Below, one piece after another: positions 1 to 64,000 of a stretch of 64,000 bases of DNA (the first letter of the stretch is position 1; the number at the start of each line of letters is the position of its first letter). The DNA comes from Vibrio ziniensis (GTDB lineage Bacteria; Pseudomonadota; Gammaproteobacteria; Enterobacterales; Vibrionaceae). The notes under the pieces were generated by a model, which saw nothing but the letters and a program-made list of their open reading frames with translations, did no database searches and was not told the DNA's origin. The stretch lies in the NCBI RefSeq assembly GCF_011064285.1, contig NZ_CP049332.1, positions 1,379,185 through 1,443,184 on the forward strand, in the 5' to 3' direction. The translations under genes and the position numbers were made by a program.

Positions 1-331
1 AAATATTCACCGTCGCTTCTGGAATGGTCCTTTTCAAATTGCCGACCACGTAGAGGAAAACTAAACCACCAAACAAACCACAGGTAATGATCTCATTACT
101 CATTGGTGAACGTCCCATACCAAACAAAGCATTAATAGCTCGTAGCGGCTGACCTAAGTGAGTTAATGCAGAGATGCCTGCAATAATCACCATCACCAAT
201 GAAATCAAAGCGATTTTGTTTGCTTGATTCTGATTGATCTTCTTCATTGAAGAGCAGATCTGCATCAGGATAAAAGCACCTGCGGAAGCCTGCGCCAATA
301 CCGTGAAGAATACTAACGGAAGTTCTTTCAT
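1..331 (-). CDS. dmsC: DMSO reductase membrane anchor subunit DmsC (partial, N-terminal part)
   Basis: About 110 N-terminal codons are present and the gene runs off the left edge. The product begins MKELPLVFFTVLAQASAGAF and continues with hydrophobic helices, as in DmsC, the integral membrane protein that oxidises menaquinol and anchors DmsAB to the inner membrane. The start codon lies 2 bp after the dmsB stop, so the two genes are tightly coupled in a dmsA-dmsB-dmsC order. The identification rests on the helix pattern and on the operon context; the rest of the protein cannot be judged. Confidence 0.88.
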   Translation of the reverse strand, partial: MKELPLVFFTVLAQASAGAFILMQICSSMKKINQNQANKIALISLVMVIIAGISALTHLGQPLRAINALFGMGRSPMSNEIITCGLFGGLVFLYVVGNLKRTIPEATVNI

Positions 332-333
332 GA

Positions 334-954
334 TTAGACCTCCTGTGGATTTAAGATTGAACCCGACGTATCACCTGTTGGTCTTGCAAGCGCGTGCGCT
401 TTAACCACTAGGTTTGGACGAGTCAAATGTGCTTTTGGTAGTGGGGCAATTTCAGCTTGTGTACCGTACTTCGCACGCAGCGTTTCGATTTCATCGAAAT
501 CCAACGCTCGTTGCGGACACGAAGCGACACAAATTGGCTTTTCACCTTTTGCGACGTATTCATAACAACCGTCACATTTTGCCATCACTTTTTTCTCTTC
601 ATCGTACTGCGGAGCACCATATGGACAACGCATTTCACAGTAACGGCAACCGATACACACATCTTGATTTACCACTACGAGACCATCTTCAGCACGTTTA
701 TGCATCGCACCACTTGGACAACCTTCAACACACGTTGGGTTATCACAATGGTTACAGCTGATAGACAAGTAGTAGTTAAAAACATCCTGATCGAAGGTGC
801 CGTCTGCATTTTTTACCCAAGCACCACCGCCATATTCATAAACACGGCGAAGCTTTGGACCTACATCGAGATGATTGCGGTCTTTGCAGCTCACCTGACA
901 TGTTTTACAACCCGTGCATTTAGACGAGTCGACATAAAAACCATATTGAGTCAT
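334..954 (-). CDS. dmsB: DMSO reductase iron-sulfur subunit DmsB
   Basis: This 206-residue ferredoxin-like electron-transfer subunit passes electrons from DmsC to the molybdenum subunit DmsA. Four cysteine groups for four [4Fe-4S] clusters can be read: CTGCKTCQVSC near the N-terminus, CNHCDNPTCVEGCP around residue 70, CIGCRYCEMRCP near residue 100, and CDGC with a later CVASCP. Length and cluster spacing match DmsB. An AGGAT ribosome-binding site precedes the ATG. The gene starts 17 bp after dmsA ends and nearly touches dmsC, so it belongs to one operon. Confidence 0.95.
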   Translation of the reverse strand: MTQYGFYVDSSKCTGCKTCQVSCKDRNHLDVGPKLRRVYEYGGGAWVKNADGTFDQDVFNYYLSISCNHCDNPTCVEGCPSGAMHKRAEDGLVVVNQDVCIGCRYCEMRCPYGAPQYDEEKKVMAKCDGCYEYVAKGEKPICVASCPQRALDFDEIETLRAKYGTQAEIAPLPKAHLTRPNLVVKAHALARPTGDTSGSILNPQEV

Positions 955-971
955 AACTTTATCCTAATTCT

Positions 972-3395
972 TTATGCACGTTTAATTTCGACAAGGTTCG
1001 AATGCTGAGGGTTACCCTTCGCCAATGGTGATGGGTGCTGTGTTGTCAACGAGTTGATACATCCACCAATATCGACACCGTTGCGATTAGGCTGATACCA
1101 AGCCCCCTGAGGAACTGCTACCACTCCCGGCATCATACGCTCAGTCACTTTGACTGGCATTTGAACTTGTCCACGGTCGTTAAAGATAATGGTCATGTCG
1201 CCATGTTTGAGCCCGCGTTGACTTGCATCCATCGGGTTCATCCAAACTTCATCAGGCACAGCTTCACGTAGCACCGCCACACTGTGGTAAGTTGAATGAG
1301 TACGACGTTTAGTGTGGAAGCCTGTCATTTGAAGCGGGAACTGTTTCATACGTTCTACATCTCCCAAACCTTCGCGAGTTGGTAGATATTCAGCAACCGC
1401 AGGAATACGGTCACCTTCAGGTAGTTCCCACTCTTTATCCAATGTAGCAAGCTGCTCAGAATAAATTTCAATTTTGCCCGAAGGTGTTGAAAGCTTATTC
1501 GCCTCGGGATCTTCTCTAAACTCTTTCAGAGCAATATGAGATTCAATGTCTGCAAGTTCACGGTCAATAATCCCCATATCATTAGTTTCACTGAACTCAG
1601 GCAAATACGGGCGTTTTTCGCGAATCTTGTTATAGCTATGCTCAATCCATTGATCGAGAGTGCGACCTTCAGTGAATTTTTCTCCAATACCCAACTTATG
1701 CGCGATATCAGCAAGGACATCGTAGTTTGGACGGTTTTCCCACAAAGGAGTAATCGTCGGCTGCATACGAATCAGGTAATGATAAGGCCCAGTCGCGTAG
1801 GAGTTGTTGACTAAGTCCGCCGCTTCTAACCACGATACATCCGGCAGCAAAATGTCCGCATAACGCGCTGAGCTAGTCATGTGGTGATCCCACACTAGGA
1901 TAAATTCACACTTAGATTCATCAGATAGAATCTCGTGCGTGTGGTTGAGATCAGAGTGTTGGTTCATGGTGACGCCGCTTGAATAGTTCCAGAGGAATTT
2001 GACTCCCGTATCCAAACGTTCTTTACCTTTTACATAACTGTTTTTTGCTGTCATGTTTTCATGATCAGCGATAGCTTTTGTCCACAAGAAACATGGAATA
2101 GAAGTTTTAACTGGGTTAGGAATCGCTAGACCTGCGACTGGATAACTCGAGCTATAGCCCCAGTTACCGCTGTTAGTACCTTGGCGGCCAAATTGCTTTG
2201 TGATTACTGGCAACATCATAACAGCACGAGACGCTTGTTCACCGTTCATAGTGCGTTGTAAACCCCAGCCCTGAGAAATCCATGCAGCTTTAGCATTGAA
2301 GAGCTCACGTGCTAACTGGCGAATTCGTTTCGCAGGAATACCCGTGATAGCCGCGGCCCACTCTGGTGTTTTCTCAGTTTGGTCAGCTCCTAAACCTAAG
2401 ATATAAGATTTGTAAGAAGCATTTTTCTCAGCCGAAGCTGGCAGTGTAGATTCATCCCAACCCACAGCGTATTTGTTGATGAACTCGTCATCCGCCATAT
2501 CTTCTTTGATCAGTGTATGACCAATAGCTGCCACTAACGCAGCATCCGTTCCTGGACGAATAGGCAACCATTCTGCGTTCAAACCTACAACTGAATCGGT
2601 ACGACGAGGGTCGATGATAATTACCTTCGCTTGGCTTTCTTCCAGAGCGCGATATATTTCCTGGATTTGACCGCCACCAGACATACGAGTTTCTGCAATG
2701 TTTTGACAGAACATCACCACCAGATCAGAGTGCTTGATTTGTGCCATGTAGCTGCCTTGTGGCTTACCGTAAACAAACGGTTCTACACGCCCAATCTGCG
2801 CTGTTGAATAAGTGTTGTGTTGCTCTAAATAGCCACCAAGAAGATTCAACAAACGTTTGCAAGCGCTACGTCCGTGCAAGTTTGCTCCTGTTGAACCAGA
2901 GCCATATTGGTAATAAATGGCTTCGTTACCATAAGTATCGATAGTATGGCGTAGCTTATCGGCGATGATCGTGGTTGCTTCATCCCAACTGATACGTTTG
3001 AACTTACCTTCACCACGTTTACCAATTCGTTTCATTGGGTATTTCAAGCGGTCAGGATTGTAAGTTTTGTAGCGATTTGAACGACCACGCAGACAAGGGC
3101 GAATTTGATGCTCACCAAATACCGAGTCATCAATACCATCTTCAGTATTAATTCGGACGATTTGATCGTCTTTCACATGAACTTTCAGTGGGCATCGACT
3201 ACCACAGTTAACTAGGCAAGCACTCCATTTGATCTTTTCTTCAGCGCTGCTGCTGGAAGAATCTGCGGCTCGAGCCACTGAAGAAAATGGGATGCTTAGT
3301 CCAGACGTTAATGCAGCAGCAGTAGCGGTCGTCGCAGAGGCTTTCATAAAGCCCCTTCGAGACAACTCGCTGTCTAATAAAGTTTTATTTTTCAT
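972..3395 (-). CDS. dmsA: DMSO reductase catalytic subunit DmsA (molybdopterin, Tat-exported)
   Basis: This 807-residue molybdopterin oxidoreductase reduces DMSO, and related S- or N-oxides, as a terminal acceptor in anaerobic respiration. A twin-arginine signal (SRRGFMK, residues 12-18) is followed by a hydrophobic stretch and an ARA cleavage region, so the enzyme is folded before export. Cysteines at about 60, 64, 68 and 101 form the [4Fe-4S] site. The segment YGSGSTG near residue 165 holds the serine expected to ligate molybdenum in DMSO-reductase family enzymes. Length is normal for DmsA. It is the second gene after a NapF-like ferredoxin and lies just before dmsB. Confidence 0.95.
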   Translation of the reverse strand: MKNKTLLDSELSRRGFMKASATTATAAALTSGLSIPFSSVARAADSSSSSAEEKIKWSACLVNCGSRCPLKVHVKDDQIVRINTEDGIDDSVFGEHQIRPCLRGRSNRYKTYNPDRLKYPMKRIGKRGEGKFKRISWDEATTIIADKLRHTIDTYGNEAIYYQYGSGSTGANLHGRSACKRLLNLLGGYLEQHNTYSTAQIGRVEPFVYGKPQGSYMAQIKHSDLVVMFCQNIAETRMSGGGQIQEIYRALEESQAKVIIIDPRRTDSVVGLNAEWLPIRPGTDAALVAAIGHTLIKEDMADDEFINKYAVGWDESTLPASAEKNASYKSYILGLGADQTEKTPEWAAAITGIPAKRIRQLARELFNAKAAWISQGWGLQRTMNGEQASRAVMMLPVITKQFGRQGTNSGNWGYSSSYPVAGLAIPNPVKTSIPCFLWTKAIADHENMTAKNSYVKGKERLDTGVKFLWNYSSGVTMNQHSDLNHTHEILSDESKCEFILVWDHHMTSSARYADILLPDVSWLEAADLVNNSYATGPYHYLIRMQPTITPLWENRPNYDVLADIAHKLGIGEKFTEGRTLDQWIEHSYNKIREKRPYLPEFSETNDMGIIDRELADIESHIALKEFREDPEANKLSTPSGKIEIYSEQLATLDKEWELPEGDRIPAVAEYLPTREGLGDVERMKQFPLQMTGFHTKRRTHSTYHSVAVLREAVPDEVWMNPMDASQRGLKHGDMTIIFNDRGQVQMPVKVTERMMPGVVAVPQGAWYQPNRNGVDIGGCINSLTTQHPSPLAKGNPQHSNLVEIKRA

Positions 3396-3433
3396 TGCTC
3401 TTTCCCATTTTAGTTAACCGGTTACATTTCCAG

Positions 3434-3919
3434 TTAATTTAATATTGATGTTGTTATTGCGTTGACAGGACAATGGTATCGGCACGAATTACAGCCATTA
3501 CACAGTCCCAGATCTATCGCTGGTTTATTATTCTTTTGGACGGTTATTGCGCCAACCGGACAGCCATGCTGACATTCAGCACAGTAAAATGCAGTTTGAG
3601 GATTACAGTTCGAGGTGATTGTGGGACGAAGCTGGCAGTCGCTAACAGAATGAGAAAGCGCAGCGGTTGGACACACCTCATTACACTGATGGCAGTGAGA
3701 ACAATAGCTCAATTCTAGATCGAGCTCAGCAAGCTCATTTTTAACGACGATAATACCGTTCGGGCATGCAGATACACATTCACCACACCCCGTACAGGTT
3801 TGTATAAATTTTTTTTCTTCCAACGCAGTTGGAGGACGGGGCACATTCCGAGAAACAGAATCAGACTTGTACGCATGTCGAACAATATTACGAAAGAAGT
3901 TACGTTTACCTACATCCAT
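3434..3919 (-). CDS. NapF-like ferredoxin-type protein at the head of the dms operon
   Basis: This 161-residue protein has repeated ferredoxin motifs: CTGCGECVSACP, CSHCHQCNEVCP, a rearranged CAECQHGCP group and CNGCNSCRYHCP. The pattern, length and basic N-terminus (RNFFRNIVRHAYK) resemble NapF, a cytoplasmic iron-sulfur protein linked to maturation of periplasmic nitrate reductase. Here no nap genes are nearby; it is the first gene of the dms operon, 38 bp before dmsA. By analogy it may help load or mature DmsA, but that is inference. A purine-rich ribosome-binding site (GGGGGCGAG) precedes the ATG. The perfect FNR box upstream would make it the first gene transcribed. Confidence 0.82.
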   Translation of the reverse strand: MDVGKRNFFRNIVRHAYKSDSVSRNVPRPPTALEEKKFIQTCTGCGECVSACPNGIIVVKNELAELDLELSYCSHCHQCNEVCPTAALSHSVSDCQLRPTITSNCNPQTAFYCAECQHGCPVGAITVQKNNKPAIDLGLCNGCNSCRYHCPVNAITTSILN

Positions 3920-3976
3920 AACTCGCCCCCACCTACCACTTTGTGGCTATAGTGGAGCATTCCGTTCGATAACGAA

Positions 3977-3990
3977 TTGATGAAAATCAA
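3977..3990 (-). promoter_or_regulatory. FNR binding site of the dms operon
   Basis: The sequence TTGATGAAAATCAA matches the FNR consensus TTGAT-N4-ATCAA at every specified base. Its centre is 64 bp upstream of the NapF-like start codon. If FNR sits at the usual -41.5, transcription would start near 3942, leaving a leader of about 23 nt. This fits oxygen-controlled expression of an anaerobic reductase. No experimental start site is available. Confidence 0.85.
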
Positions 3991-4123
3991 CTCTAGATAA
4001 AGAAATGTAAATATTTGTAAATGGATAATTATCATTCTCAATATAAACTAAAGCATGAGAATAATAAGCCTTCGAAACAATTTAACTTAGAGCTAAAAAT
4101 TTACATTTGAGTAAATCCTTACT

Positions 4124-4756
4124 CTATGCAACCAATACTTGTTGAACTTCTGTTTTTAGACGATAGGTAATCAGGTCAGCAATAGTACCGAGTTTGATGT
4201 GGTGTTGCTTTGCAAAAACTTCTAAATCTGATCGACGTGACATTGTTCCATCGACATTGAGTACTTCAATAATTGCGCAGGACGGTGCCAAGCCTGCCAA
4301 TCTGGCTAAGTCACATCCAGCTTCAGTATGACCGGGACGAACTAAAACCCCGCCTTCCCGTGCGACAACAGGAAACACATGCCCCGGTGAGACCAAATCA
4401 GTCGGCTTTGAGTTTGGAAAGACAACAGTCTGAATCGTCACCGCTCTATCATGCACTGAGATTCCCGTTGTCACGCCCTTGGCTGCTTCTATAGACACCG
4501 TAAAGTTAGTGCCAAATTGTTCGGTATTGTTTTTGACCATTAAAGGAAGCTCTAGTTGCTGAGCCATCTGCTCTGTTATTGTCATGCACAGCAAACCTCT
4601 TCCTTCCGTTACCATAAAGTTGACGATTTCAGGTGTAATTTTGTCGGCGGCGACAATGATATCGCCTTCATTTTCTCTGCCTTCGTCATCCATTAGGATC
4701 ACCATTTTCCCTAAACGGATATCCTCGATGATCTCTTCAATTGAACTCAGTTTCAT
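4124..4756 (-). CDS. ribB: 3,4-dihydroxy-2-butanone-4-phosphate synthase RibB
   Basis: This enzyme converts ribulose 5-phosphate to 3,4-dihydroxy-2-butanone 4-phosphate and formate for riboflavin synthesis. The 210-residue protein is a stand-alone RibB without a GTP cyclohydrolase II domain. The acidic metal-site segment [10 protein letters not shown] (about residues 23-32) and the RPGHTEA motif are intact. A strong AAGGAA site precedes the ATG. The gene lies only 49 bp behind the YdfG-like dehydrogenase, which leaves no room for the FMN riboswitch that often controls ribB. It is therefore probably a second, context-specific copy co-expressed with the flavin-dependent pyrimidine pathway upstream. 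That link is inferred from position. Confidence 0.95.
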
Positions 4757-4805
4757 TTTTAATTCCTTTTAAAAATACGCTGGTTTGATTCGGTGTCGGT
4801 AGAAA

Positions 4806-5573
<768 letters not shown>

Positions 5574-5640
5574 TTATCCATTAAATCTTGAGTGAATTAA
5601 GGGTATAGGGATGAATACCCCATACCCTTCCAATAAATGT

Positions 5641-7122
5641 TTATGCTTTCTCTAGCTCGGTTTTCATCACAACCTGTGGTGAGAATTTACAAATAACGTA
5701 GTACAAAATCGCACCACTGAAAGCACCTGTAAACCAACCATAGTCATAGAACCAAGTCATCACATTGAAGAAAATCGCCATCATAGTGAAACAAACAGGG
5801 ATGAGTAGCGCGATGAAGCCAGCCCAGTTGAATGCCGGATACGCATCTTCCTTATACAGCGCCAACACATCTAGCTTCTGCTTCTTGATGAGGAAGTAAT
5901 CCACAATCATGATGCCAGCTATCGGTCCCAGTAAACTTGAGTAACCCAGTAACCAGTTAGAAATATAGGCTTCAACGCTAACGTCTGATTCGATCATGCC
6001 CACTTTTTTCATCAGTTCCCAAGCCATCATCGCAATACCGATCGCACCTGTCAGTAACACGCCTTTAGTATGGTCAATATGTTGTGGAGAAATGTTTTGG
6101 AAATCGTTGGTTGGCGAGACTATATTCGCAGCTGTGTTAGTAGATAGAGTCGCGATGACAATCATCACCATTGCAACAGCCACTAAAAACGGACTGTCTA
6201 TCTGACCAATCAGTGTAATTGGGTCTGAGATTGTTTGACCAAACATGGTCTCTGATGCGGCTGTCATAACTACGCCTAGTGACGCAAACAAGAACATCGT
6301 CAGTGGCAATCCCATGATTTGCCCAATCACCTGATCTTTCTGCGATTTTGCATAGCGGCTAAAGTCAGGAATGTTCAGAGATAACGTCGCCCAGAAGCCA
6401 ACCATAGCAGTCAAACCTGACATGAAATACTTCGCGAAACCATCGCCTTCAGGACGGTTTGCTGGCGTAGAAAGCAATTCGGTGTATGAGACTTTATCAC
6501 TTGCCCAGAACAGCAGACCTAAAGACACAATCAGCAATAGCGGTGCTGATAGGGTTTCAAGCCACTTGATGGAGTTTGCACCTTTAAGCACAACGCCAAT
6601 ATTCAGCGCCCAAAAGATAAAGAAGCCAATCACCTCACCTACGCCACCTAGTGATGCCCATGCAGATGAGATCTCTGATAAAAATAGATGAATCGCCAAG
6701 CCACCAAACATGGTTTGAATACCGAACCAACCACAAGCGACAAACCCGCGAATCACACATGGTACGTTTGACCCCATAATGCCAAACGAAGAACGAAGTA
6801 CGACTGGGAACGGCAAACCATATTTTGTTCCAGCGAAAGCGTTCAGCGTTAGAGGCACCAATACAATAATGTTCGCAATAAGAATGGTGAGTAGTGCCTC
6901 AACCACAGATAAACCAAAGTAGTTGGTTAATATTCCGCCCAACGTATATGTCGGCACACATATCGAAATACCCACCCACAGAGCAGCAATATTGAACTTG
7001 CTCCACGTGCGTTCTTTGATTTTGGTTGGTGCCAAATCACTATTGAAATTCTTGCTAGAAATGAGGTCTTCACCGACTTCTAACTCGTAGAATTCCCCCA
7101 CTTGCTTCATTTCCGTTTTCAT
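5641..7122 (-). CDS. NCS1-family nucleobase/hydantoin-type permease (probable pyrimidine importer)
   Basis: This 493-residue inner-membrane protein has about twelve hydrophobic helices. The N-terminal signature (NSDLAPTKIKERTW followed by ALWVGISICVPTYTLGG) is typical of the NCS1 transporters PucI, Mhp1 and relatives, which import allantoin, hydantoins, uracil or cytosine with a cation. A strong AGAGGGG ribosome-binding site precedes the ATG. The classical rut operon ends with rutG, a NCS2-type uracil transporter; here an NCS1 protein takes that place, separated from rutF by 420 bp containing a repeat. Uracil or thymine uptake is the likely job, inferred from position; the exact substrate cannot be read. 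Confidence 0.87.
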   Translation of the reverse strand: MKTEMKQVGEFYELEVGEDLISSKNFNSDLAPTKIKERTWSKFNIAALWVGISICVPTYTLGGILTNYFGLSVVEALLTILIANIIVLVPLTLNAFAGTKYGLPFPVVLRSSFGIMGSNVPCVIRGFVACGWFGIQTMFGGLAIHLFLSEISSAWASLGGVGEVIGFFIFWALNIGVVLKGANSIKWLETLSAPLLLIVSLGLLFWASDKVSYTELLSTPANRPEGDGFAKYFMSGLTAMVGFWATLSLNIPDFSRYAKSQKDQVIGQIMGLPLTMFLFASLGVVMTAASETMFGQTISDPITLIGQIDSPFLVAVAMVMIVIATLSTNTAANIVSPTNDFQNISPQHIDHTKGVLLTGAIGIAMMAWELMKKVGMIESDVSVEAYISNWLLGYSSLLGPIAGIMIVDYFLIKKQKLDVLALYKEDAYPAFNWAGFIALLIPVCFTMMAIFFNVMTWFYDYGWFTGAFSGAILYYVICKFSPQVVMKTELEKA

Positions 7123-7542
7123 TTGAATCCCCTCTCTTCCTAATTGAGTTAAGGCTTGTTGACCCTAGTTATTTCCCTTCGGCTTTATGCTGCTACCTAT
7201 CCAAATAAATCAAATGAACCACTAAACCACTCGTTTAATTCTGGAAAACATGAAACGTGAAGATAAAAATCACTGTTACTGATTATTCATGTACCCAAAC
7301 TACTTGGAGTTGCAGGTAGGCGGCAAGTGAGTGAACCCCCATGAGCATAGATAACTATGTGATTGGGGCGAACGAACGTAGCCAACACCGCTGCAGCTTC
7401 AAGTAGGAAGGGTATATCGTTAAAACAAAATCCGTATAGGTAATACGTATCCATAGAAATCGTCATTACTCACTTCCTTTTTCTGATATCCGCCGTTACT
7501 GATATCCACTTTTAAAATAAGCCAGCTTTGCAACTCTTCCTG
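7123..7542. other. Intergenic region between rutF and the permease
   Basis: This 420-bp stretch has no convincing gene. It contains the ERIC-type palindrome at 7291-7415. The segment from 7123 to 7290 is AT-rich and is the place to expect a promoter for the permease-ydfG-ribB group, but no clear -35/-10 pair stands out. Because the palindrome sits in a transcribed direction, it could also act as an RNA processing or attenuation element between rutF and the permease. Confidence 0.6.
7291..7415. repeat. ERIC/IRU-type palindromic repeat
   Basis: About 125 bp form an imperfect palindrome. The ends are inverted copies (GTACCCAAACTACTTGGAGT on the left; GCAGCTTCAAGTAGGAAGGG on the right), and the interior reads GTGAACCCCCATGAGCATAG and GTGATTGGGGCGAACGAACG. 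These are the hallmarks of the enterobacterial repetitive intergenic consensus, which also occurs in many copies in Vibrio genomes. ERICs are non-autonomous and usually transcribed as structured RNA. Boundaries are approximate. Confidence 0.88.
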
Positions 7543-8100
7543 CTACACAAGGCTGTGATACTTACGATTGAAGTAGACAAGATTCGACGTTTTTTCAGAC
7601 TGGCCAATTCCGAGCACTTCACAGAAAAACACATCGTGAGTTCCCACTGAAGTACGCGATGAAATGCGACAATCGAATACGGTTGAAGCGGCATCTAGTG
7701 CAGGCGAACCTGTGACAAACTGCTTCCATTCGACTGAGTCAAAACGTTCTGCTTGGCTCAGTTTGCTGGCAAATGCGCCAGACACCGCTTCTTGTCCCGC
7801 TGCTAGCGTGTTAACGCACAAAAACTCAGCCTTATCAAACACAGAAAATACGGATGACGAGCGGTTTAAGCACACCAACAGAGTTGGCGGAGCATCGGTA
7901 ACACTTGTGACTGCGGTTGCAGTGAACCCCGCAGGTTTGCCATCTACCATTGTGGTAATAACATTTACTGAAGCACCAAGCCCAGACATGCCATCGCGGT
8001 ACAGCTTTACACCTTTGTCATCTGTAGATGTGAACGGGGTAAAAGTGAGTTCGTTTTCCTTTGCTAAAGAAAACGGAATATTGATAGCCAAATTAGACAT
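7543..8100 (-). CDS. rutF: Flavin reductase RutF
   Basis: This 185-residue protein has the flavin reductase-like split-barrel fold seen in HpaC and Rut[21 protein letters not shown] near residues 37-56, then [10 protein letters not shown] and a late [10 protein letters not shown] segment. RutF supplies reduced FMN, using NADH, to the monooxygenase RutA. The start overlaps the rutE stop by 8 bp, showing translational coupling as the last gene of rutABCDEF. The N-terminus is somewhat longer than in E. coli RutF. Confidence 0.92.
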
Positions 8101-8683
8101 ACAAACACGCCTCTTCTAAAGGTAAACGAGGTAAACGACCATACAACTTAGCTGCGTCTCCATAGCCGATGTTGATAATTAGGTTGACGCTCCAACTTGT
8201 TCCAGCAAAAAATTCCTCATCCACCGCTTTAGCGTTAAAACCAGAGAGTGGTCCAGTATCAAGCCCCATTGCTCGCGCTGCCAAAATCATATAAGCCGCC
8301 TGCATGGAGCTGTTTCTCATCGCGGTTTCTAAAGCCAATTCCTCACTAGAGGTAAACCAGCTTTTCGCATCTCCATGAGGAAAGAGTGTTGGCAATGCGT
8401 CGTAAAACTTTCGGTCATAAGCAACGATAACAGTCACCGGAGCTGTCATAGTTTTTTCTAAGTTACCGCTTGATAATGTCGGCGCTAAACGCTGCTTGCC
8501 TTCTTCAGAAGTAATAAAAACAAAGCGTGCTGGAGAGCAGTTTGCCGAAGTCGGACCTAGGCAGGTCAGTTGATATAGCTGTTCAATTTGTTCTTGGCTC
8601 ACTTTCTTATCCAGCCAGCCGTTGTGCGTTCTTGCTTCTGTAAACAGTTGCTTTAACGCTGACGTATCCATCGTCTCGTTCAT
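8093..8683 (-). CDS. rutE: Nitroreductase-family protein RutE (malonic semialdehyde reductase)
   Basis: This 196-residue FMN-binding nitroreductase-family protein is proposed to reduce malonic semialdehyde to 3-hydroxypropionate in the Rut pathway. The segments [27 protein letters not shown] and [15 protein letters not shown] are characteristic of RutE/YdfG-pathway nitroreductases. It is preceded by rutD with 12 bp between and overlaps rutF by 8 bp. With a YdfG-like enzyme also encoded downstream, the cluster holds two candidate reductases for the same aldehyde. Confidence 0.93.
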
Positions 8684-8695
8684 TCGAACGTCTCC

Positions 8696-9472
8696 TTAAA
8701 TCTCTTTATAAAAATCAAGCATCGTTTTATTAAACGTTACAGGGTCAGACACATTGCAGGCATGTCCCCCTTTCTCTAATAAATAAAACGAAGAATGGCT
8801 GAGTTTTTTATGTAGGTTTGCCGAGCAGGAATATGGCACCAACAAGTCGTCACAGCTTGCAATAACCCCAGTGAAGCACTGAACCGAGTCAATGCTTTTA
8901 GAGATATCGAAACTTTCAACAGCACCAATCCTTCTCAATAAATTGCTTTCATTGAAAGGTGAAGAAAGAACCTTGTCTTCTTCCTCCTTCAACAGAGCAG
9001 CGTTGTTTTTCATCCATTCAGCAGGGTACAAAAACAGAGGCTGCGCCTTGAAGAACATCTCTACGCCAGAATTGAGCAGCAGAGATTTTCTAATGTCAAA
9101 ACACAACTTGGTATGATCATCGGTTTTTTCCCAAGCGTTAATGAGCAATAAGCTCGACACTCTTTTGGGACAATCAGCCGCAAGTTGTAAGCCAATAAGC
9201 CCACCTAACGCATGACCGATGAAATGAACTCGTTCGCTATCTGTTTGATCCAGCAGCGTGACGACTTCCTTCGCCATGTCCGCCATGCTGTAACCTTGCG
9301 GAATATCGCCATGGCTTTGCCCTGTCCCAAAGTGGTCATAGACAATCACTCGAAATCGGCTTTTCAACAGTGGTAGCTGATGATGCCAATAATGATGAGA
9401 ACCGCCCAAGCCTGAAGACAGAATCACTGTCTCTTTGTATTGCTGACCATCATCATGAATTTCGTAATACAT
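8696..9472 (-). CDS. rutD: Alpha/beta hydrolase RutD
   Basis: This 258-residue alpha/beta hydrolase begins with MYYEIHDDGQ, has the oxyanion-loop segment LSSGLGGSHHYWHHQLPLL and the elbow GHALGGLIG near residue 86, where alanine stands in place of the nucleophilic serine. A late GGHACN holds the family histidine. RutD is thought to speed hydrolysis of aminoacrylate to malonic semialdehyde. The GHALGG elbow is notable: many RutD proteins also lack a classical nucleophile, in line with a non-covalent or assisting role. It follows rutC by 35 bp. Confidence 0.92.
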   Translation of the reverse strand: MYYEIHDDGQQYKETVILSSGLGGSHHYWHHQLPLLKSRFRVIVYDHFGTGQSHGDIPQGYSMADMAKEVVTLLDQTDSERVHFIGHALGGLIGLQLAADCPKRVSSLLLINAWEKTDDHTKLCFDIRKSLLLNSGVEMFFKAQPLFLYPAEWMKNNAALLKEEEDKVLSSPFNESNLLRRIGAVESFDISKSIDSVQCFTGVIASCDDLLVPYSCSANLHKKLSHSSFYLLEKGGHACNVSDPVTFNKTMLDFYKEI

Positions 9473-9507
9473 TCGCTGCTCTACCTTCCAATGGTTTAAT
9501 GGTGCTG

Positions 9508-9897
9508 TTAAGCCTTTCCGACATGAGCAATTGATGCAATTTCAATCAATGCTTCTTCTTTCACCAATCCACATTGAATGCAGTAACGTGCAGGTTTTTC
9601 TCCTGGGAAGAAATCCGCATACACCGCATTGATGGCAGCGTAATCAGCCCAGTTTTTAATCATGATCATGTTGAAGGTGACGTCATCCATCGTGCCGCCC
9701 GCTTCTTCAACTACCCCTCGGATCGTGTTCAACACATGACGAGCTTGAGCGGCTGCATCACCGGGAAAAACGACATTGTTTTCACTATCAAAAGGTAGCG
9801 TTCCTGAAACATACAGAACACCATCAGCCATAGAACCAGGAACATATGGGGCAAGTGGTTTACCAGTTCCAGCAGGAAGTACGGTTTGTTTAGGCAT
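9508..9897 (-). CDS. rutC: RidA-family aminoacrylate deaminase RutC
   Basis: This 129-residue member of the RidA/YjgF/UK114 family would remove the amino group from 3-aminoacrylate (or its peracid) in uracil breakdown. Segments [19 protein letters not shown] near the N-terminus and [20 protein letters not shown] near the C-terminus contain the conserved arginine and glutamate of the RidA active site at subunit interfaces. Length is typical. It sits between rutB (10 bp upstream) and rutD, in the standard rut order. Confidence 0.94.
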
Positions 9898-9907
9898 AGT
9901 AATCTCC

Positions 9908-10618
9908 TTATTTAGCCAAAGCGTTTGAATAATCTTCCAGAGTTGTTACCCATCCGAAGAAAGTTCGGATGTTGAGTAACGCTGCATCGTGCGCTGAGCG
10001 CGGTCCCGCCTGATGTGTGGCATCGGAAAGCACGACACCAAAGTATTCGAGATGGAAACCGTCTCTTAATGTCGATTCCACACAGACATTCGTTGCGATA
10101 CCTGTGAAAACAAGATTTCGTATCCCACGCGAGCGCAGCATGGTGTCTAGGTTGGTGTTAAAGAAGCCGCTATAACGGGTTTTCGGAATAACCCAATCTC
10201 CCTGTTGAGGTTTTATCTCTTCAACTAGCTCGTAATCCCAACCGCCTTTTGAAAGAAATCGACCAGATAGCTCTGGTTGCTTACGCATCGTTTTCAGCGC
10301 GTTGGACTTATGCCAGTTTGGCGAACCTTCACCACCCGCTTCGACATACTTGTTATCCCAACCGTTTTGCAGAAAAACCACTTGAATACCCGCTTTGCGC
10401 GAGATTTCGATAGTTTTGTTGATGTTTTCAATCACAGGTCCAGTGCCGGAAACATCAAAGCCCGCCAAATCCAGATACCCTTCTTTGCTGGCATATGCGT
10501 TCTGCATATCCACCACAATCAAAGCCGTTTCACTGGCTTTAATCGCCAGATTTTCTGGTTCAGCTTTTAATACAACTTGTGGAGATTCACCTGTATTCAG
10601 TGAGTAGCCAGTAATCAT
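9908..10618 (-). CDS. rutB: Ureidoacrylate amidohydrolase RutB
   Basis: This 236-residue isochorismatase-like cysteine hydrolase cleaves (peroxy)ureidoacrylate to carbamate and aminoacrylate. The catalytic aspartate lies in [11 protein letters not shown] (about residues 33-43), the lysine around residue 150 in the [10 protein letters not shown] region, and the nucleophilic cysteine in [19 protein letters not shown] near residue 180. The start codon overlaps the rutA stop by 4 bp. Length matches E. coli RutB closely. Confidence 0.95.
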
Positions 10619-11706
10619 GCTGCGTACGCTCCCTGAACTGTGACGTGTTGACGAGTTTTCATTAACGGTTGAATACGTTCACCAAACGCTGTGACGCCTT
10701 CAACAAACTCATCGAATGTCAGTAGAACACCACCAGTGCCTTCAACTTCATCGACTTCATCTAGGAGACGAGCAACCGTTTCGTAAGAACCCACTAACGT
10801 ACCCATGTTGATGTTTACCGCTGAAGTCGGGTCAGACATTTGGCGTACGTTAGTATCGCTACCCGATTTGGTATCCTGAGCGGCTTGAACACCCAGCCAT
10901 TCTAAAGCTGCGTCGTCTTTGCCTTCTTTGTAATGCTCCCATTTAGCGCGAGCCGCTTCATCTGTTTCATCAGCGATGATCATAAAGAGCACAAATGAGC
11001 TAACTTCACGGCCGGTCTTTTCTGTCGCCTCAATCAAACGGCTGGCTTGAGGTGCAAATGCTTTAGGCGTGTTGACACCTTTACCAAAAATGAAGTTGTG
11101 GTCAGCATATTTTGCTGAGAATGCCATGCCAGCATCACTAGAACCGGCACAGATGATTTTCATTTTTTCCTGAGGTTTAGGACTTACTCGGCAATCTTCC
11201 ATGGTGAAGTAGTCACCTTTAAAATCTGAAGAACCGGTATCCCACAAATCGCGAAGCACTTGAGCGTATTCAGATAGGTAGTCATAACGAGAAGAGAAAA
11301 ACTCATCGCCCGGCCACAAGCCCATTTGCGTGTATTCCGGCTTTTGCCAACCTGTTACCAAGTTAACGCCAAAGCGACCATGGGAGATGGAATCAATGGT
11401 GGAAGCCATACGTGCCACAATCGCTGGCGGCAACGTTAACGTTGCAGAGGTTGCGAACAACTGAATTTTTGAAGTAACAGCAGCAAGACCCGCCATCAAA
11501 CTGAATGACTCTAGGTTGTGTTCCCAGAACTCTGTTTTTCCGCCGAAGCCGCGTAACTTAATCATCGATAGAGCGAAATCTAATCCGTAATGTTCTGCTC
11601 GTAATACGATCTCTTTGTTCAGGTCAAAAGTCGGCATGTATTGAGGCGCATTTTCCGAGATCAACCAACCGTTATTTCCAATAGGAATGAAGACACCAAT
11701 CTGCAT
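10615..11706 (-). CDS. rutA: Pyrimidine monooxygenase RutA
   Basis: This flavin-dependent, luciferase-family enzyme opens the uracil ring using O2 and reduced FMN from RutF. Long stretches match RutA from enterics, among them [40 protein letters not shown] and [20 protein letters not shown]. The start at 11706 was chosen because AAGGAG lies 6 nt before it; the frame stays open to 11730 but has no ribosome-binding site there. The result is 363 residues, the usual RutA length. It is the first gene of the operon, with a RutR-like operator upstream. Confidence 0.96.
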
Positions 11707-11829
11707 ATAAAACTCCTTGTAATTAACCATGCATATATTTACTTCCTCGCATTGATCTAAATCAAAGTTTATGCCAATAAATTATTTGCATTAATTAACA
11801 AACAGTTAACTAATTTAGACCTCAAAAAT

Positions 11830-11845
11830 CAGACCAAATGGTCTG
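11830..11845. promoter_or_regulatory. RutR-like operator
   Basis: The palindrome CAGACCAAATGGTCTG has the core GACCA-N2-TGGTC, as in the E. coli RutR operator TTGACCANNTGGTCAA, with differing outer bases. Its centre is about 131 bp upstream of the rutA start and it stands alone in the region. RutR is released from such sites by uracil or thymine. The rutR gene lies directly upstream, on the same strand. Confidence 0.85.
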
Positions 11846-11977
11846 TTTTAAAACATCTGGATTGGTGCAAAAGCACTAATCGAGTGCACAAAAAACGCAC
11901 AACCAGAATGCAAATAGAGGTTAGGAACCAGGTTTTACACTGCGGAAATAAAGACAAAAATGGGAATCTAGAGCGAT

Positions 11978-11999
11978 AAAAAAGTCACTTATAAGTGAC
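11978..11999 (-). terminator. Rho-independent terminator of rutR
   Basis: A perfect 16-bp palindrome GTCACTTATAAGTGAC (11984-11999) is followed on the minus strand by TTTTTT. It lies 46 bp beyond the rutR stop codon and would separate rutR from the rutA promoter. Confidence 0.75.
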
Positions 12000-12045
12000 C
12001 TTTTAGAGACTTCTCGAAACAACTTATTGGACGCTTAACAAGGCA

Positions 12046-12729
12046 CTATGCAATGCCATTGAAGATGATGTTTTGGATGGACTGGCAAGTTTCTTCAAAG
12101 AATTTCTTATTGGACAGGTCTTTCCCCGTTATCGCTTTAACCTGAACACTAAAGTCTGCATAGTGCTGTGTGGTTGACCAAATTGTAAAGATCAATTGTG
12201 TGGGATCGATTGGCTTAATTTTACCTTGGCTTATCCAACGCTCGATGACTTTAGATTTTTCATCGATGATGTTTTTTAACTCACCATTGAGATAATTCTT
12301 GAGAATTGGTGCACCTTGAATGATTTCCAAACAGAACAAGCGTGAAGCTTCAGGTTGATCGCGTGACAGTTCCATCTTGAGACGAATGTAGTTTTCAATT
12401 GCGGTTTTAGGGTCGTCCACTTCATCAAAGCCAGCAATTGGCGCAAGCCAATCGTTTAGGATGTTTTCTAAGATGGTTAAATAAAGCTCTTCTTTGCTTT
12501 TGAAGTAATAGAATAAGTTTGTTTTGGAAATATCTGCGCTATTGGCAATTTGTTCGATCGTCGTTCCATGAAAACCGTATTGAGAAAACACCGCTAAAGC
12601 AGTTTCCAAAATAAACTGTCTTTTATCATCAAACTTTTTTCGTCTACGAACCCCTGGCTCAACCGTTGTACGACTTTTTTTCAACGGACTCACTTTCGTC
12701 CCTTTTAGCGATATAGCTGCTTTAGCCAT
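12046..12729 (-). CDS. rutR: TetR-family regulator RutR
   Basis: This TetR-type regulator has an N-terminal helix-turn-helix (TTIEQIANSADISKTNLFYY) after a basic tail, and a C-terminal ligand domain with RLFCLEIIQGAPILKNYL, as in RutR, the uracil/thymine sensor. The ATG at 12729 follows AGGAAG and gives 227 residues; a GTG at 12744 is possible but lacks a ribosome-binding site. It lies upstream of rutABCDEF on the same strand, with its own terminator. By family knowledge it represses rut genes until pyrimidine is present. Confidence 0.93.
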   Translation of the reverse strand: MAKAAISLKGTKVSPLKKSRTTVEPGVRRRKKFDDKRQFILETALAVFSQYGFHGTTIEQIANSADISKTNLFYYFKSKEELYLTILENILNDWLAPIAGFDEVDDPKTAIENYIRLKMELSRDQPEASRLFCLEIIQGAPILKNYLNGELKNIIDEKSKVIERWISQGKIKPIDPTQLIFTIWSTTQHYADFSVQVKAITGKDLSNKKFFEETCQSIQNIIFNGIA

Positions 12730-12969
12730 CTGTCTTCCTGACACCTTCTCAATACTACTGAATTGCGGTCATACTAACACCTTCGGATGAGAATGTGTCT
12801 TTAGATCTTCGTTAATGTAAACCGCCACTCACTTGAAGCATTACGCCAACCCCCAAATTGAAAAAAACTCATGTACAACATGATCAAAATGCGATTGAGT
12901 TCATATAAATAAACATTAATCATTTAGCCATCTAGACGTATTCAGTTTTGTTTATTTAGAGGTAACAAG

Positions 12970-14091
12970 ATGTCTGAACATATTAATCCGTTGATCACTC
13001 CTTTCTTTGCTGACCAAGTTGGTAGCCTACTACGCAGTGACAAGCTAAAAGCCGCTCGATTACAAAAGCAAAACAACGAAATCACAGCTGAGCAGTTGAT
13101 AAAAATTCAGCGAGAAGAAACCCGTTTACATGTTGAGCAACAAAAGTTGGCTGGACTTACCGCTATTACTGATGGTGAATATTCAAGAGCATGGTGGCAC
13201 TTTGATTTTCTTGAAGGATTAAAAGGAGTTGAAGGCTACACACCTGAAGTACCGCTTAACTTTAAAGGAACCAAACCCAAAACGCATAGTGTTAAGATCA
13301 CTGATAGAATTAGCTTTGACTCCAATCACCCGTTTCTTGGCGATTTTGTGTTCCTGAACTCATTACTTCAACCAAATCAACATGTGGCCAAACAGACAAT
13401 TCCAAGTCCAAACATGCTTTTTCTACGTGGGAAAAATGTGGCTGAATGCTACCAAAATAATGACGGGCTGTTCATCAACGATTTAATCCAAACCTATCAG
13501 GATGCTATTCAAGCTTTTTATGATAAAGGCTGTCGTTACCTTCAACTTGACGATACTTCTTGGGCTTCATTCTTCTCAGTTGATGGAGTGAATAGTCTCA
13601 AAGAGCAGGGATACGACACCAACAAGTTACTCGCTATTTTCGAATATTTGCTTAACGAATCGATTAAAAACAAGCCCCAGGATATGCTAGTTACAATGCA
13701 CATTTGCCGAGGAAACTTCCGATCGACATACTTTGGTTCTGGGGGATATGAAGCAGCCGAAGAAACCATATTTGGTCGACTCAACGTTGATGGATTGTTC
13801 CTAGAGTTTGACGACGAACGCTCAGGCGGATTTGAACCGTTAAGACATGTGAACAGAACAGATCTGTTCATCGTATTGGGGTTAGTCACATCTAAGACGC
13901 CAGACATTGAGCCAAAGGATTACATCAAGTCTCGGATTGTTGAAGCTACAAAATACATCCCCCTTGAGCAGTTACGCTTAAGCCCACAATGTGGGTTCGC
14001 ATCCACTGAAGAAGGTAACATTCTCTCAGAGCAACAACAGTGGAATAAGCTCAAACATGTTGTTGAGATTGCTAACGAAGTTTGGGGATGA
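12970..14091 (+). CDS. MetE C-terminal-domain-like methyltransferase (YxjG/YxjH type)
   Basis: This 373-residue protein corresponds to the catalytic C-terminal barrel of cobalamin-independent methionine synthase, without the N-terminal domain. The zinc/thiol site looks complete: His244 and Cys246 in MHICRGN, Glu279 in LFLEFDDERSG and Cys341 in SPQCGFAS. The N-terminal FADQVGSLLRSDKL segment is typical of the YxjG/YxjH group, which are thought to transfer methyl groups to thiols such as homocysteine from an unusual donor. The donor cannot be deduced here. AGAGGT precedes the ATG. It is divergent from rutR and is followed by a hairpin. Confidence 0.85.
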   Translation: MSEHINPLITPFFADQVGSLLRSDKLKAARLQKQNNEITAEQLIKIQREETRLHVEQQKLAGLTAITDGEYSRAWWHFDFLEGLKGVEGYTPEVPLNFKGTKPKTHSVKITDRISFDSNHPFLGDFVFLNSLLQPNQHVAKQTIPSPNMLFLRGKNVAECYQNNDGLFINDLIQTYQDAIQAFYDKGCRYLQLDDTSWASFFSVDGVNSLKEQGYDTNKLLAIFEYLLNESIKNKPQDMLVTMHICRGNFRSTYFGSGGYEAAEETIFGRLNVDGLFLEFDDERSGGFEPLRHVNRTDLFIVLGLVTSKTPDIEPKDYIKSRIVEATKYIPLEQLRLSPQCGFASTEEGNILSEQQQWNKLKHVVEIANEVWG

Positions 14092-14118
14092 AAGCCGCTA
14101 GCGAATCTGGTGACTTTG

Positions 14119-14143
14119 AGTGGCTCCCTTTAAGGGGGCTCAC
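14119..14143 (+). terminator. Possible terminator after the MetE-like gene
   Basis: An imperfect hairpin (AGTGGCTCCCTT / TAAGGGGGCTCACT) begins about 28 bp after the MetE-like stop codon and is followed by a short T-containing tail, TATTTGT. The stem is good but the U-tract is weak. Confidence 0.5.
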
Positions 14144-14229
14144 TATTTGTACTGTACCCTAACACGTCTTCCTTCCTCACGAAATCTGGCTACCTGAAAT
14201 ATCTACGTCACTCTTTACTTAACCAACTT

Positions 14230-14649
14230 TTAGCTTTGAGCCTCATCCAATCGGCGATTCACAGGGTATCGCTCGAAATCTTCCCAATACTGAATACCGC
14301 CAATCATCTCTTTAACAGCAAAGCCTAGTGCTGAGATTTTTTTTGCAGCTTTAGTCGCACCGTTGCAACCCGGTCCCCAGCAATAAACAACAAAGATTGT
14401 ATCTTTAGGAAAATGAGCGAAAGACTCCGCACTAATATTGGCGTGAGGCATGCTCTCTGCAGTGATAGCGTGGCTTTTGTTGTATGCATCTACACTTCGA
14501 ACATCGAGCAAAATGAACTGTTTGTTGCTCTCTTTAATATCTGCATAAACATCTGAGCAGTCGGTTTCAAAGCCCAGTTTGCTAGTAAAAAACGCGTTCG
14601 CAGTTTCACTGTCCGCGGCTGGATGGGAAAGTACATTTGATATTTTCAT
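14230..14649 (-). CDS. Rhodanese-domain protein
   Basis: This 139-residue single-domain rhodanese has the typical DVRSVDAYNKSHAITAESMP segment near residues 49-68 and an active-site loop VVYCWGPGCNGATKAAKKI, where a cysteine would carry the sulfur. Two cysteines are present in the loop; the second, Cys-Asn-Gly-Ala-Thr-Lys, fits the usual active-site position. It ends with GGIQYWEDFERYPV. No signal peptide is seen, so it is probably cytoplasmic. It is divergent from the LysR gene at 14834, which may control it. The sulfur donor and acceptor are unknown. Confidence 0.85.
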   Translation of the reverse strand: MKISNVLSHPAADSETANAFFTSKLGFETDCSDVYADIKESNKQFILLDVRSVDAYNKSHAITAESMPHANISAESFAHFPKDTIFVVYCWGPGCNGATKAAKKISALGFAVKEMIGGIQYWEDFERYPVNRRLDEAQS

Positions 14650-14833
14650 AGCGATTTATCTCCTTAACGCTGTTGAACCAAAACCATGTTGTTTCCTAGT
14701 TAGTGTATTAGGCATAAGTGGTGGAGAGAATTCGTAGTTTCTGAACGGAGCGTTAAGAGAAAACAAATATACTTTTGCTTCTGAAAGCCGATAATGAGCT
14801 ATCGATTGTGACTTTTGGAACGCGCTGGATTAC

Positions 14834-15685
14834 ATGGAATTTTATCACCTACGCTCATTTGTCGTTGTTGCCCAAACCGGCAACTTAACCCTAGCGGCTA
14901 AGCAGCTATACACAACGCCACCAGCCGTCAGTGCACACATCAAAGCTTTAGAAGAAGAGCTGCAAGTTCCGTTGTTTGTAAGAAGTAGCAAAGGCATGAC
15001 TCTCACCGAGAAAGGCGAGCTGTTACTTAAGAAGGCGCAGAAAACCTTAGATTCTGCGTTTGATTTGGTTAACACTGCGGCATCCAGTCAAGACGAAATC
15101 ATCGGCACTTTTCGATTAGGAATGAATCAAAAGCCAGCTCAACTTCAGATACCTCGTCTTATTGAAAATTTACTGATAAGCACTCCCGGCATTACTCTTC
15201 AAATCCAACCCGTGTCTTCAGGTAAAACAATTGAAGCGATTCGAAATGAAGAGCTGGATGGCGGTTTTATTTATGGAGAAATACCTAGTGATTTAGCCGC
15301 CATGAAAATAAAATCGCAAAGGATAACCACCATAGCACCATTTGGTTTTGTTTCTAATGCACCTTTAGAAACTGAACGTTGGATCACAATGGGGTACTAC
15401 TGCCCATTCGATATCTTTCTAAAATCAAAGTTAGGAAGAGAGATCAATGCCATTACTAGCAGCGACGATGACGCAACAAGATTAGAGCTAGTAAAAAGTG
15501 GTTTGGGTATCAGTTTCTATGAGTTGGAAGACGCACAGACACATGCGCAAAACAATGAAATCACCCTCCTTTCTGAGCTCGATTTTGACGCCGAACTCTA
15601 CTTTGTTGTCGCACAAAACAAAGCAAGCTCACCGATTACTAAAGCTGTGTTGCAAGAGCTCAGTACTCTTTGGAATATTAACTAA
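14834..15685 (+). CDS. LysR-family transcriptional regulator
   Basis: This 283-residue protein has a LysR winged helix at the N-terminus (MEFYHLRSFVVVAQTGNLTL, then AAKQLYTTPPAVSAHIKALE) and a periplasmic-binding-protein-like effector domain from about residue 90. It is divergent from the rhodanese gene with a 184-bp shared control region, the usual arrangement for a LysR regulator and its target. It converges on the TRAP transporter operon. The effector is not recognisable from the sequence. Confidence 0.88.
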   Translation: MEFYHLRSFVVVAQTGNLTLAAKQLYTTPPAVSAHIKALEEELQVPLFVRSSKGMTLTEKGELLLKKAQKTLDSAFDLVNTAASSQDEIIGTFRLGMNQKPAQLQIPRLIENLLISTPGITLQIQPVSSGKTIEAIRNEELDGGFIYGEIPSDLAAMKIKSQRITTIAPFGFVSNAPLETERWITMGYYCPFDIFLKSKLGREINAITSSDDDATRLELVKSGLGISFYELEDAQTHAQNNEITLLSELDFDAELYFVVAQNKASSPITKAVLQELSTLWNIN

Positions 15686-15704
15686 CCTTTATCAACCACC
15701 TAAA

Positions 15705-15736
15705 ACAACATCAGCGACCAAAGCCGCTGATGTTGT
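15705..15736. terminator. Hairpin between the LysR gene and the TRAP operon
   Basis: A perfect 12-bp inverted repeat (ACAACATCAGCG / CGCTGATGTTGT) with an 8-base loop lies between two converging genes. On the minus strand the stem is followed by TTTT, so it best terminates the TRAP operon; on the plus strand no U-run follows. Confidence 0.65.
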
Positions 15737-15757
15737 GAATCTAAACAAAGAAATGGA

Positions 15758-16798
15758 TTAGCTGTAACGATAAGGTCTGCCTGCTTTTTCCATATCTGAG
15801 TTGTATTTCTTAAATATCTCAACCACTTTTGCTTTAGTTGGCGATTCTTTCGCAATCTCATCCCAGAATTTGTGCGATTCAGCTTCAACAGTTGCCCATT
15901 CCGCATCTGGAATTGAAGTTAGCTTCATGTCTGCACCCTCTACACGAAGTTTTGCTTCACCGCCCCAGTACCACCATTGACGATAGTAATGAGAACTATC
16001 CATACAGAGTTGTAGTAGTTCTTTTAGATGTTCAGGTAGCGCATTGTAGCGATCCATATTGGCAAAGAAGTGTCCAATCCACGCACCAGAGATGTTGTTG
16101 GTTAGGAAGTAATCGGTCACTTTGGACCAACCAACCGTGTAGTCTTCAGTAATACCAGACCATGCAATACCATCTAGCTCACCCGTTTGAAGACCCACTT
16201 CCACATCTTCCCATGGAATGGATACAGGAACTACGCCGAACTTAGCAAGGAAGCGCCCCGCTGTTGGGAAAGTAAAGATACGAAGACCTTTAAGATCCTT
16301 TAGGCTAGTAATTGGTTTTTTAGTTGCGAAGTGACAAGGGTCCCATGCACCTGCGGAAATGTGTTTAACGCCCACTTTCGCGTACTCTTCTTTCCAGATT
16401 TCGTCCAAACCGTACTGATTGAATAACACAGGAATATCCAGTGAGTAACGGCTGCCAAATGGGAAGTAGCCACCAAAAGTGGTCACTTCCGTTGGAGAAG
16501 CCATTGAGTCATCATCAGACTGAACGGCATCTATGATGCCTTTTTGCATCGCACGAAACAGCTCACCAGTTGGTACTAATTGGTCTGCGAAATACAGTTC
16601 AATTTGCATTTCATCGCCCGCAAGGCGGTTAAACATTTCAATAGCAGGTTTCACTACGTGCTCGGCCAACGCTGGCCCAGCGTAGGTCTGCATACGCCAC
16701 TTAATTTTTGGGTTAGCAGCAAACGTTTTGGCAGGAGCAAGTAGAGTTCCTGCTGTAAGCGCCGCAGCACTGGTTAGAAACTTACGTCTTGAATTCAT
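15758..16798 (-). CDS. TRAP transporter solute-binding protein (DctP family)
   Basis: This 346-residue protein begins with a twin-arginine-like signal (MNSRRKFLTSAAALTAGTLL) and an AFA-type cleavage region near residue 27, which suggests export to the periplasm, perhaps already folded. The mature part has the DctP pattern: WRMQTYAGPALAEHVVKPAI near its start, then DLKGLRIFTFPTAGRFLAKF, where the family's substrate-contacting arginine lies. It resembles the group that binds 2-oxo or carboxylic acids, but the ligand cannot be assigned. GGAGGG precedes the ATG. It follows the DctM gene by 78 bp. Confidence 0.9.
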   Translation of the reverse strand: MNSRRKFLTSAAALTAGTLLAPAKTFAANPKIKWRMQTYAGPALAEHVVKPAIEMFNRLAGDEMQIELYFADQLVPTGELFRAMQKGIIDAVQSDDDSMASPTEVTTFGGYFPFGSRYSLDIPVLFNQYGLDEIWKEEYAKVGVKHISAGAWDPCHFATKKPITSLKDLKGLRIFTFPTAGRFLAKFGVVPVSIPWEDVEVGLQTGELDGIAWSGITEDYTVGWSKVTDYFLTNNISGAWIGHFFANMDRYNALPEHLKELLQLCMDSSHYYRQWWYWGGEAKLRVEGADMKLTSIPDAEWATVEAESHKFWDEIAKESPTKAKVVEIFKKYNSDMEKAGRPYRYS

Positions 16799-16876
16799 GG
16801 ATATCCCTCCGGTTAATTTCCCTGTGGACTTATCGTCCGACTGGTATTTTTATTTCTAAAAAAATCGAGTTATTGC

Positions 16877-18199
16877 TTATTTTCCGTAAACGTAATCAGG
16901 CAACCACAACGCCATTTGTGGAAAAATCATAATTAGAATCAGTGAAAGCACCATGATGGCAACAAATGGTCCTATGGAGCTGTATATATCCCGCAACGTA
17001 ATACCAGGTGGTGCCATAGCACGCATCAGGAACAGGTTGTAACCAAACGGTGGCGTAATATAGGCAATCTGAGAGGTGACCGTGTAGAGCACTCCATACC
17101 AAATGAGGTCAAATCCCAACGCGTGCACTAAAGGGACATACAACGGAGCCACGATAACCAGCATCGCCGTATCATCAAGAAAGGTTCCCATCACCAAGAA
17201 TGAAAGCTGCATCAGGATAAGGATTGTCCATGGGCTTAAACCTAGCTGTTCCGTAAACAAAGTTTCGATGGATTTCACCGCTCCTAAGCCATCAAACACC
17301 GCGCCAAAGCCCAAGGCTGCAAGAATGATCCACATGAACATACAGGATATAGCTAACGTGCTACGCACAGAGTTCTCGAACACAACGCGCGTCATACGTC
17401 TTTTAAGAATTGCCGCAAGAAACGCAGCCATTGCACCAATAGCTGAACTTTCCACAAGGCTTGTCCAGCCATTTACGAAAGGAACCATCATCACTGCGAA
17501 AATGCCTAGCGGCAGGATACCTGCACCGAGCAAACGAAGTTTTTCAGACATCGGAACATTGCGCTCTTCTGCACTAAGAACAGGACCAAGACTGGGGTTA
17601 ATGCGACAGCGAATAGCCACATAGAGAATAAACAATACCGCCATGACTAAACCAGGTATTACACCCGCAAGCCAAAGCTGACCAACAGGTTGACGCGCAA
17701 TCATCGCATACAGAACCAACACCACTGATGGGGGAACAAGTATTCCCAAAGAAGAGCCCGCCTGAACAACGCCTGTGACCATTTTCTTGTCGTATTTACG
17801 CTTTAGAAGCTCAGGTAACGCAATGGTTGCACCGATTGCCATACCCGCAACGGACAAACCGTTCATGGCTGAGACCAGCACCATAAGGCCAATAGTACCT
17901 ATCGCTAGGCCTCCGGGCATAGGCCCCATCCAAACATGGAACATCTTGTATAAATCGTCAGCAATTTTCGATTCAGACAGAATATAGCCCATGAAAATAA
18001 ACATGGGCAGTGTAAGCATTGGGTACCAGTTCATCAGCTTTACAGCTGCGGTAAAAGGGATTTCGACCCCTCCGTTTCCCCATAAGAGAATAGCAGCAAT
18101 GGAAGCAACAGCACCTATTGCAGCAAATACACGTTGACCCGTTGCCATAAGCAACATCATCAACGAGAACATCATTGTTGCGATCATGCCGTAACTCAT
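16877..18199 (-). CDS. TRAP transporter large permease subunit (DctM)
   Basis: This 440-residue membrane protein has about twelve helices and the DctM signature segments PMLTLPMFIFMGYILSESKI, QAGSSLGILVPPSVVLVLYA and LDDTAMLVIVAPLYVPLVHA. It forms the sodium-coupled transport channel that takes substrate from the DctP protein. The start codon overlaps the DctQ stop by 4 bp (ATGA), so the two membrane subunits are translationally coupled. The gene order Q, M, P on one strand is a common TRAP arrangement. Confidence 0.93.
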   Translation of the reverse strand: MSYGMIATMMFSLMMLLMATGQRVFAAIGAVASIAAILLWGNGGVEIPFTAAVKLMNWYPMLTLPMFIFMGYILSESKIADDLYKMFHVWMGPMPGGLAIGTIGLMVLVSAMNGLSVAGMAIGATIALPELLKRKYDKKMVTGVVQAGSSLGILVPPSVVLVLYAMIARQPVGQLWLAGVIPGLVMAVLFILYVAIRCRINPSLGPVLSAEERNVPMSEKLRLLGAGILPLGIFAVMMVPFVNGWTSLVESSAIGAMAAFLAAILKRRMTRVVFENSVRSTLAISCMFMWIILAALGFGAVFDGLGAVKSIETLFTEQLGLSPWTILILMQLSFLVMGTFLDDTAMLVIVAPLYVPLVHALGFDLIWYGVLYTVTSQIAYITPPFGYNLFLMRAMAPPGITLRDIYSSIGPFVAIMVLSLILIMIFPQMALWLPDYVYGK

Positions 18200-18705
18200 T
18201 TGAGCTCCACTCCTCTTATCGTCGCGATATCTTTAATAAATTGTGAAATAGACTGTAGGATCATCATGAAAATACCAGCGCACATCAGCGCCTTTATCGG
18301 CCACAGCAGTGGTCGCCAAGCAGTACGAGTACGCTGAGCATATTCAAGCGAATAAAGTGTGCTCTCCAATCCGCCATAAAGAAGTACAGCAAGATAAAAA
18401 AGCAAAAAGAATACGGTGAAAGCGTCAACCCATGCGCGCGTTTTGACGGACCATTCACCGTAAAATAAGTCCATTCGAACGTTCGCGTTGAGTTGGATAG
18501 CGTATGCACCACCTAAAATGTAGTAAGCAACCATCATGAATTGGGCAGACTCAAGCGTCCACAATGACGGCATAAAGAAGGTTTTAGAGATAGAAGACCA
18601 AAGCAGGATCCCCACCATGACAAATATGCCATACGTCATGATACGACCAACGCAGCGATTAAACGCGTCGACGTATTTCACGTAGGCAACAACAAATCCG
18701 GGCAT
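18196..18705 (-). CDS. TRAP transporter small permease subunit (DctQ)
   Basis: This 169-residue protein has four predicted membrane helices and the DctQ-like pattern with NANVRMDLFYG (about residues 72-82) after an aromatic helix. DctQ subunits support the DctM channel. AAGGAA precedes the ATG. It is the first gene of the three-gene TRAP operon and overlaps dctM by 4 bp. Confidence 0.9.
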   Translation of the reverse strand: MPGFVVAYVKYVDAFNRCVGRIMTYGIFVMVGILLWSSISKTFFMPSLWTLESAQFMMVAYYILGGAYAIQLNANVRMDLFYGEWSVKTRAWVDAFTVFFLLFYLAVLLYGGLESTLYSLEYAQRTRTAWRPLLWPIKALMCAGIFMMILQSISQFIKDIATIRGVELK

Positions 18706-19199
18706 GAAATTTCCTTATTACCAATCCCTTAAAAAAAGTGCAGATAATTCACTTTATCCATATCAATTTGAAGACTGATGAATCTGCTGTTTTTGTAATT
18801 AATGTTCTATAAACAGTCAGTATGAGCACTTATTTGGTGAACTAGGCAAAAGACACGCCAATTTGTATTTTTTATACAACTTAATGACTTAGAATATGAA
18901 AAGTGAAACACCACACAACATAACCATATGATTTAGATGGGTAATATTGATAACAAAAATATTGCTTTAAATATTTGACACAAGAGATAGCCAACAAATT
19001 CTTTCAGTAAATCAAAGGTAATTGCACTAAATTAGGTTAAACATTAACCACTATGGCGCAGATTATATTGATGTCTAAAAACGATTTTGCTATTGGCAAT
19101 CCACAGTAGAACGTGCCCATTGTTATAAGTCATTTAAAATGAGCTGGCACCGACGTCATAAGGCCGGTGCCAAATCCGTTACAATCAACTAATTCGAAT
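18706..19199. other. Intergenic region upstream of the TRAP operon
   Basis: This 494-bp AT-rich stretch holds no convincing gene; the best short frame, 18 codons from 19053, has no ribosome-binding site. It should contain the TRAP promoter. Near the right end a hairpin at 19145-19172 (TGGCACCG / CGGTGCCA, 12-base loop) lies just after the flavin reductase gene on the minus strand and probably ends that transcript, although its U-tract is weak. Confidence 0.55.
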
Positions 19200-19772
19200 C
19201 TATTTCGAACGAGGCAATACAGTGAGAACACGCACGATAAACGCGTGCAATTCAGACATGTAATTGATTAAGAACTTCTCGGTACCTTCGTCAGTCACCT
19301 TACCATCTTCAGTGATGAGACCCGGTTTAAACTGAATGTACGCTTCGACCGTATTCATCAGCGGCGAATTACAGAAACAAAGCACACCCCGTAAGCTTTG
19401 CTGAGCAACAGCAGTGCCGATTGAACCTGGTGAAGTACCAATAACGGCTGATGGTATACCAGTGAAGGAATTCTGTCCCCAAGGACGACTTGCCCAGTCA
19501 ATAGCATTCTTTAAACCGCCGGGAATTGAACGGTTGTATTCCGGCGTAACAAACAACACACCGTCCATTGCGGCTATGGCTTTTTTGAATTCCAGAGCAA
19601 CGGCTGGAAAATCCGCATCATAGTCTGGGCTATACAAGGGTAGATCTTTAATCGGAATTTCAATTAGTTCGAGTTCTGGTGGTGCAAGGCGTGCCAGTGC
19701 TTTTGCTAATAACCTATTGATAGAATTGGAGGACAAGCTACCTACGAAGTAGCCGACTTTGTACTTTGCCAT
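19200..19772 (-). CDS. NADPH-dependent FMN reductase / quinone reductase (ChrR-like)
   Basis: This 190-residue flavodoxin-like reductase has the phosphate-binding loop GSLSSNSINRLLAKALARLA (residues 11-30) and the family motif PEYNRSIPGGLKNAIDWASR around residue 77. Such enzymes reduce quinones, FMN or chromate with NAD(P)H and act in the cytoplasm. A good AGGAG site precedes the ATG. It is monocistronic here, between a TRAP operon and an AbgT gene, so its physiological substrate cannot be deduced. Confidence 0.88.
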   Translation of the reverse strand: MAKYKVGYFVGSLSSNSINRLLAKALARLAPPELELIEIPIKDLPLYSPDYDADFPAVALEFKKAIAAMDGVLFVTPEYNRSIPGGLKNAIDWASRPWGQNSFTGIPSAVIGTSPGSIGTAVAQQSLRGVLCFCNSPLMNTVEAYIQFKPGLITEDGKVTDEGTEKFLINYMSELHAFIVRVLTVLPRSK

Positions 19773-19975
19773 ACCATTAATCTCCTACTTTGCTTTCTGC
19801 TTAGCATGGAAGTGCGTGGTGAGAAGCATGTGACCACTGTCTTTATGTCTTCTACAGTGTAGTTCACATATTAAGCACACTTTGATTATGGACACTCTGG
19901 ACTTAGCGAGTTTAAACAAAGCGAAGGAAGATAATTGGTTGGTTTTCTGACATATCTATCGTCGAAAAGACACAA

Positions 19976-20005
19976 AAAAGCCTGCTCGAAAATTGGCAGG
20001 CTTTT
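19976..20005 (-). terminator. Rho-independent terminator of the AbgT-family gene
   Basis: The arms AAAAGCCTGC and GCAGGCTTTT are perfectly complementary over 10 bp with a 10-base loop, and T-runs flank both sides. It lies 16 bp after the AbgT stop codon on the minus strand and looks efficient in either direction. Confidence 0.85.
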
Positions 20006-20020
20006 GATTACTTAATGGAA

Positions 20021-21580
20021 TTACATTACGTATTCGTAGGGTGCTTGGATACCTAGTGGAATACCTACCGCCCAGTAAGCAAGTAAGAACACAGTCCAAC
20101 CAATCAGCATCGCGATAGAGAATGGCATCATCAGAGAAGCCAGAGTACCGATACCAGTAGACTTCACGTAACGTTGGCAGTAAACCACTACCAGTGGGAA
20201 GAACACCATCAGAGGCGAAATAATGTTAGATACCGAATCACCAACACGGTAAGCCGCTTGAGAAAGCTCAGGTGAGATGCCCACCGCCATCAGCATTGGC
20301 ACTAGGATTGGACCAATCAATGCCCATTTGGCAGACGCAGAACCGATGATTAGGTTAACTGAGGCAGTTAGCAGGATCATGCCCACGATTGTTGCTTCGC
20401 CCGGAAGGTTCATTGCTTTCAAACCTTCAGCACCGTACAACGCTAGCATAGTACCGATGTTTGATTGTGCGAAAACCGATAGGAACTGAGCACAGAAGAA
20501 CGACATTACGATGTATGCACCCATGGTAGACATGGTAGTTGCCATCGCTTTGATGATGTCATTACTGGTTTTAAATGTGCCAGAAACTCGCCCGTAGACA
20601 TAACCTGGAATGATGAACAGGATGAAGATCAACGGAACAATCGACTTCATGATTGGCGCTGAAAACGCAGTAATCTGACCATCTGGAGAGCGTAGTGCTG
20701 AGTCTTCAGGCATTAGCGCAGCAACAAGAAGCGCGATACCAGCAACCATTGCCCAACCTGCGTAACGGAAAGCTTTTGATTCTAGCTCAGTGAAAGACGC
20801 AAGATCCGGCGCTTTTTCTGCATCTTCATCAATTGGCGTGTTTGCCAAACGTGGCTCGATGATTTTCTCAGTTACGTACCAACCAATAGCAATAACAACA
20901 ACAGAAGAAAGACCAGTAAAAATGATGTTCGCCAGAGGGTTAACTACGTATTCTGGGTCAAGAACCTGAGCCGCTGTCTGAGTGAAGCCTGCTAACAATG
21001 GATCGATACCAGAAGGGATAAAGTTCGCAGAGAAACCACCAGAAACACCAGCAAATGCCGCTGTAATACCGGCTAAAGGATGGCGACCCGCTGCGTGGAA
21101 AATAATACCACCAAGAGGAATAACCAGTACGTAACCCGCATCAGCTGCGGTGTGTGACACAATCGCCACCAGAATCAACATTGGCGTTAATAGCTTCGCT
21201 GGCGTGAAGTTCAACATCTTCTTCAGACCAGTAGTGATGAAGCCTGAAGAATCAGCCACACCCACACCTAACATCGCAACCAACACGATGCCTAGCGGTG
21301 CAAAGCCAGTGAACGTTGTCACCATGCTCGCAAGAAAGTTCGCTAGTGACTCACCAGTTAGCAAATTTTTAATGACCAGCGCTTCGCCAGTTCTTGGGTT
21401 TACAAGATCAAACGAAACGTTTGATAACAGTGCAGATGCTACCCAAGTAATAACGAGTGCCCAGAAGAAAAGAATGGCCGGATCAGGGATTTTGTTACCT
21501 GCCCGTTCAATGAAATTAAGAAAACGATCCATACCGCTCGGCTTCGGTGATGTCGCTTGATTTAATGCTTGGTTACTCAT
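20021..21580 (-). CDS. AbgT-family transporter
   Basis: This 519-residue inner-membrane protein matches the AbgT/MtrF family. It has an N-terminal ERAGNKIPDPAILFFWALVI segment, the helix-hairpin AFAGVSGGFSANFIPSGIDP, and the conserved C-terminal AAYRVGDSVSNIISPLMVFF. The family contains importers of p-aminobenzoyl-glutamate and exporters of sulfonamides or p-aminobenzoate. No abgAB hydrolase genes are adjacent, so an import role for folate breakdown products is not supported by context. GGAG precedes the ATG and a strong terminator follows. Confidence 0.92.
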   Translation of the reverse strand: MSNQALNQATSPKPSGMDRFLNFIERAGNKIPDPAILFFWALVITWVASALLSNVSFDLVNPRTGEALVIKNLLTGESLANFLASMVTTFTGFAPLGIVLVAMLGVGVADSSGFITTGLKKMLNFTPAKLLTPMLILVAIVSHTAADAGYVLVIPLGGIIFHAAGRHPLAGITAAFAGVSGGFSANFIPSGIDPLLAGFTQTAAQVLDPEYVVNPLANIIFTGLSSVVVIAIGWYVTEKIIEPRLANTPIDEDAEKAPDLASFTELESKAFRYAGWAMVAGIALLVAALMPEDSALRSPDGQITAFSAPIMKSIVPLIFILFIIPGYVYGRVSGTFKTSNDIIKAMATTMSTMGAYIVMSFFCAQFLSVFAQSNIGTMLALYGAEGLKAMNLPGEATIVGMILLTASVNLIIGSASAKWALIGPILVPMLMAVGISPELSQAAYRVGDSVSNIISPLMVFFPLVVVYCQRYVKSTGIGTLASLMMPFSIAMLIGWTVFLLAYWAVGIPLGIQAPYEYVM

Positions 21581-21994
21581 CGTAACTCCATAATCAAAGA
21601 TGTTGGTTCCAAAGGCTTTCTAAAAATTATTATTTCAGCCCATTTTTCAACGTTTGATTCTATTAAATCAGCCATACAAAAGCACAAGACACTATAAATA
21701 TAGAAATACTTAGATACATATTTCGATGAAACATAAATAATGTGCAACAAACAACACACAAAAGCGGATCGAAAGTTAAAACAACTGCAAAACTGATATG
21801 CAACAGCTCGCCATATAACTTAAAAAATAACCATGACTAAACGAATATCTCTCAGCTAAATCGATAACGGTTATCTATCTGATTTTATGACGCTGTTAAC
21901 ATTTGCTATCTCTCTACATTAAAACCAAACATCTCGAACCTATCGGCAAATTCAATCCAAATTGCCTGTAGGAAACACTTAAACACTTAAACAC
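21581..21994. other. Intergenic region upstream of the AbgT-family gene
   Basis: This AT-rich 414-bp region holds the AbgT promoter and, at its right end, part of a tandem octamer repeat (21973-21996). A 60-codon frame overlapping it was judged spurious. No hairpin with a U-tract was recognised for the dehydrogenase gene that ends at 21995. Confidence 0.5.
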
Positions 21995-21996
21995 TT
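21973..21996. repeat. Three tandem copies of AAACACTT at the end of a dehydrogenase gene
   Basis: The octamer AAACACTT occurs three times in perfect tandem. The last copy includes two bases of the dehydrogenase stop codon (21995-21997, minus strand). A perfect short tandem repeat of this kind is prone to slippage, but changes here would alter only the 3' flank and not the protein. Confidence 0.9.
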
Positions 21997-22747
21997 ACAA
22001 ACCACCGGCAAGATCCAAAAAATTGCCAGTAGAAAATGAAGACTTATCTGAAGCTAACCAGTAGATGGCTTCAGCGACTTCTTCGGGTAAACCACCACGT
22101 TGCAGCGGAATTCTTGATCTCAATCTTTCAATACGTTCGGGCTCACCACCATCAGCATGCATGTCAGTATGGATTAATCCGGGACGGACGCAGTTAACAC
22201 GAATGCCCTCTGCTGCTACCTCAAGAGACAAACCTTTCGTCATCGTATCAATAGCGCCTTTCGATGCAGCGTAATCAATGTATTCATTTGGAGAGCCAGA
22301 ACGGGAAGCGGTTGATGAGACGTTTACAATAACGCCACCTTGCCCACCATGACGGGTAGACATGCGTTTTACGGCTTCTCTGCAACAGAGAAAATAACTG
22401 GTGACATTGTTACTGAGGATAGTATTGATTCTCGCAGCGCTCATCTCATCCAGACGCATCTGCTTTTTCAAAATCCCAGCATTGTTAACAAGTACAGTGA
22501 TAGAACCCAACTGCTTATCGACAGTTTCAAATAGTCGCATTACATCTGCCTCCTGAGAGACATCAGCCTGTACCGCAATACATTGACCACCTAACGCCAC
22601 AATCTCTTCTACAACACTTGCCGCCGCTTCGGCATTTGATTTGTAGTTGATACACACCGCATAGCCTTGGCGAGAAAAGAGCTTTGCTGTCTCTGCACCA
22701 ATACCTCGCCCACCACCAGTGATAATCGCAACTTTTCGTGAATTCAT
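21995..22747 (-). CDS. Short-chain dehydrogenase/reductase (YgfF-like)
   Basis: This 250-residue classical SDR has the NAD(P) motif TGGGRGIGAETAKLF at residues 10-24, NNAG near residue 91, a catalytic serine in NVSSTASRSGS and YAASKGA around residue 162. An arginine follows the second strand region only weakly, so cofactor preference is uncertain. The pattern resembles E. coli YgfF and other sugar- or 3-oxoacyl-reductase-like SDRs with unknown substrates. It is divergent from the exported amidohydrolase gene (208 bp apart), so shared regulation is possible. Confidence 0.85.
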   Translation of the reverse strand: MNSRKVAIITGGGRGIGAETAKLFSRQGYAVCINYKSNAEAAASVVEEIVALGGQCIAVQADVSQEADVMRLFETVDKQLGSITVLVNNAGILKKQMRLDEMSAARINTILSNNVTSYFLCCREAVKRMSTRHGGQGGVIVNVSSTASRSGSPNEYIDYAASKGAIDTMTKGLSLEVAAEGIRVNCVRPGLIHTDMHADGGEPERIERLRSRIPLQRGGLPEEVAEAIYWLASDKSSFSTGNFLDLAGGL

Positions 22748-22955
22748 ACGGCTTCCTTGTTGTCTGGCGTTCTCTAGTTATGAATAGTTATCTTACAGTA
22801 CAGTAACTTAATTAGGGAGCAGCTCAAACTTTTTGCTTTCGAACTCCACTTAAATGCAACAAATGGAATAACGCGCACTCTACATACCAATTCCATATCT
22901 ATACTGTCTTACAACTGATTAATTGAAATACGTCACTATTGCTAGGAGTAACCTA

Positions 22956-24767
22956 ATGAAGTTTCTGCCTTTTGCTGTCGCTTGCCTGGGCATCAGCTCT
23001 GTCGCTCAGGCCACTAGTCCGACAAAACCTTATGCTCAAACCATCTATATTGGTGGTGATATTGTTACCGTAAATGACACAGCACCAACCGCTGAAGCGT
23101 TGGCTGAAAAGAACGGGCGAATTCTCGCCGTTGGTAAAGAATCAGACGTCATGAAGCTGCGTGACAGCAACACCAAAGTGATAAATCTGAATGGTAAGAC
23201 ACTGATTCCCGGCTTCATCGATGGTCATGGACATGTGTTTAATACTGGTATTCAAGCGTTATCAGCCAATTTGTTAGCAGCTCCAGATGGTAATGTGAAA
23301 GATATTGCTTCATTACAGGCAGCGCTTAAATCTTGGATGAATAAGCCTGAAAACAGCCGTCACGGAATTATCCTTGGTTTCGGCTATGACGATTCTCAAT
23401 TAGCTGAGCAGCGCCACCCTACTCGTCAGGAGTTGGGCGTGGTTTCTCAAGACATTCCTGTGTTGGTGATTCATCAGTCTGGGCACTTAGCGACTCTCAA
23501 CAGCAAAGCGTTACAGCTCGCAGGTTTCACTGCTGAGAGCAAAAATCCAGAAGGCGGAAATATCCGCCGCGAGAAAGATGGTAAAATGCCCAATGGCGTA
23601 TTAGAAGAAACGGCATTCTTTGGCGTTCTCATACCGCTATTTTCAAAACTCAATGAAAAAGAAAATGAAGCGATTTTTAGAGCAGGTATGAAGCTCTACT
23701 CTAGTTTTGGTTACACCACTGCACAGGAAGGACGAGCGACGGGATCATCAGTGCAGACCATGTATAACCTTGCACAACAAAGTAAGTTACCCATTGATGT
23801 CGCCGCTTATGCAGACATTCAGGTTGCGCAGGATTTTATTAAACCGCCTTACTATTCAAGCCAATACAATAACGGCTTCCGAGTTGCTGGCGCTAAACTC
23901 AATCTCGATGGCTCTCCTCAGGGTAAAACAGCGTGGCTCACCAAGCCTTATTTAGTTCCACCTGTTGGGCAAAAAGAAGGCTACAAAGGTTATCCGAGCA
24001 TGACCGATGAAAAAGCCGCTGAGTATATAGAGTTAGCACAAACCAAAGGTTGGCAGCTCTTAACGCATGTCAATGGTGATGCTGCTATTGACCAGTTGCT
24101 AAAAGGTATTGAAGCTAGTGAGAAAAAACATGGCATACCAGACCGTGGTTTTGTTGCTATACATGCTCAAACCGCCCGCAAAGACCAAGTTGAAACATTC
24201 AAACGCTTGGGGGTGTTCCCATCATTCTTTCCAATGCACACCTTCTACTGGGGAGACTGGCACATGGATTCGGTTCTAGGTGGTGAGCGCGCACAAAACA
24301 TATCGCCGACCGGTTGGGCTCGCGACTTAGGGATGATTTATACCTCACATCACGACTCACCAGTAGCCTTACCAAACTCCATGCGTGTTTACTCAGCGAC
24401 AGTGAATCGTATCAGCAGAACAGGAAGAGTATTAGGACCAAAACAGAAGGTATCAGCGATTGATGGGCTAAAAGCACAAACATTGTGGGCAGCCACTCAA
24501 TACAAAGAAGAGAAGAATAAAGGCTCTTTAGAAGTAGGAAAGCTAGCTGACTTCGCCATTCTTTCGGCCAACCCACTTAAAGTCGCCCCCGAAACATTGG
24601 CCGATATTGAGATACTGGAAACCGTTAAAGAAGGTCAAACCGTTTATAAACGTGATGAGCAGTCAACAGCCAGTAAAGAAATGGGTGGTTGTATTGATTC
24701 CGCTCGCTGCCAAGCCATTGCAACCACTGCAATGATCTCAGCAGGCATGCTCCACCACTCGCATTAA
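22956..24767 (+). CDS. Exported amidohydrolase (YtcJ-like, amidohydrolase 3 family)
   Basis: This 603-residue metal-dependent hydrolase begins with a Sec signal (MKFLPFAVACLGISSVAQA). The start at 22956 was chosen for its AGGAG site; an upstream TTG at 22923 would spoil the signal peptide. The metal site is visible: HGH in GFIDGHGHVFNTG, then histidines in LLTHVNGDAAIDQL and VAIHAQTARKDQ and the aspartate in TSHHDSPVALP. YtcJ-like proteins hydrolyse amides or esters of unknown identity, here presumably in the periplasm. The C-terminal tail has two cysteines (GGCIDSARCQ) that could form a disulfide. Confidence 0.88.
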   Translation: MKFLPFAVACLGISSVAQATSPTKPYAQTIYIGGDIVTVNDTAPTAEALAEKNGRILAVGKESDVMKLRDSNTKVINLNGKTLIPGFIDGHGHVFNTGIQALSANLLAAPDGNVKDIASLQAALKSWMNKPENSRHGIILGFGYDDSQLAEQRHPTRQELGVVSQDIPVLVIHQSGHLATLNSKALQLAGFTAESKNPEGGNIRREKDGKMPNGVLEETAFFGVLIPLFSKLNEKENEAIFRAGMKLYSSFGYTTAQEGRATGSSVQTMYNLAQQSKLPIDVAAYADIQVAQDFIKPPYYSSQYNNGFRVAGAKLNLDGSPQGKTAWLTKPYLVPPVGQKEGYKGYPSMTDEKAAEYIELAQTKGWQLLTHVNGDAAIDQLLKGIEASEKKHGIPDRGFVAIHAQTARKDQVETFKRLGVFPSFFPMHTFYWGDWHMDSVLGGERAQNISPTGWARDLGMIYTSHHDSPVALPNSMRVYSATVNRISRTGRVLGPKQKVSAIDGLKAQTLWAATQYKEEKNKGSLEVGKLADFAILSANPLKVAPETLADIEILETVKEGQTVYKRDEQSTASKEMGGCIDSARCQAIATTAMISAGMLHHSH

Positions 24768-24784
24768 CACCTAGTACTTCTAGT

Positions 24785-24808
24785 GCAGATAGGCCCCCCC
24801 CTATCTGC
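24785..24808. terminator. Hairpin between converging amidohydrolase and acetyltransferase genes
   Basis: A perfect 9-bp stem (GCAGATAGG / CCTATCTGC) encloses a six-C loop. It lies in the 46-bp gap between two converging genes and could end transcription from both sides, although neither side has a clear U-tract. Confidence 0.55.
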
Positions 24809-24813
24809 GCTAG

Positions 24814-25260
24814 CTACTGCAGTGTTTTGCTCATACAAATTGACCTGTCTACTCCAACGTATTTGCCATACGGTTCTGACTCAACATACGAATTTCGTTG
24901 ATAAAACTCCACCGCTTTTACGTTGACACGCCGCGTGGAAAGCACAGCTTTGCGATAACCTTTAACGGTAGCATAAGCCTCCAACGTGCTTAGCAGATAA
25001 CTCCCGGCGCCAGAGCGTTTTGAATACATCCGTTTGATCTCGCAAACGCCCTCAATCTGTCTACGAAAAACTCCACAGGCAACAGGTATCTGTTCAGCAT
25101 AAACAACGACGCAACCGTCTGATTGAATGTCGAACTCTTCGGCTGAAAAAGAGCTTTCACCTGAGTCATTAGTGACACTAACAAGAGAAGCATTTAGCTC
25201 AGTAACTAACGCCACAAAATCTGCATGAGTAGGATCTACTCTTTTATGCTCAAAACTCAT
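24814..25260 (-). CDS. GNAT-family N-acetyltransferase
   Basis: This 148-residue GNAT-fold protein has the acetyl-CoA region VCEIKRMYSKRSGAGSYLLS followed by an alpha-helix and a C-terminal AVEFYQRNSYVESEPYG, the usual GNAT ending. The ATG at 25260 was preferred because the upstream start at 25311 has no ribosome-binding site and would add an unusual cysteine-rich tail. The acetyl acceptor is unknown. It converges with the amidohydrolase gene and is separated from the ABC operon by a terminator. Confidence 0.8.
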   Translation of the reverse strand: MSFEHKRVDPTHADFVALVTELNASLVSVTNDSGESSFSAEEFDIQSDGCVVVYAEQIPVACGVFRRQIEGVCEIKRMYSKRSGAGSYLLSTLEAYATVKGYRKAVLSTRRVNVKAVEFYQRNSYVESEPYGKYVGVDRSICMSKTLQ

Positions 25261-25350
25261 CTCTTTTCGTATCCTTTGTAATCCATACCGCGAGCAAATA
25301 CAGAATGACATCTAAGAGAACACCTAGCAACGAGCGGCTTTTCCGCTTGC

Positions 25351-25380
25351 AAAAAAAAGCCCACAGTTTTAGCTGCGGGC
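25351..25380 (-). terminator. Rho-independent terminator of the ABC transporter operon
   Basis: The stem GCCCACAG / CTGCGGGC (25359-25366 and 25373-25380) carries one G-U type mismatch and a 6-base loop, followed on the minus strand by eight Ts. It lies about 44 bp after the last ABC gene. Confidence 0.85.
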
Positions 25381-25423
25381 AAAGTTCACTTTCACTTATC
25401 AACTACTTTTATTAAATCCTTGG

Positions 25424-26209
25424 TTAGTCAGTAACCAACGCAGCAGCGCTCGCCATATCGCGAGAATACTGATGGCTCGCTTCCACCAGCATTTTTGTGT
25501 AAGGGTGGTTTTCTGGTGTCATGACCAAGTCACCACTTTGCAGCGTTTCAAGTATTTCACCGTTTTGCATCACGGCAATTTTACTGCAAAGGTGCGCAAC
25601 CACAGCCAAATCATGGCTTACTAACAAATAGGTCAGATTTTCGGACACTCGAAGCTGGGCAAGAAGGTTCAAAATCTCTGCCTGAACAGACACATCAAGC
25701 GCAGATGTTGGTTCATCCAGCAGCAGAATCTTAGGCTCTAGAATCAATGCCCTCGCAATCGCAACACGTTGACGTTGCCCACCGGACAACTGGTGCGGAT
25801 AGCGATAACGAAAGTCTGCATTCAGGCCCACTTTAAGTAAAATCTCATTGATACGCTCATCCTTACGATCCATACCATGAATGGTAAGTGGCTCTTTCAA
25901 GGTAGATTCCACCGTGTGTAACGGGTGCAAAGAACCATACGGATCTTGGAACACCATCTGAATGTTTCGGCAACGTGCTTTTTGCAGCTTCTTCTCTAGC
26001 GTAAAACCGTCGATTTCCAGATGCCCAGTCCAGTGATTAAATATCCCTGCCAAGCATTTCAATATCGTGGTTTTACCCGAGCCCGATTCGCCCACGAGCC
26101 CAAACGATTCATTTTCTTCTACTGCTAAATTGATGTTTTTTAGAACCTGAGTTGCTGCTTCTCTTTCACCAAAGCTGAGGTTCAAATCATGCACTTCTAT
26201 CATCGACAT
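25424..26209 (-). CDS. Peptide/nickel-type ABC transporter ATPase (DppF/OppF-like)
   Basis: This 261-residue ABC ATPase has Walker A GESGSGKTT (about residues 38-46), the signature LSGGQRQR and Walker B ILLLDEPTSALD. It would form a heterodimer with the neighbouring ATPase and drive import at the inner membrane. It is shorter at the C-terminus than typical OppF/DppF, which often carry a zinc or peptide-family tail. AAGGAG precedes the start. It is the last gene of a five-gene importer operon. Confidence 0.92.
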   Translation of the reverse strand: MSMIEVHDLNLSFGEREAATQVLKNINLAVEENESFGLVGESGSGKTTILKCLAGIFNHWTGHLEIDGFTLEKKLQKARCRNIQMVFQDPYGSLHPLHTVESTLKEPLTIHGMDRKDERINEILLKVGLNADFRYRYPHQLSGGQRQRVAIARALILEPKILLLDEPTSALDVSVQAEILNLLAQLRVSENLTYLLVSHDLAVVAHLCSKIAVMQNGEILETLQSGDLVMTPENHPYTKMLVEASHQYSRDMASAAALVTD

Positions 26210-26220
26210 AACTTAACTCC

Positions 26221-27060
26221 TTATGCTTCTAGCCATGCTGGTGAACGTTGCAGAACAGGCAACACATCACGGCGGTTATCTAAACTCGGCAATGATGCCA
26301 GCAACCCTTGTGTGTAAGGATGTTTAGCATTATCGAGATCTTTCGCAGCAATGCTTTCTACCACTCGTCCCGCATACATCACTAATACTCGGTCGCAGAA
26401 GCTGCGCACTAAGTTTAAGTCATGACTAATAAAGATAAGTCCCAAGCCACGCTCCTGAACCAAATCATCTAATACCGCAAGAACTTGTAATCGCACTGAT
26501 ACATCAAGCGCGGAGGTGGGTTCGTCAGCAATAATGATTTCCGGCTCTGGAATCATCATCATAGCGATCATGATGCGCTGTCCCATACCACCTGAAATCT
26601 CGTGTGGGTAAAGATCATAAACGCGTTTCGGGTCGCGGATTTTTACCGCATTTAGCATAGCTAAAGTACGCTCCTTCGCTTCAGCTTTGGATACTTTGGT
26701 GTGCACCAAAAACGCTTCGGAAATCTGCTTACCCACTGTCACCACTGGGTTTAACGAGTATTTAGGGTCTTGCAAAATCATCGAGATGCGATTGCCACGA
26801 ACCTTCTGCATTTGGGCTTCTGTTGCCGTCAACAAGTCCAAATCTTTAAAACGCATGGTATCGGCTGTAACAGATGCACTGCGTGGATGAAGCTTTAGCA
26901 GTGAGCGACCCACCGTAGATTTACCAGAACCCGATTCGCCCACAATACCCAGTTTTTCTTTCCCTAATGTAAAGCTCACGTTGCGAACTGCATCAGTCAG
27001 TTTGCCGTCGTTTTTGAACTGGATACGCAAGTTTTCAACTTCAATTAATGGATTATTCAT
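26221..27060 (-). CDS. Peptide/nickel-type ABC transporter ATPase (DppD/OppD-like)
   Basis: This 279-residue ATPase partner has Walker A GESGSGKST near residue 39, a signature that reads ISGGMGQR instead of LSGGQ, and Walker B IIIADEPTSALD. The C-terminal PYTQGLLASLPSL segment is the usual OppD/DppD tail start, but the cysteine-rich iron-sulfur-like tail of some DppD proteins is absent. The start overlaps the permease stop by one base, and the next ATPase gene begins 11 bp later. Confidence 0.92.
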   Translation of the reverse strand: MNNPLIEVENLRIQFKNDGKLTDAVRNVSFTLGKEKLGIVGESGSGKSTVGRSLLKLHPRSASVTADTMRFKDLDLLTATEAQMQKVRGNRISMILQDPKYSLNPVVTVGKQISEAFLVHTKVSKAEAKERTLAMLNAVKIRDPKRVYDLYPHEISGGMGQRIMIAMMMIPEPEIIIADEPTSALDVSVRLQVLAVLDDLVQERGLGLIFISHDLNLVRSFCDRVLVMYAGRVVESIAAKDLDNAKHPYTQGLLASLPSLDNRRDVLPVLQRSPAWLEA

Positions 27061-28001
27061 TATTCACCTCGAGGATCCAGTGCGTCGCGCAGACCATCAC
27101 CTAATAAGTTAAACGCTAGCGAAACCATCATGATTGCCATACCTGGGAAGGCAACCATCCACCAGCATTCAAGCATGTAACGGCGTCCAGAAGAGATCAT
27201 TGCACCCCACTCTGGAATTGGTGGTTGAGCACCAAGCCCCAAGAAGCCTAAACCCGCAGCCGTTAAGATGATGCCCGCCATGTTGAATGTCAGACGGATA
27301 ATCACTGAAGACAAACACATAGGAACAATGTGGCGAATGATGATTCTTGGCGTTGATGCGCCCGTCAGTCTCACTGCCATGATGTAATCAGCGTTACGCA
27401 ATGTCATTGTTTCTGCGCGAGCTAGACGAGCAATCGGCGGCCAAGCTGTTAAGGCAATAGCGATAATCGCATGGTCTAGACCCGGACCTAAAGCCGCCAC
27501 GAAAGCGAGCGCCAATACAAGGCTTGGGAATGAAATAAAGATATCGGTTATGCGCATGAAAATGGTGTCAACAATACCACCGAAGTAACCAGAAATTACC
27601 CCGACCGCCAGCCCAACAGGACCGATGATGACAGTTACTAAGAACACCACGTATAAGGTAACGCGTGAACCCCAAATGATTCGGCTGTAGATGTCACGAC
27701 CATATTCATCAGTACCAAACCAGTGCGCACCACTAGGTGCTTTCATCGCGTTGGTTAAGTCCTGAACCGTTGGGTCGTAGTGACTGAGCCAAGGGGCAAA
27801 AATCGCAATCAGCATCAAACAACACACCACGACAATACCACCCATGGTAAGCGGGTTTGCCAGTATTCTTCTCGCTGTGCGCTTCGCATTTTCTAGCGAC
27901 GCGTGATAACGAGAATTCGGTGCAGCGGCTGCTTTCGCTGTTGAAGTCTTTTCTGTTGTCGAAGCCATTTTATTTGTAGAAACCACAGTTGTCTCACTCA
28001 T
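27060..28001 (-). CDS. Peptide/nickel-type ABC transporter permease (DppC/OppC-like)
   Basis: This 313-residue permease has a Ser/Thr/Ala-rich cytoplasmic N-terminus of about 45 residues, then an OppC-type first helix and a BPD transport domain. The segment HWFGTDEYGRDIYSRIIWGS is a hallmark of DppC/OppC. The EAA loop lies around ARAETMTLRNADYIMAVRL. One-base overlaps link it to both the upstream permease and the downstream ATPase, so all are translated from one message. Confidence 0.94.
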   Translation of the reverse strand: MSETTVVSTNKMASTTEKTSTAKAAAAPNSRYHASLENAKRTARRILANPLTMGGIVVVCCLMLIAIFAPWLSHYDPTVQDLTNAMKAPSGAHWFGTDEYGRDIYSRIIWGSRVTLYVVFLVTVIIGPVGLAVGVISGYFGGIVDTIFMRITDIFISFPSLVLALAFVAALGPGLDHAIIAIALTAWPPIARLARAETMTLRNADYIMAVRLTGASTPRIIIRHIVPMCLSSVIIRLTFNMAGIILTAAGLGFLGLGAQPPIPEWGAMISSGRRYMLECWWMVAFPGMAIMMVSLAFNLLGDGLRDALDPRGE

Positions 28002-29035
28002 TATCGGGTCCTCGGGTCAAACACTTTATAAAGAGCATCTGCAATCAAGTTCAGCGTGATGAAAATCATGCCGACAATCAGAACACAGCCCATTACAGCA
28101 TTCATGTCACCACGTAGTAGGCTGTGTGTGAGGTATTGACCAAATCCCGGCCACGCAAATACTGTTTCAATCAGTACCGCACCTTCCAACATGGTGCCGT
28201 ATGCCAAAGCGACGATAGTCAGTAACTGAACACGAATGTTCATGAACGCGTGTCCCCAAAGAACAGCACGAGCAGAAAGACCTTTAACACGAGCAGTAAT
28301 GATGTATTCCTGAGAAAGTTGCGCCAGCATAAAGCTACGCGTCATACGGCTGATATAAGCCATGGAGTGCATGCCCAGAATACAAGCAGGTAAGATTAGG
28401 TGCGATAACGCACTGCGAAACACTTCCCACTCACCAGCCATTGCTGAGTCGACCAGTAGCAAACCTGTTTTTGGTTCAACTAAACCATCAAAGTAAAGGT
28501 CAACACGACCTGCGCCACCAACCCAACCGAGCCATGCGTAGAAAATCAACAAGCCCATCATACCGAACCAGAAAATAGGCACGGAATAACCGGTCAAACT
28601 CATTACACGCACAATGTAATCACCTAAGCGACCACGTTGTGATGCTGCATAAACACCAAGCGGAATACCACAACCAGTACCAATGATGATGGCGAATGTG
28701 CCGAGTTCGACAGTTGCAGGTAATACGCGAGCAATCTCTTCGCTTACCGGCTGACCTGTCATTGCAGCACGACCAAGGTCACCATGCAGTAGGTCGTTAA
28801 CGTAAATTAAATATTGTTTCCAAAGTGGCAAGTCCAAACCTAACTGTTTGTATACCTGCATGTAAGTTTCATGGTCTGCATCAGGGCCAACAATTGACAA
28901 CACAGGGTCAACCGGCATAACACGACCAATTAAAAAGGTAAGTGTGAGTAATCCGAGCAAAGTAATAGCAATAGTTACGAGCTTTCTGCCGATTGCTGCA
29001 AGATTATCCATCCGCAAGGGTATAGCATTTACCAT
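28001..29035 (-). CDS. Peptide/nickel-type ABC transporter permease (DppB/OppB-like)
   Basis: This 344-residue permease has the DppB-like N-terminal helix ending in IGRVMPVDPV, a periplasmic region with YVNDLLHGDLGRAAMTGQPV, and the EAA loop near LSQEYIITARVKGLSARAVL. AAGGAT precedes the ATG. It follows the binding-protein gene by 60 bp and overlaps the next permease gene by one base. With its partner it would form the inner-membrane channel. Confidence 0.94.
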   Translation of the reverse strand: MVNAIPLRMDNLAAIGRKLVTIAITLLGLLTLTFLIGRVMPVDPVLSIVGPDADHETYMQVYKQLGLDLPLWKQYLIYVNDLLHGDLGRAAMTGQPVSEEIARVLPATVELGTFAIIIGTGCGIPLGVYAASQRGRLGDYIVRVMSLTGYSVPIFWFGMMGLLIFYAWLGWVGGAGRVDLYFDGLVEPKTGLLLVDSAMAGEWEVFRSALSHLILPACILGMHSMAYISRMTRSFMLAQLSQEYIITARVKGLSARAVLWGHAFMNIRVQLLTIVALAYGTMLEGAVLIETVFAWPGFGQYLTHSLLRGDMNAVMGCVLIVGMIFITLNLIADALYKVFDPRTR

Positions 29036-29095
29036 AATTAAATCCTTTACGCTTTACACTGGCTGCACTGATTGGCAGCCAGTGTTTCATCATGA

Positions 29096-30709
29096 TTAAC
29101 GTGCTTTGTACACATCTCGAAGATGAGTCGTATAAGAAGGATGAGGAACATAATCACGAAGATCAGAACGTACCACCACTGACTCTACAACTTGTGAAAT
29201 AGGCTGAATCGGTGCTACCAAATCTGCATAGAGATTCTGTGCTTTTTGGTAAAGCTCAATTTGCTTCTGTTCATCCATTTCGCCTGCGGCTTGTTCGATA
29301 AGATTGTTCATCTCTTCGCTATGGAAAGAAGTTCTCCAACCTTGGAAGTTGGTGAGTTTTGCTTCGTCACGGTTATCTGGGTTGTACGCCAGTGAACGCA
29401 AGTTCGCATGCGGATGAGGCTCAGCACCGCCGCCGCCACGGCCAACAATCATCTCGAATTGACGTTCACGCATTGCGCCATAAACTTGGTTACCGGTACC
29501 AGTTAACAGTTCAGCTTCGATACCCGCTTCAGCAAGCGTTGCTTGTACCGCCGTTGCGATTTGTAGGAATGGTGGTTCAGCAAGAACGCGAATGGTAGTT
29601 TTGAAACCATCTTTATAACCGGCTTCATTCAACAAATTCTTCGCCATATCTACGTCAAGTTTGTAGCCAGGCTCTGCAAGCGTTGCAGGTAAACCCAATT
29701 GAATTGGACGCTGATGGTAAACACCATAGCTAGGCATGATGGTGTCGTTAATACCTTTATAATCAATCAAATGACGAACAGCATCACGTATATTTTTGTC
29801 TTTAAAGTGCTGATCTTTCATGCTCATTGCTAGGTAATAAACGTTACCCTTTTGCACTTCTTCGACTTTCACTTCGTTTTCGCTTTTAAGAGCGTTAACG
29901 TCAGCTACCGATAAACCTTTCGCAATATCGATATCGCCTTGTTTCACCATTAAGCGCAAACTTTGAGATTCGGTCATATGGCGGAACATCACACGGCGCA
30001 TCTTAGGTTCACCGCGCCAATAGCTGCTGTTACGGTTCATGATGATCACATCATTTACACGCCACTGAGCGATATCATATGGGCCTGAACCTGCACTGTG
30101 GGAGTTAAGCCAGTCACGAGCATAGTCATCATTTACGATGTGTTTCTTCGCAAGCTCACTGTCGATAATAAGTGCGCCAGCTGAACTCGCTAACGTATAC
30201 ATCACCAATTTTGGATCAAGACGTTCAGGGGTATTCAGCTCAATGGTGTAGTCATCAACCACGTTAACCAATGAATCAATGTTGTCCGCTTTAAAACCGT
30301 AGGTTTTCCAGTAAGAAGCCTGAGCCAAATTTAACTTAACCGTACGCGCCCATGACCAAGCCACATCTTTAGCTGTGAAATCGTTGCCAGACTGGAACTT
30401 CACACCTTTACGTAGCTTGAAGGTGATTTTTTTACCGTCATCACTGTAAGTCCAGCTCTCTGCTAACGCAGGCAGCAGTTTGGATTTTTCAACAGGATCT
30501 AACTCAACCAATGCTTCGTAGGTGTTAGAAACAACGTCCATTGCATCGTTACCCGTCAGCGCAGCAGGATCGAAGGTCAGCATGTTGTTCATACTCATAC
30601 CTATGATGAGCTGGTCTTTCGGCGTAGCAGCCTCAGCAGTACTCATCAAAGGTGAAGCAGCAAACAGAGCACCTGCAATCAATACTGCGAGAGTTTTTTT
30701 GTTTCGCAT
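29096..30709 (-). CDS. Peptide/nickel-type ABC transporter solute-binding protein
   Basis: This 537-residue family-5 periplasmic binding protein has a Sec signal peptide ending in STAEA (about residue 27). Typical segments are LAESWTYSDDGKKITFKLRK and GVKFQSGNDFTAKDVAWSWA, with a C-terminal QNLYADLVAPIQPI. Family members bind peptides, nickel, oligosaccharides or sugar-acid compounds, so the substrate is open. The gene lies 50 bp after an enolase-superfamily gene on the same strand, which suggests that the import substrate feeds that enzyme. GGAG precedes the start. Confidence 0.92.
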   Translation of the reverse strand: MRNKKTLAVLIAGALFAASPLMSTAEAATPKDQLIIGMSMNNMLTFDPAALTGNDAMDVVSNTYEALVELDPVEKSKLLPALAESWTYSDDGKKITFKLRKGVKFQSGNDFTAKDVAWSWARTVKLNLAQASYWKTYGFKADNIDSLVNVVDDYTIELNTPERLDPKLVMYTLASSAGALIIDSELAKKHIVNDDYARDWLNSHSAGSGPYDIAQWRVNDVIIMNRNSSYWRGEPKMRRVMFRHMTESQSLRLMVKQGDIDIAKGLSVADVNALKSENEVKVEEVQKGNVYYLAMSMKDQHFKDKNIRDAVRHLIDYKGINDTIMPSYGVYHQRPIQLGLPATLAEPGYKLDVDMAKNLLNEAGYKDGFKTTIRVLAEPPFLQIATAVQATLAEAGIEAELLTGTGNQVYGAMRERQFEMIVGRGGGGAEPHPHANLRSLAYNPDNRDEAKLTNFQGWRTSFHSEEMNNLIEQAAGEMDEQKQIELYQKAQNLYADLVAPIQPISQVVESVVVRSDLRDYVPHPSYTTHLRDVYKAR

Positions 30710-30759
30710 TCTTGTTTCTCCACGTTATGGATTAGTTTTTTAATTTTGAACGTTTGGTT

Positions 30760-31920
30760 TTATTGGAATTCGTTCGTTGTATTTTCTTCGATGTAAGCAA
30801 AGTTAATGTCTTCACCTAAACCGGGTTCTTGGGATAGATGTACAAATCCCTCCTCATCCATAGGATCAGGCAGGCTGTTTAAATAATCAGGAACTTCGTC
30901 GTAGTTTAAGAACGGGTGCAACAAGCCTCGTTCATACCACTGACAGTTTTTAATCGCTGCACAAACGGCAAGGTTCGCTGCGCCGTTACCATGCACTTCG
31001 CAGTTCATGCCAAATGCTTCCGCCAAATGGGCAGTTTTTAAGGTCGGACTGATTCCACCGACACCCGGAACACCTGCGCGTAAAATGTCGCAGCTTTGTG
31101 AAAGTACCCATTCTGCACGGGTATGATGCTTGCCTGATGCAGACTCAGGGCCAAGAACTGGGATATCCAGCTTACTCTTCAACCATGCATAAGAAGCCGT
31201 ACTTTGCTCGTTCATTGGCTCTTCAAACCATGCAAAATCAAGACGCTGCAACGCTTTACCTATGGTGTATGCCTCTGTGCGGCTATACCAATGAAATCCA
31301 TCAAGCATCAGTGCGATGTGTGGTCCAACGGCTTCACGGACCGCCTCACAAGCTTTAATGTCCATGATCACACTTGGTGCAAATGAAACTGGAGGCATCC
31401 AAGTATGTAACTTAATGCCTTTGTACCCTTTATTAACGAGTTGCTCTGCAAAACGAGCGTAATCTTCCGGTGTTGCTAACCCACCTTCAAGTTCATCTCC
31501 ACACATAGTGCTGCCATATGCAGGCACTTTGTCACGGTAGCCTCCAATCAAACGGTAAACTGGAGTATTCAATGCTCGTCCAGCTAGATCCCATAACGCT
31601 TGATCAACCACGGCCAGAGCTCTGTCTGTTAGCTGCCCTGCACTGCCACGTTGCCAGTGCTCTAGCTCTTGCCAAATCAATTCGCGGTCAAAAGCGTGTT
31701 TACCTATTAATACTTTTTTGAAAAATGCATGTACAACATGTGCGCGGATCACTTCAACAGGTCCAAAAGCATGCCCCTTATGGCCATCTTCCGTTTCAAT
31801 CGTCAGCATCGCTAAACTTGCTTGCGAGCCTGCAGGATTGGGATGAGAGTGACCAGCAGTATCAGCAGAGCGTTTTGCTAAATACTGAAAAACATTTACT
31901 TTCACCATACTAATGATCAT
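30760..31920 (-). CDS. Enolase-superfamily enzyme, mandelate racemase type (probable acid-sugar dehydratase or isomerase)
   Basis: This 386-residue protein has a capping domain followed by a barrel. Metal ligands are visible: Asp in LMLDGFHWY, Glu in AWFEEPMNE and Glu in VLGPESASG. The second-strand motif reads GIKLHTW, and a histidine in EVHGNG is a likely general base, as in the mandelate racemase subgroup. The ATG at 31920 follows GGAG by 5 nt; the frame extends to 31950, but that part overlaps the operator. It is the first gene of the operon with the ABC importer, which suggests an imported acid-sugar derivative as substrate. The exact reaction cannot be assigned. Confidence 0.85.
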   Translation of the reverse strand: MIISMVKVNVFQYLAKRSADTAGHSHPNPAGSQASLAMLTIETEDGHKGHAFGPVEVIRAHVVHAFFKKVLIGKHAFDRELIWQELEHWQRGSAGQLTDRALAVVDQALWDLAGRALNTPVYRLIGGYRDKVPAYGSTMCGDELEGGLATPEDYARFAEQLVNKGYKGIKLHTWMPPVSFAPSVIMDIKACEAVREAVGPHIALMLDGFHWYSRTEAYTIGKALQRLDFAWFEEPMNEQSTASYAWLKSKLDIPVLGPESASGKHHTRAEWVLSQSCDILRAGVPGVGGISPTLKTAHLAEAFGMNCEVHGNGAANLAVCAAIKNCQWYERGLLHPFLNYDEVPDYLNSLPDPMDEEGFVHLSQEPGLGEDINFAYIEENTTNEFQ

Positions 31921-31932
31921 ACACACTCCAAC

Positions 31933-31943
31933 TTGTAATACAT
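31933..31943 (-). promoter_or_regulatory. GntR-type operator copy upstream of the enolase-superfamily/ABC operon
   Basis: The sequence TTGTAATACAT is a one-base-imperfect version of the perfect palindrome TTGTATTACAA found at 32106 and 34529, preceded by the same CCAAC context. It lies 12 bp upstream of the chosen start codon at 31920. This position suggests repression of the operon by the divergent GntR regulator. Confidence 0.65.
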
Positions 31944-32054
31944 ATTCCATCTAATCCATGGATACAATTTAGCAAATGAAAAACCAAATAAATGACGACT
32001 GAATCTAAAAATAACTAGGCTTACAGTTTATTTACTACTCAAAATAAATACTCA

Positions 32055-32068
32055 TGATATGTATCACA
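32055..32068 (+). promoter_or_regulatory. CRP-like site upstream of the GntR gene
   Basis: TGATATGTATCACA fits the CRP half-sites TGA-N6-TCACA; the left half is incomplete (TGA without the preceding TG). It is centred near -61 relative to a start predicted from TTGACA (32088) and TTACAA (32111), which is the class I CRP position. The same arrangement is found at 34478. Confidence 0.6.
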
Positions 32069-32105
32069 ATTTTATTGGAGTATTAAATTGACATAAAATA
32101 CCAAC

Positions 32106-32116
32106 TTGTATTACAA
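32106..32116 (+). promoter_or_regulatory. GntR-type operator in the regulator's own promoter
   Basis: TTGTATTACAA is a perfect palindrome around one central base. It overlaps the predicted -10 region and lies 33 bp upstream of the GntR ATG. The position fits autorepression. Two further copies lie at 31933 and 34529. Confidence 0.75.
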
Positions 32117-32148
32117 CTTTAGCAAGCAAATATGAAGGAGAAATTCAA

Positions 32149-32841
32149 ATGGTAGTACAACGTAGCGGACGATTATCAACTCAAGTTGTACAGGAAATTA
32201 TCAACGACATTGATAATGGGAAATACCAAGCGGGCGACAAGCTTCCAACAGAGCATGAACTGATTGAATTGTTTGGGGTAAGCCGTACCGTTATTCGTGA
32301 AGCGATTGCGAATCTACGCGCCAGCAACCTTATTGAAACCAAACAAGGTAAAGGTGCGTTTGTCCTAAGTAAGCCTTCTCAAGATCTCTTTCAGTTGAAA
32401 CACTCAGGTGCATCGACCGCAGATGAACTTGGCTACATTCTTGACCTTCGTATCGCTATTGAAGCTGAAACTGCTTTGATGGCCGCTAAAAACCGTACAG
32501 AAAAAGACATTGAAAGAATTAAAGATGCCATCAAAGAGATGGAAAACTTGATCAGTGAAGATAAAGAGCCGCTTCAGGCCGACCGAAACTTCCACTATGC
32601 AATTGCGATGGCATCCAGAAACCCACACTTTCTTGGGCTGCTCAAGTACATAGACAATACTTTAGCAACTCATAAGAAAAATACCTCTATTGCCCCGGTT
32701 GCGCGTAAAGTATTGGCATTTAAAGAACACGAACAAATCTGCCATGCGATTGAGAAAGGCGACCCAGATGCTGCGCGCGCCGCAATGAGACTGCATCTAT
32801 CAGGCACACGTGAACGTTTAACGGCTAGGATCAACCACTAA
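32149..32841 (+). CDS. FadR-subfamily GntR transcriptional regulator
   Basis: This 230-residue regulator has an N-terminal GntR winged helix (GDKLPTEHELIELFGVSRTV near residues 26-45) and an all-helical FCD ligand domain. The FCD metal-site residues appear as Asp around LDLRIAIE, His in NFHYAIAMASRNPHF and a late His in RAAMRLHLSGTRERL. FCD regulators commonly sense acid sugars or carboxylates. It is divergent from the enolase-superfamily/ABC operon and next to a second enolase-superfamily gene. Three copies of one palindrome in these promoters are its likely binding sites. A GAAGGAG site precedes the start. Confidence 0.92.
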   Translation: MVVQRSGRLSTQVVQEIINDIDNGKYQAGDKLPTEHELIELFGVSRTVIREAIANLRASNLIETKQGKGAFVLSKPSQDLFQLKHSGASTADELGYILDLRIAIEAETALMAAKNRTEKDIERIKDAIKEMENLISEDKEPLQADRNFHYAIAMASRNPHFLGLLKYIDNTLATHKKNTSIAPVARKVLAFKEHEQICHAIEKGDPDAARAAMRLHLSGTRERLTARINH

Positions 32842-32947
32842 GTATCATTTAACGCTCATTTTGCGCGAGTTTCCTCATCGATACTCGCGCTCTCAAAGAA
32901 GCGGTTGCCAAAGCAAGCACGCTAATCTTCTAAATACCTAAAACAAC

Positions 32948-32977
32948 AAAAGCTTATCTTTCTCAAGACAAGCTTTT
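32948..32977. terminator. Bidirectional terminator between the GntR gene and the second enolase-superfamily gene
   Basis: The perfect 8-bp arms AAAAGCTT and AAGCTTTT enclose a 14-base loop, followed by TT on the plus strand and TTG on the minus strand within T-rich flanks. It lies between two converging genes. Confidence 0.75.
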
Positions 32978-33021
32978 TTATCGTGGAGAGGCTGCCAAAA
33001 CAAATATGACTTCTTGGCTTG

Positions 33022-34158
33022 TTACTTATTAGCGTAGAAGTACTGCTTTGATTTCAGTAGCCCTTCTCTTTCCAATTTATCCAGATTGAGTCGCTGTGGG
33101 TTTCCTGGCATATCTGTCGGTAGATAGAAACGCCCATTTCGCTCTTGTGGAATATTCAAAGCGTATTCACAGACCGGTTTACTAATAGGTTCGTGGAATT
33201 CAATCAGTTCATCTTCGTTAAACAAGGTGCCAAATAGAGCACACAGATAAACTCGACCACCAGACATAAATCGCAGACCTTTCTCACGAGCAAGATCGCG
33301 AATCGCAATCAGATCATCAATTCGAGTCATGCGACCAACCGAAGGCTGTAACACATCAACACCCTTCTCAGCGTAGATTTCAAACTCATAGCTGATACGC
33401 ATAGATTCACCAAAGGCGATTGGAACCTTAAAGCCCCTCTCTTTTAGCTCACGAATACCATTCATGTCATTGGCGTGAATCGGCTCTTCAAGCCATGCAA
33501 GATTGAAAGATTCGGTAAGCTCAGCAAATTTCGCAGCCGTCGCCACATCCCATTTCTGGTTGGCATCCACTGCAAGCTCAATATCCGGCCCAACAGCCGT
33601 GCGAACTTTATCGATACGGCGTAAATCTCGTTCCATATCATCGCTGCCGACTTTGAACTTTACAGTTTTATAGCCTTCGTCGACATAGCGTTGCATGTCG
33701 TCTACCAGTTCAGAATCTTCCAATAGTATTGAGCCGCCACCTTTATAAGCGTTCGCCCAATCTTTGGTTGCTCCTAAGAAGCGATGTAATGGCATGTTTT
33801 TACGCTGCGCGAGAAGATCCAACATTAGCGTATCCATTTTCCCAAGACACACCGCCTTTTCACTTTGGCAACCATGGTTCCTAACCTTCCAATACAAAAA
33901 CTCACGCCATTCGTTAAAAGTGCGTGTTTCACCAGTTAGAATAAGGGGAAGAATGGTATTGATGAAGGTTTTATCAATCGCAAGATAATGAGCCACAAAG
34001 CCTTCTGTATCATATAGTTCGATACAGCCTCGCTCTGGAGCATATTTTCCTAGACCACCTGTGCCATCTTGGAATATTCGTGGTAAGGAGATCGGATCAA
34101 ATTCGTAATATATCGCCTTACTGAAGCACAACTTTTCGTCGAAATTGTAGCGAAACAT
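33022..34158 (-). CDS. Enolase-superfamily enzyme (mandelate racemase/muconate lactonizing type)
   Basis: This 378-residue barrel enzyme has a Lys-x-Lys pair at K167/K169 (KFK) and metal ligands Asp198 (VDANQKW), Glu224 (WLEEP) and Glu251 (FGESM). A cysteine-rich N-terminal capping domain is unusual. In the mandelate racemase subgroup a histidine is expected near the end of the seventh strand; here that segment reads FMSGGRVYL with no histidine, so the catalytic partner of K169 is unclear. It converges on the GntR gene and is not in one operon with the ABC genes. Its role in the same catabolic pathway is inferred. Confidence 0.82.
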   Translation of the reverse strand: MFRYNFDEKLCFSKAIYYEFDPISLPRIFQDGTGGLGKYAPERGCIELYDTEGFVAHYLAIDKTFINTILPLILTGETRTFNEWREFLYWKVRNHGCQSEKAVCLGKMDTLMLDLLAQRKNMPLHRFLGATKDWANAYKGGGSILLEDSELVDDMQRYVDEGYKTVKFKVGSDDMERDLRRIDKVRTAVGPDIELAVDANQKWDVATAAKFAELTESFNLAWLEEPIHANDMNGIRELKERGFKVPIAFGESMRISYEFEIYAEKGVDVLQPSVGRMTRIDDLIAIRDLAREKGLRFMSGGRVYLCALFGTLFNEDELIEFHEPISKPVCEYALNIPQERNGRFYLPTDMPGNPQRLNLDKLEREGLLKSKQYFYANK

Positions 34159-34477
34159 GAGCTACCTCATCAGTTATTGTTATCACACTAAATATTGAAT
34201 ATTTCGTCGCTTTTACAAGGCTGCGTCTTATTCGCTTACCATTTCAGCGTCGCTTGCTCTGTCCCATAGATATGAAAACCCGCTTTGTCTGATGAGATTT
34301 AACTGAAGTAAAGAAAAACCCTTTTCGCTCAGTCAAAGCCACTCAACAAAACAACTTGTCATACATGTTACATTAAAATAATGAAACAAATTTACCAGAT
34401 AAAAATCGCAATAAATGACGACCAAATCTCATTTTTGCTAGGTTTTTAATAGTTTTAGTTTCCAGGCCATTAAGCCA

Positions 34478-34491
34478 TGACATATATCACA
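34478..34491 (+). promoter_or_regulatory. CRP-like site in the second GntR-type promoter
   Basis: TGACATATATCACA has the same TGA-N6-TCACA form as the site at 32055. Its centre is exactly as far from the downstream GntR-type palindrome (about 49.5 bp) as in the regulator's own promoter, which supports both sites. Confidence 0.6.
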
Positions 34492-34528
34492 ATTATTTCA
34501 TATGTTTAATTCTTCATAAAAATACAAC

Positions 34529-34539
34529 TTGTATTACAA
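34529..34539 (+). promoter_or_regulatory. GntR-type operator, second promoter
   Basis: TTGTATTACAA is identical to the operator at 32106 and shares flanking bases (ATACAACTTGTATTACAAC here, ATACCAACTTGTATTACAAC there). No intact gene follows on the plus strand, and the next minus-strand start (34158) is more than 350 bp away. Confidence 0.72.
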
Positions 34540-34614
34540 CAATGATTTTACAAAACGATGGTTCTGCCCTCACCAGAACACAGAAGAGTTACGTTAGAAA
34601 TAATTGGAGTACAC

Positions 34615-34739
34615 CTGATTACTAGTCTTGAACGCCAAGAATTGGATGGTCTTTATGCACTTTGAGATAAAGTCAGAATGAAGAGATGCAGGTTATGAAG
34701 ATTAATGTCTTTACTAAATCGGGCGAAAAGGCGAGTTGA
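34615..34739 (+). pseudogene. Possible remnant of a gene behind the GntR/CRP promoter
   Basis: Two short frames lie downstream of the promoter. The first has a GGAG site, then CTG where a start is expected, and 15 further codons (ITSLERQELDGLYAL) to a TGA at 34663. The second, in another frame, ends KINVFTKSGEKAS at 34737. They look like the two ends of a deleted or decayed gene, but neither could be assigned to a family, and chance frames cannot be excluded. Confidence 0.3.
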
Positions 34740-34796
34740 GAATAAAGCTCACGCGATTGTCACATGGCAACAGCGTGAACTTCTTTTGTAAAGACT

Positions 34797-35567
34797 TTAT
34801 TTGTTGAACCAATCCAGTTTATTGTGCAACTCAGTAACGCTGCCAACCACAATCAGAGCTGGGCTTTGTGCTTGTTCCGCGAGCAGTGCCAGTTCGTTTA
34901 ACTTACCTTGGAATACACGCTGCTCTGGTCGCGTGCCGTTTTCAATAATTGCACACGAGATCTGTGGGTCTAAACCATGAGCAATCAGGTTATCCATGAT
35001 GTGACCGCTTTGCTTTAAGCCCATGTAGAACACGAGTGTGTTATTTGATTGCGCCAGAGATTGCCATTCAATTTCACGGCCATCTTTTTGCACATGTCCC
35101 GTAATAAATTGAACGCTTTGCGCATGATCTCTATGAGTAAGTGGTATGCCTGCATAAGCGGTTGCACCAGCCGCAGCAGTTATTCCCGGAACAACTTCAT
35201 AGGCAACGCCATATTCGGCAAGCTCTTCTAACTCTTCACCACCACGACCAAAGATAAACGAGTCACCGCCTTTTAAACGCACAACACGCTTACCTTCCTG
35301 CGCTTTCTGCACCAGAATTTGATTGATTTGCTCTTGAGGTACGCAGTGAAAATCGAGCTTTTTGCCGACGTAAATAAGCTCTGCATTCGCATCCGCTAGT
35401 GCGAGAATTTGCTCGGAAACCAAACGGTCATACACAACCACTTCCGCCTGTTGAATGACGCGATAGCCTTTTACGGTCAGCAGGTCTGGGTCACCCGGAC
35501 CTGCACCAACAAGCGAAACAAAGCCCGCTTTCAAGTCATGGTTTTTCACAGCGATATCAGAATTCAT
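34797..35567 (-). CDS. cobA: Uroporphyrinogen-III C-methyltransferase (SUMT)
   Basis: This 256-residue S-adenosylmethionine-dependent enzyme methylates uroporphyrinogen III twice to precorrin-2, the first step to siroheme and cobalamin. Family segments are [18 protein letters not shown] near the N-terminus, [20 protein letters not shown] and [20 protein letters not shown]. The siroheme dehydrogenase/chelatase domains of CysG are absent. The ATG at 35567 was chosen over a GTG at 35607. It follows nirC, and siroheme is the NirB cofactor, so a supporting role in nitrite reduction is likely. A terminator after nirC suggests partial or separate transcription. Confidence 0.95.
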
Positions 35568-35658
35568 AGCAACGCCCGTTATTTCAAATTTGGATATAAA
35601 GAGAAGCACTCATCGGTTATGTAAGTCACTGCTTTTTATAGCCAAAAATATCTGTATT

Positions 35659-35690
35659 AAAAGGGCTCCATCACTTTAATGACGGAGCCC
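35659..35690 (-). terminator. Rho-independent terminator of the nir operon after nirC
   Basis: The stem GGGCTCC / GGAGCCC (35663-35669, 35684-35690) is extended by ATCA/TGAC-type pairs in the loop and followed on the minus strand by TTTTAAT. It lies between nirC and cobA and should limit read-through into cobA. Confidence 0.85.
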
Positions 35691-35697
35691 ATAAACA

Positions 35698-36543
35698 TTA
35701 ATTGCTTAGTGCAACTTCAGCGTTTACTTCAGTTTCTGCACTTAACGCTGGCGCTGTTTTCGCGTGAGTTAGGTATAGAGGGATACAAGTAAATACTAGA
35801 CCGCCCACAATGTTACCAAGAATGGTTGGGATCAGGTTGAAGTTCAACCAAGTTGCCACGCCAAAATCTGCGCCTAGCATCATACCTAGCGGGAACAGGA
35901 ACATGTTTACTACTGCGTGTTCAAATACCAATGCGAAGAAGATGAAGATTGGAAGCCACATTGCGGCAATTTTGCCAGCCACAGAACGAGCAGTCATATT
36001 ACCGATGACACCTAGACACACCATTAGGTTACATAGGATGCCGCGTACAAAACAGGTAATCCAACCATCAGCACCTAGGTTTTCAAAACCCACAGTACGA
36101 GACGTTGCAACAGCAATAAATTTTTGACCAACGGCATTTGGCTCTACGCTAAAGTTCATAGTTAAAGAGAGTGCGATCAAACCAGCCACGATCAGTGAAC
36201 CAACAAGGTTACCGAAACCAACAAGCCCCCAACAACGAAGCACACGAACCCAAGTGATACCCGGACGGTTTTCAAATTTAGCTAGTGGCGCAATACCAAA
36301 CACACCAGTAACTAGGTCATAACCCATTAAGCTCAGAATACAAAAGCCAACAGGGAACACCAGTGCGCCAACAACGCCCAAACCTGTTTGAACAATTGTT
36401 GTAATCGCAACCACAACCGCTAACGACAAAATCACACCTGCCATCATGCCACGTAAAATAAGGTCACGAGTGCTGGTTTTCACTTTTGCCTCACCAATGT
36501 CGATCATGGTTTGGACAAACTCTACAGGTTTTAATGCAGACAT
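35698..36543 (-). CDS. nirC: Formate/nitrite transporter family protein NirC
   Basis: This 281-residue inner-membrane channel of the FNT family has six predicted helices. Segments VGFGNLVGSLIVAGLIAL and GILCNLMVCLGVIGNMTARS, with the FEHAVVNMFLFPLGM stretch, hold the pore-lining histidine and asparagines typical of FocA/NirC. It would move nitrite between periplasm and cytoplasm. It follows nirD on the same strand, has an AGGAG site, and is closed by a terminator, which makes nirBDC the transcription unit. Confidence 0.9.
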   Translation of the reverse strand: MSALKPVEFVQTMIDIGEAKVKTSTRDLILRGMMAGVILSLAVVVAITTIVQTGLGVVGALVFPVGFCILSLMGYDLVTGVFGIAPLAKFENRPGITWVRVLRCWGLVGFGNLVGSLIVAGLIALSLTMNFSVEPNAVGQKFIAVATSRTVGFENLGADGWITCFVRGILCNLMVCLGVIGNMTARSVAGKIAAMWLPIFIFFALVFEHAVVNMFLFPLGMMLGADFGVATWLNFNLIPTILGNIVGGLVFTCIPLYLTHAKTAPALSAETEVNAEVALSN

Positions 36544-36598
36544 GTGGATCTCCTAAAATGTAAAAATAAAAATGTGTAAAACGGAAGATTAAATAGAG

Positions 36599-36667
36599 AA
36601 AGGCTTTCAAACAGTTTCTAGACTAAAGCCTTTGCCTATTGAATCTGCCCCTCCCAGTGAGAGGGGC
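36599..36667. promoter_or_regulatory. Two hairpins in the nirD-nirC gap
   Basis: The first hairpin has 9-bp perfect arms AAAGGCTTT / AAAGCCTTT at 36599-36607 and 36625-36633. The second has 7-bp arms GCCCCTC / GAGGGGC at 36647-36653 and 36661-36667. Neither has a clear U-run on the minus strand. They may attenuate transcription or stabilise the upstream nirBD message, lowering nirC expression relative to nirBD. Confidence 0.55.
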
Positions 36668-36676
36668 ATTAATCAG

Positions 36677-37000
36677 TTAGGCTACGATTTCAACTTCGCC
36701 CTTAGTGACTCTTGCTTGGTAAGACTTCACGCTAAAACGTTCATCTTCCATACACACACCTGTCGCCAAGTTGAAGCGCTGCTTTTTCAGTGGGCTTGCT
36801 ACCCAAAGCTCACCTTTGTGCTGACAAATCAAACCGCGAGACAGTACGTTCGATTGGTAAAACGGGTCGGTATTACTGATAGCAAACACTTCTTCAGCAT
36901 CAGTAGGACGAAACACCGCAACTTGCTCACCGTTAACTAGAGCACAAACACCAGTACCCGGAATGATGTCGCTGATTTGGCAAATTTTTTCAAATGACAT
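36677..37000 (-). CDS. nirD: Nitrite reductase small subunit NirD
   Basis: This 107-residue Rieske-like small subunit of the cytoplasmic NADH nitrite reductase has the fold but lacks the Rieske cysteine/histidine pairs, as NirD does in general: CQHKG-type residues appear only in LICQHKGELWVASPLKKQRF. The ATG at 37000 follows AAGG; a TTG at 37006 is less likely. It lies 13 bp after nirB. Confidence 0.92.
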   Translation of the reverse strand: MSFEKICQISDIIPGTGVCALVNGEQVAVFRPTDAEEVFAISNTDPFYQSNVLSRGLICQHKGELWVASPLKKQRFNLATGVCMEDERFSVKSYQARVTKGEVEIVA

Positions 37001-37013
37001 ATCCAACCTTCCC

Positions 37014-39578
37014 TTATGCTTCAGTTGCCGCTACGTGTAAGATGTCGCCTTTCATTTCAGGATGTTTTTCCGTGAACGTTGCAGGGCGGTGTTGCGCTCG
37101 CTCAGGTACAAACACGACGTTTTCATCACGTTTGTCTGAGTTGATGAAGTGAGCAAAACGAGTCAGTTGTGATTCGTCGTTGATAGTAGCTGTCCACTCA
37201 CACTCATACTCATCCACTAGCTTCGCGACGTCAGTTTCTAGTTGAGCATTAATGCCGAGTTTGTCTTCAACAATCACTTGGCGCAGATAATCCACTCCAC
37301 CTTCCATGTTTTCTAACCATACTGAAGTGCGTTGAAGTGGCGCAGCCGTACGAATGTAGAACATCATGAAACGGTCGATGTATTTGATGAGCGTTTCTTT
37401 ATCCAGATCGCTTGCCAGAAGATCCGCATGGCGAGGTTTCATACCACCGTTACCACAGACGTACATGTTCCAGCCTGCATCTGTTGCGATGATGCCTAAG
37501 TCTTTACCTTGAGCTTCTGCACATTCACGAGTACAGCCAGACACACCGAACTTCATCTTGTGAGGAGTACGAATACCTTTGTATCGGTTTTCGATCATTG
37601 AACCTAAACCGACCGAGTCTTGAACACCGTAACGACACCAAGTAGAACCCACACAAGTCTTCGCCATGCGAAGTGCTTTGGCATACGCTTGACCAGTTTC
37701 AAAACCAGCATCAATCAGCTTGCGCCAGATTTCAGGTAGGTCATCTTTTTGCGCGCCAAACAGACCAATACGTTGAGCACCGGTAACTTTGGTGTATAGC
37801 TTGTATTCTTCAGCTACCGCAGCCAGAGCGCCTAACGCTTGCGGTGTTACTTCACCACCCGCCATACGCGGAATAACTGAGTAAGTACCGTCTTTCTGAA
37901 TATTGCCTAGGAAGTTGTCATTGGTGTCATGCAGTTTCACCAACTGAGGTTTCAGAATGTGTTCACCCCAGCATGAAGCCAAAATAGAACCAGCGAGTGG
38001 TTTACACACTTCACAACCGTAGCCTTTGCCATATTTCGCTAACAGTTCATCGAAGGTTTTGATCTCTTCAATTCGGATAAGATGGAAGAGCTCTTGGCGA
38101 GAATAAGCAAAGTGCTCACACACATCGCTTTTCACTTCGATACCTGATTTCGCAAGCTCTGCGTTTAGAACAGAAGTCACCAGTGGAATACAACCACCAC
38201 AACCAGTGCCAGCTCCCGTTACCGCTTTGATATCTGCAAGTGTGTGATGACCATCAGCAACCGCTTTGGCGATCTTGCCTTTGGTCACATCAAAGCATGA
38301 ACAAATTACTGCGCTTTCAGGCAGCGCGTCCGCTCCAAGTGATGGTTTTTCTGCGCCAGCATGTGCAGGCAGAATCAACGCATCTGGGTGTTCAGGCAGG
38401 TCAATTTCATTGAGCATTAGCTGAAGCAGATCACCGTAGTCAGAGGTATCTCCCACAAGCACTGCGCCAAGCAATTTCTTGTTGTCATTCGATACAATCA
38501 GGCGTTTGTAAACTTCCTGCTCTTCGTTTTGGTAAACGTAGCTCTTACAACCTTCGGTGCGACCATTCGCATCACCGATTGAGCCCACTTTCACGCCAAG
38601 CAATTTCAGTTTTGCAGACATGTCTGCACCTTCGAATTTGCTTTCCGTTTTACCAAGCAGGTGGTCAACCGCGACTGTTGCCATCTTGTAGCCCGGAGCC
38701 ACAAGACCAAAGAACATTTGGTTCCAAGAAGCACATTCACCAATCGCGTAAATGTTCTCATCAGAGGTTTGACAGTGGTCATTAATCGCTACACCACCAC
38801 GAGGCGCGATATCCAGATTCATTTGGCGCGCAAGTTTGTCCTGAGGGCGAATACCCGCAGAGAACACAATGAAGTCTGTTTCAAGCTCAGTGCCGTCAGA
38901 AAAACGCATTACATTACGAGCCGTTGTACCTTCTGGCACAATCTCAAGCGTGTTTTTGCTGGTGTGAACATTCACGCCCATGCGTTCAATTTTCTGACGT
39001 AGCTGATTACCACCAGCCAAATCTAGTTGCTCTGCCATCAGCTTAGGTGCGAACTCTACTACGTGAGTTTGAACACCCAGCGCCTTCAATGCACCAGCGG
39101 CTTCAAGACCTAACAGACCACCACCGATAACCACGCCAGATTTGCTTTTTTTGGCGCAAGCTTCAATGGCTTTAAGATCTTCAATGGTGCGGTAAACAAA
39201 GCAGTCTTTACTTTCATGGCCTTTAATAGGAGGAACAAACGGGAACGAACCAGTAGCAAGGATCAACTTGTCGTATTGAATTTCACGACCAGTACTTGAA
39301 TACACAACGCGGTTTTCACGGTTAACGTTTATCGCACGTTCGCCAAGAAGGATGTTAATACCGTGCTTTTGGTAGAAACCTTCTTTTACGAGTGAAAGCT
39401 CTTCGGCTGTGTGATGTGAGAAGTAAGAGGAAAGATGCACACGGTCGTATGCTGCTCGAGGTTCTTCACAGAAAACAGTGATATCCATTTGAGAGACATC
39501 GATTTTCTCGACTAAATCTTCGATGTAACGGTGACCAACCATTCCGTTACCGATGACGACTAGCTTCAACTTGCTCAT
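37014..39578 (-). CDS. nirB: NADH-dependent nitrite reductase large subunit NirB
   Basis: This 854-residue cytoplasmic enzyme reduces nitrite to ammonium. Domains in order are an FAD/NADH oxidoreductase (LVVIGNGMVGHRYIEDLVEK at the N-terminus), two BFD-type [2Fe-2S] segments (VICSCFDVTKGK with GTGCGGC near residue 430, and a second ending GYGCEVCKPL), and a siroheme/[4Fe-4S] part with CVGSTWCRYG and GCTRECAEAQGKD. Length is typical. It heads the operon with nirD and nirC behind it. A likely FNR site upstream would give anaerobic induction. Confidence 0.96.
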   Translation of the reverse strand: MSKLKLVVIGNGMVGHRYIEDLVEKIDVSQMDITVFCEEPRAAYDRVHLSSYFSHHTAEELSLVKEGFYQKHGINILLGERAINVNRENRVVYSSTGREIQYDKLILATGSFPFVPPIKGHESKDCFVYRTIEDLKAIEACAKKSKSGVVIGGGLLGLEAAGALKALGVQTHVVEFAPKLMAEQLDLAGGNQLRQKIERMGVNVHTSKNTLEIVPEGTTARNVMRFSDGTELETDFIVFSAGIRPQDKLARQMNLDIAPRGGVAINDHCQTSDENIYAIGECASWNQMFFGLVAPGYKMATVAVDHLLGKTESKFEGADMSAKLKLLGVKVGSIGDANGRTEGCKSYVYQNEEQEVYKRLIVSNDNKKLLGAVLVGDTSDYGDLLQLMLNEIDLPEHPDALILPAHAGAEKPSLGADALPESAVICSCFDVTKGKIAKAVADGHHTLADIKAVTGAGTGCGGCIPLVTSVLNAELAKSGIEVKSDVCEHFAYSRQELFHLIRIEEIKTFDELLAKYGKGYGCEVCKPLAGSILASCWGEHILKPQLVKLHDTNDNFLGNIQKDGTYSVIPRMAGGEVTPQALGALAAVAEEYKLYTKVTGAQRIGLFGAQKDDLPEIWRKLIDAGFETGQAYAKALRMAKTCVGSTWCRYGVQDSVGLGSMIENRYKGIRTPHKMKFGVSGCTRECAEAQGKDLGIIATDAGWNMYVCGNGGMKPRHADLLASDLDKETLIKYIDRFMMFYIRTAAPLQRTSVWLENMEGGVDYLRQVIVEDKLGINAQLETDVAKLVDEYECEWTATINDESQLTRFAHFINSDKRDENVVFVPERAQHRPATFTEKHPEMKGDILHVAATEA

Positions 39579-39909
39579 TGTAATTCCTAAGGGTTAGGTT
39601 CTTAACTAAGAGAAGTTTTATTTTTTTGCTCGAAATATTACATGATGTAGGTCAATTCAGTTTTTAAACTACCCTAAAGTGGTATGTGCTTTATCAATAG
39701 ATTGAGTGTTATTGATATTTTTTGCGGTTGTATTATTAACCACGAGCATCCAATAAAGAGAGACTCAGAGAACCCTATGTGTGTGAGTAAGGTTTTTCTT
39801 AAAAAAACAACGATCCTTATAACTATTCGATTTTCCTACCTATTTCTCATAAGAACTTAACAAGTTCATTTACAATCATTGTCACACTATCGTTATTGGT
39901 CTCTTGTTG
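39579..39909. other. Promoter region between nirB and the pectate lyase gene
   Basis: This 331-bp AT-rich region holds divergent promoters. An FNR-like site for nirB lies at 39642-39655. No clear NarL/NarP heptamer pair could be confirmed by eye. No small gene was found. Confidence 0.55.
39642..39655 (-). promoter_or_regulatory. FNR-like site upstream of nirB
   Basis: ATGATGTAGGTCAA matches TTGAT-N4-ATCAA at eight of ten specified bases. Its centre is 70 bp upstream of the nirB ATG; with FNR at -41.5 the leader would be about 29 nt. It is weaker than the dms site but well placed. Confidence 0.65.
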
Positions 39910-41040
39910 ATGTCCCTACTGCAAACTTCCAAAGTTTTTTCAATGTTGTCTACGCTAACTATTATTGGCTGCACAAGTTTACCAGCACAGAACTGGCAAA
40001 CCATTTCTGTAAGCGACTTTGCGGATTCCATACACCATGCCCGTATGAAGTTTGAAAAGGAAAATCCTCCTTATGAACTTTACCAACAAGATCAAATCAC
40101 TTTCATTGCAGATAACATTCTGGCAGGGCAACTAGATGATGGTGGGTGGAGTAAGAACAAGGATTGGCTACGCGTTTATGATGCCAACGAAATCTTTCTG
40201 TTGAAACAAGGTCGAAGTACATTAGATAACCGTACTACTTGGTCGCAAATCGAGTATCTCGCAAAAGTTCATGAACAAACGCAACAAAAACAATACGCCG
40301 ATGCTGCAATTCGCGGGATTGAGTACTTAATCTCAGAACAAAGAGAATCCGGAGGCTGGCGCGGTTATGATATTGAAGCAATCACCTATAATGACGGAGT
40401 AATGGTCGGGGTTCTACAAACACTCAAATCCATATTAGACAATCGTACTCAATATAGTTTTGTCGACCAAAATTTATTTAAAAGAGTGCAATCTGCTTAT
40501 AATAAAGGGGTTGATTGCGTGCTTAAGACTCAAATAATAATAGATGGTCAATTAACTGCTTGGGCACAACAATATGATCATAAAAGCCTCAAGCCAATTT
40601 GGGCTAGAAGCTTTGAACCGCCAGCATTGAGCAGTAGTGAAAGTGTTGCAGTGACACGTTTCCTAATGTCGATTGATGAACCATCAACTGAAATCCAAAA
40701 CGCGGTAGTTTCTGCAGTAACGTGGCTAGATAAAGTTAAAATTCCTGATATCAAGCTAGAGAAAGTACCGGCACCTGCTATTAACTTTAATTATCATTGG
40801 AGTAACTTTGATTATGAAGTCGTAGAAGAAAAAGGAGCGAAACCAATTTGGGCTAGATATTATGACTTAGAACATCAACAGGCCATATTCTGCACTCGCC
40901 AGAGCATCATCACCAGCAACTATAAAGATTTAAGTCGCGAACGTCGTACGGGTTACGGTTGGTACGGATATTACGCAAATAGGCTTATCGAAAAAGATTT
41001 CCCGAAGTGGGAAGCACGATGGCATGGCGACCAGAAATAG
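39910..41040 (+). CDS. Pectate lyase, PL10 type, predicted lipoprotein
   Basis: This 376-residue protein resembles family 10 polysaccharide lyases, which cleave polygalacturonate by beta-elimination. Typical segments are LDDGGWSKNKDWLR, STLDNRTTWSQIEYLAKV, AWAQQYDHKSLKPIWARSFE, PIWARYYDLEHQQAIFCTR and RRTGYGWYG. The N-terminus has a lipobox-like LTIIGC around residue 22, suggesting lipid anchoring at the outer or inner membrane. An ATG at 39910 or 39943 is possible; neither has a good ribosome-binding site. It abuts the exopolysaccharide locus, ending 6 bp from the converging phosphatase gene, so it may act on that polymer instead of plant pectin. That is inference. Confidence 0.85.
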   Translation: MSLLQTSKVFSMLSTLTIIGCTSLPAQNWQTISVSDFADSIHHARMKFEKENPPYELYQQDQITFIADNILAGQLDDGGWSKNKDWLRVYDANEIFLLKQGRSTLDNRTTWSQIEYLAKVHEQTQQKQYADAAIRGIEYLISEQRESGGWRGYDIEAITYNDGVMVGVLQTLKSILDNRTQYSFVDQNLFKRVQSAYNKGVDCVLKTQIIIDGQLTAWAQQYDHKSLKPIWARSFEPPALSSSESVAVTRFLMSIDEPSTEIQNAVVSAVTWLDKVKIPDIKLEKVPAPAINFNYHWSNFDYEVVEEKGAKPIWARYYDLEHQQAIFCTRQSIITSNYKDLSRERRTGYGWYGYYANRLIEKDFPKWEARWHGDQK

Positions 41041-41046
41041 CGGCCC

Positions 41047-41502
41047 CTATGAGATTTCTGTACGCCATTTTTCTACCCATGCCTCAGCGGCATCATCAAT
41101 GAGTGTAAATGCTAAACGAAAATTTAGCTCACCTCGTTTGTACGGATCTTCAATTGCGGTTGCACCTACCCAATGAGAAAACATAAATACTTTATGCTTA
41201 ATACTGGGGAAAGTGTCACAAATGGATTCCATATGCTTGGCTTCCATAACCAATATGAAGTCATTACTTTGCAGCATATGCTCTGTTAATTGCTTAGCTC
41301 GGTGGCTTCGAAGATCAATCTGCGATTCCTCAGCTATTCGCACGGCAACAGAATCAGCACGCTTCCCTACTAGACGATTTATATCGGTATCTAAACCGGC
41401 TGAAGAAATCGTCAGTTCAGGAAATAATTTCCTCAATTTATATTCGCCATAAGGAGATCGGCAGATATTACCAGTGCAAATAACTAACACTTTTCTACAC
41501 AC
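41047..41502 (-). CDS. Low-molecular-weight protein tyrosine phosphatase (Wzb-like)
   Basis: This 151-residue phosphatase has the P-loop CTGNICRS (Cys9, Arg15) at the N-terminus and the catalytic aspartate in IEDPYKRG near residue 120. Wzb-like enzymes dephosphorylate the tyrosine-rich tail of the cognate BY-kinase and so control polymer assembly. The kinase with a (Gly-Tyr)7 tail lies three genes upstream on the same strand. GTG is the chosen start. It ends the minus-strand exopolysaccharide arm. Confidence 0.92.
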   Translation of the reverse strand: MCRKVLVICTGNICRSPYGEYKLRKLFPELTISSAGLDTDINRLVGKRADSVAVRIAEESQIDLRSHRAKQLTEHMLQSNDFILVMEAKHMESICDTFPSIKHKVFMFSHWVGATAIEDPYKRGELNFRLAFTLIDDAAEAWVEKWRTEIS

Positions 41503-41566
41503 TTTCTGCTTCTCCGGTTATACATTTTTGTCATTGAAAGTATCTAACGAACAAATGCTATGACTG

Positions 41567-42640
41567 TCACTTTTTACGATAAGTATTATCTAAAAAAGAA
41601 GGCTCAGATACTTGAGATAACTCGTTTCTTTTTTTTACGATCATTTTATCTAAATTCTTAAGCGTCATTGTTTTACGATAGATCTCTTCATCTAGAACCT
41701 TCATTACATCCATAAGTGTGCGGTGAGCCCTGTCCATATCGGGTATATGTACATCTGGCATCATTTCTTGCGCTTTAATACCTAGAGGAGAAAAAGCCGT
41801 AGGCTCTGGACGCCTTGCCTTTAACCCCCCGGACAATTCTTCCCCTAACTCTTCAATAATACTTTGAATGTGGTCGAGAGTAATGGTTCCAATACCTTCC
41901 ATGAAGGCATATAAAAACAGTCGGTCCATAAATATATTGATTTTTCTCGGGATCCCTCCGGTATAATTTGTTATTAAATCAAATATATCCGAGTCTAGAC
42001 TTGGGTTTTCATTCCACCCAACTGTACGTAGCCGATGAAGAATATAGTTTTTTGTCTCATCAATATTGAAAGATTTCAGATGACATGATGCAATGATTCG
42101 TTGTCTGAATTGTTCCATTTCTGGCAATTCAATAATAGGTTTAAGCTCTTCCTGTCCAAGCAAAAAACTCTGTATTAAAGGTTTTCCATCTGCCTGAAAG
42201 TTCGACAGCATTCTGAGCTCTTCTATCGTTTCAGCGGACAAATTCTGAGCTTCATCTATAATCAACAAAGCACGTTTACCTTGCTGGTATAACGCGAAAA
42301 AGTAGTTTTCTAAGCGACGAAGTATATCAGCCTTATTTAAACCTTCGACTTGAAGACCAAAATTGGCGGCAACCATAGTAACAAGCTGCTCGGGATTCAA
42401 GCGAGTGGTTGCAATTTGTGCAGCTGTAATAGATTCGTCCAATGAGACAATCAAACTACGCGCTATCGTTGTTTTACCCGTACCTATTGGACCTGTGACG
42501 ACAATAAACCCTTCCCCTAATTCCAATCCATAGCGTAGATAAGAGATGGCTTTTGAGTGATGTGCGCTTTCAAAAAAGAACTGGGGATCAGGGCTAAGTT
42601 TAAACGGTTTGTCTGATAATCCATAATATGATTCATACAT
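41567..42640 (-). CDS. ExeA-like AAA ATPase of exosortase/exopolysaccharide loci
   Basis: This 357-residue AAA ATPase starts MYESYYGLSDKPFKLSPDPQ, a signature of the GspA/ExeA-like ATPases found in XrtA (exosortase A) exopolysaccharide loci. Walker A is GPIGTGKTT (residues 50-58) and Walker B is ALLIIDEAQN near residue 125. The C-terminal region after residue 270 is charged and rich in coiled-coil-like heptads. No peptidoglycan-binding domain is visible. Its exact job is unknown. It is probably cytoplasmic, near the export machinery. The start follows a GGAAAGAGC site. Confidence 0.88.
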   Translation of the reverse strand: MYESYYGLSDKPFKLSPDPQFFFESAHHSKAISYLRYGLELGEGFIVVTGPIGTGKTTIARSLIVSLDESITAAQIATTRLNPEQLVTMVAANFGLQVEGLNKADILRRLENYFFALYQQGKRALLIIDEAQNLSAETIEELRMLSNFQADGKPLIQSFLLGQEELKPIIELPEMEQFRQRIIASCHLKSFNIDETKNYILHRLRTVGWNENPSLDSDIFDLITNYTGGIPRKINIFMDRLFLYAFMEGIGTITLDHIQSIIEELGEELSGGLKARRPEPTAFSPLGIKAQEMMPDVHIPDMDRAHRTLMDVMKVLDEEIYRKTMTLKNLDKMIVKKRNELSQVSEPSFLDNTYRKK

Positions 42641-42642
42641 AC

Positions 42643-44097
42643 TTAAAGCTCTTTCCTTACATTCAGGTAAACTCGATTTTCTTGATATTCTCGATCAACA
42701 TTCGATGAAGAACGGTTTTTATAAGAAAACTCCAAACTCGCATTAAAATCCTTCGTAAAATCATGCTTCAGCTCTAAACTTAGCTTTCTATAGTAATCCT
42801 TCTGATAAGTATCGCCAGCCGTTTGAAATGTATAATACTCGTACAGAAAACTAGGCTTAAACGACGTTTTTCTTGAAAGATGATGATTTAAAGATAGCTC
42901 ACTACTATAAGTATCTACATCTGTATCATCTGACAAAGTGTTAATAGCCTTTTGATTATCAGCATCTATTTCCAAATTAAACGTTGTACGTCGCAATTCC
43001 AAAACCGACTTCCAAGCTAATTTTTTTGTAATACTTAAATCTTCTATCCGGTTGCCTTCAATATATAGGTCTCGGTCATAGTTAGTCACTTCTTCCGTGT
43101 AACTAATCGTATTCGTCCAACGTCGGTTACTGTGAGTGAGAGATAGGTTATACGCATCGCCATAAAACCGTCTCGTATATTCGAACTGTAGATTCGTTCT
43201 ATCAGATGGCTGCAGCACCACTGAACCTCGCCAGTGATCAGAATTATCATCATCTAGTGAAAACTCATATCCAAGGCTCAGATAGGAATATCTATCTATA
43301 TAATATTTGATGCCAGGTCCCCAACTTGATGAATCAGCGCTGTCGCTAGCAGTCTGTCCGGAATAATCTTCGTAATATAAGTGCAGATATGGACTTAAAC
43401 TGTGTATAGGTTGTAAGCCAATTTCTTGATCAAGTTGCATAGACTCCGTGTCATTGGTATCACTATGACCGATTGTCTTTTGATAGGTATATTTAGTTGT
43501 CCAAAAGTAGCGCTTTATATCCTGTCCCTGAGTGAAATTAATGTTCCCTTTATAGCTATGATTGTTACCGACATTGTCCTTATAGTCCTTAACAGAACCA
43601 TAGATACTGGCATTCAAGTCTACCATTCCGGCAGGATTAGTTTGGTATGAGAAACCTACTGTCGCCTCTCTACTCTCTACGGTATTACCATTCACAATAT
43701 CGCTACTGGCGTTATTTGTGATATCCGATGCAATATTGGAGATAGATGCAGAAATATTACCGCGAAAACGATTTTGGTCGAATAATCCTTTATCTGCCGT
43801 CAATTTCAAATCATGAAACAGTCCGTTTTTATCTGAATTATTAGAGTAATACAGCTGTTCCATTGAATAGGACAATGAGGCGTTACCATCATTCCCTGTC
43901 GACTGAATATCCAAACCAGCTATAAACGATGCGATTTCACTTGTTTGTTCATTTGAAGCGGTTAAGTCTACATTGTCTGTATAAGTCACTCCTGCTTCAA
44001 CTCTGGGCTTTACGGTGACATCGGCTGCAAAACCAACATTGTTAAAAAACGCCAAGCAGATGAGATAGCTTCTATTTATTCTTACCCTTCGAACCAT
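42643..44097 (-). CDS. Outer-membrane beta-barrel protein of the exosortase/exopolysaccharide system
   Basis: This protein of about 484 residues has a signal peptide (MVRRVRINRSYLICLAFFNN, then an AFA-like end) and many alternating strands rich in Tyr, Asp and Ser, ending in an aromatic-polar strand (NRVYLNVRKEL). This is the pattern of the barrel protein regularly encoded in XrtA loci, probably the polymer export pore. Start codons upstream of 44097 read through the kinase's Gly-Tyr repeat in another frame and would give an Asp/Met-rich tail, so they were rejected. The reading frame overlaps the kinase gene by 26 bp. Confidence 0.8.
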   Translation of the reverse strand: MVRRVRINRSYLICLAFFNNVGFAADVTVKPRVEAGVTYTDNVDLTASNEQTSEIASFIAGLDIQSTGNDGNASLSYSMEQLYYSNNSDKNGLFHDLKLTADKGLFDQNRFRGNISASISNIASDITNNASSDIVNGNTVESREATVGFSYQTNPAGMVDLNASIYGSVKDYKDNVGNNHSYKGNINFTQGQDIKRYFWTTKYTYQKTIGHSDTNDTESMQLDQEIGLQPIHSLSPYLHLYYEDYSGQTASDSADSSSWGPGIKYYIDRYSYLSLGYEFSLDDDNSDHWRGSVVLQPSDRTNLQFEYTRRFYGDAYNLSLTHSNRRWTNTISYTEEVTNYDRDLYIEGNRIEDLSITKKLAWKSVLELRRTTFNLEIDADNQKAINTLSDDTDVDTYSSELSLNHHLSRKTSFKPSFLYEYYTFQTAGDTYQKDYYRKLSLELKHDFTKDFNASLEFSYKNRSSSNVDREYQENRVYLNVRKEL

Positions 44098-44998
44098 AGC
44101 CATAGCCGTACCCATATCCATATCCGTATCCATAGCCCGCTTTATGTACAGCCTTATTAACTATAAAACCGATATTCATATCACTATTCAACAAAGCAAC
44201 TGCCTGTTTTACATCTGAAATTTTGGTTTTATTCTGTTCAACAACAATGACGGCTTGTCCGATAAGATTAGACAAAGTAACGGTTTCAACCACCCCTAAT
44301 AGGGGTGGACAATCCAAAACAATTATCCTATCTGAGTAGCGGTTGGCCAGTTCTTGCATTAAAGCGAGCATTCGATCGCTGGATAAAAGCTCATAGCTCA
44401 TATGATGTGCTCTACCAGCTGGCATAATTCGAAGATCTGGGACAGATGTCGGATAGATAATGTCTCCTACATCGTCGATTTCACCCGATAGATAATCAAT
44501 GAGTCCGGCCTGCTCTCCTAAGTCCAAACATTCATCGATACTAGGGCTTAGTACATCCGCATCAATAAGCAATACGGTTTTGTCTTGTTCAGAAGCAATA
44601 CTTAACGCTAGATTAATAGATATGAATGTTTTCCCTTCATTTGGATTGGCACTCGACACCATCACAAGATTATTTGCTAATGTTTCTTGCCGATTGACTC
44701 CAAACGCATTTTTCAACAATTTCTGTTTAATAACCCGAAATTCATCTCTGACTAGGCGTTCGGACATACTCGCGTTCAAGCTAATCATTCCTAACGACTT
44801 GAGGCGGGCGTCATCTATGAAAAGAGTTTTCTGTTTCTTGTGAGATACAGAGACTTCCTTGTCCTCTATTTTTTCAGAATACGCAGTCGCTATTTTGACT
44901 TTGGTACTCAGTTCATCGGTCTGTAGCTTAGGTTTCACAGACTCAGCATTACCGGGAGAACGATTAAGCTGTTCCATCGCTTTTTCAATAGTACTCAC
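44072..44998 (-). CDS. BY-type tyrosine autokinase of the exosortase/exopolysaccharide system
   Basis: This 308-residue cytoplasmic tyrosine kinase starts MSTIEKAMEQLNRS, typical of XrtA-associated kinases. Walker A is SANPNEGKTF (about 116-125), Walker A' is LLIDADV (143-149) and Walker B is IIVLDCPP. It lacks the membrane-spanning chain-length domain, which is encoded separately next door, as in Firmicute-type BY-kinases. The C-terminus is a (Gly-Tyr)7-Gly-Ser-Lys tail, the presumed autophosphorylation cluster. The GTG start follows AGGGAT. Its phosphatase partner is encoded at 41047. Confidence 0.92.
   Translation of the reverse strand: MSTIEKAMEQLNRSPGNAESVKPKLQTDELSTKVKIATAYSEKIEDKEVSVSHKKQKTLFIDDARLKSLGMISLNASMSERLVRDEFRVIKQKLLKNAFGVNRQETLANNLVMVSSANPNEGKTFISINLALSIASEQDKTVLLIDADVLSPSIDECLDLGEQAGLIDYLSGEIDDVGDIIYPTSVPDLRIMPAGRAHHMSYELLSSDRMLALMQELANRYSDRIIVLDCPPLLGVVETVTLSNLIGQAVIVVEQNKTKISDVKQAVALLNSDMNIGFIVNKAVHKAGYGYGYGYGYGYGYGSKGKNK
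44093..44137 (-). repeat. Hexanucleotide-type repeat encoding (Gly-Tyr)7 at the kinase tail
   Basis: Fifteen codons form GGN-TAY units seven times plus a final Gly, a near-perfect 6-bp period. The next gene starts inside this DNA in another frame. Changes in repeat number would alter the number of phosphorylatable tyrosines without a frameshift, as each unit is 6 bp. Confidence 0.9.
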
Positions 44999-45010
44999 AA
45001 TAGCTTATCC

Positions 45011-46579
45011 CTAAATAAATCTGTCGCGTACGATCGTATTAAAACTTTGAACTAACTCCTCACGTAGAGGTGGCATCATGTTCATTGCCAAAAACGCAGC
45101 GAATAGTCCAAGCAATAGAATGTTAGAAAAAATAAAGACCCTCATTTTTCTCTTTTCCCACTTAATCAATCCAGAAACCTCTGTAGCAGATACAATACCT
45201 AAAACAGGTAGTTCAAGTGATTGAACTAAATCTCGACTGGAAGATATAACCGGGGATATTTGACTGAAAAGAAAAGAAATACCACCACCAGCGCCCAAAG
45301 AAAAGATAAGAACAGCGACGAGTAACATTACTCGTGGAGGGCCAGATGGTTTATCAGGGACTCTTGGTGGGTCGATAATACGGAACTTAATATCATCAGA
45401 CGAATTATCAACACTTTTTGAGATCAGCGCACTTTCCTTACGAGACAACAATTGCTCATATTTGTCTTTAGTAATGTCATAGTTTCGAGTCAGAGCAGTT
45501 AATTTTGCTTCTACATCCGGAACTTTATCTAAGCTCGCCTGCAACTCATTAATACGTGACTTGTATTGTTCAACACGAGTGTTCAATGAAGCCACTTCAT
45601 TTTCAAGCTGACCGTAATTCATTTTCAAATCTTGATAGATCAAATTATTTTTTAGCGCTTCATCCGCAGTAAAACTAGATAGTTTTGCATCTTTAACGTC
45701 TTGTAACTCTTTTAACTGCCTGCGAGTTTCAATAACATCGGGGTGTTTATCAGTATAGCGAAAGAGCAAATCGTCAAGACGCTGTTGCAAGGATTCAATG
45801 CGATCATCATATTCGGTACGAATCTTAGAGATATCTCTTTTTGCTCTCTGCTCTTCTTTAAGCATCTGACTACGGACAGAATCAAAACGGGTTTTTGTCT
45901 CTTTTAGCTGCAGTTGAGCCGTTTCTAAAGCTCCTTTGTTTTGTTCTAATTGTTGTCGATACCCATTGCCCGATCCGGGCATAAAATTGAAATATTCTCT
46001 TTTGAATTCAGCCAGTTTTTGTTCAGCATCAATAAGTCTCGACTCATAGTCTTCAATCTGGGTAGTAATTATTTTACTTGCATTATCAGTATCTAACCTT
46101 TGCTCAGACAAGGTATTCTCAACAAAGACATTTAAAGCAGCTTGAACAACATTCTTCACATAAATAGGGTCTGAGCCACTGTAGCTAATAGTGTAGAGAT
46201 TTTCTCTACCTGCAGAATGGATTTGAATATTAGACCCAAGGTTCTTAATTACCTGCTCATACTGCTGACTATTTCTTGCTCTTACATCAGCGTCGACATT
46301 CCTGGCTATCGTCTCCAAATTACTTCGGCTGAGCAGAGTTTTGACCATTAACTCTAACTCCTTAGTAGGATCTGTTTGAATAGCCAACCCGCGCAACAAA
46401 GGTTGCAAAATAGAACGGGTGTCTGCATGTATACGGGCCTCTGATGTAAACTGACTCGGAAGCATAGTCACCATAGCCCATCCAATTGGGCAAACGACCC
46501 AAACCACGATAAGAATATAACGCCTCTTTAACCAGACACCGCGCAGATACCCAATGATCTGCTCAAACATTTCCTGCAT
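45011..46579 (-). CDS. Polysaccharide chain-length determinant of the exosortase system (Wzz-like)
   Basis: This 522-residue inner-membrane protein has a Wzz-type N-terminus (QIIGYLRGVWLKRRYILIVV), an RIHADTRSILQPLLRGLAI segment, a long coiled-coil periplasmic domain from about residue 170 to 390, and C-terminal helices (VMLLVAVLIFSLGAGGGISF and a later one). This architecture, with the proline-rich FRIIDPPRVPDKPSGPPRVM segment before the helix, is that of chain-length determinants in XrtA loci. It would pair with the kinase encoded 12 bp downstream to set polymer length. AAGGAAAG precedes the ATG. Confidence 0.92.
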   Translation of the reverse strand: MQEMFEQIIGYLRGVWLKRRYILIVVWVVCPIGWAMVTMLPSQFTSEARIHADTRSILQPLLRGLAIQTDPTKELELMVKTLLSRSNLETIARNVDADVRARNSQQYEQVIKNLGSNIQIHSAGRENLYTISYSGSDPIYVKNVVQAALNVFVENTLSEQRLDTDNASKIITTQIEDYESRLIDAEQKLAEFKREYFNFMPGSGNGYRQQLEQNKGALETAQLQLKETKTRFDSVRSQMLKEEQRAKRDISKIRTEYDDRIESLQQRLDDLLFRYTDKHPDVIETRRQLKELQDVKDAKLSSFTADEALKNNLIYQDLKMNYGQLENEVASLNTRVEQYKSRINELQASLDKVPDVEAKLTALTRNYDITKDKYEQLLSRKESALISKSVDNSSDDIKFRIIDPPRVPDKPSGPPRVMLLVAVLIFSLGAGGGISFLFSQISPVISSSRDLVQSLELPVLGIVSATEVSGLIKWEKRKMRVFIFSNILLLGLFAAFLAMNMMPPLREELVQSFNTIVRDRFI

Positions 46580-46604
46580 ATACTTTTCTTTCCTTGGTTA
46601 AAAG

Positions 46605-47255
46605 TTAATACCATGCTTCGGGAATAATGATAATATCGCCTGGCAGGATATCGACATTTGCCTTCATATCCCCTTCCTTAAGCAAATCAGCCATTTTCAA
46701 ACGATATTGTTCCTGCTTTCCATCTACAATTCTCACCAAACTAGCACTGTTACCATCCGCATACTCAGTAAGACCACCCACTTGTATCATCACATCAAGT
46801 AGAGTCATATGCTGTGCATAACTAATGGCTTTTGGGTCTAACGCTTCACCTAATACTCGAACCTGTTCACTAAATGGGCCATTAAAATTATTCACAATAA
46901 CGGACACAATTGGATTGTTTAAGTAGACAGCTAACTGCTTTTCAATCTCGCGTGCGAGCTGAGTAGGCGTTTTACCCGATGCAACAATATCTTCGACCAA
47001 CGAGGTTGTAATTTTGCCATCGGGTCTAACAGTGTAACTACCTGATACTTCTGGGTTACCCCATACAAAGACATTTAGTGAATCCCCTGAACCTATTAGA
47101 TAATTGTAATTGTCAATATTTTCAGTGAGAGAAGGGTGAATGGTCGCCGTTGGCAACTCAGACAACGATGAACTGGAGCATGCTGTCGTTAACAGAATGA
47201 TACTTATCGTTGTTACACGACATAATCCACCCAATAACCCATCTATTTTGTTCAT
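46605..47255 (-). CDS. Polysaccharide export outer-membrane lipoprotein (Wza/EpsE-like)
   Basis: This 216-residue lipoprotein has a signal peptide with lipobox LLTTAC (about residues 21-26), then the polysaccharide biosynthesis/export domain (YLIGSGDSLNVFVWGNPEVS near residues 52-71) and a SLBB-like segment with SEQVRVLGEALDPKAISYAQ. It ends DILPGDIIIIPEAWY. It is the secretion conduit component typical of XrtA loci. It is the first gene of the minus-strand arm and faces the long control region with the 17-bp inverted repeat. Confidence 0.92.
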   Translation of the reverse strand: MNKIDGLLGGLCRVTTISIILLTTACSSSSLSELPTATIHPSLTENIDNYNYLIGSGDSLNVFVWGNPEVSGSYTVRPDGKITTSLVEDIVASGKTPTQLAREIEKQLAVYLNNPIVSVIVNNFNGPFSEQVRVLGEALDPKAISYAQHMTLLDVMIQVGGLTEYADGNSASLVRIVDGKQEQYRLKMADLLKEGDMKANVDILPGDIIIIPEAWY

Positions 47256-47298
47256 GATAATATCCCGCCATCAATAAAAATATTCTTCCGTGCTCTAA

Positions 47299-47340
47299 CT
47301 TATTTCTAAGAATATTTTTTCACATATTCTTAGAAATAAG
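47299..47340. repeat. Perfect 17-bp inverted repeat upstream of the export lipoprotein gene
   Basis: CTTATTTCTAAGAATAT (47299-47315) and its exact reverse complement (47324-47340) flank an 8-base spacer. It lies 44-85 bp upstream of the export lipoprotein start, in its leader or promoter. No U-run follows, so a terminator is unlikely. It may be an operator for a dimeric regulator or an RNA hairpin in the leader. Confidence 0.9.
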
Positions 47341-47693
47341 ATTGATACTAGTCTACGCGTTGTTTCTTAGGAGTTATGTTCTTATATTCTATATGGTTAA
47401 CATAATGTCTGCACATTTTTTTACCTATATAAATAACAGACCAACTGGACAATAAATTTATTTCTTGATGCTTTAAACCAGGACACAAGCTCATAAACAA
47501 ACAATACCCCGTCACTAAACATTAAATTTAAAAAGAGATCTTGGTTCAAAATTACTATAGTGCTACGCTAAACACCACAAGTAGATAATAATGTGTTCAT
47601 AAATGTGAGATAGCTTATCTTTAGCTTGATATCTATCATATGTAATTAAAAAATATTTATTTCCGATAATGTATTGATCAGAGAATGGAAGAT

Positions 47694-47760
47694 GTACTAC
47701 TTTTCTTTTGGGTCAATACTATTTGTAGTGTAGTACTTATGATGTACTAAGTTTGTACTA
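47694..47760. promoter_or_regulatory. Cluster of GTACTA motifs (possible operator array)
   Basis: GTACTA occurs at 47694, 47744 and 47755, and its reverse, TAGTAC, at 47731. The pair at 47731 and 47744 forms an inverted repeat, TAGTAC-N7-GTACTA. Four copies within 67 bp, and an AT-rich setting, suggest a binding array for a regulator that controls the plus-strand arm. The protein is unknown. Confidence 0.45.
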
Positions 47761-47979
47761 CTACTGTAAAGATAGAGCAGCGTTCCTTGTTAACATTAGC
47801 AGCGGCTCTATTAATCTATAAAAATATTATTTATATCATGTAGATAGCCTTCAACTTACATACATTAAGTTGCAAATTAAATTTGTGATTTTTGTTAGTA
47901 ACTGATTGAAATAAATAATTTATATAACCTAAAAAATAGTGACATATTGGATATGTCAGGTTCACTAAGAGAATCATAT

Positions 47980-49383
47980 ATGAATGGATCACACTTTAGC
48001 GAATTTAAACCTAGCAGTAGCGTGATAATAATTTCTGATATAGTAGCGATTTGTACAACATTTCTTATTTGTGAGATTTTATTAAAAAAGATTGATACGG
48101 GAAATTTACTTAACGATAGTTGGCATCATTCTTATATTTATTTAATGATTTTTTTGCCGATTTTATTGCTTACACTATTATCAGTCGGTCTGTATAACGG
48201 TCGGCTACGTGTCACTTCATCAGGCATTAATTCGCGAGTTGTAGTGGCGACAAGTTTAGCTTACCTGTTAGTAAAATCTATTTATCATGTTTCACTTATA
48301 AATGAGCTACCTAGTCACTTCGCTGAATACAACCTTATTGCAGTCTCTGCTTCTATAATGTTACTCAGGTTTATTATCAGTAAAACTCCATACCAAAATT
48401 TGGGTGTTAAACGTATTCTTATCCTCGGAGCGGGTCGAAGAGCCAGTCTGATAGAACAGTATATGAGACGCAAATCTGACAGAATTGGGATTGATATTGT
48501 GGGATTTGTGGAAATGGAATGTGATGCTGACGGCTCCATTCAGAACGAAAAAAAAATTATATTAAATCAACCATTAGAAACTTATGTAATTGACAACAAT
48601 ATTAATGAAGTCGTTATAGCTTGTGACGAACGTAGAGAAGTTTTGCCAAATCAAAGCTTGTTTAGTTGTAGAAGGAGTGGTGTCAAGATCATCGATATCA
48701 TTGACTTCTTTGAGCGCGAAACTGGGCAAGTTGCTGTGAATCATGTTTATCCCTCTTGGATAATTTATGGTTCAAATAATACGTACCACAGTCCCATACA
48801 CCATTCACTTTACTGGGCATTCAATGCCGTTTTTGCATTATGCATTTTTGTGCTTACTTGGCCATTCATGCTAATGACTGTCGTTGCAATTAAGTTCGAA
48901 GAAGGTTGGAGAGCACCAGTTTTGTACTCGCAGAGCAGAACTGGACTCGACGGTAAAATATTTAAAATCTACAAGTTTAGAAGCATGCGTACAGATGCCG
49001 AAAAAGACGGGGTGAAATGGGCACAACTCAGTGACCCGAGAGTAACCCGAGTCGGTGCATTTATTCGAAAATATCGTATTGATGAGCTCCCTCAACTCTT
49101 CAATGTTATCAATGGCGATATGGATTTTGTTGGTCCTAGACCTGAACGCCCTGAATTTACCAAAGTGTTTGAACATGAAATTCCATATTACAACCATCGT
49201 TTCAATGTAAAACCAGGGTTAACTGGTTGGGCACAGTTAAAATATCCATACGGTAGTAATGAGAATGATGCCGTCGAAAAGCTTAAGTACGACTTGTACT
49301 ACATTAAGAATCGTGGATTCTTGTTTGATATTTTGATCTTACTAAGAACAGCAGAAATAGTGATTTTTGGGAAAGGACGATAA
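47980..49383 (+). CDS. Priming sugar transferase of the exosortase exopolysaccharide system (EpsB-like)
   Basis: This 467-residue polyprenyl-phosphate sugar-1-phosphate transferase has four N-terminal membrane helices, a CoA-binding-like domain (VKRILILGAGRRASLIEQYM) and a C-terminal catalytic domain. That domain has LYSQSRTGLDGKIFKIYKFR, SMRTDAEKDG and DELPQLFNVINGDMDFVGPR, ending in KPGLTGWAQLKYPYG. It would start the lipid-linked repeat unit at the inner membrane. The ATG at 47980 was preferred (AAGAG, 7 nt); an ATG at 47953 has no ribosome-binding site. It opens the plus-strand arm. Confidence 0.92.
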   Translation: MNGSHFSEFKPSSSVIIISDIVAICTTFLICEILLKKIDTGNLLNDSWHHSYIYLMIFLPILLLTLLSVGLYNGRLRVTSSGINSRVVVATSLAYLLVKSIYHVSLINELPSHFAEYNLIAVSASIMLLRFIISKTPYQNLGVKRILILGAGRRASLIEQYMRRKSDRIGIDIVGFVEMECDADGSIQNEKKIILNQPLETYVIDNNINEVVIACDERREVLPNQSLFSCRRSGVKIIDIIDFFERETGQVAVNHVYPSWIIYGSNNTYHSPIHHSLYWAFNAVFALCIFVLTWPFMLMTVVAIKFEEGWRAPVLYSQSRTGLDGKIFKIYKFRSMRTDAEKDGVKWAQLSDPRVTRVGAFIRKYRIDELPQLFNVINGDMDFVGPRPERPEFTKVFEHEIPYYNHRFNVKPGLTGWAQLKYPYGSNENDAVEKLKYDLYYIKNRGFLFDILILLRTAEIVIFGKGR

Positions 49384-49435
49384 GTGACACCCGATAATGA
49401 ATTAGATTTGATTTTTTAAAGGTGATTGGTAAGAC

Positions 49436-50284
49436 ATGGAGAAAGTCAGTCGTAGTAATGCAATGACAGTGGATGTAGAAGACTATTTTCAAGTATCTGC
49501 ATTTGCCGATAAGGTCCAGTTTTCAGAGTGGGGTAATTCAAAATATCCGATTAGAGTAGAGAATAATACTGATAGACTTCTAGACATTTTTTCTAGACAT
49601 AATACTAAAGCTACCTTCTTTGTTTTAGGCTGGGTCGCAGAGGCTCGGCCTAATATTGTTAAAAAGATAGTTGAACAGGGACACGAGTTGGCCAGCCATG
49701 GCTATGCGCACCAAAGAGCAAATACACAAACACCAGAAAGCTTTAGGGAAGATGTTTACCGTAGTAAAGCATTTCTAGAAGATACATCTGGCATTGAGGT
49801 AAGAGGATATAGAGCACCCAGTTTTTCTATTGATCCTAGTAATGAGTGGGCTTTTGCAATTCTATCGCAGCTTGGCTTTACATATAGCAGCAGCACGTAT
49901 CCTGTAAAACATGACTTATATGGTGCACCCAACTGGCCACGTTTCAAGTATAAGCGTCCTGAGGGCATCATTGAAATACCCATTCCCACCAATAAAACCG
50001 CAGGAATCAATGTACCCATTGGTGGTGGCGGATTTTTTAGGCTCTACCCTTACTTGTTAAGTAAGATACTAATAAATAATTTTATAAAACAAGCAAAACA
50101 CCCCTATTGCTTTTACTTTCATCCTTGGGAAATAGATCACACGCAGCCCAGAATGACGGACGTACCTCTTAAGTCCCAGTTTCGGCACTATCTCAATTTA
50201 CATCGAATGGAAAATAGGCTCGACCGATTATTAAATGATTTTCATTGGGATACCATCAGTAAGGTTTATGAATTAAATGAATAA
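49436..50284 (+). CDS. Polysaccharide deacetylase of the exosortase system (NodB fold)
   Basis: This 282-residue deacetylase has the motif AMTVDVEDYFQVSAF at residues 9-23, which is highly characteristic of deacetylases in XrtA loci, with catalytic Asp13 and metal ligands His88 and His92 in SHGYAH. YRAPSFSID (about 123) and the late HPWEID supply the remaining pocket residues. No signal peptide is present, so it probably acts in the cytoplasm on lipid-linked sugar units. It overlaps the next gene by 8 bp. Confidence 0.93.
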   Translation: MEKVSRSNAMTVDVEDYFQVSAFADKVQFSEWGNSKYPIRVENNTDRLLDIFSRHNTKATFFVLGWVAEARPNIVKKIVEQGHELASHGYAHQRANTQTPESFREDVYRSKAFLEDTSGIEVRGYRAPSFSIDPSNEWAFAILSQLGFTYSSSTYPVKHDLYGAPNWPRFKYKRPEGIIEIPIPTNKTAGINVPIGGGGFFRLYPYLLSKILINNFIKQAKHPYCFYFHPWEIDHTQPRMTDVPLKSQFRHYLNLHRMENRLDRLLNDFHWDTISKVYELNE

Positions 50285-51338
50285 TCGCATTTACATAGAT
50301 ATAGAACCTACCATAAAGACAGCCACATCCAGTGACTTACAACTCTGGGATGAATATGTTCATCAACATCCAAAAGGTAGCTTTTTTCATCTTTCTGGTT
50401 GGATAAAAGTCATAAACGGCGCTTTTCAACATAAACATCATTACATAATGGCTGTACAGAATGAAAAAATAGTGGGTCTATTGCCTTTATTTGAGCAAAA
50501 AAGTCATCTGTTTGGACATGCGTTAATTTCCACTCCTTTTTGTGTTTACGGTGGTGTCATCGCAGATAATCAATTTATTGAAAGAAAGCTTGAAGACGCA
50601 GCATATAAGTTAGGTTGTCAGCTGAATGTAGATTACATTGAACTTAGGGATCGTGAATACAAAGAAAGCTATTCACCTTGGGTTGAGCACTGCCATCATT
50701 CAACCTTTTCGTGCGGCATCGCTGACACACCTGAAGAAATATTGACTGCAGTGAAGAGAAAACAAAGGGCTGTAATACGCCATTCTTTAAATAACAATCT
50801 TCATTGGGATAATAGCCCTTCTCCAGAGCTCTGTTACGACGTATATGCAGAAAGCGTTAGAAACCTAGGCACTCCTGTTTTCAATAAAAAATTGTTTACT
50901 CTCCTAACTCAAGTATTTGGCGAGCAATGTGAAACACTGATCATTCGCACTGCTGATAATACTCCTATTTCCAGCGTATTGAGCTTTTACTATAAAGATG
51001 AAGTTCTTCCCTACTATGGAGGTGGGACATTAGATGCAAGAGCACTTAAAAGTAACGATTTTATGTATTATCAACTCATGTGCATCGCTAGAAACAAAGG
51101 CAACACGAAATTTGATTTTGGTCGAAGCAAACAAGATTCTGGTTCTTATAACTTTAAGAAAAACTGGGGAATGCAAGAAGAACACCTCCATTACAGAATT
51201 GCTCTAATTAAAAGCCAACAGGCGCCTAATCTATCTCCTAATAACCCGAAGTATAAGTACTTTATCGCCATTTGGCAGAAGTTACCCTTATCACTAAGCA
51301 GGTTGATTGGTCCTTATTTGTCAAAGTATCTGGGGTAA
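50277..51338 (+). CDS. FemAB-like protein of the exosortase system
   Basis: This 353-residue GNAT-fold protein resembles FemAB-like acyl- or aminoacyltransferases of XrtA loci. Segments WDEYVHQHPKGSFFHLSGW near the N-terminus and KFDFGRSKQDSGSYNFKKNW near residue 285 are typical. It may add an amino acid or acyl group to the polymer, by analogy with Fem proteins; the real reaction is not known. It overlaps the deacetylase gene by 8 bp and ends 4 bp before the next. Confidence 0.88.
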   Translation: MNNRIYIDIEPTIKTATSSDLQLWDEYVHQHPKGSFFHLSGWIKVINGAFQHKHHYIMAVQNEKIVGLLPLFEQKSHLFGHALISTPFCVYGGVIADNQFIERKLEDAAYKLGCQLNVDYIELRDREYKESYSPWVEHCHHSTFSCGIADTPEEILTAVKRKQRAVIRHSLNNNLHWDNSPSPELCYDVYAESVRNLGTPVFNKKLFTLLTQVFGEQCETLIIRTADNTPISSVLSFYYKDEVLPYYGGGTLDARALKSNDFMYYQLMCIARNKGNTKFDFGRSKQDSGSYNFKKNWGMQEEHLHYRIALIKSQQAPNLSPNNPKYKYFIAIWQKLPLSLSRLIGPYLSKYLG

Positions 51339-51342
51339 TTAT

Positions 51343-52563
51343 ATGAAAGAAAAGCTACTTTACCTTTGCCACAGAATCCCTTTCCCAGCAAACAAGGGAG
51401 ACAAAATCACAACATGTAATATTCTCAAGTTTCTTAACCAACACTATGAGATTTATTTAGGCTGCTTTATTGATGACCCTTTTGATCAGCAATACAAGAA
51501 AGACGTACAGCTATTATGTAAAGAAGCCTTTTTTGTCGAATTAAATCCTCAAATGGCAAAAATAAAAGGGCTAAAAGCACTATTTACCGGAGATCCAATA
51601 ACTCTTCCGCATTATTTCAGCTCCAAAATGCAGAGTTGGGTACAAAGGACAGTCTCCGACAACAACATACAAAAAGCGTTAGTCTATTCGGGTTGTATGG
51701 CTCAGTATGTACTTAATATCAATCAGCCTCAGCTCCATAAAGTGATGCACTTTGCTGATATTGATTCCGATAAATGGAAACAATATGCAGGAAAATCTGC
51801 AGGAATGATGCGCTGGGTTTATAACCGGGAACATCGAACCTTAGAAAAATACGAAAAACATGTTGCCCGATCCTGCAACATAAGTTGCTTTATCTCAGAT
51901 ACTGAAACAGAGATGTTTCGATCACTGCTAGCTTCAGATCAAAGAAGAAAAGTTCAAACTCTGGGTAATGGTCTAGATAGTGAGTTTTTCTCTCCATCTG
52001 CAAAACATCATTTAGCTGAAAACTACCCTTTAGATAAACAAAATTTTTTAGTTTTTACAGGTGCCATGGACTACTGGGCAAACGCCGATGCCGTTGACTG
52101 GTTTGTAAAAAATGTTTGGCAGGATGTTCACCGTATTCAACCAGAGAGTTTATTTTACATAGTTGGTTCTTCACCAACGAAAGAAGTCATCGAGTTACAA
52201 AAATATCCCGGAGTTATTGTAACTGGCCGCGTTGAAGACGTAAGGCCTTACATGCATTATGCCAAAGCGTCTGTCGCTCCAATGCAAATTGCTCGAGGTA
52301 TTCAGAACAAAATTCTCGAAGCAATGGCTATGGAGCTTCCTGTATTAACAACACAATTAGGCATAGAAGGTATCGATGACTACCCTACTGAGGCTGTATT
52401 CGTGTCGAACTCGGCTGAAAAACATAAAGAATGGGCAGTTAACTTACTCGGTCATGAAACTATTAAAGCTCATGCATCAAGAACTTGGTTAAAAAACAAT
52501 TACAGTTGGGAAGCCAAACTGACATCTTTACTCAGTTATTTAGAGCATTCATATGAGCCCTAA
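51343..52563 (+). CDS. Exosortase-associated glycosyltransferase (family 4, GT-B)
   Basis: This 406-residue glycosyltransferase begins MKEKLLYLCHRIPFPANKGD, a start shared by sugar transferases of PEP-CTERM/EpsH systems. The C-terminal GT-B domain has VFTGAMDYWANADAVDWFVK and the donor site VAPMQIARGIQNKILEAMAM. Its sugar is unknown. The ATG at 51343 follows GGGG and is favoured over an upstream TTG. It overlaps the exosortase gene by 11 bp. Confidence 0.9.
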   Translation: MKEKLLYLCHRIPFPANKGDKITTCNILKFLNQHYEIYLGCFIDDPFDQQYKKDVQLLCKEAFFVELNPQMAKIKGLKALFTGDPITLPHYFSSKMQSWVQRTVSDNNIQKALVYSGCMAQYVLNINQPQLHKVMHFADIDSDKWKQYAGKSAGMMRWVYNREHRTLEKYEKHVARSCNISCFISDTETEMFRSLLASDQRRKVQTLGNGLDSEFFSPSAKHHLAENYPLDKQNFLVFTGAMDYWANADAVDWFVKNVWQDVHRIQPESLFYIVGSSPTKEVIELQKYPGVIVTGRVEDVRPYMHYAKASVAPMQIARGIQNKILEAMAMELPVLTTQLGIEGIDDYPTEAVFVSNSAEKHKEWAVNLLGHETIKAHASRTWLKNNYSWEAKLTSLLSYLEHSYEP

Positions 52564-53998
52564 ACTAGTTTTTACTTTGAGAATTGGTTTACCCCTACTT
52601 GTTTGGCTATTAGTTTATTGGTCATCCTTGGAGAGCATGGTCGGTGTTTGGGCTAATTCAAAAACCTACGAACACTCTTACCTGATAGCACCAATCAGTT
52701 TATGGTTAGTATGGCAAAAAAAAGAACAAGTTAAAAACTATCCCCTAAACACTGCGTTCTTACCAATACTGCTTCTGGTACTTCCATGCCTGCTTTGGAT
52801 TGTTGGGACGTTGGCTGGAGTTGCGTTTTTTGAACACATCGCGGCAATAACAACTCTCCAATTGATTCTATGGGCGGTCTTAGGTAATCAGCGAGCAAAA
52901 CTGCTCCTTTTTCCTATATTTTACCTCACATTTTGCATCCCTTTCGGAGAAGAACTGATCCCTTATTTGCAAGAAGTTACGGCTTACTTATCTGTAATAA
53001 TGATTCGATTGTCCGGAGTACCTGTATTTAGAGAAGGTATGTATTTAACGATTCCGAATGGTCAGTTCGAGGTCGCAGAAGCTTGCTCTGGCATAAGGTT
53101 TTTGATTTCCAGCATTGCACTTGGAACGCTATTTGCGAATTTCTTTTTTACTCAAAAATGGAAGTTATTTCTTTATGTCACATTTTCCTGCCTATTTCCT
53201 ATCATTGCAAACAGTATACGTGCCTACGGAATAATTATGATTGGATACTTAAGTGATATGAAATATGCGACTGGAGCAGACCATCTTATCTATGGTTGGG
53301 TGTTTTTCTCGATAGTTATTGGCATCATGTTTTATATCGCTTGGGCTTTTCAAGACCGTGTTACAAAACAAGAAACGTTAAATATAGCATTGGCCAAAAA
53401 CGCATTGCACTATAACCTAGCACCAACTCTGTTAATCGTAACTGTACTACTAAGCTCGTCAATTTGGCTAAATATCATCGAAAAAAAATCAAACTCATCA
53501 GAATCTAGTACATACCTACCATCAACCCAGATTAAAGATTCTAAATTAACAAATTGGAAAATCACATTGCCACCAGCAGATCAAGTATCAGTAATATCTA
53601 ATCAAGATAATTCAGCAACTATTTTCCATGCTGTTTACCATAAAAGTAAAAGTCGTTCTGATTTAATCAACAGCAAAAATTCCATATACAACAAAGAAAC
53701 ATGGTCAATAAATGAAACCATACAATTAAACATAAATGGAAATAACGCAACAGGTGTATCATTAGTAAATTTAAATGGGAATTCTAAGAAAATAATCTAT
53801 TGGCACTGTATAAACGACTACTGTTCAAATAACTCTATAAAATTAAAATTTATAAAAGCTTATTACTTACTCACCAACCAAGAAATATCCTCAAGTGTTA
53901 CAGCAGTTAGTAGTGAAAGTTTGAATTTTCCAATGCTTGAAGACAATTTCCTGCACTACACGTCAAACGACGGCGAGAGGTTCGCGAATGAAAGATAA
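52553..53998 (+). CDS. xrtA: Exosortase A (XrtA/EpsH) with C-terminal EpsI-like domain
   Basis: This 481-residue inner-membrane protein has about eight helices in residues 1-270. The catalytic triad of exosortases is visible: Cys178 in EVAEACSGIRFL, Arg223 in FPIIANSIRAYG and His244 in GADHLIYGW. The segment HSYLIAPISLWLVWQKK is also typical. Exosortase A is thought to cleave and transpeptidate proteins bearing a PEP-CTERM sorting tail. Residues from about 300 to the end form a soluble EpsI-like domain fused to it, as in other XrtA proteins. No substrate with a PEP-CTERM tail is encoded here. Overlaps join it to both neighbours. Confidence 0.94.
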   Translation: MSPKLVFTLRIGLPLLVWLLVYWSSLESMVGVWANSKTYEHSYLIAPISLWLVWQKKEQVKNYPLNTAFLPILLLVLPCLLWIVGTLAGVAFFEHIAAITTLQLILWAVLGNQRAKLLLFPIFYLTFCIPFGEELIPYLQEVTAYLSVIMIRLSGVPVFREGMYLTIPNGQFEVAEACSGIRFLISSIALGTLFANFFFTQKWKLFLYVTFSCLFPIIANSIRAYGIIMIGYLSDMKYATGADHLIYGWVFFSIVIGIMFYIAWAFQDRVTKQETLNIALAKNALHYNLAPTLLIVTVLLSSSIWLNIIEKKSNSSESSTYLPSTQIKDSKLTNWKITLPPADQVSVISNQDNSATIFHAVYHKSKSRSDLINSKNSIYNKETWSINETIQLNINGNNATGVSLVNLNGNSKKIIYWHCINDYCSNNSIKLKFIKAYYLLTNQEISSSVTAVSSESLNFPMLEDNFLHYTSNDGERFANER

Positions 53999-54119
53999 TA
54001 GTTCAGGAATTCTCGGTAAAATATTTTCTCTATACGAGCCACCACCATTAACATTAATAATAAAATTATTTTTATTAGCTAAAAAAGACTTACTTAAACA
54101 AGTAAAAGTGGAGTACTAA
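53988..54119 (+). CDS. Unrecognised 43-residue protein between exosortase and amidotransferase genes
   Basis: The ATG at 53988 follows a good GAGAGG site and overlaps the exosortase stop by 11 bp; the frame ends 1 bp before the amidotransferase start, whose own GGAG lies inside it. The 43-residue product has a Ser/Gly N-terminus, a LYEPPPLTLIIKLFLLA segment that could insert into or lie on the membrane, and a basic lysine-rich tail. I recognise no family. Tight coupling on both sides suggests that it is expressed. It may simply be a translational bridge. Confidence 0.6.
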   Translation: MKDNSSGILGKIFSLYEPPPLTLIIKLFLLAKKDLLKQVKVEY

Positions 54120-54120
54120 T

Positions 54121-56001
54121 ATGTGTGGAATATCTGGAATCTTCAACTTACATAAAGCCCACAGCATTAGTCATGGTGTTTTACAACACATCAACAATAC
54201 ACAAAGTCATAGAGGGCCTGATGATGAAGGTTATTACATTGATGACTATGTTGGATTAGCTCATCGTCGCCTTTCTATTATCGATTTGTCCGGTGGACAC
54301 CAACCCGTATTTAACGAAGACAAATCCGTGTGTGTAGTTTTCAATGGTGAAATTTATAATTTTCAACCTTTAGTCAATGAGTTAAGTGAACTAGGACATA
54401 TTTTCTCAACACTATCTGACACTGAAGTAATTGTTCATGCATGGGAAGAGTGGGGAACAAAGTGTCTACAACGGTTTCAAGGGATGTTCACGTTCGCTCT
54501 GTGGGATAAAAGGCAGAGACAATTATTTATAGCTCGCGATCGTTTGGGTAAAAAGCCCCTCCATTACGCTATCACGGCCAAAGGGCAGCTAGTATTCGCT
54601 TCTGAATTGAAAGCGCTAGTAGCCCATCCAGATATTGATATAACTCTTCGTAATGAGATGACTGAAGAGTTTCTAATGTTTGGTTATATCCCAGATCCTT
54701 ATACCGCTTATAAAAATATTTATAAATTGGATGCAGCTCATTATCTGCTCATCACTCCTGAAGCTAAAGTCACACAGACAAAATATTGGGATCTATCAAC
54801 ACCATCACGCATTCTTACTTGGGACGAGACACAGCATGACCTGATAGAGCATCTTAAAGAAGCTGTAAAGACAAGGATGATGGCAGATGTACCATTGGGA
54901 GCATTTTTGTCTGGAGGGGTCGATTCAAGCGCTATAGTTGCACTAATGGCAGGGTTGCAAAATGATTCCGTAAATACTTGCTCAATAGGCTTTAATGAAC
55001 AGGCGTATGATGAAAGTGACTATGCCACACGTATTGCCGAGCGATACCACACGAATCACTCGACTAAAATCGTTTCTGCACAAGAATATGACCTTATTGA
55101 CCAACTCACCGACATATACGATGAACCTTTTGCCGATAGTTCAGCACTACCGACATATAAAGTATGCCAACTCGCAAGAGAGTCTGTAAAAGTTGCCCTG
55201 TCTGGTGATGGCGGAGATGAAATATTTGCTGGATACCGCAGACACCGCTTCCAGGTAGCAGAAGCAAACTTACGCAATAAAATCCCTTACACTTTTCGTA
55301 AGCCACTCTTTGGTGCCTTAGGTAAGGTTTACCCAAAAGCTGATTGGGCTCCACAACGCTTTAGAGCTAAAACAACCTTTCAGTCACTTGCTATGAATGC
55401 AGTAGAAGCCTATGGCAACACAATGTCGCGTTTGCGAACTGAACAGAGAAATAAACTGTTTACGCAAGAATATATTACATCACTTGATGGCTACTCAGGA
55501 TTAGAGATTATAAAGCATCATGCTAAAAATGCTCCGACAGCCGATCCACTTAAGTTCGTTCAATATTTAGATATTAAAACTTGGTTGCCTGGGGATATTC
55601 TAACCAAAGTCGACCGAGCAAGTATGGCGAACTCTCTAGAAGTTCGAGCTCCTCTTCTTGACCACAAACTGATGGAATGGGCATTTGCAATTAAAAGTTC
55701 AGATAATATCCGTTCTAATCAAGGGAAATTTGCTTTCAAAAATGCACTTGAGCCTTACGTAGACGCAGATATTCTCTATCGTCCTAAAATGGGTTTTAGT
55801 ATTCCAATTAGCCAATGGTTTAGAGGGCCACTTAAAGAAAAATTGGAAAAAAGCGTTTTGTCGCAGTCAATGTTTGATAGTGGTTACTTTGATCCCAAGA
55901 GTTTGAAACAGTTAGTTAATGATCATACATCGGGTCGTAGTGATCATGGTGATTCATTGTGGTGTTTATTAATGTTCGCTCAATTTTTGAACCGACAATA
56001 G
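54121..56001 (+). CDS. Asparagine-synthase-like amidotransferase of the exosortase system
   Basis: This 626-residue protein has an N-terminal glutaminase domain with Cys2 (MCGISGIFN) and HRGPDDEGYY, and a C-terminal synthetase domain with the ATP-pyrophosphatase loop LSGGVDSSA near residue 265. In XrtA loci such proteins are thought to amidate sugar carboxylates of the polymer, for example on uronic acids, and not to make asparagine for metabolism. That assignment rests on context. GGAG precedes the ATG. Confidence 0.92.
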   Translation: MCGISGIFNLHKAHSISHGVLQHINNTQSHRGPDDEGYYIDDYVGLAHRRLSIIDLSGGHQPVFNEDKSVCVVFNGEIYNFQPLVNELSELGHIFSTLSDTEVIVHAWEEWGTKCLQRFQGMFTFALWDKRQRQLFIARDRLGKKPLHYAITAKGQLVFASELKALVAHPDIDITLRNEMTEEFLMFGYIPDPYTAYKNIYKLDAAHYLLITPEAKVTQTKYWDLSTPSRILTWDETQHDLIEHLKEAVKTRMMADVPLGAFLSGGVDSSAIVALMAGLQNDSVNTCSIGFNEQAYDESDYATRIAERYHTNHSTKIVSAQEYDLIDQLTDIYDEPFADSSALPTYKVCQLARESVKVALSGDGGDEIFAGYRRHRFQVAEANLRNKIPYTFRKPLFGALGKVYPKADWAPQRFRAKTTFQSLAMNAVEAYGNTMSRLRTEQRNKLFTQEYITSLDGYSGLEIIKHHAKNAPTADPLKFVQYLDIKTWLPGDILTKVDRASMANSLEVRAPLLDHKLMEWAFAIKSSDNIRSNQGKFAFKNALEPYVDADILYRPKMGFSIPISQWFRGPLKEKLEKSVLSQSMFDSGYFDPKSLKQLVNDHTSGRSDHGDSLWCLLMFAQFLNRQ

Positions 56002-56008
56002 GTGCTGC

Positions 56009-57193
56009 ATGAAAATACTAACCGTTTCTACCTTATTCCCTTATGAAAATAATCCTAAACACGGCATTTTTGTTGAAACTCGTCTACGTCAATTGCTGCA
56101 ACACTATCCAGATATAGAAGCGAAGGTTATTGCTCCAATCCCCTACTTTCCGTTTACTCATCCGGTGTTTGGCAGCTATGCAGAAAATGCCAAAGCGCCT
56201 TCATTTGAAGTTCGCCACGGAATTGAAGTTTATCATCCACGGTATCTTGTTATTCCCAAAATAGGCATGACACTTACACCGGTAACACTTGCTAAAGCGA
56301 TTTATAAACAAGCAAAAGACATCATCGCTAGTGGCTATGATTTTGATTTGATCGACGGGCACTATTTCTACCCTGATGGTGTGGCTATTGAAATAGTAGC
56401 TAAAAAATTAGGTAAACCATTTACGGTGACAGCTAGAGGAACAGACATCAACCTGATACCTAAATTCAATAAACCGAAAAAACAGATCCAACACGTTCTG
56501 AAAAGCAGTAATCACAACATGGCAGTATGCGAGGCTCTAAGGCAAGAAATGATTAACTTGGGAGCGGCTCCGGAAAAAGTAACGACCTTGAGAAATGGGG
56601 TTGATCTTGAACTGTTTTCTTTTTCAGACCAAACAAAGCAACAACAGCTCAGACAGCAACTTAAACTCCCTGACCAACAACCCGTCATTATTTCCACAGG
56701 GCACCTGATTGAGCGCAAAGGACATCACTTAATTATTGAAGCTTTGAGTCAGGTACCCGATGGATTACTTCTGATTGCAGGTGACGGTCCTGAGAAGAAA
56801 AAGCTCCTCAACTTAGTCGAAAAACTAGGTCTGAAAAACAGAGTTCAATTTCTCGGCAGTATCAGCCAAGTCAAATTAGCTCAGTACTATGGAGCCTCTG
56901 ATGTTTTGGTACTCGCATCAAGTCGCGAAGGCTGGGCCAACGTTCTCTTGGAAGCGATGGCCTGTGGTACACCAGTTGTAGCAACAAATATATGGGGAAC
57001 ACCAGAAGTGGTTGCACGTAAAGAAGCAGGAGTATTAGTAAATCGTAACTCTTCAGATATAGCTAGAGGAATAGTTGAAGCTCTTAATAGCAAAATTGTA
57101 CGCTCAGAGACTCGTAGGTATGCCGAGCTTTTTTCATGGACGGATACTGTAATCCTAAAAAAAACGCTTTTTAAAAAGATTATTAACAACTAG
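56009..57193 (+). CDS. Family 4 glycosyltransferase
   Basis: This 394-residue GT-B glycosyltransferase begins MKILTVSTLFPYENNPKHGI. It has an acceptor segment LIDGHYFYPDGVAIEIVAKK and a donor-binding motif (ASSREGWANVLLEAMACGTP near residue 305, EAMACG being diagnostic). It is probably one of the enzymes that extends the repeat unit. The next gene starts 21 bp later. Donor and linkage are unknown. Confidence 0.92.
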   Translation: MKILTVSTLFPYENNPKHGIFVETRLRQLLQHYPDIEAKVIAPIPYFPFTHPVFGSYAENAKAPSFEVRHGIEVYHPRYLVIPKIGMTLTPVTLAKAIYKQAKDIIASGYDFDLIDGHYFYPDGVAIEIVAKKLGKPFTVTARGTDINLIPKFNKPKKQIQHVLKSSNHNMAVCEALRQEMINLGAAPEKVTTLRNGVDLELFSFSDQTKQQQLRQQLKLPDQQPVIISTGHLIERKGHHLIIEALSQVPDGLLLIAGDGPEKKKLLNLVEKLGLKNRVQFLGSISQVKLAQYYGASDVLVLASSREGWANVLLEAMACGTPVVATNIWGTPEVVARKEAGVLVNRNSSDIARGIVEALNSKIVRSETRRYAELFSWTDTVILKKTLFKKIINN

Positions 57194-57214
57194 CACAAGA
57201 AGGGTTTAAATTAG

Positions 57215-58162
57215 ATGAATCAATATTGCCATGTACTTGGAATAATGCCTAGATCAGGTACTAATTATCTAGAAAATATAATTTCGCTTCATACGAAATG
57301 TAAACCATGTGACCCTATATATGAAGACTTTCTAATAAGCCAATCAGAACTGCTAATAAGATTTTCAAAGAAAGTGAGAAGGTATTGGAACCCTAACTGG
57401 GATACTAATAACGAATATCTAACTGAAAAGAACTTATTAGAACATATCGGCTATGGCTTACATAGATTCCTGTCAAGTCCACATCTAGGACAAGAAGTCA
57501 CCAACGATGGTCAAAATAATATCACTATCAGTAAAACTCCTTCGGTGAAAGGTATAGAGCATTTTTTTCAACTCTTCCCAAATTCAAAACTGATTATCCT
57601 AGTTAGAGATGGCAGAGCAATTGTAGAATCTGGGTGTAAGTCTTTTGATTGGGACTTTGAGAAAGCCTGTTTTGACTGGAGTCGATTGGTAAAACGCATC
57701 AATGCTTTTATTGCGGAAAACACTGATCATAAAGCTCAAATCAAAATGGTTAGATATGAAGATCTGATCAACAATACAGAAGAGGAAGTACCGCTAATCT
57801 TCAAATTTCTTCAAGTTAATGAAGATGAAGTTCTCATAGAGGACGTAAAAAATTTGCACATTTCAGGTTCATCTGAGACAAAGAAAACGAATAAAGAAGT
57901 TACATGGCAGCCTAAAAAAATGGACGATAACTTTAAACCTCTAGAACGTTTTTCGCACTGGAGTCGTTATAAAAGAAGAAGATTTGAATGGATATCTGGA
58001 AATAGTTTGATCTCTATGGGCTATGTAAATAGTTTGGAAAGATTTACTATTCTTGAGAGAATAGCACATACTATTCTTGACATTAGTTGGCCAATTAGAG
58101 TTATTCCAAAAACTATTATAAATCTTATTATTTCCAGAAAATTCGTCCTTAAAACTTATTAA
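57215..58162 (+). CDS. Sulfotransferase-family protein
   Basis: This 315-residue protein has a P-loop MPRSGTNYLENIIS near residue 11 for the 5'-phosphosulfate of PAPS and a 3'-phosphate segment LIILVRDGRAIVES near residue 130. A basic C-terminal region (SRYKRRRFEWISG) follows. It would sulfate the polymer or its lipid-linked precursor, a feature common in marine polysaccharides. The gene lies between two glycosyltransferase genes. AAGGG precedes the ATG. The substrate is inferred from position only. Confidence 0.87.
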   Translation: MNQYCHVLGIMPRSGTNYLENIISLHTKCKPCDPIYEDFLISQSELLIRFSKKVRRYWNPNWDTNNEYLTEKNLLEHIGYGLHRFLSSPHLGQEVTNDGQNNITISKTPSVKGIEHFFQLFPNSKLIILVRDGRAIVESGCKSFDWDFEKACFDWSRLVKRINAFIAENTDHKAQIKMVRYEDLINNTEEEVPLIFKFLQVNEDEVLIEDVKNLHISGSSETKKTNKEVTWQPKKMDDNFKPLERFSHWSRYKRRRFEWISGNSLISMGYVNSLERFTILERIAHTILDISWPIRVIPKTIINLIISRKFVLKTY

Positions 58163-58178
58163 TCATTCAGGCTTAGTC

Positions 58179-59330
58179 ATGAAAATTCTTTACCATCACC
58201 GAATAGCCTCTAAAGATGGCCAATATGTACATGTAGAGGAAATAATTAAGGCTTTAAGAAAACAAGGCCATGACGTTATTGTTGTATCGCCTCAGCTAGT
58301 TGAACAATCTGATTTTGGTAGCGATGGTGGCTGGGTATCAAAATTAAGACAAAATGTGCCACAAATAATTTCAGAGTCACTTGAATTTTCATATTCCATT
58401 TGGGTTTTTTGTAAGCTTTGCTATGCCATAATGAAACATCGTCCGGATTGTATCTATGAAAGATACAACCTATTCCTCCCTTCTGGAATATGGGCAAAAA
58501 AAATATTTCAATTGAAGCTTCTGCTCGAGGTTAATTCTCCGTTATATGATGAGCGAAAGAAGTATGGTGGAATCGCATTAAATAGGATTGCAAAGTGGTC
58601 AGAATACTATGCTTGGCGAAACGCAGACCATGTGTTACCAGTAACGCGTGTTTTAGCCAGTTATATTATCAAAGCCGGAGTTCCCGACTCTCGCATTACC
58701 GTGCTGCCAAACGGAATTGACCCCTCGCTTTTCTACCCATCTGACGAGCCTAATCGTGATAAAGAGTTTCATGACAAACTTGTTATTGGCTTTGTTGGGT
58801 TTTGCCGAGAATGGCATAGACTAGACCAAGTGTTAAAGCTTATTGCTAGTGAAGAAAATCCTAATCTAATGCTTCTGATCGTTGGTGATGGTCCAGTAAT
58901 TGAACAGCTACAAGAACTCGCCAGAAGCCTTCAACTTCAAGAAAGGTTCCATATCACTGGGCTAGTTGATCGACAAAACATGCCACATTGGTTAAATCAG
59001 ATAGATATCGCTATTCAACCAGCAGTAACACCATGGGCTTCACCGCTAAAGCTAATTGAATATTTAGCAAAGGGTAAAGCTATAGTCGCTCCCAATAACC
59101 CGAATATCAGAGAGTTATTGAGTGACGATGTCAACGCACTGTTATTTGAACCAGAAAATGCAGAAAGTATGATACAAAAAATTCGTGAAATAATTGAAGA
59201 TAAATCCTTACGTATGCGCCTACAAACACAAGCTCATAATACTATTAAAGAACAAAATTTAACTTGGAATCATAATGCGATGAGAATCGAAAGAATTTTT
59301 CAAGAAAATATTACTCAATCAGGGAAATGA
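58179..59330 (+). CDS. Family 4 glycosyltransferase
   Basis: This 383-residue GT-B enzyme begins MKILYHHRIASKDGQYVHVE and has a C-terminal domain with GFVGFCREWHRLDQVLKLI, GDGPVIEQLQELA and the donor motif ASPLKLIEYLAKGKAIVAPN. It ends 3 bp before the converging acyltransferase gene, so transcripts of the two arms meet here without a clear terminator. Substrates are unknown. Confidence 0.9.
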   Translation: MKILYHHRIASKDGQYVHVEEIIKALRKQGHDVIVVSPQLVEQSDFGSDGGWVSKLRQNVPQIISESLEFSYSIWVFCKLCYAIMKHRPDCIYERYNLFLPSGIWAKKIFQLKLLLEVNSPLYDERKKYGGIALNRIAKWSEYYAWRNADHVLPVTRVLASYIIKAGVPDSRITVLPNGIDPSLFYPSDEPNRDKEFHDKLVIGFVGFCREWHRLDQVLKLIASEENPNLMLLIVGDGPVIEQLQELARSLQLQERFHITGLVDRQNMPHWLNQIDIAIQPAVTPWASPLKLIEYLAKGKAIVAPNNPNIRELLSDDVNALLFEPENAESMIQKIREIIEDKSLRMRLQTQAHNTIKEQNLTWNHNAMRIERIFQENITQSGK

Positions 59331-59332
59331 AT

Positions 59333-60391
59333 TTATTTATTAACTAATGGCAAAAACACACATAACATTTTCTTTTTAGCTGGTAACTCAAAAAATTTAT
59401 ACGTTAAATGGGAAGTAAGTAAAACTAAAAATAGATACACCATACTCCATTCCAAAGAGGCTTGATCTGTATCTAAAAACAACTTCATTATATCTCTTAT
59501 AATGTAGTGCCCTAGATAAATTGAATAACTTATATCACCCAACCATAATAGAACCTTCGGCACTTTAACTGATATATTATCTTCAATAAAAATCATAAGA
59601 CTCACAAAAACCATCATAAAAATAGGTAGCCAAAAATAATTTTTTAAGTTCATTGCAATAGAAAAAGCCAATATAGACACCATACCTAAAAACAGGTACT
59701 TACCTTTAAAATAGTAAAGATGCCCTTCTCGATAAAGGCCAAAAATAACAATTCCAAGAATAAATTCAAAAATACACCGCCATATACCTAACATTGGAAT
59801 ATAATCTCCAATATTATTAGCGTTTTTTTGACTAAACAATAATGCAATAACGGAACAACTAAATATCGTAGCAAGAAATAAAAGGCTTAAAGAGCGTAGT
59901 CTATTGATAATAAGAATAATAAAAGGGAAAAGTAGATAGCACGAAAATTCAGTACTTATTGACCAAGAAGGAATATTCCAGGTAAGTGTATCGTGAAACC
60001 CCCAGTTATTGACTAATGCTAAACTGGTGAAATACGACTGGTAGTCATACACCACAGGCACATCTCGACCTGTAAGCATAAAAGTAACGGGTAACGAAAG
60101 ATAAAGAAGCATGATTGCTAGATGTAAAGGGTAAATTCTCGCGATACGTTTAATATAAAAAGAGACCAAATTCCTATAGCTAAAGCTTTGCGACAACTGT
60201 TCTTGATAAGTCATAGCAATAACAAATCCACTTAGCACGAAAAAAAAGTCAACTGCAACATATCCCATGCTAAGAGTATGGTTAACCCATGGCCCAACCA
60301 AATGATAAAGGTTTGGTTGTATGTGATAAAAAACTACCCACAGTGCCAGAATGCCTCTAAGAGCAGTTAAAATATCAAAACTCTTCTGCAC
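59333..60391 (-). CDS. Acyltransferase 3 family membrane protein
   Basis: This 352-residue membrane protein has about ten helices. The N-terminal ALRGILALWVVFYHIQPNLY holds the conserved histidine and arginine-rich region of the AT3 family, followed by GYVAVDFFFVLSGFVIAMTY. AT3 proteins move acetyl or other acyl groups across the membrane onto sugars; here an O-acetylation of the exopolysaccharide is likely. The GTG start follows AAGGAA and overlaps the ligase-like gene by 17 bp, so translation is coupled. Confidence 0.92.
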   Translation of the reverse strand: MQKSFDILTALRGILALWVVFYHIQPNLYHLVGPWVNHTLSMGYVAVDFFFVLSGFVIAMTYQEQLSQSFSYRNLVSFYIKRIARIYPLHLAIMLLYLSLPVTFMLTGRDVPVVYDYQSYFTSLALVNNWGFHDTLTWNIPSWSISTEFSCYLLFPFIILIINRLRSLSLLFLATIFSCSVIALLFSQKNANNIGDYIPMLGIWRCIFEFILGIVIFGLYREGHLYYFKGKYLFLGMVSILAFSIAMNLKNYFWLPIFMMVFVSLMIFIEDNISVKVPKVLLWLGDISYSIYLGHYIIRDIMKLFLDTDQASLEWSMVYLFLVLLTSHLTYKFFELPAKKKMLCVFLPLVNK

Positions 60392-61658
60392 GTGATTCCT
60401 TCTCTTTTAGTTCTTTATAAATAAGAGTGTAATGAGCGGCGGATAGAGCAATTAAATGATAAATAATTGGCTTATAGGCCACACCGATGAAGCATCCTCC
60501 AATGCAAAAAATATAAATTGCGTGATTCATAGCCAAACAAAAGTCTTTCGCATTTTGATCTGTACCCTTTTTCTTAATAAGTGATTTATTGATGCGTATT
60601 GCACTAATAATTAAGCTTAGAAATAGGAACAAACCCACATACCCTTGCTCACCTAATACTTCGAAATAAATACTATGAAAAGCCAGAGAATTCGGGGTAT
60701 TTATAAAAACAGGATCGTAGAAACCAAGTTGCCCGTAATTTGCAACAAAGCTATTGAAACCACCGCCCATGATCGGATGACTATTTGCATAATCTATAGT
60801 CCACTTCCAAACAGCAAGTCTTTGCGAACCCGATGTATCAGTTATGGTATTCATCCTTTCGATCCAAGACTCTGGTGCAAAGTGATAGAGAGCGAAAACT
60901 GTCACTATGGTTAGCGGAATAGTACCAAGAAGAGCACGAAAATTAAGCGACTTAATGCCCATGTAAGCAAAAAGTGCAACTAAGCCTGTACGAGCGGTCG
61001 ATCCTACAACAGCAGCAACACAAAGGACGTAGGGAAGAAACCATACTAGAGTTCTATTTTTCAAGAAAGGAACAAAGCTAATATGTTTCTTCAAATATGA
61101 AATAATTGGAATTGTAAGAACAGCAAGACAAGCTAAGGAAGAACTTTCAGACCATCCAGAATTGGAAGAGTTCAAAATTAATCTAGCACCATATCCCCCA
61201 CCACCTAAAATCGTTTTTGGTCCTGCGGAAGCCATGTAAAACATGATAGATAAGAATAAAACAAGTATAACAAATTCAAGTTGCTTTCGATTAGTGATAG
61301 TAAACATTAATAAAAATGCCATGATTAATGTTTTAAATGAAGTATCCCATTTTTTCCAGGCTATAGGTGGAAATTGCGCGTTAAAAGTCGATATAGTTAT
61401 CCAAATAATAAAGCAGATAAATAAAAATGGGATAAGTTTTGAGTTAGAACTTATTAATTTCCTAGAATTCAAGACTAAACTCAAAAAGCAAACTATTGCC
61501 ATAACCATAGAAATAGGTTTCCCCAAAAGAAAGCCAAAAACTAATCCTTGTGGGACGACAGTATCAACCCATAGATAACCAGCGAAAGCCAAGTAAGGAC
61601 GAGTTAATCCAGGTATGATAAATGCTAAAATGATAATTAAAACAAGTAAATCACGCAT
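60375..61658 (-). CDS. O-antigen-ligase-like membrane protein of the exosortase system
   Basis: This 427-residue membrane protein with about eleven helices starts MRDLLVLIIILAFIIPGLTR, then VDTVVPQGLVFGF and HPIMGGGFNSF near residue 300. This N-terminus matches the putative O-glycosylation ligases that accompany exosortase A. They may transfer glycan to exported proteins or polymerise repeat units; the activity is unproven. The ATG at 61658 was chosen; a GTG at 61661 is also open. A 40-codon gene overlaps its start. Confidence 0.88.
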   Translation of the reverse strand: MRDLLVLIIILAFIIPGLTRPYLAFAGYLWVDTVVPQGLVFGFLLGKPISMVMAIVCFLSLVLNSRKLISSNSKLIPFLFICFIIWITISTFNAQFPPIAWKKWDTSFKTLIMAFLLMFTITNRKQLEFVILVLFLSIMFYMASAGPKTILGGGGYGARLILNSSNSGWSESSSLACLAVLTIPIISYLKKHISFVPFLKNRTLVWFLPYVLCVAAVVGSTARTGLVALFAYMGIKSLNFRALLGTIPLTIVTVFALYHFAPESWIERMNTITDTSGSQRLAVWKWTIDYANSHPIMGGGFNSFVANYGQLGFYDPVFINTPNSLAFHSIYFEVLGEQGYVGLFLFLSLIISAIRINKSLIKKKGTDQNAKDFCLAMNHAIYIFCIGGCFIGVAYKPIIYHLIALSAAHYTLIYKELKEKESRAEEF

Positions 61659-61773
61659 CACTACTATTCTTTTTATGCTGTCTATTATCTTTACTTTCTG
61701 ATTTCAACATCAAGTACACCACAAAAACTATCCCTAAATGAGAAATTGCAAAAGCCAAAGTATCTATATCCAT
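61651..61773 (-). CDS. Unrecognised 40-residue single-helix membrane protein upstream of the ligase-like gene
   Basis: The ATG at 61773 follows a GAGGG site by about 6 nt, and the frame ends with a TGA that overlaps the ligase start by 8 bp, a typical sign of translational coupling. The product has one hydrophobic helix (LAFAISHLGIVFVVYLMLK, residues 6-24) and a charged tail (SESKDNRQHKKNSSDA) that should face the cytoplasm. No family was recognised. It may be a small partner of the ligase-like protein. Confidence 0.65.
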   Translation of the reverse strand: MDIDTLAFAISHLGIVFVVYLMLKSESKDNRQHKKNSSDA

Positions 61774-61788
61774 ATAATTCCCTCACAC

Positions 61789-62913
61789 TCAACCATTCCC
61801 TAAATAAATATCACTATATGCTTCAATCATTATATCTTGGTTAAATTTTTCAATTATTCTATTACGAGCTTTCACCGACATAATCTTTGTTCGCTCTTTT
61901 TTTACGAATAGATCTAACAACCCTCTAGAGTAATTACAAACATCATCCGAATGAACTGACAGTCCTGTTTCTTCCTCTTTTATTACTTCTTTTATCCCCC
62001 CAACCAACGTAACTAAATGAGGTATAGACATTGACATTGATTCTAATAACGTCATTGGAATACCTTCAGCTATCGACGACATTAAAAATGCGTCAAAACG
62101 ACAGTAAAAATCCCGAACATTTGTTTTAGACCCAGTAAACAAGACCCTCTCCTTCAATACTGGATTTTCTGACACAAAATTTTCTAAGCACTTCCTATCC
62201 GGTCCATCCCCAACAATTACCAAGATACATTGGTCACTGAACTCACTTGAATTTTTACAAGCCATTAAAAAAGATTTAAGCATAAGGGTTTGGTTTTTTA
62301 TTGAGTGTAACCTGGCGACATGCCCAAAGATGAACTTCCCATCAAGCTCGTTTAATTCTTGAGAAACCACACCTTCTGGGTTGAAATAGTTAGTGTCTAT
62401 CCCATTTACAATTAGGTGTAATTTTTTAGAAGGAATTCCAACCTCGCAAACCAACCAATCACTCAAATCTTGGGATACTGCGACTACTCTATGGATAGCG
62501 TAACTGCAGATTTTTCTTATTAGCTGATATTTTTTTGATGCGCCATTTGGATCATAACTATCACGTCCATGCTCTGCATGTATGCGTAACGGTACTCGTG
62601 CAAACATAGCGACCCAATGATACTCAACGGTTCCGAGATTATAGGTATGGAATACATCTGGCTTTAACTCGTTTAATAGACGATAAAGTTTAAAATAGAC
62701 TGAAATATCATTTCCTTCTTTTTTATTCAAAGAATAATGCGTAATTGGAAAATTAATTTCATTTATAAAATCCGTGATATGTGTCAAAGATATTATCGTG
62801 TGATGAAACTTTTCATTATCAAGGTTATTTATACAATTAACAATTATTCTTTCCAACCCACCAATATCAAAACTATGGACTAGGTGACATACATGTCTTT
62901 TGCTCTTATTCAT
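61789..62913 (-). CDS. Exosortase-associated glycosyltransferase (family 4, GT-B)
   Basis: This glycosyltransferase of about 374 residues has the start CHLVHSFDIGGLERIIVNCI and RIHAEHGRDSYDPNGASKKY around residue 115 typical of sugar transferases in PEP-CTERM/EpsH loci. The donor motif lies near AEGIPMTLLESMSMSIPHLV. The ATG at 62913 agrees best with relatives; ATG at 62928 has an AAGG that is too close, and a TTG at 62961 is unlikely. The gene is divergent from the kinase gene at 63073 and heads the second minus-strand group. Confidence 0.88.
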   Translation of the reverse strand: MNKSKRHVCHLVHSFDIGGLERIIVNCINNLDNEKFHHTIISLTHITDFINEINFPITHYSLNKKEGNDISVYFKLYRLLNELKPDVFHTYNLGTVEYHWVAMFARVPLRIHAEHGRDSYDPNGASKKYQLIRKICSYAIHRVVAVSQDLSDWLVCEVGIPSKKLHLIVNGIDTNYFNPEGVVSQELNELDGKFIFGHVARLHSIKNQTLMLKSFLMACKNSSEFSDQCILVIVGDGPDRKCLENFVSENPVLKERVLFTGSKTNVRDFYCRFDAFLMSSIAEGIPMTLLESMSMSIPHLVTLVGGIKEVIKEEETGLSVHSDDVCNYSRGLLDLFVKKERTKIMSVKARNRIIEKFNQDIMIEAYSDIYLGNG

Positions 62914-63072
62914 CTCAATTTTGAACATTTCCTTAAAAATAATTAATTTGACCAGTTTCAAACTAGAACCCTTGACACAAACAGTATAGGTTACTAAACA
63001 TAATTTAAATACAAAATTAACCTTTAGACTAATTTTCTTATAAAAAGTACAACTGAAATAAGGCAGGACGCT

Positions 63073-64000
63073 ATGATAGTAAGATCACGCTCCCCGTTAC
63101 GCTTAGGTTTAGCTGGCGGTGGAACTGATATTTCGCCCTATTGTGATACTTTCGGTGGCTGTGTGTTAAACGCAACCATTAATATGTATGCCTACTGTAC
63201 GATTGAGCTTTTAGAAGCACAGGATGGTATTACCTTTATAGCCCAAGACTTAAAAACAGAATTCCACACACCCTTAACCAAGTACATAGAACTCTCAGGG
63301 GAGTTGCAGTTACATAAAGCGGTATATAATCGCATTATTCATGACTTTAATAATGACCGCCCACTACCGGTCAAAGTATATACCTATTCAGATGCTCCAC
63401 CCGGCAGTGGTCTTGGCTCCTCTTCAACTATGGTAGTAACAATACTTAGCGCGTATAGACATTTACTAAAACTTCCACTTAGCGAATACGATATTGCACG
63501 TATGGCCTATGAAATTGAAAGGATAGACTGCAGGCTATCTGGTGGACGACAAGATCAGTACGCGACAACATTCGGTGGCTTCAACTTTATGGAGTTTTAC
63601 GAGAATGAGCGAGTTATCGTCAATCCATTACGTATAAGACATAGTATAATCAATGAGTTAGAGAGCCAGCTAATGCTTTATTTCACTGGTGTATCTCGCT
63701 CCTCAGCTAAGATTATTGATGACCAGATAAAAAGTACATCCGATGAAAAACGCCTTGAAGCAATGCATGAAGTTAAAAACCTCGCTTATACAATGAAAGA
63801 GTGCCTATTGAAATCTGATGTTAATGGCATGTCCGAACTTTTTAAGCACGCATGGCTAGCTAAGAAGTCTACTTCTTCTTCGATCTCTACAAAACAGATT
63901 GAGCTAATTGAGGACAAAGTCTTAAGCGCAGGTGCAAAATCACTAAAAATATCAGGAGCTGGCGGCGGTGGATTTTTGATGCTTTTTGTGGAGCCAGTAA
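63073..64000 (+). CDS. GHMP-family sugar kinase, heptose-7-phosphate kinase-like (partial)
   Basis: The gene starts at 63073 after a GGCAGGA site and runs off the right edge; about 309 codons are present. The start MIVRSRSPLRLGLAGGGTDI and the ATP loop PPGSGLGSSSTM near residue 110 are those of GHMP kinases such as D-glycero-D-manno-heptose 7-phosphate kinase (HddA/WcbL). RQDQYATTFGGFNFMEF and the late ISGAGGGGF match as well. It would begin a GDP-heptose precursor pathway, suggesting heptose in the polymer. Other genes of that route must lie beyond the window. Confidence 0.85.
   Translation, partial: MIVRSRSPLRLGLAGGGTDISPYCDTFGGCVLNATINMYAYCTIELLEAQDGITFIAQDLKTEFHTPLTKYIELSGELQLHKAVYNRIIHDFNNDRPLPVKVYTYSDAPPGSGLGSSSTMVVTILSAYRHLLKLPLSEYDIARMAYEIERIDCRLSGGRQDQYATTFGGFNFMEFYENERVIVNPLRIRHSIINELESQLMLYFTGVSRSSAKIIDDQIKSTSDEKRLEAMHEVKNLAYTMKECLLKSDVNGMSELFKHAWLAKKSTSSSISTKQIELIEDKVLSAGAKSLKISGAGGGGFLMLFVEPV

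What the first reader, a model, noticed from the sequence alone, without database searches (positions are those of the whole stretch)
41047..64000. Near-complete exosortase A exopolysaccharide locus without a PEP-CTERM substrate
The window encodes XrtA with its Cys178/Arg223/His244 triad. It also encodes the characteristic accompanying set: ExeA-like ATPase, barrel protein, split kinase and chain-length protein, export lipoprotein, EpsB-like priming enzyme, NodB deacetylase with AMTVDVEDYF, FemAB-like protein, two exosortase-type glycosyltransferases, amidotransferase and ligase-like protein. No protein with a C-terminal VPEP-helix-basic tail, no PrsK/PrsR-like sensor/regulator pair and no PrsT-like TPR protein is visible. 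In a Vibrio-like genome this arrangement is unusual. Here XrtA may serve remote substrates or act mainly in polymer export. The family assignments are from known motifs; the biological role is inference.
Basis: partly seen in the sequence, partly recalled or inferred. Interest (0 to 1): 0.8.

Follow-up and report, generated by a model that had tools for sequence, protein, structure and literature searches.

The report
Ordinary exosortase locus cut by record
A Vibrio-like bacterium appears to have a complete, ordinary system for making a sticky coat and fastening proteins into it; its 'missing' protein and control genes lie just past the point where the chromosome's record was cut open.

Summary
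The gene assignments hold. XrtA (334 bits, cut-off 208) has Cys178/Arg223/His244, and twelve XrtA/PEP-CTERM-specific models pass their cut-offs.

The headline claim, that substrate and PrsK/PrsR/PrsT are missing, is an edge artefact. The window ends on the last base of contig C2 (1,443,184 bp). The heptose-kinase gene cut there continues in frame at C2:1 and then fills its profile end to end, so C2 is almost certainly circular. PrsT, a PEP-CTERM protein, PrsK and PrsR follow 18-29 kb past that edge. Two more PEP-CTERM genes lie at C2:284 kb and C2:677 kb. Each of the three substrate genes has two PrsR-type boxes, one followed by a sigma-54-like site.

In the family sample, 24 of 24 XrtA genomes also have PEP-CTERM and PrsK; 0 of 20 tested XrtA-lacking genomes (of 173) do.

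So this is a standard XrtA/PEP-CTERM system. One by-product may be new: box and promoter stand whole DNA-helix turns apart (about 42, 51, 62, 73, 83 bases), also in the 35 of 52 held-out regions that have both.

The parts
41047..41502 (-). low-molecular-weight protein tyrosine phosphatase, Wzb-like
   Evidence: NF007520 132 bits, below its cut-off of 243
41567..42640 (-). XrtA/PEP-CTERM-associated ExeA-like ATPase
   Evidence: TIGR03015 355 bits, cut-off 324.5
42643..44133 (-). PEP-CTERM-associated outer-membrane barrel protein
   Evidence: TIGR03016 189.8 bits, cut-off 90.9
44072..44998 (-). XrtA-associated tyrosine autokinase
   Evidence: TIGR03018 241.4 bits, cut-off 230.7
45011..46579 (-). 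XrtA-system chain-length determinant
   Evidence: TIGR03007 540 bits, cut-off 278.9
46605..47255 (-). XrtA-system exopolysaccharide export lipoprotein
   Evidence: TIGR03027 235.9 bits, cut-off 180
47947..49383 (+). EpsB-like priming glycosyltransferase
   Evidence: TIGR03013 491 bits, cut-off 393.4
49436..50284 (+). XrtA-system polysaccharide deacetylase (NodB type)
   Evidence: TIGR03006 406 bits, cut-off 276.2
50277..51338 (+). FemAB-like XrtA-associated protein
   Evidence: TIGR03019 407 bits, cut-off 260.4
51307..52563 (+). XrtA-system glycosyltransferase stp1
   Evidence: TIGR03087 437.9 bits, cut-off 316.7
52553..53998 (+). exosortase A (XrtA) with degenerate C-terminal EpsI-like domain; triad C178/R223/H244
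   Evidence: TIGR03109 334.4 bits, cut-off 208; EpsI domain 19.7 bits, below 42.8; triad invariant in 19 of 19 rows; the only TIGR02602 match in the genome
54121..56001 (+). XrtA-system amidotransferase (asparagine-synthase type)
   Evidence: TIGR03108 949 bits, cut-off 816.9
56009..57193 (+). GT4 glycosyltransferase
   Evidence: best match TuaC model 207 bits, below its cut-off of 550
57215..58162 (+). unassigned protein; sulfotransferase-like by eye only
   Evidence: no NCBIfam match
58179..59330 (+). GT4 glycosyltransferase
   Evidence: stp3 model 117 bits, below its cut-off of 442
59333..60391 (-). acyltransferase-3-like membrane protein, by eye only
   Evidence: no NCBIfam match
60375..61661 (-). 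exosortase-A-associated putative O-glycosylation ligase / polymerase-like protein
   Evidence: TIGR03097 228.6 bits, cut-off 188.1
61789..62961 (-). XrtA-system glycosyltransferase stp2
   Evidence: TIGR03088 363.4 bits, below its cut-off of 409.1
63073..64000 (+). HddA-like heptose-7-phosphate kinase, cut by the window/record end; continues in frame to C2:95
   Evidence: 340-aa frame across the record start; joined protein covers NF049969 1-338/338, 405.6 bits against 380.1 for the cut piece, both below the cut-off of 600

Best explanation
This is one arm of a complete, conventional XrtA/PEP-CTERM exopolysaccharide system. It appears truncated only because the circular second replicon was linearised inside the locus, in hddA. 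Shown by sequence: the genes, the in-frame continuity across the record start, three PEP-CTERM proteins, PrsK/PrsR/PrsT, RpoN, and paired PrsR-type boxes with a sigma-54-like site before each of the three substrate genes. Inferred from the known family: PrsK activates PrsR; PrsR bound at the box activates sigma-54 RNA polymerase at the PEP-CTERM genes; the precursors leave through Sec; the single exosortase XrtA cleaves near the PEP motif using Cys178 and hands the proteins on. Meanwhile the priming enzyme, glycosyltransferases, flippases, chain-length pair, export lipoprotein and barrel make and export the polysaccharide in which the sorted proteins are held.
For: Family scores. Window end = contig end. 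hddA reads through into C2:1 (340 aa) and fills its profile, followed by overlapping gmhA-like and hddC-like genes. PrsT 580.8, PrsK 633 and PrsR 687 bits, each above cut-off, at C2:17.7-28.8 kb. Three PEP-CTERM proteins. XrtA is the only exosortase match and one RpoN is present. Boxes stand before 3 of 3 substrate genes and nowhere else in the 59 kb of C2 fetched. Co-occurrence of XrtA with PEP-CTERM and PrsK is 24 of 24 against 0 of 20 tested. XrtA and PrsK lie 12-188 kb apart (19 of 20 within 56 kb) in the 20 of 23 other XrtA genomes with both on one contig, and 36 kb apart here once the circle is closed.
Against: Circularity of C2 is inferred from one gene and its neighbours, not from reads; the hddA, gmhA and hddC-like proteins are all below their models' cut-offs. 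The third substrate is borderline: 24.0 bits but 20.5, against 20.7. TIGR02595's cut-off of 16 is passed by chance in 2 of 14 control genomes, so its 18.7 and 20.1 bits alone are weak; PF07589 passes its cut-off in 0 of 14. PrsT's cut-off is passed in 1 of 14 controls. The 20 negative genomes are all from the window's own genus, and 153 further negatives were not tested. In the gene at C2:677 kb the box with the sigma-54 site is the upstream copy; the copy nearest the gene, 40 bases before the start codon, has none, unlike Haft's rule that the 3'-most copy leads to the promoter. EpsI is below cut-off. No biochemistry is shown here.
Confidence: 0.95

Rival explanations
1. One reading: XrtA has lost its sorting role and serves only polysaccharide export.
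For: No substrate or Prs gene was found among the window proteins scanned and no genome-search hit above cut-off falls in the window; only three substrates are found in the genome.
Against: Three PEP-CTERM genes with box and sigma-54-like site exist, and the catalytic triad is intact. PrsK, PrsR and PrsT match their models over nearly the full length.
Confidence: 0.03
2. C2 is linear, or its ends are not adjacent, so the Prs/substrate cluster is a separate locus about 1.4 Mb from XrtA on the same replicon.
For: The record itself carries no proof of circularity; linear XrtA-PrsK distance is 1,404,450 bases.
Against: hddA continues in frame over the junction for 31 codons and completes its profile; a gmhA-like gene overlaps its end. 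In 19 of 20 other genomes with both genes on one contig they lie within 56 kb.
Confidence: 0.03
3. The three PEP-CTERM tails are chance C-terminal matches, not XrtA substrates.
For: PEP-CTERM is a 24-position model; one hit is borderline; TIGR02595's cut-off is passed in 2 of 14 control genomes.
Against: 0 of 20 tested XrtA-lacking genomes of the same genus have a PF07589 hit at E 1e-3, against 24 of 24 with XrtA. All three genes carry two boxes, one with a sigma-54-like site.
Confidence: 0.02

Closest known systems
XrtA (EpsH)/PEP-CTERM system of Proteobacteria with PrsK/PrsR/PrsT (Haft et al. 2006, PMC1569441; section 7 and passages, part of the abstract among them, read)
   Same: XrtA in a large exopolysaccharide locus, PrsK-PrsR in tandem, PrsT near, PEP-CTERM genes with a 17-nt box ending TTTACA and a sigma-54 motif downstream.
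   Different: Few substrates (3), two of them far from the locus; in one gene a second box lies downstream of the promoter. Nothing categorically different.
Aquincola tertiaricarbonis RN12 pepA/prsT/prsK floc-formation genes (PMC9850573; passages, part of the abstract among them, read)
   Same: PEP-CTERM gene with sigma-54 promoter and upstream enhancer-like sequence; TIGR03013 priming enzyme; PrsK/PrsR; PrsT.
   Different: There the genes were tested by mutation. Here all is sequence only, in a different organism.
XrtA loci of Vibrio salinus, Vibrio sp. PID17_43, Photobacterium, Enterovibrio and an Aliivibrio MAG
   Same: XrtA 45-66% identical in the best segment in these seven of the nine records (the other two, Catenovulum and Paraglaciecola, are 35 and 30%).
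   Different: The bodies of the window genome's three substrates had no tblastn match (E 1e-3, tails removed) in 136 fetched loci.

Membership tests
exosortase A (XrtA, TIGR03109) | score above the curated cut-off | tested here: met
   334.4 bits against 208
exosortase A (XrtA, TIGR03109) | Cys, Arg, His active-site residues | tested here: met
   C178, R223, H244; invariant in 19 of 19 aligned rows
exosortase A (XrtA, TIGR03109) | cleaves/sorts PEP-CTERM proteins | not testable with these tools
   needs experiment
XrtA/PEP-CTERM system | PEP-CTERM proteins in the same genome | tested here: met
   3 above cut-off in genome searches; one is 0.2 bit under the Pfam cut-off in hmmscan; controls over cut-off 0 of 14 for PF07589, 2 of 14 for TIGR02595
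XrtA/PEP-CTERM system | PrsK (TIGR02916), PrsR (TIGR02915), PrsT (TIGR02917) | tested here: met
   633, 687.2, 580.8 bits against 300, 502.6, 312.2; controls over cut-off 0, 0 and 1 of 14
XrtA/PEP-CTERM system | box ending TTTACA followed by a sigma-54 site 32-92 nt downstream of it, upstream of PEP-CTERM genes | tested here: met
   3 of 3 own genes; spacings 60, 71, 72; in one gene not from the 3'-most box
XrtA/PEP-CTERM system | exopolysaccharide locus with XrtA-specific markers | tested here: met
   12 XrtA/PEP-CTERM-specific models above cut-off, XrtA itself among them

The most novel reading that the evidence does not exclude
PrsR works from a close, helix-phased site: the box stands a whole number of DNA turns (about 42, 51, 62, 73 or 83 bases) upstream of the sigma-54 -24 element. 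The geometry would then be a rigid face-of-the-helix device rather than a free loop, and a sharp rule for finding XrtA substrates from DNA alone. Haft 2006 gives only a mean of 62.8 and SD 10.6. No mention of phasing was found in the searches named in Tried and rejected, but only two of the listed papers were opened.
Probability: 0.65. Interest if true: 0.35.

Novelty: new member of a known kind. Interest (0 to 1): 0.2.

Why it matters
It removes a false lead. A substrate-less, polymer-only exosortase would have challenged the sorting model; instead the genome fits the model in the parts that sequence can test. It also warns that a contig end of a circular replicon can look like loss of genes. 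The by-product, phased spacing of PrsR boxes and sigma-54 sites, offers a mechanistic constraint on PrsR and a way to list its targets.

Tried and rejected
Weak PEP-CTERM hits on C1 (14.4, 11.2 and 11.2 bits) were rejected: below cut-off, no PrsR box in their loci, and tails not at a plausible protein end. The single box in the window (62394-62410) lies within the stp2 coding region, on the other strand, with no sigma-54-like site after it, and was taken as chance (0.46 expected). So the polysaccharide genes in the window show no PrsR box of their own.

A family or origin for the three substrate bodies was sought and not found: Pfam gave only the PEP-CTERM tail, and there was no tblastn match in 136 fetched loci. 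No structure prediction and no protein-database search was run, since neither would change the verdict.

Literature on phasing or on the system in Vibrionaceae, held open-access library only. 'PEP-CTERM, enhancer, helical': only Haft 2006, where the one hit for 'helical' is in a reference title and 'phas' and 'periodic' do not occur. 'PEP-CTERM, PrsR, spacing', at least two of three: 20 papers listed, 7 of them with both PEP-CTERM and PrsR, each with 0 occurrences of 'spacing'. PMC9850573 holds none of 'phas', 'spacing', 'helical', 'helix'. 'PEP-CTERM, sigma-54, response regulator' (five papers) and 'PEP-CTERM, PrsK, RpoN', at least two (13 papers): listings, of which I opened only Haft 2006 and PMC9850573. 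'PEP-CTERM, exosortase, Vibrio' (14 papers), 'PEP-CTERM, Photobacterium, exosortase' (three) and 'PEP-CTERM, Vibrionaceae' (two) likewise: listings, no further paper opened.
Full report
What is there. The window encodes the exopolysaccharide arm of an exosortase A system. Twelve XrtA/PEP-CTERM-specific NCBIfam models, XrtA itself among them, are above their curated cut-offs; the second exosortase-type glycosyltransferase (stp2) is not (363 against 409 bits). XrtA carries C178, R223 and H244, invariant in 19 of 19 aligned rows. Twenty sequences were available (the window's own and 19 loci), L041 gave no frame passing my filter, and at least two rows seem to be genomes reached twice. The fused C-terminal EpsI-like domain is recognisable but below cut-off (19.7 against 42.8 bits). 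The exosortase model TIGR02602 has no other match in the genome.

Why parts seemed missing. The genome is two contigs, and the window is C2:1379185-1443184. C2 is 1,443,184 bases long, so the window ends where the record ends. The heptose-kinase gene at 63073 is open at that edge. Read on into C2:1 it stays open for 31 more codons and stops at C2:95, giving 340 residues. The joined protein matches the HddA model over 1-338 of 338 at 405.6 bits, against 1-307 at 380.1 bits for the cut piece; both are below that model's cut-off of 600. A gmhA-like gene overlaps its end and an hddC-like gene follows, both also below their cut-offs. C2 is therefore almost certainly circular and was opened inside the locus. 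This rests on gene continuity, not on reads.

What lies across the record start. Beyond two flippase-like genes (163 and 128 bits, below the cut-off of 273) and further sugar-handling genes come PrsT (C2:17743-20592, 580.8 bits, cut-off 312.2), a PEP-CTERM protein (C2:24285-25133), PrsK (C2:25290-27332, 633 bits, cut-off 300) and PrsR (C2:27417-28766, 687.2 bits, cut-off 502.6). In the 14 control genomes these cut-offs are passed in 1 (PrsT), 0 and 0. XrtA and PrsK are 35,954 bases apart across the record start and 1,404,450 apart in linear coordinates. Of 23 other XrtA-bearing genomes of the family sample, 20 have both on one contig; the gaps are 12-188 kb with a median of 16.5 kb, and 19 of 20 are within 56 kb.

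Substrates. Three PEP-CTERM proteins pass TIGR02595 (31.7, 20.1, 18.7 bits; cut-off 16) and Pfam PF07589 in the genome search (31.2, 28.9, 24.0; cut-off 20.7). TIGR02595's cut-off is also passed in 2 of 14 control genomes, PF07589's in 0 of 14. In hmmscan of the whole proteins the third is 20.5, just below. By eye each begins with a signal-peptide-like stretch and ends in a PEP motif, a hydrophobic stretch and a basic tail. Apart from the tail, no Pfam domain is found.

Control region. Haft et al. 2006 describe a 17-nt box ending in TTTACA, the 3'-most copy of which is followed after 32-92 nt (mean 62.8, SD 10.6) by a sigma-54 site (section 7 read). Each of the three substrate genes here has two copies of TGTCN7TTTACA (one of the six copies reads TGAC), one copy being followed by a -24/-12-like site at 72, 71 and 60 bases. 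In the third gene that is the upstream copy; its second box lies 40 bases before the start codon with no site after it. These six are the only boxes in the 59 kb of C2 fetched. The window itself has one box, inside coding sequence, where 0.46 are expected by chance. RpoN is present.

Is it unusual? XrtA is found in 24 of 197 family genomes, 3 of them in the window's genus. All 24 have PEP-CTERM at E 1e-3 and PrsK above cut-off. Of the 173 XrtA-lacking genomes I tested the 20 that one search listed, all of the window's own genus: 0 of 20 have either. Seven of the nine named records found with XrtA are Vibrio, Enterovibrio, Photobacterium or Aliivibrio, the other two Catenovulum and Paraglaciecola. 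The system is thus uncommon in this family but, by these two markers, complete wherever it was found.

By-product: phased spacing. With a box defined on the window genome's own promoters, I fetched the 92 other PEP-CTERM hit regions. Of the first 40, 23 have a box and 21 box plus sigma-54-like site; of the 52 held out, 39 and 35. Spacings are 51-52, 61-64 and 74 in the first set, and 42, 50-53, 60-64 and 74 in the held-out set, with none in between. The window genome's own 60, 71 and 72 are 0.2, 0.8 and 0.9 of a turn from the main peak, so less exact. Antisense boxes: none in the first 43 regions, and in 7 of the 52; by coordinates four of those (L102, L103, L138, L139) overlap a divergent PEP-CTERM gene's region, three do not, and one of the three (L118) has a sigma-54-like site at 19 bases. 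In 414 kb of other strand-bases there were two boxes, one of which is itself a PEP-CTERM promoter. Outside the family, 6 of 120 sampled genomes (the own one included) have PEP-CTERM at E 1e-5. Of the 37 places in the other five, 28 were given as loci and scanned: 7 have a box and 6 a sigma-54-like site, at 53, 61, 63, 64, 64 and 83; one antisense box was found; none of the 7 loci from one genome (G215) has a box. With one promoter per protein family (33), the Rayleigh length at a 10.5-base period is 0.82; in simulation none of 20,000 Gaussian draws of the same mean and SD reached it. The peak is broad, 10.25-11.75 bases. Leaving out the 60-64 cluster, the other 13 are in phase with it (p about 2e-5 against uniform), but nine of the 13 are one cluster (50-53), so the case rests on four side clusters at -1.9, -1.1, +1.1 and +2.0 turns. 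One protein family holds members at 52, 62, 64 and 74. Caveats: related genomes are not independent; three of 62 promoters had no protein found and were left out of the one-per-family count; the sigma-54 score threshold was mine, its consensus recalled and agreeing with the site reported in PMC9850573.

How it most likely works. PrsK/PrsR with sigma-54 switch on the PEP-CTERM genes. In Aquincola, pepA transcription depends on RpoN1, and overexpressed PepA raises bound and lowers soluble exopolysaccharide; a prsK or prsK-prsR plasmid failed to restore the prsK mutant there, so the PrsK/PrsR step is not proven (PMC9850573, passages read). XrtA then processes the exported precursors and the proteins end up holding polysaccharide made by the window's genes. 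The steps from PrsK signal to XrtA cleavage are inference from the family; gene content, promoter-like sites and co-occurrence are shown.

Verdict. The system is a new member of a known kind and ordinary, apart from the phasing.

Noticed in passing
upstream of PEP-CTERM genes: L019:14993-15239, L021 and L022 (own genome), L043-L082, L090-L141, L142-L169: PrsR box to sigma-54 -24 spacing clusters in whole helical turns (about 42, 51, 62, 73, 83), also in held-out regions and in six promoters outside the family.
   Followed up: partly
L020:943-1872 (C2:29943-30872): An HprK-related kinase A gene (TIGR04352, 280 bits, cut-off 200) followed by a nucleotidyltransferase-like gene (by eye) lies about 1.2 kb beyond prsR; whether this belongs to the system is open.
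   Followed up: no
window 39904-41040: A pectate lyase gene (TIGR02474, 289.6 bits, cut-off 189.8) abuts the exopolysaccharide locus.
   Followed up: no
L023:1372-5786: Three acyltransferase-like membrane proteins (by eye) lie just past the record start; with the one in the window they suggest an acylated polymer.
   Followed up: no
L019:3983-5854: A 623-residue protein seems to join an ATP-grasp-like part (weak match, 47.5 bits against a cut-off of 218) to a C-terminal low-molecular-weight phosphatase-like part (by eye).
   Followed up: no
L022:5228-5244 (-), upstream of the PEP-CTERM gene at C2:677 kb: A second PrsR-type box lies between the sigma-54-like site and the start codon, where an activator site would not be expected.
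   Followed up: no
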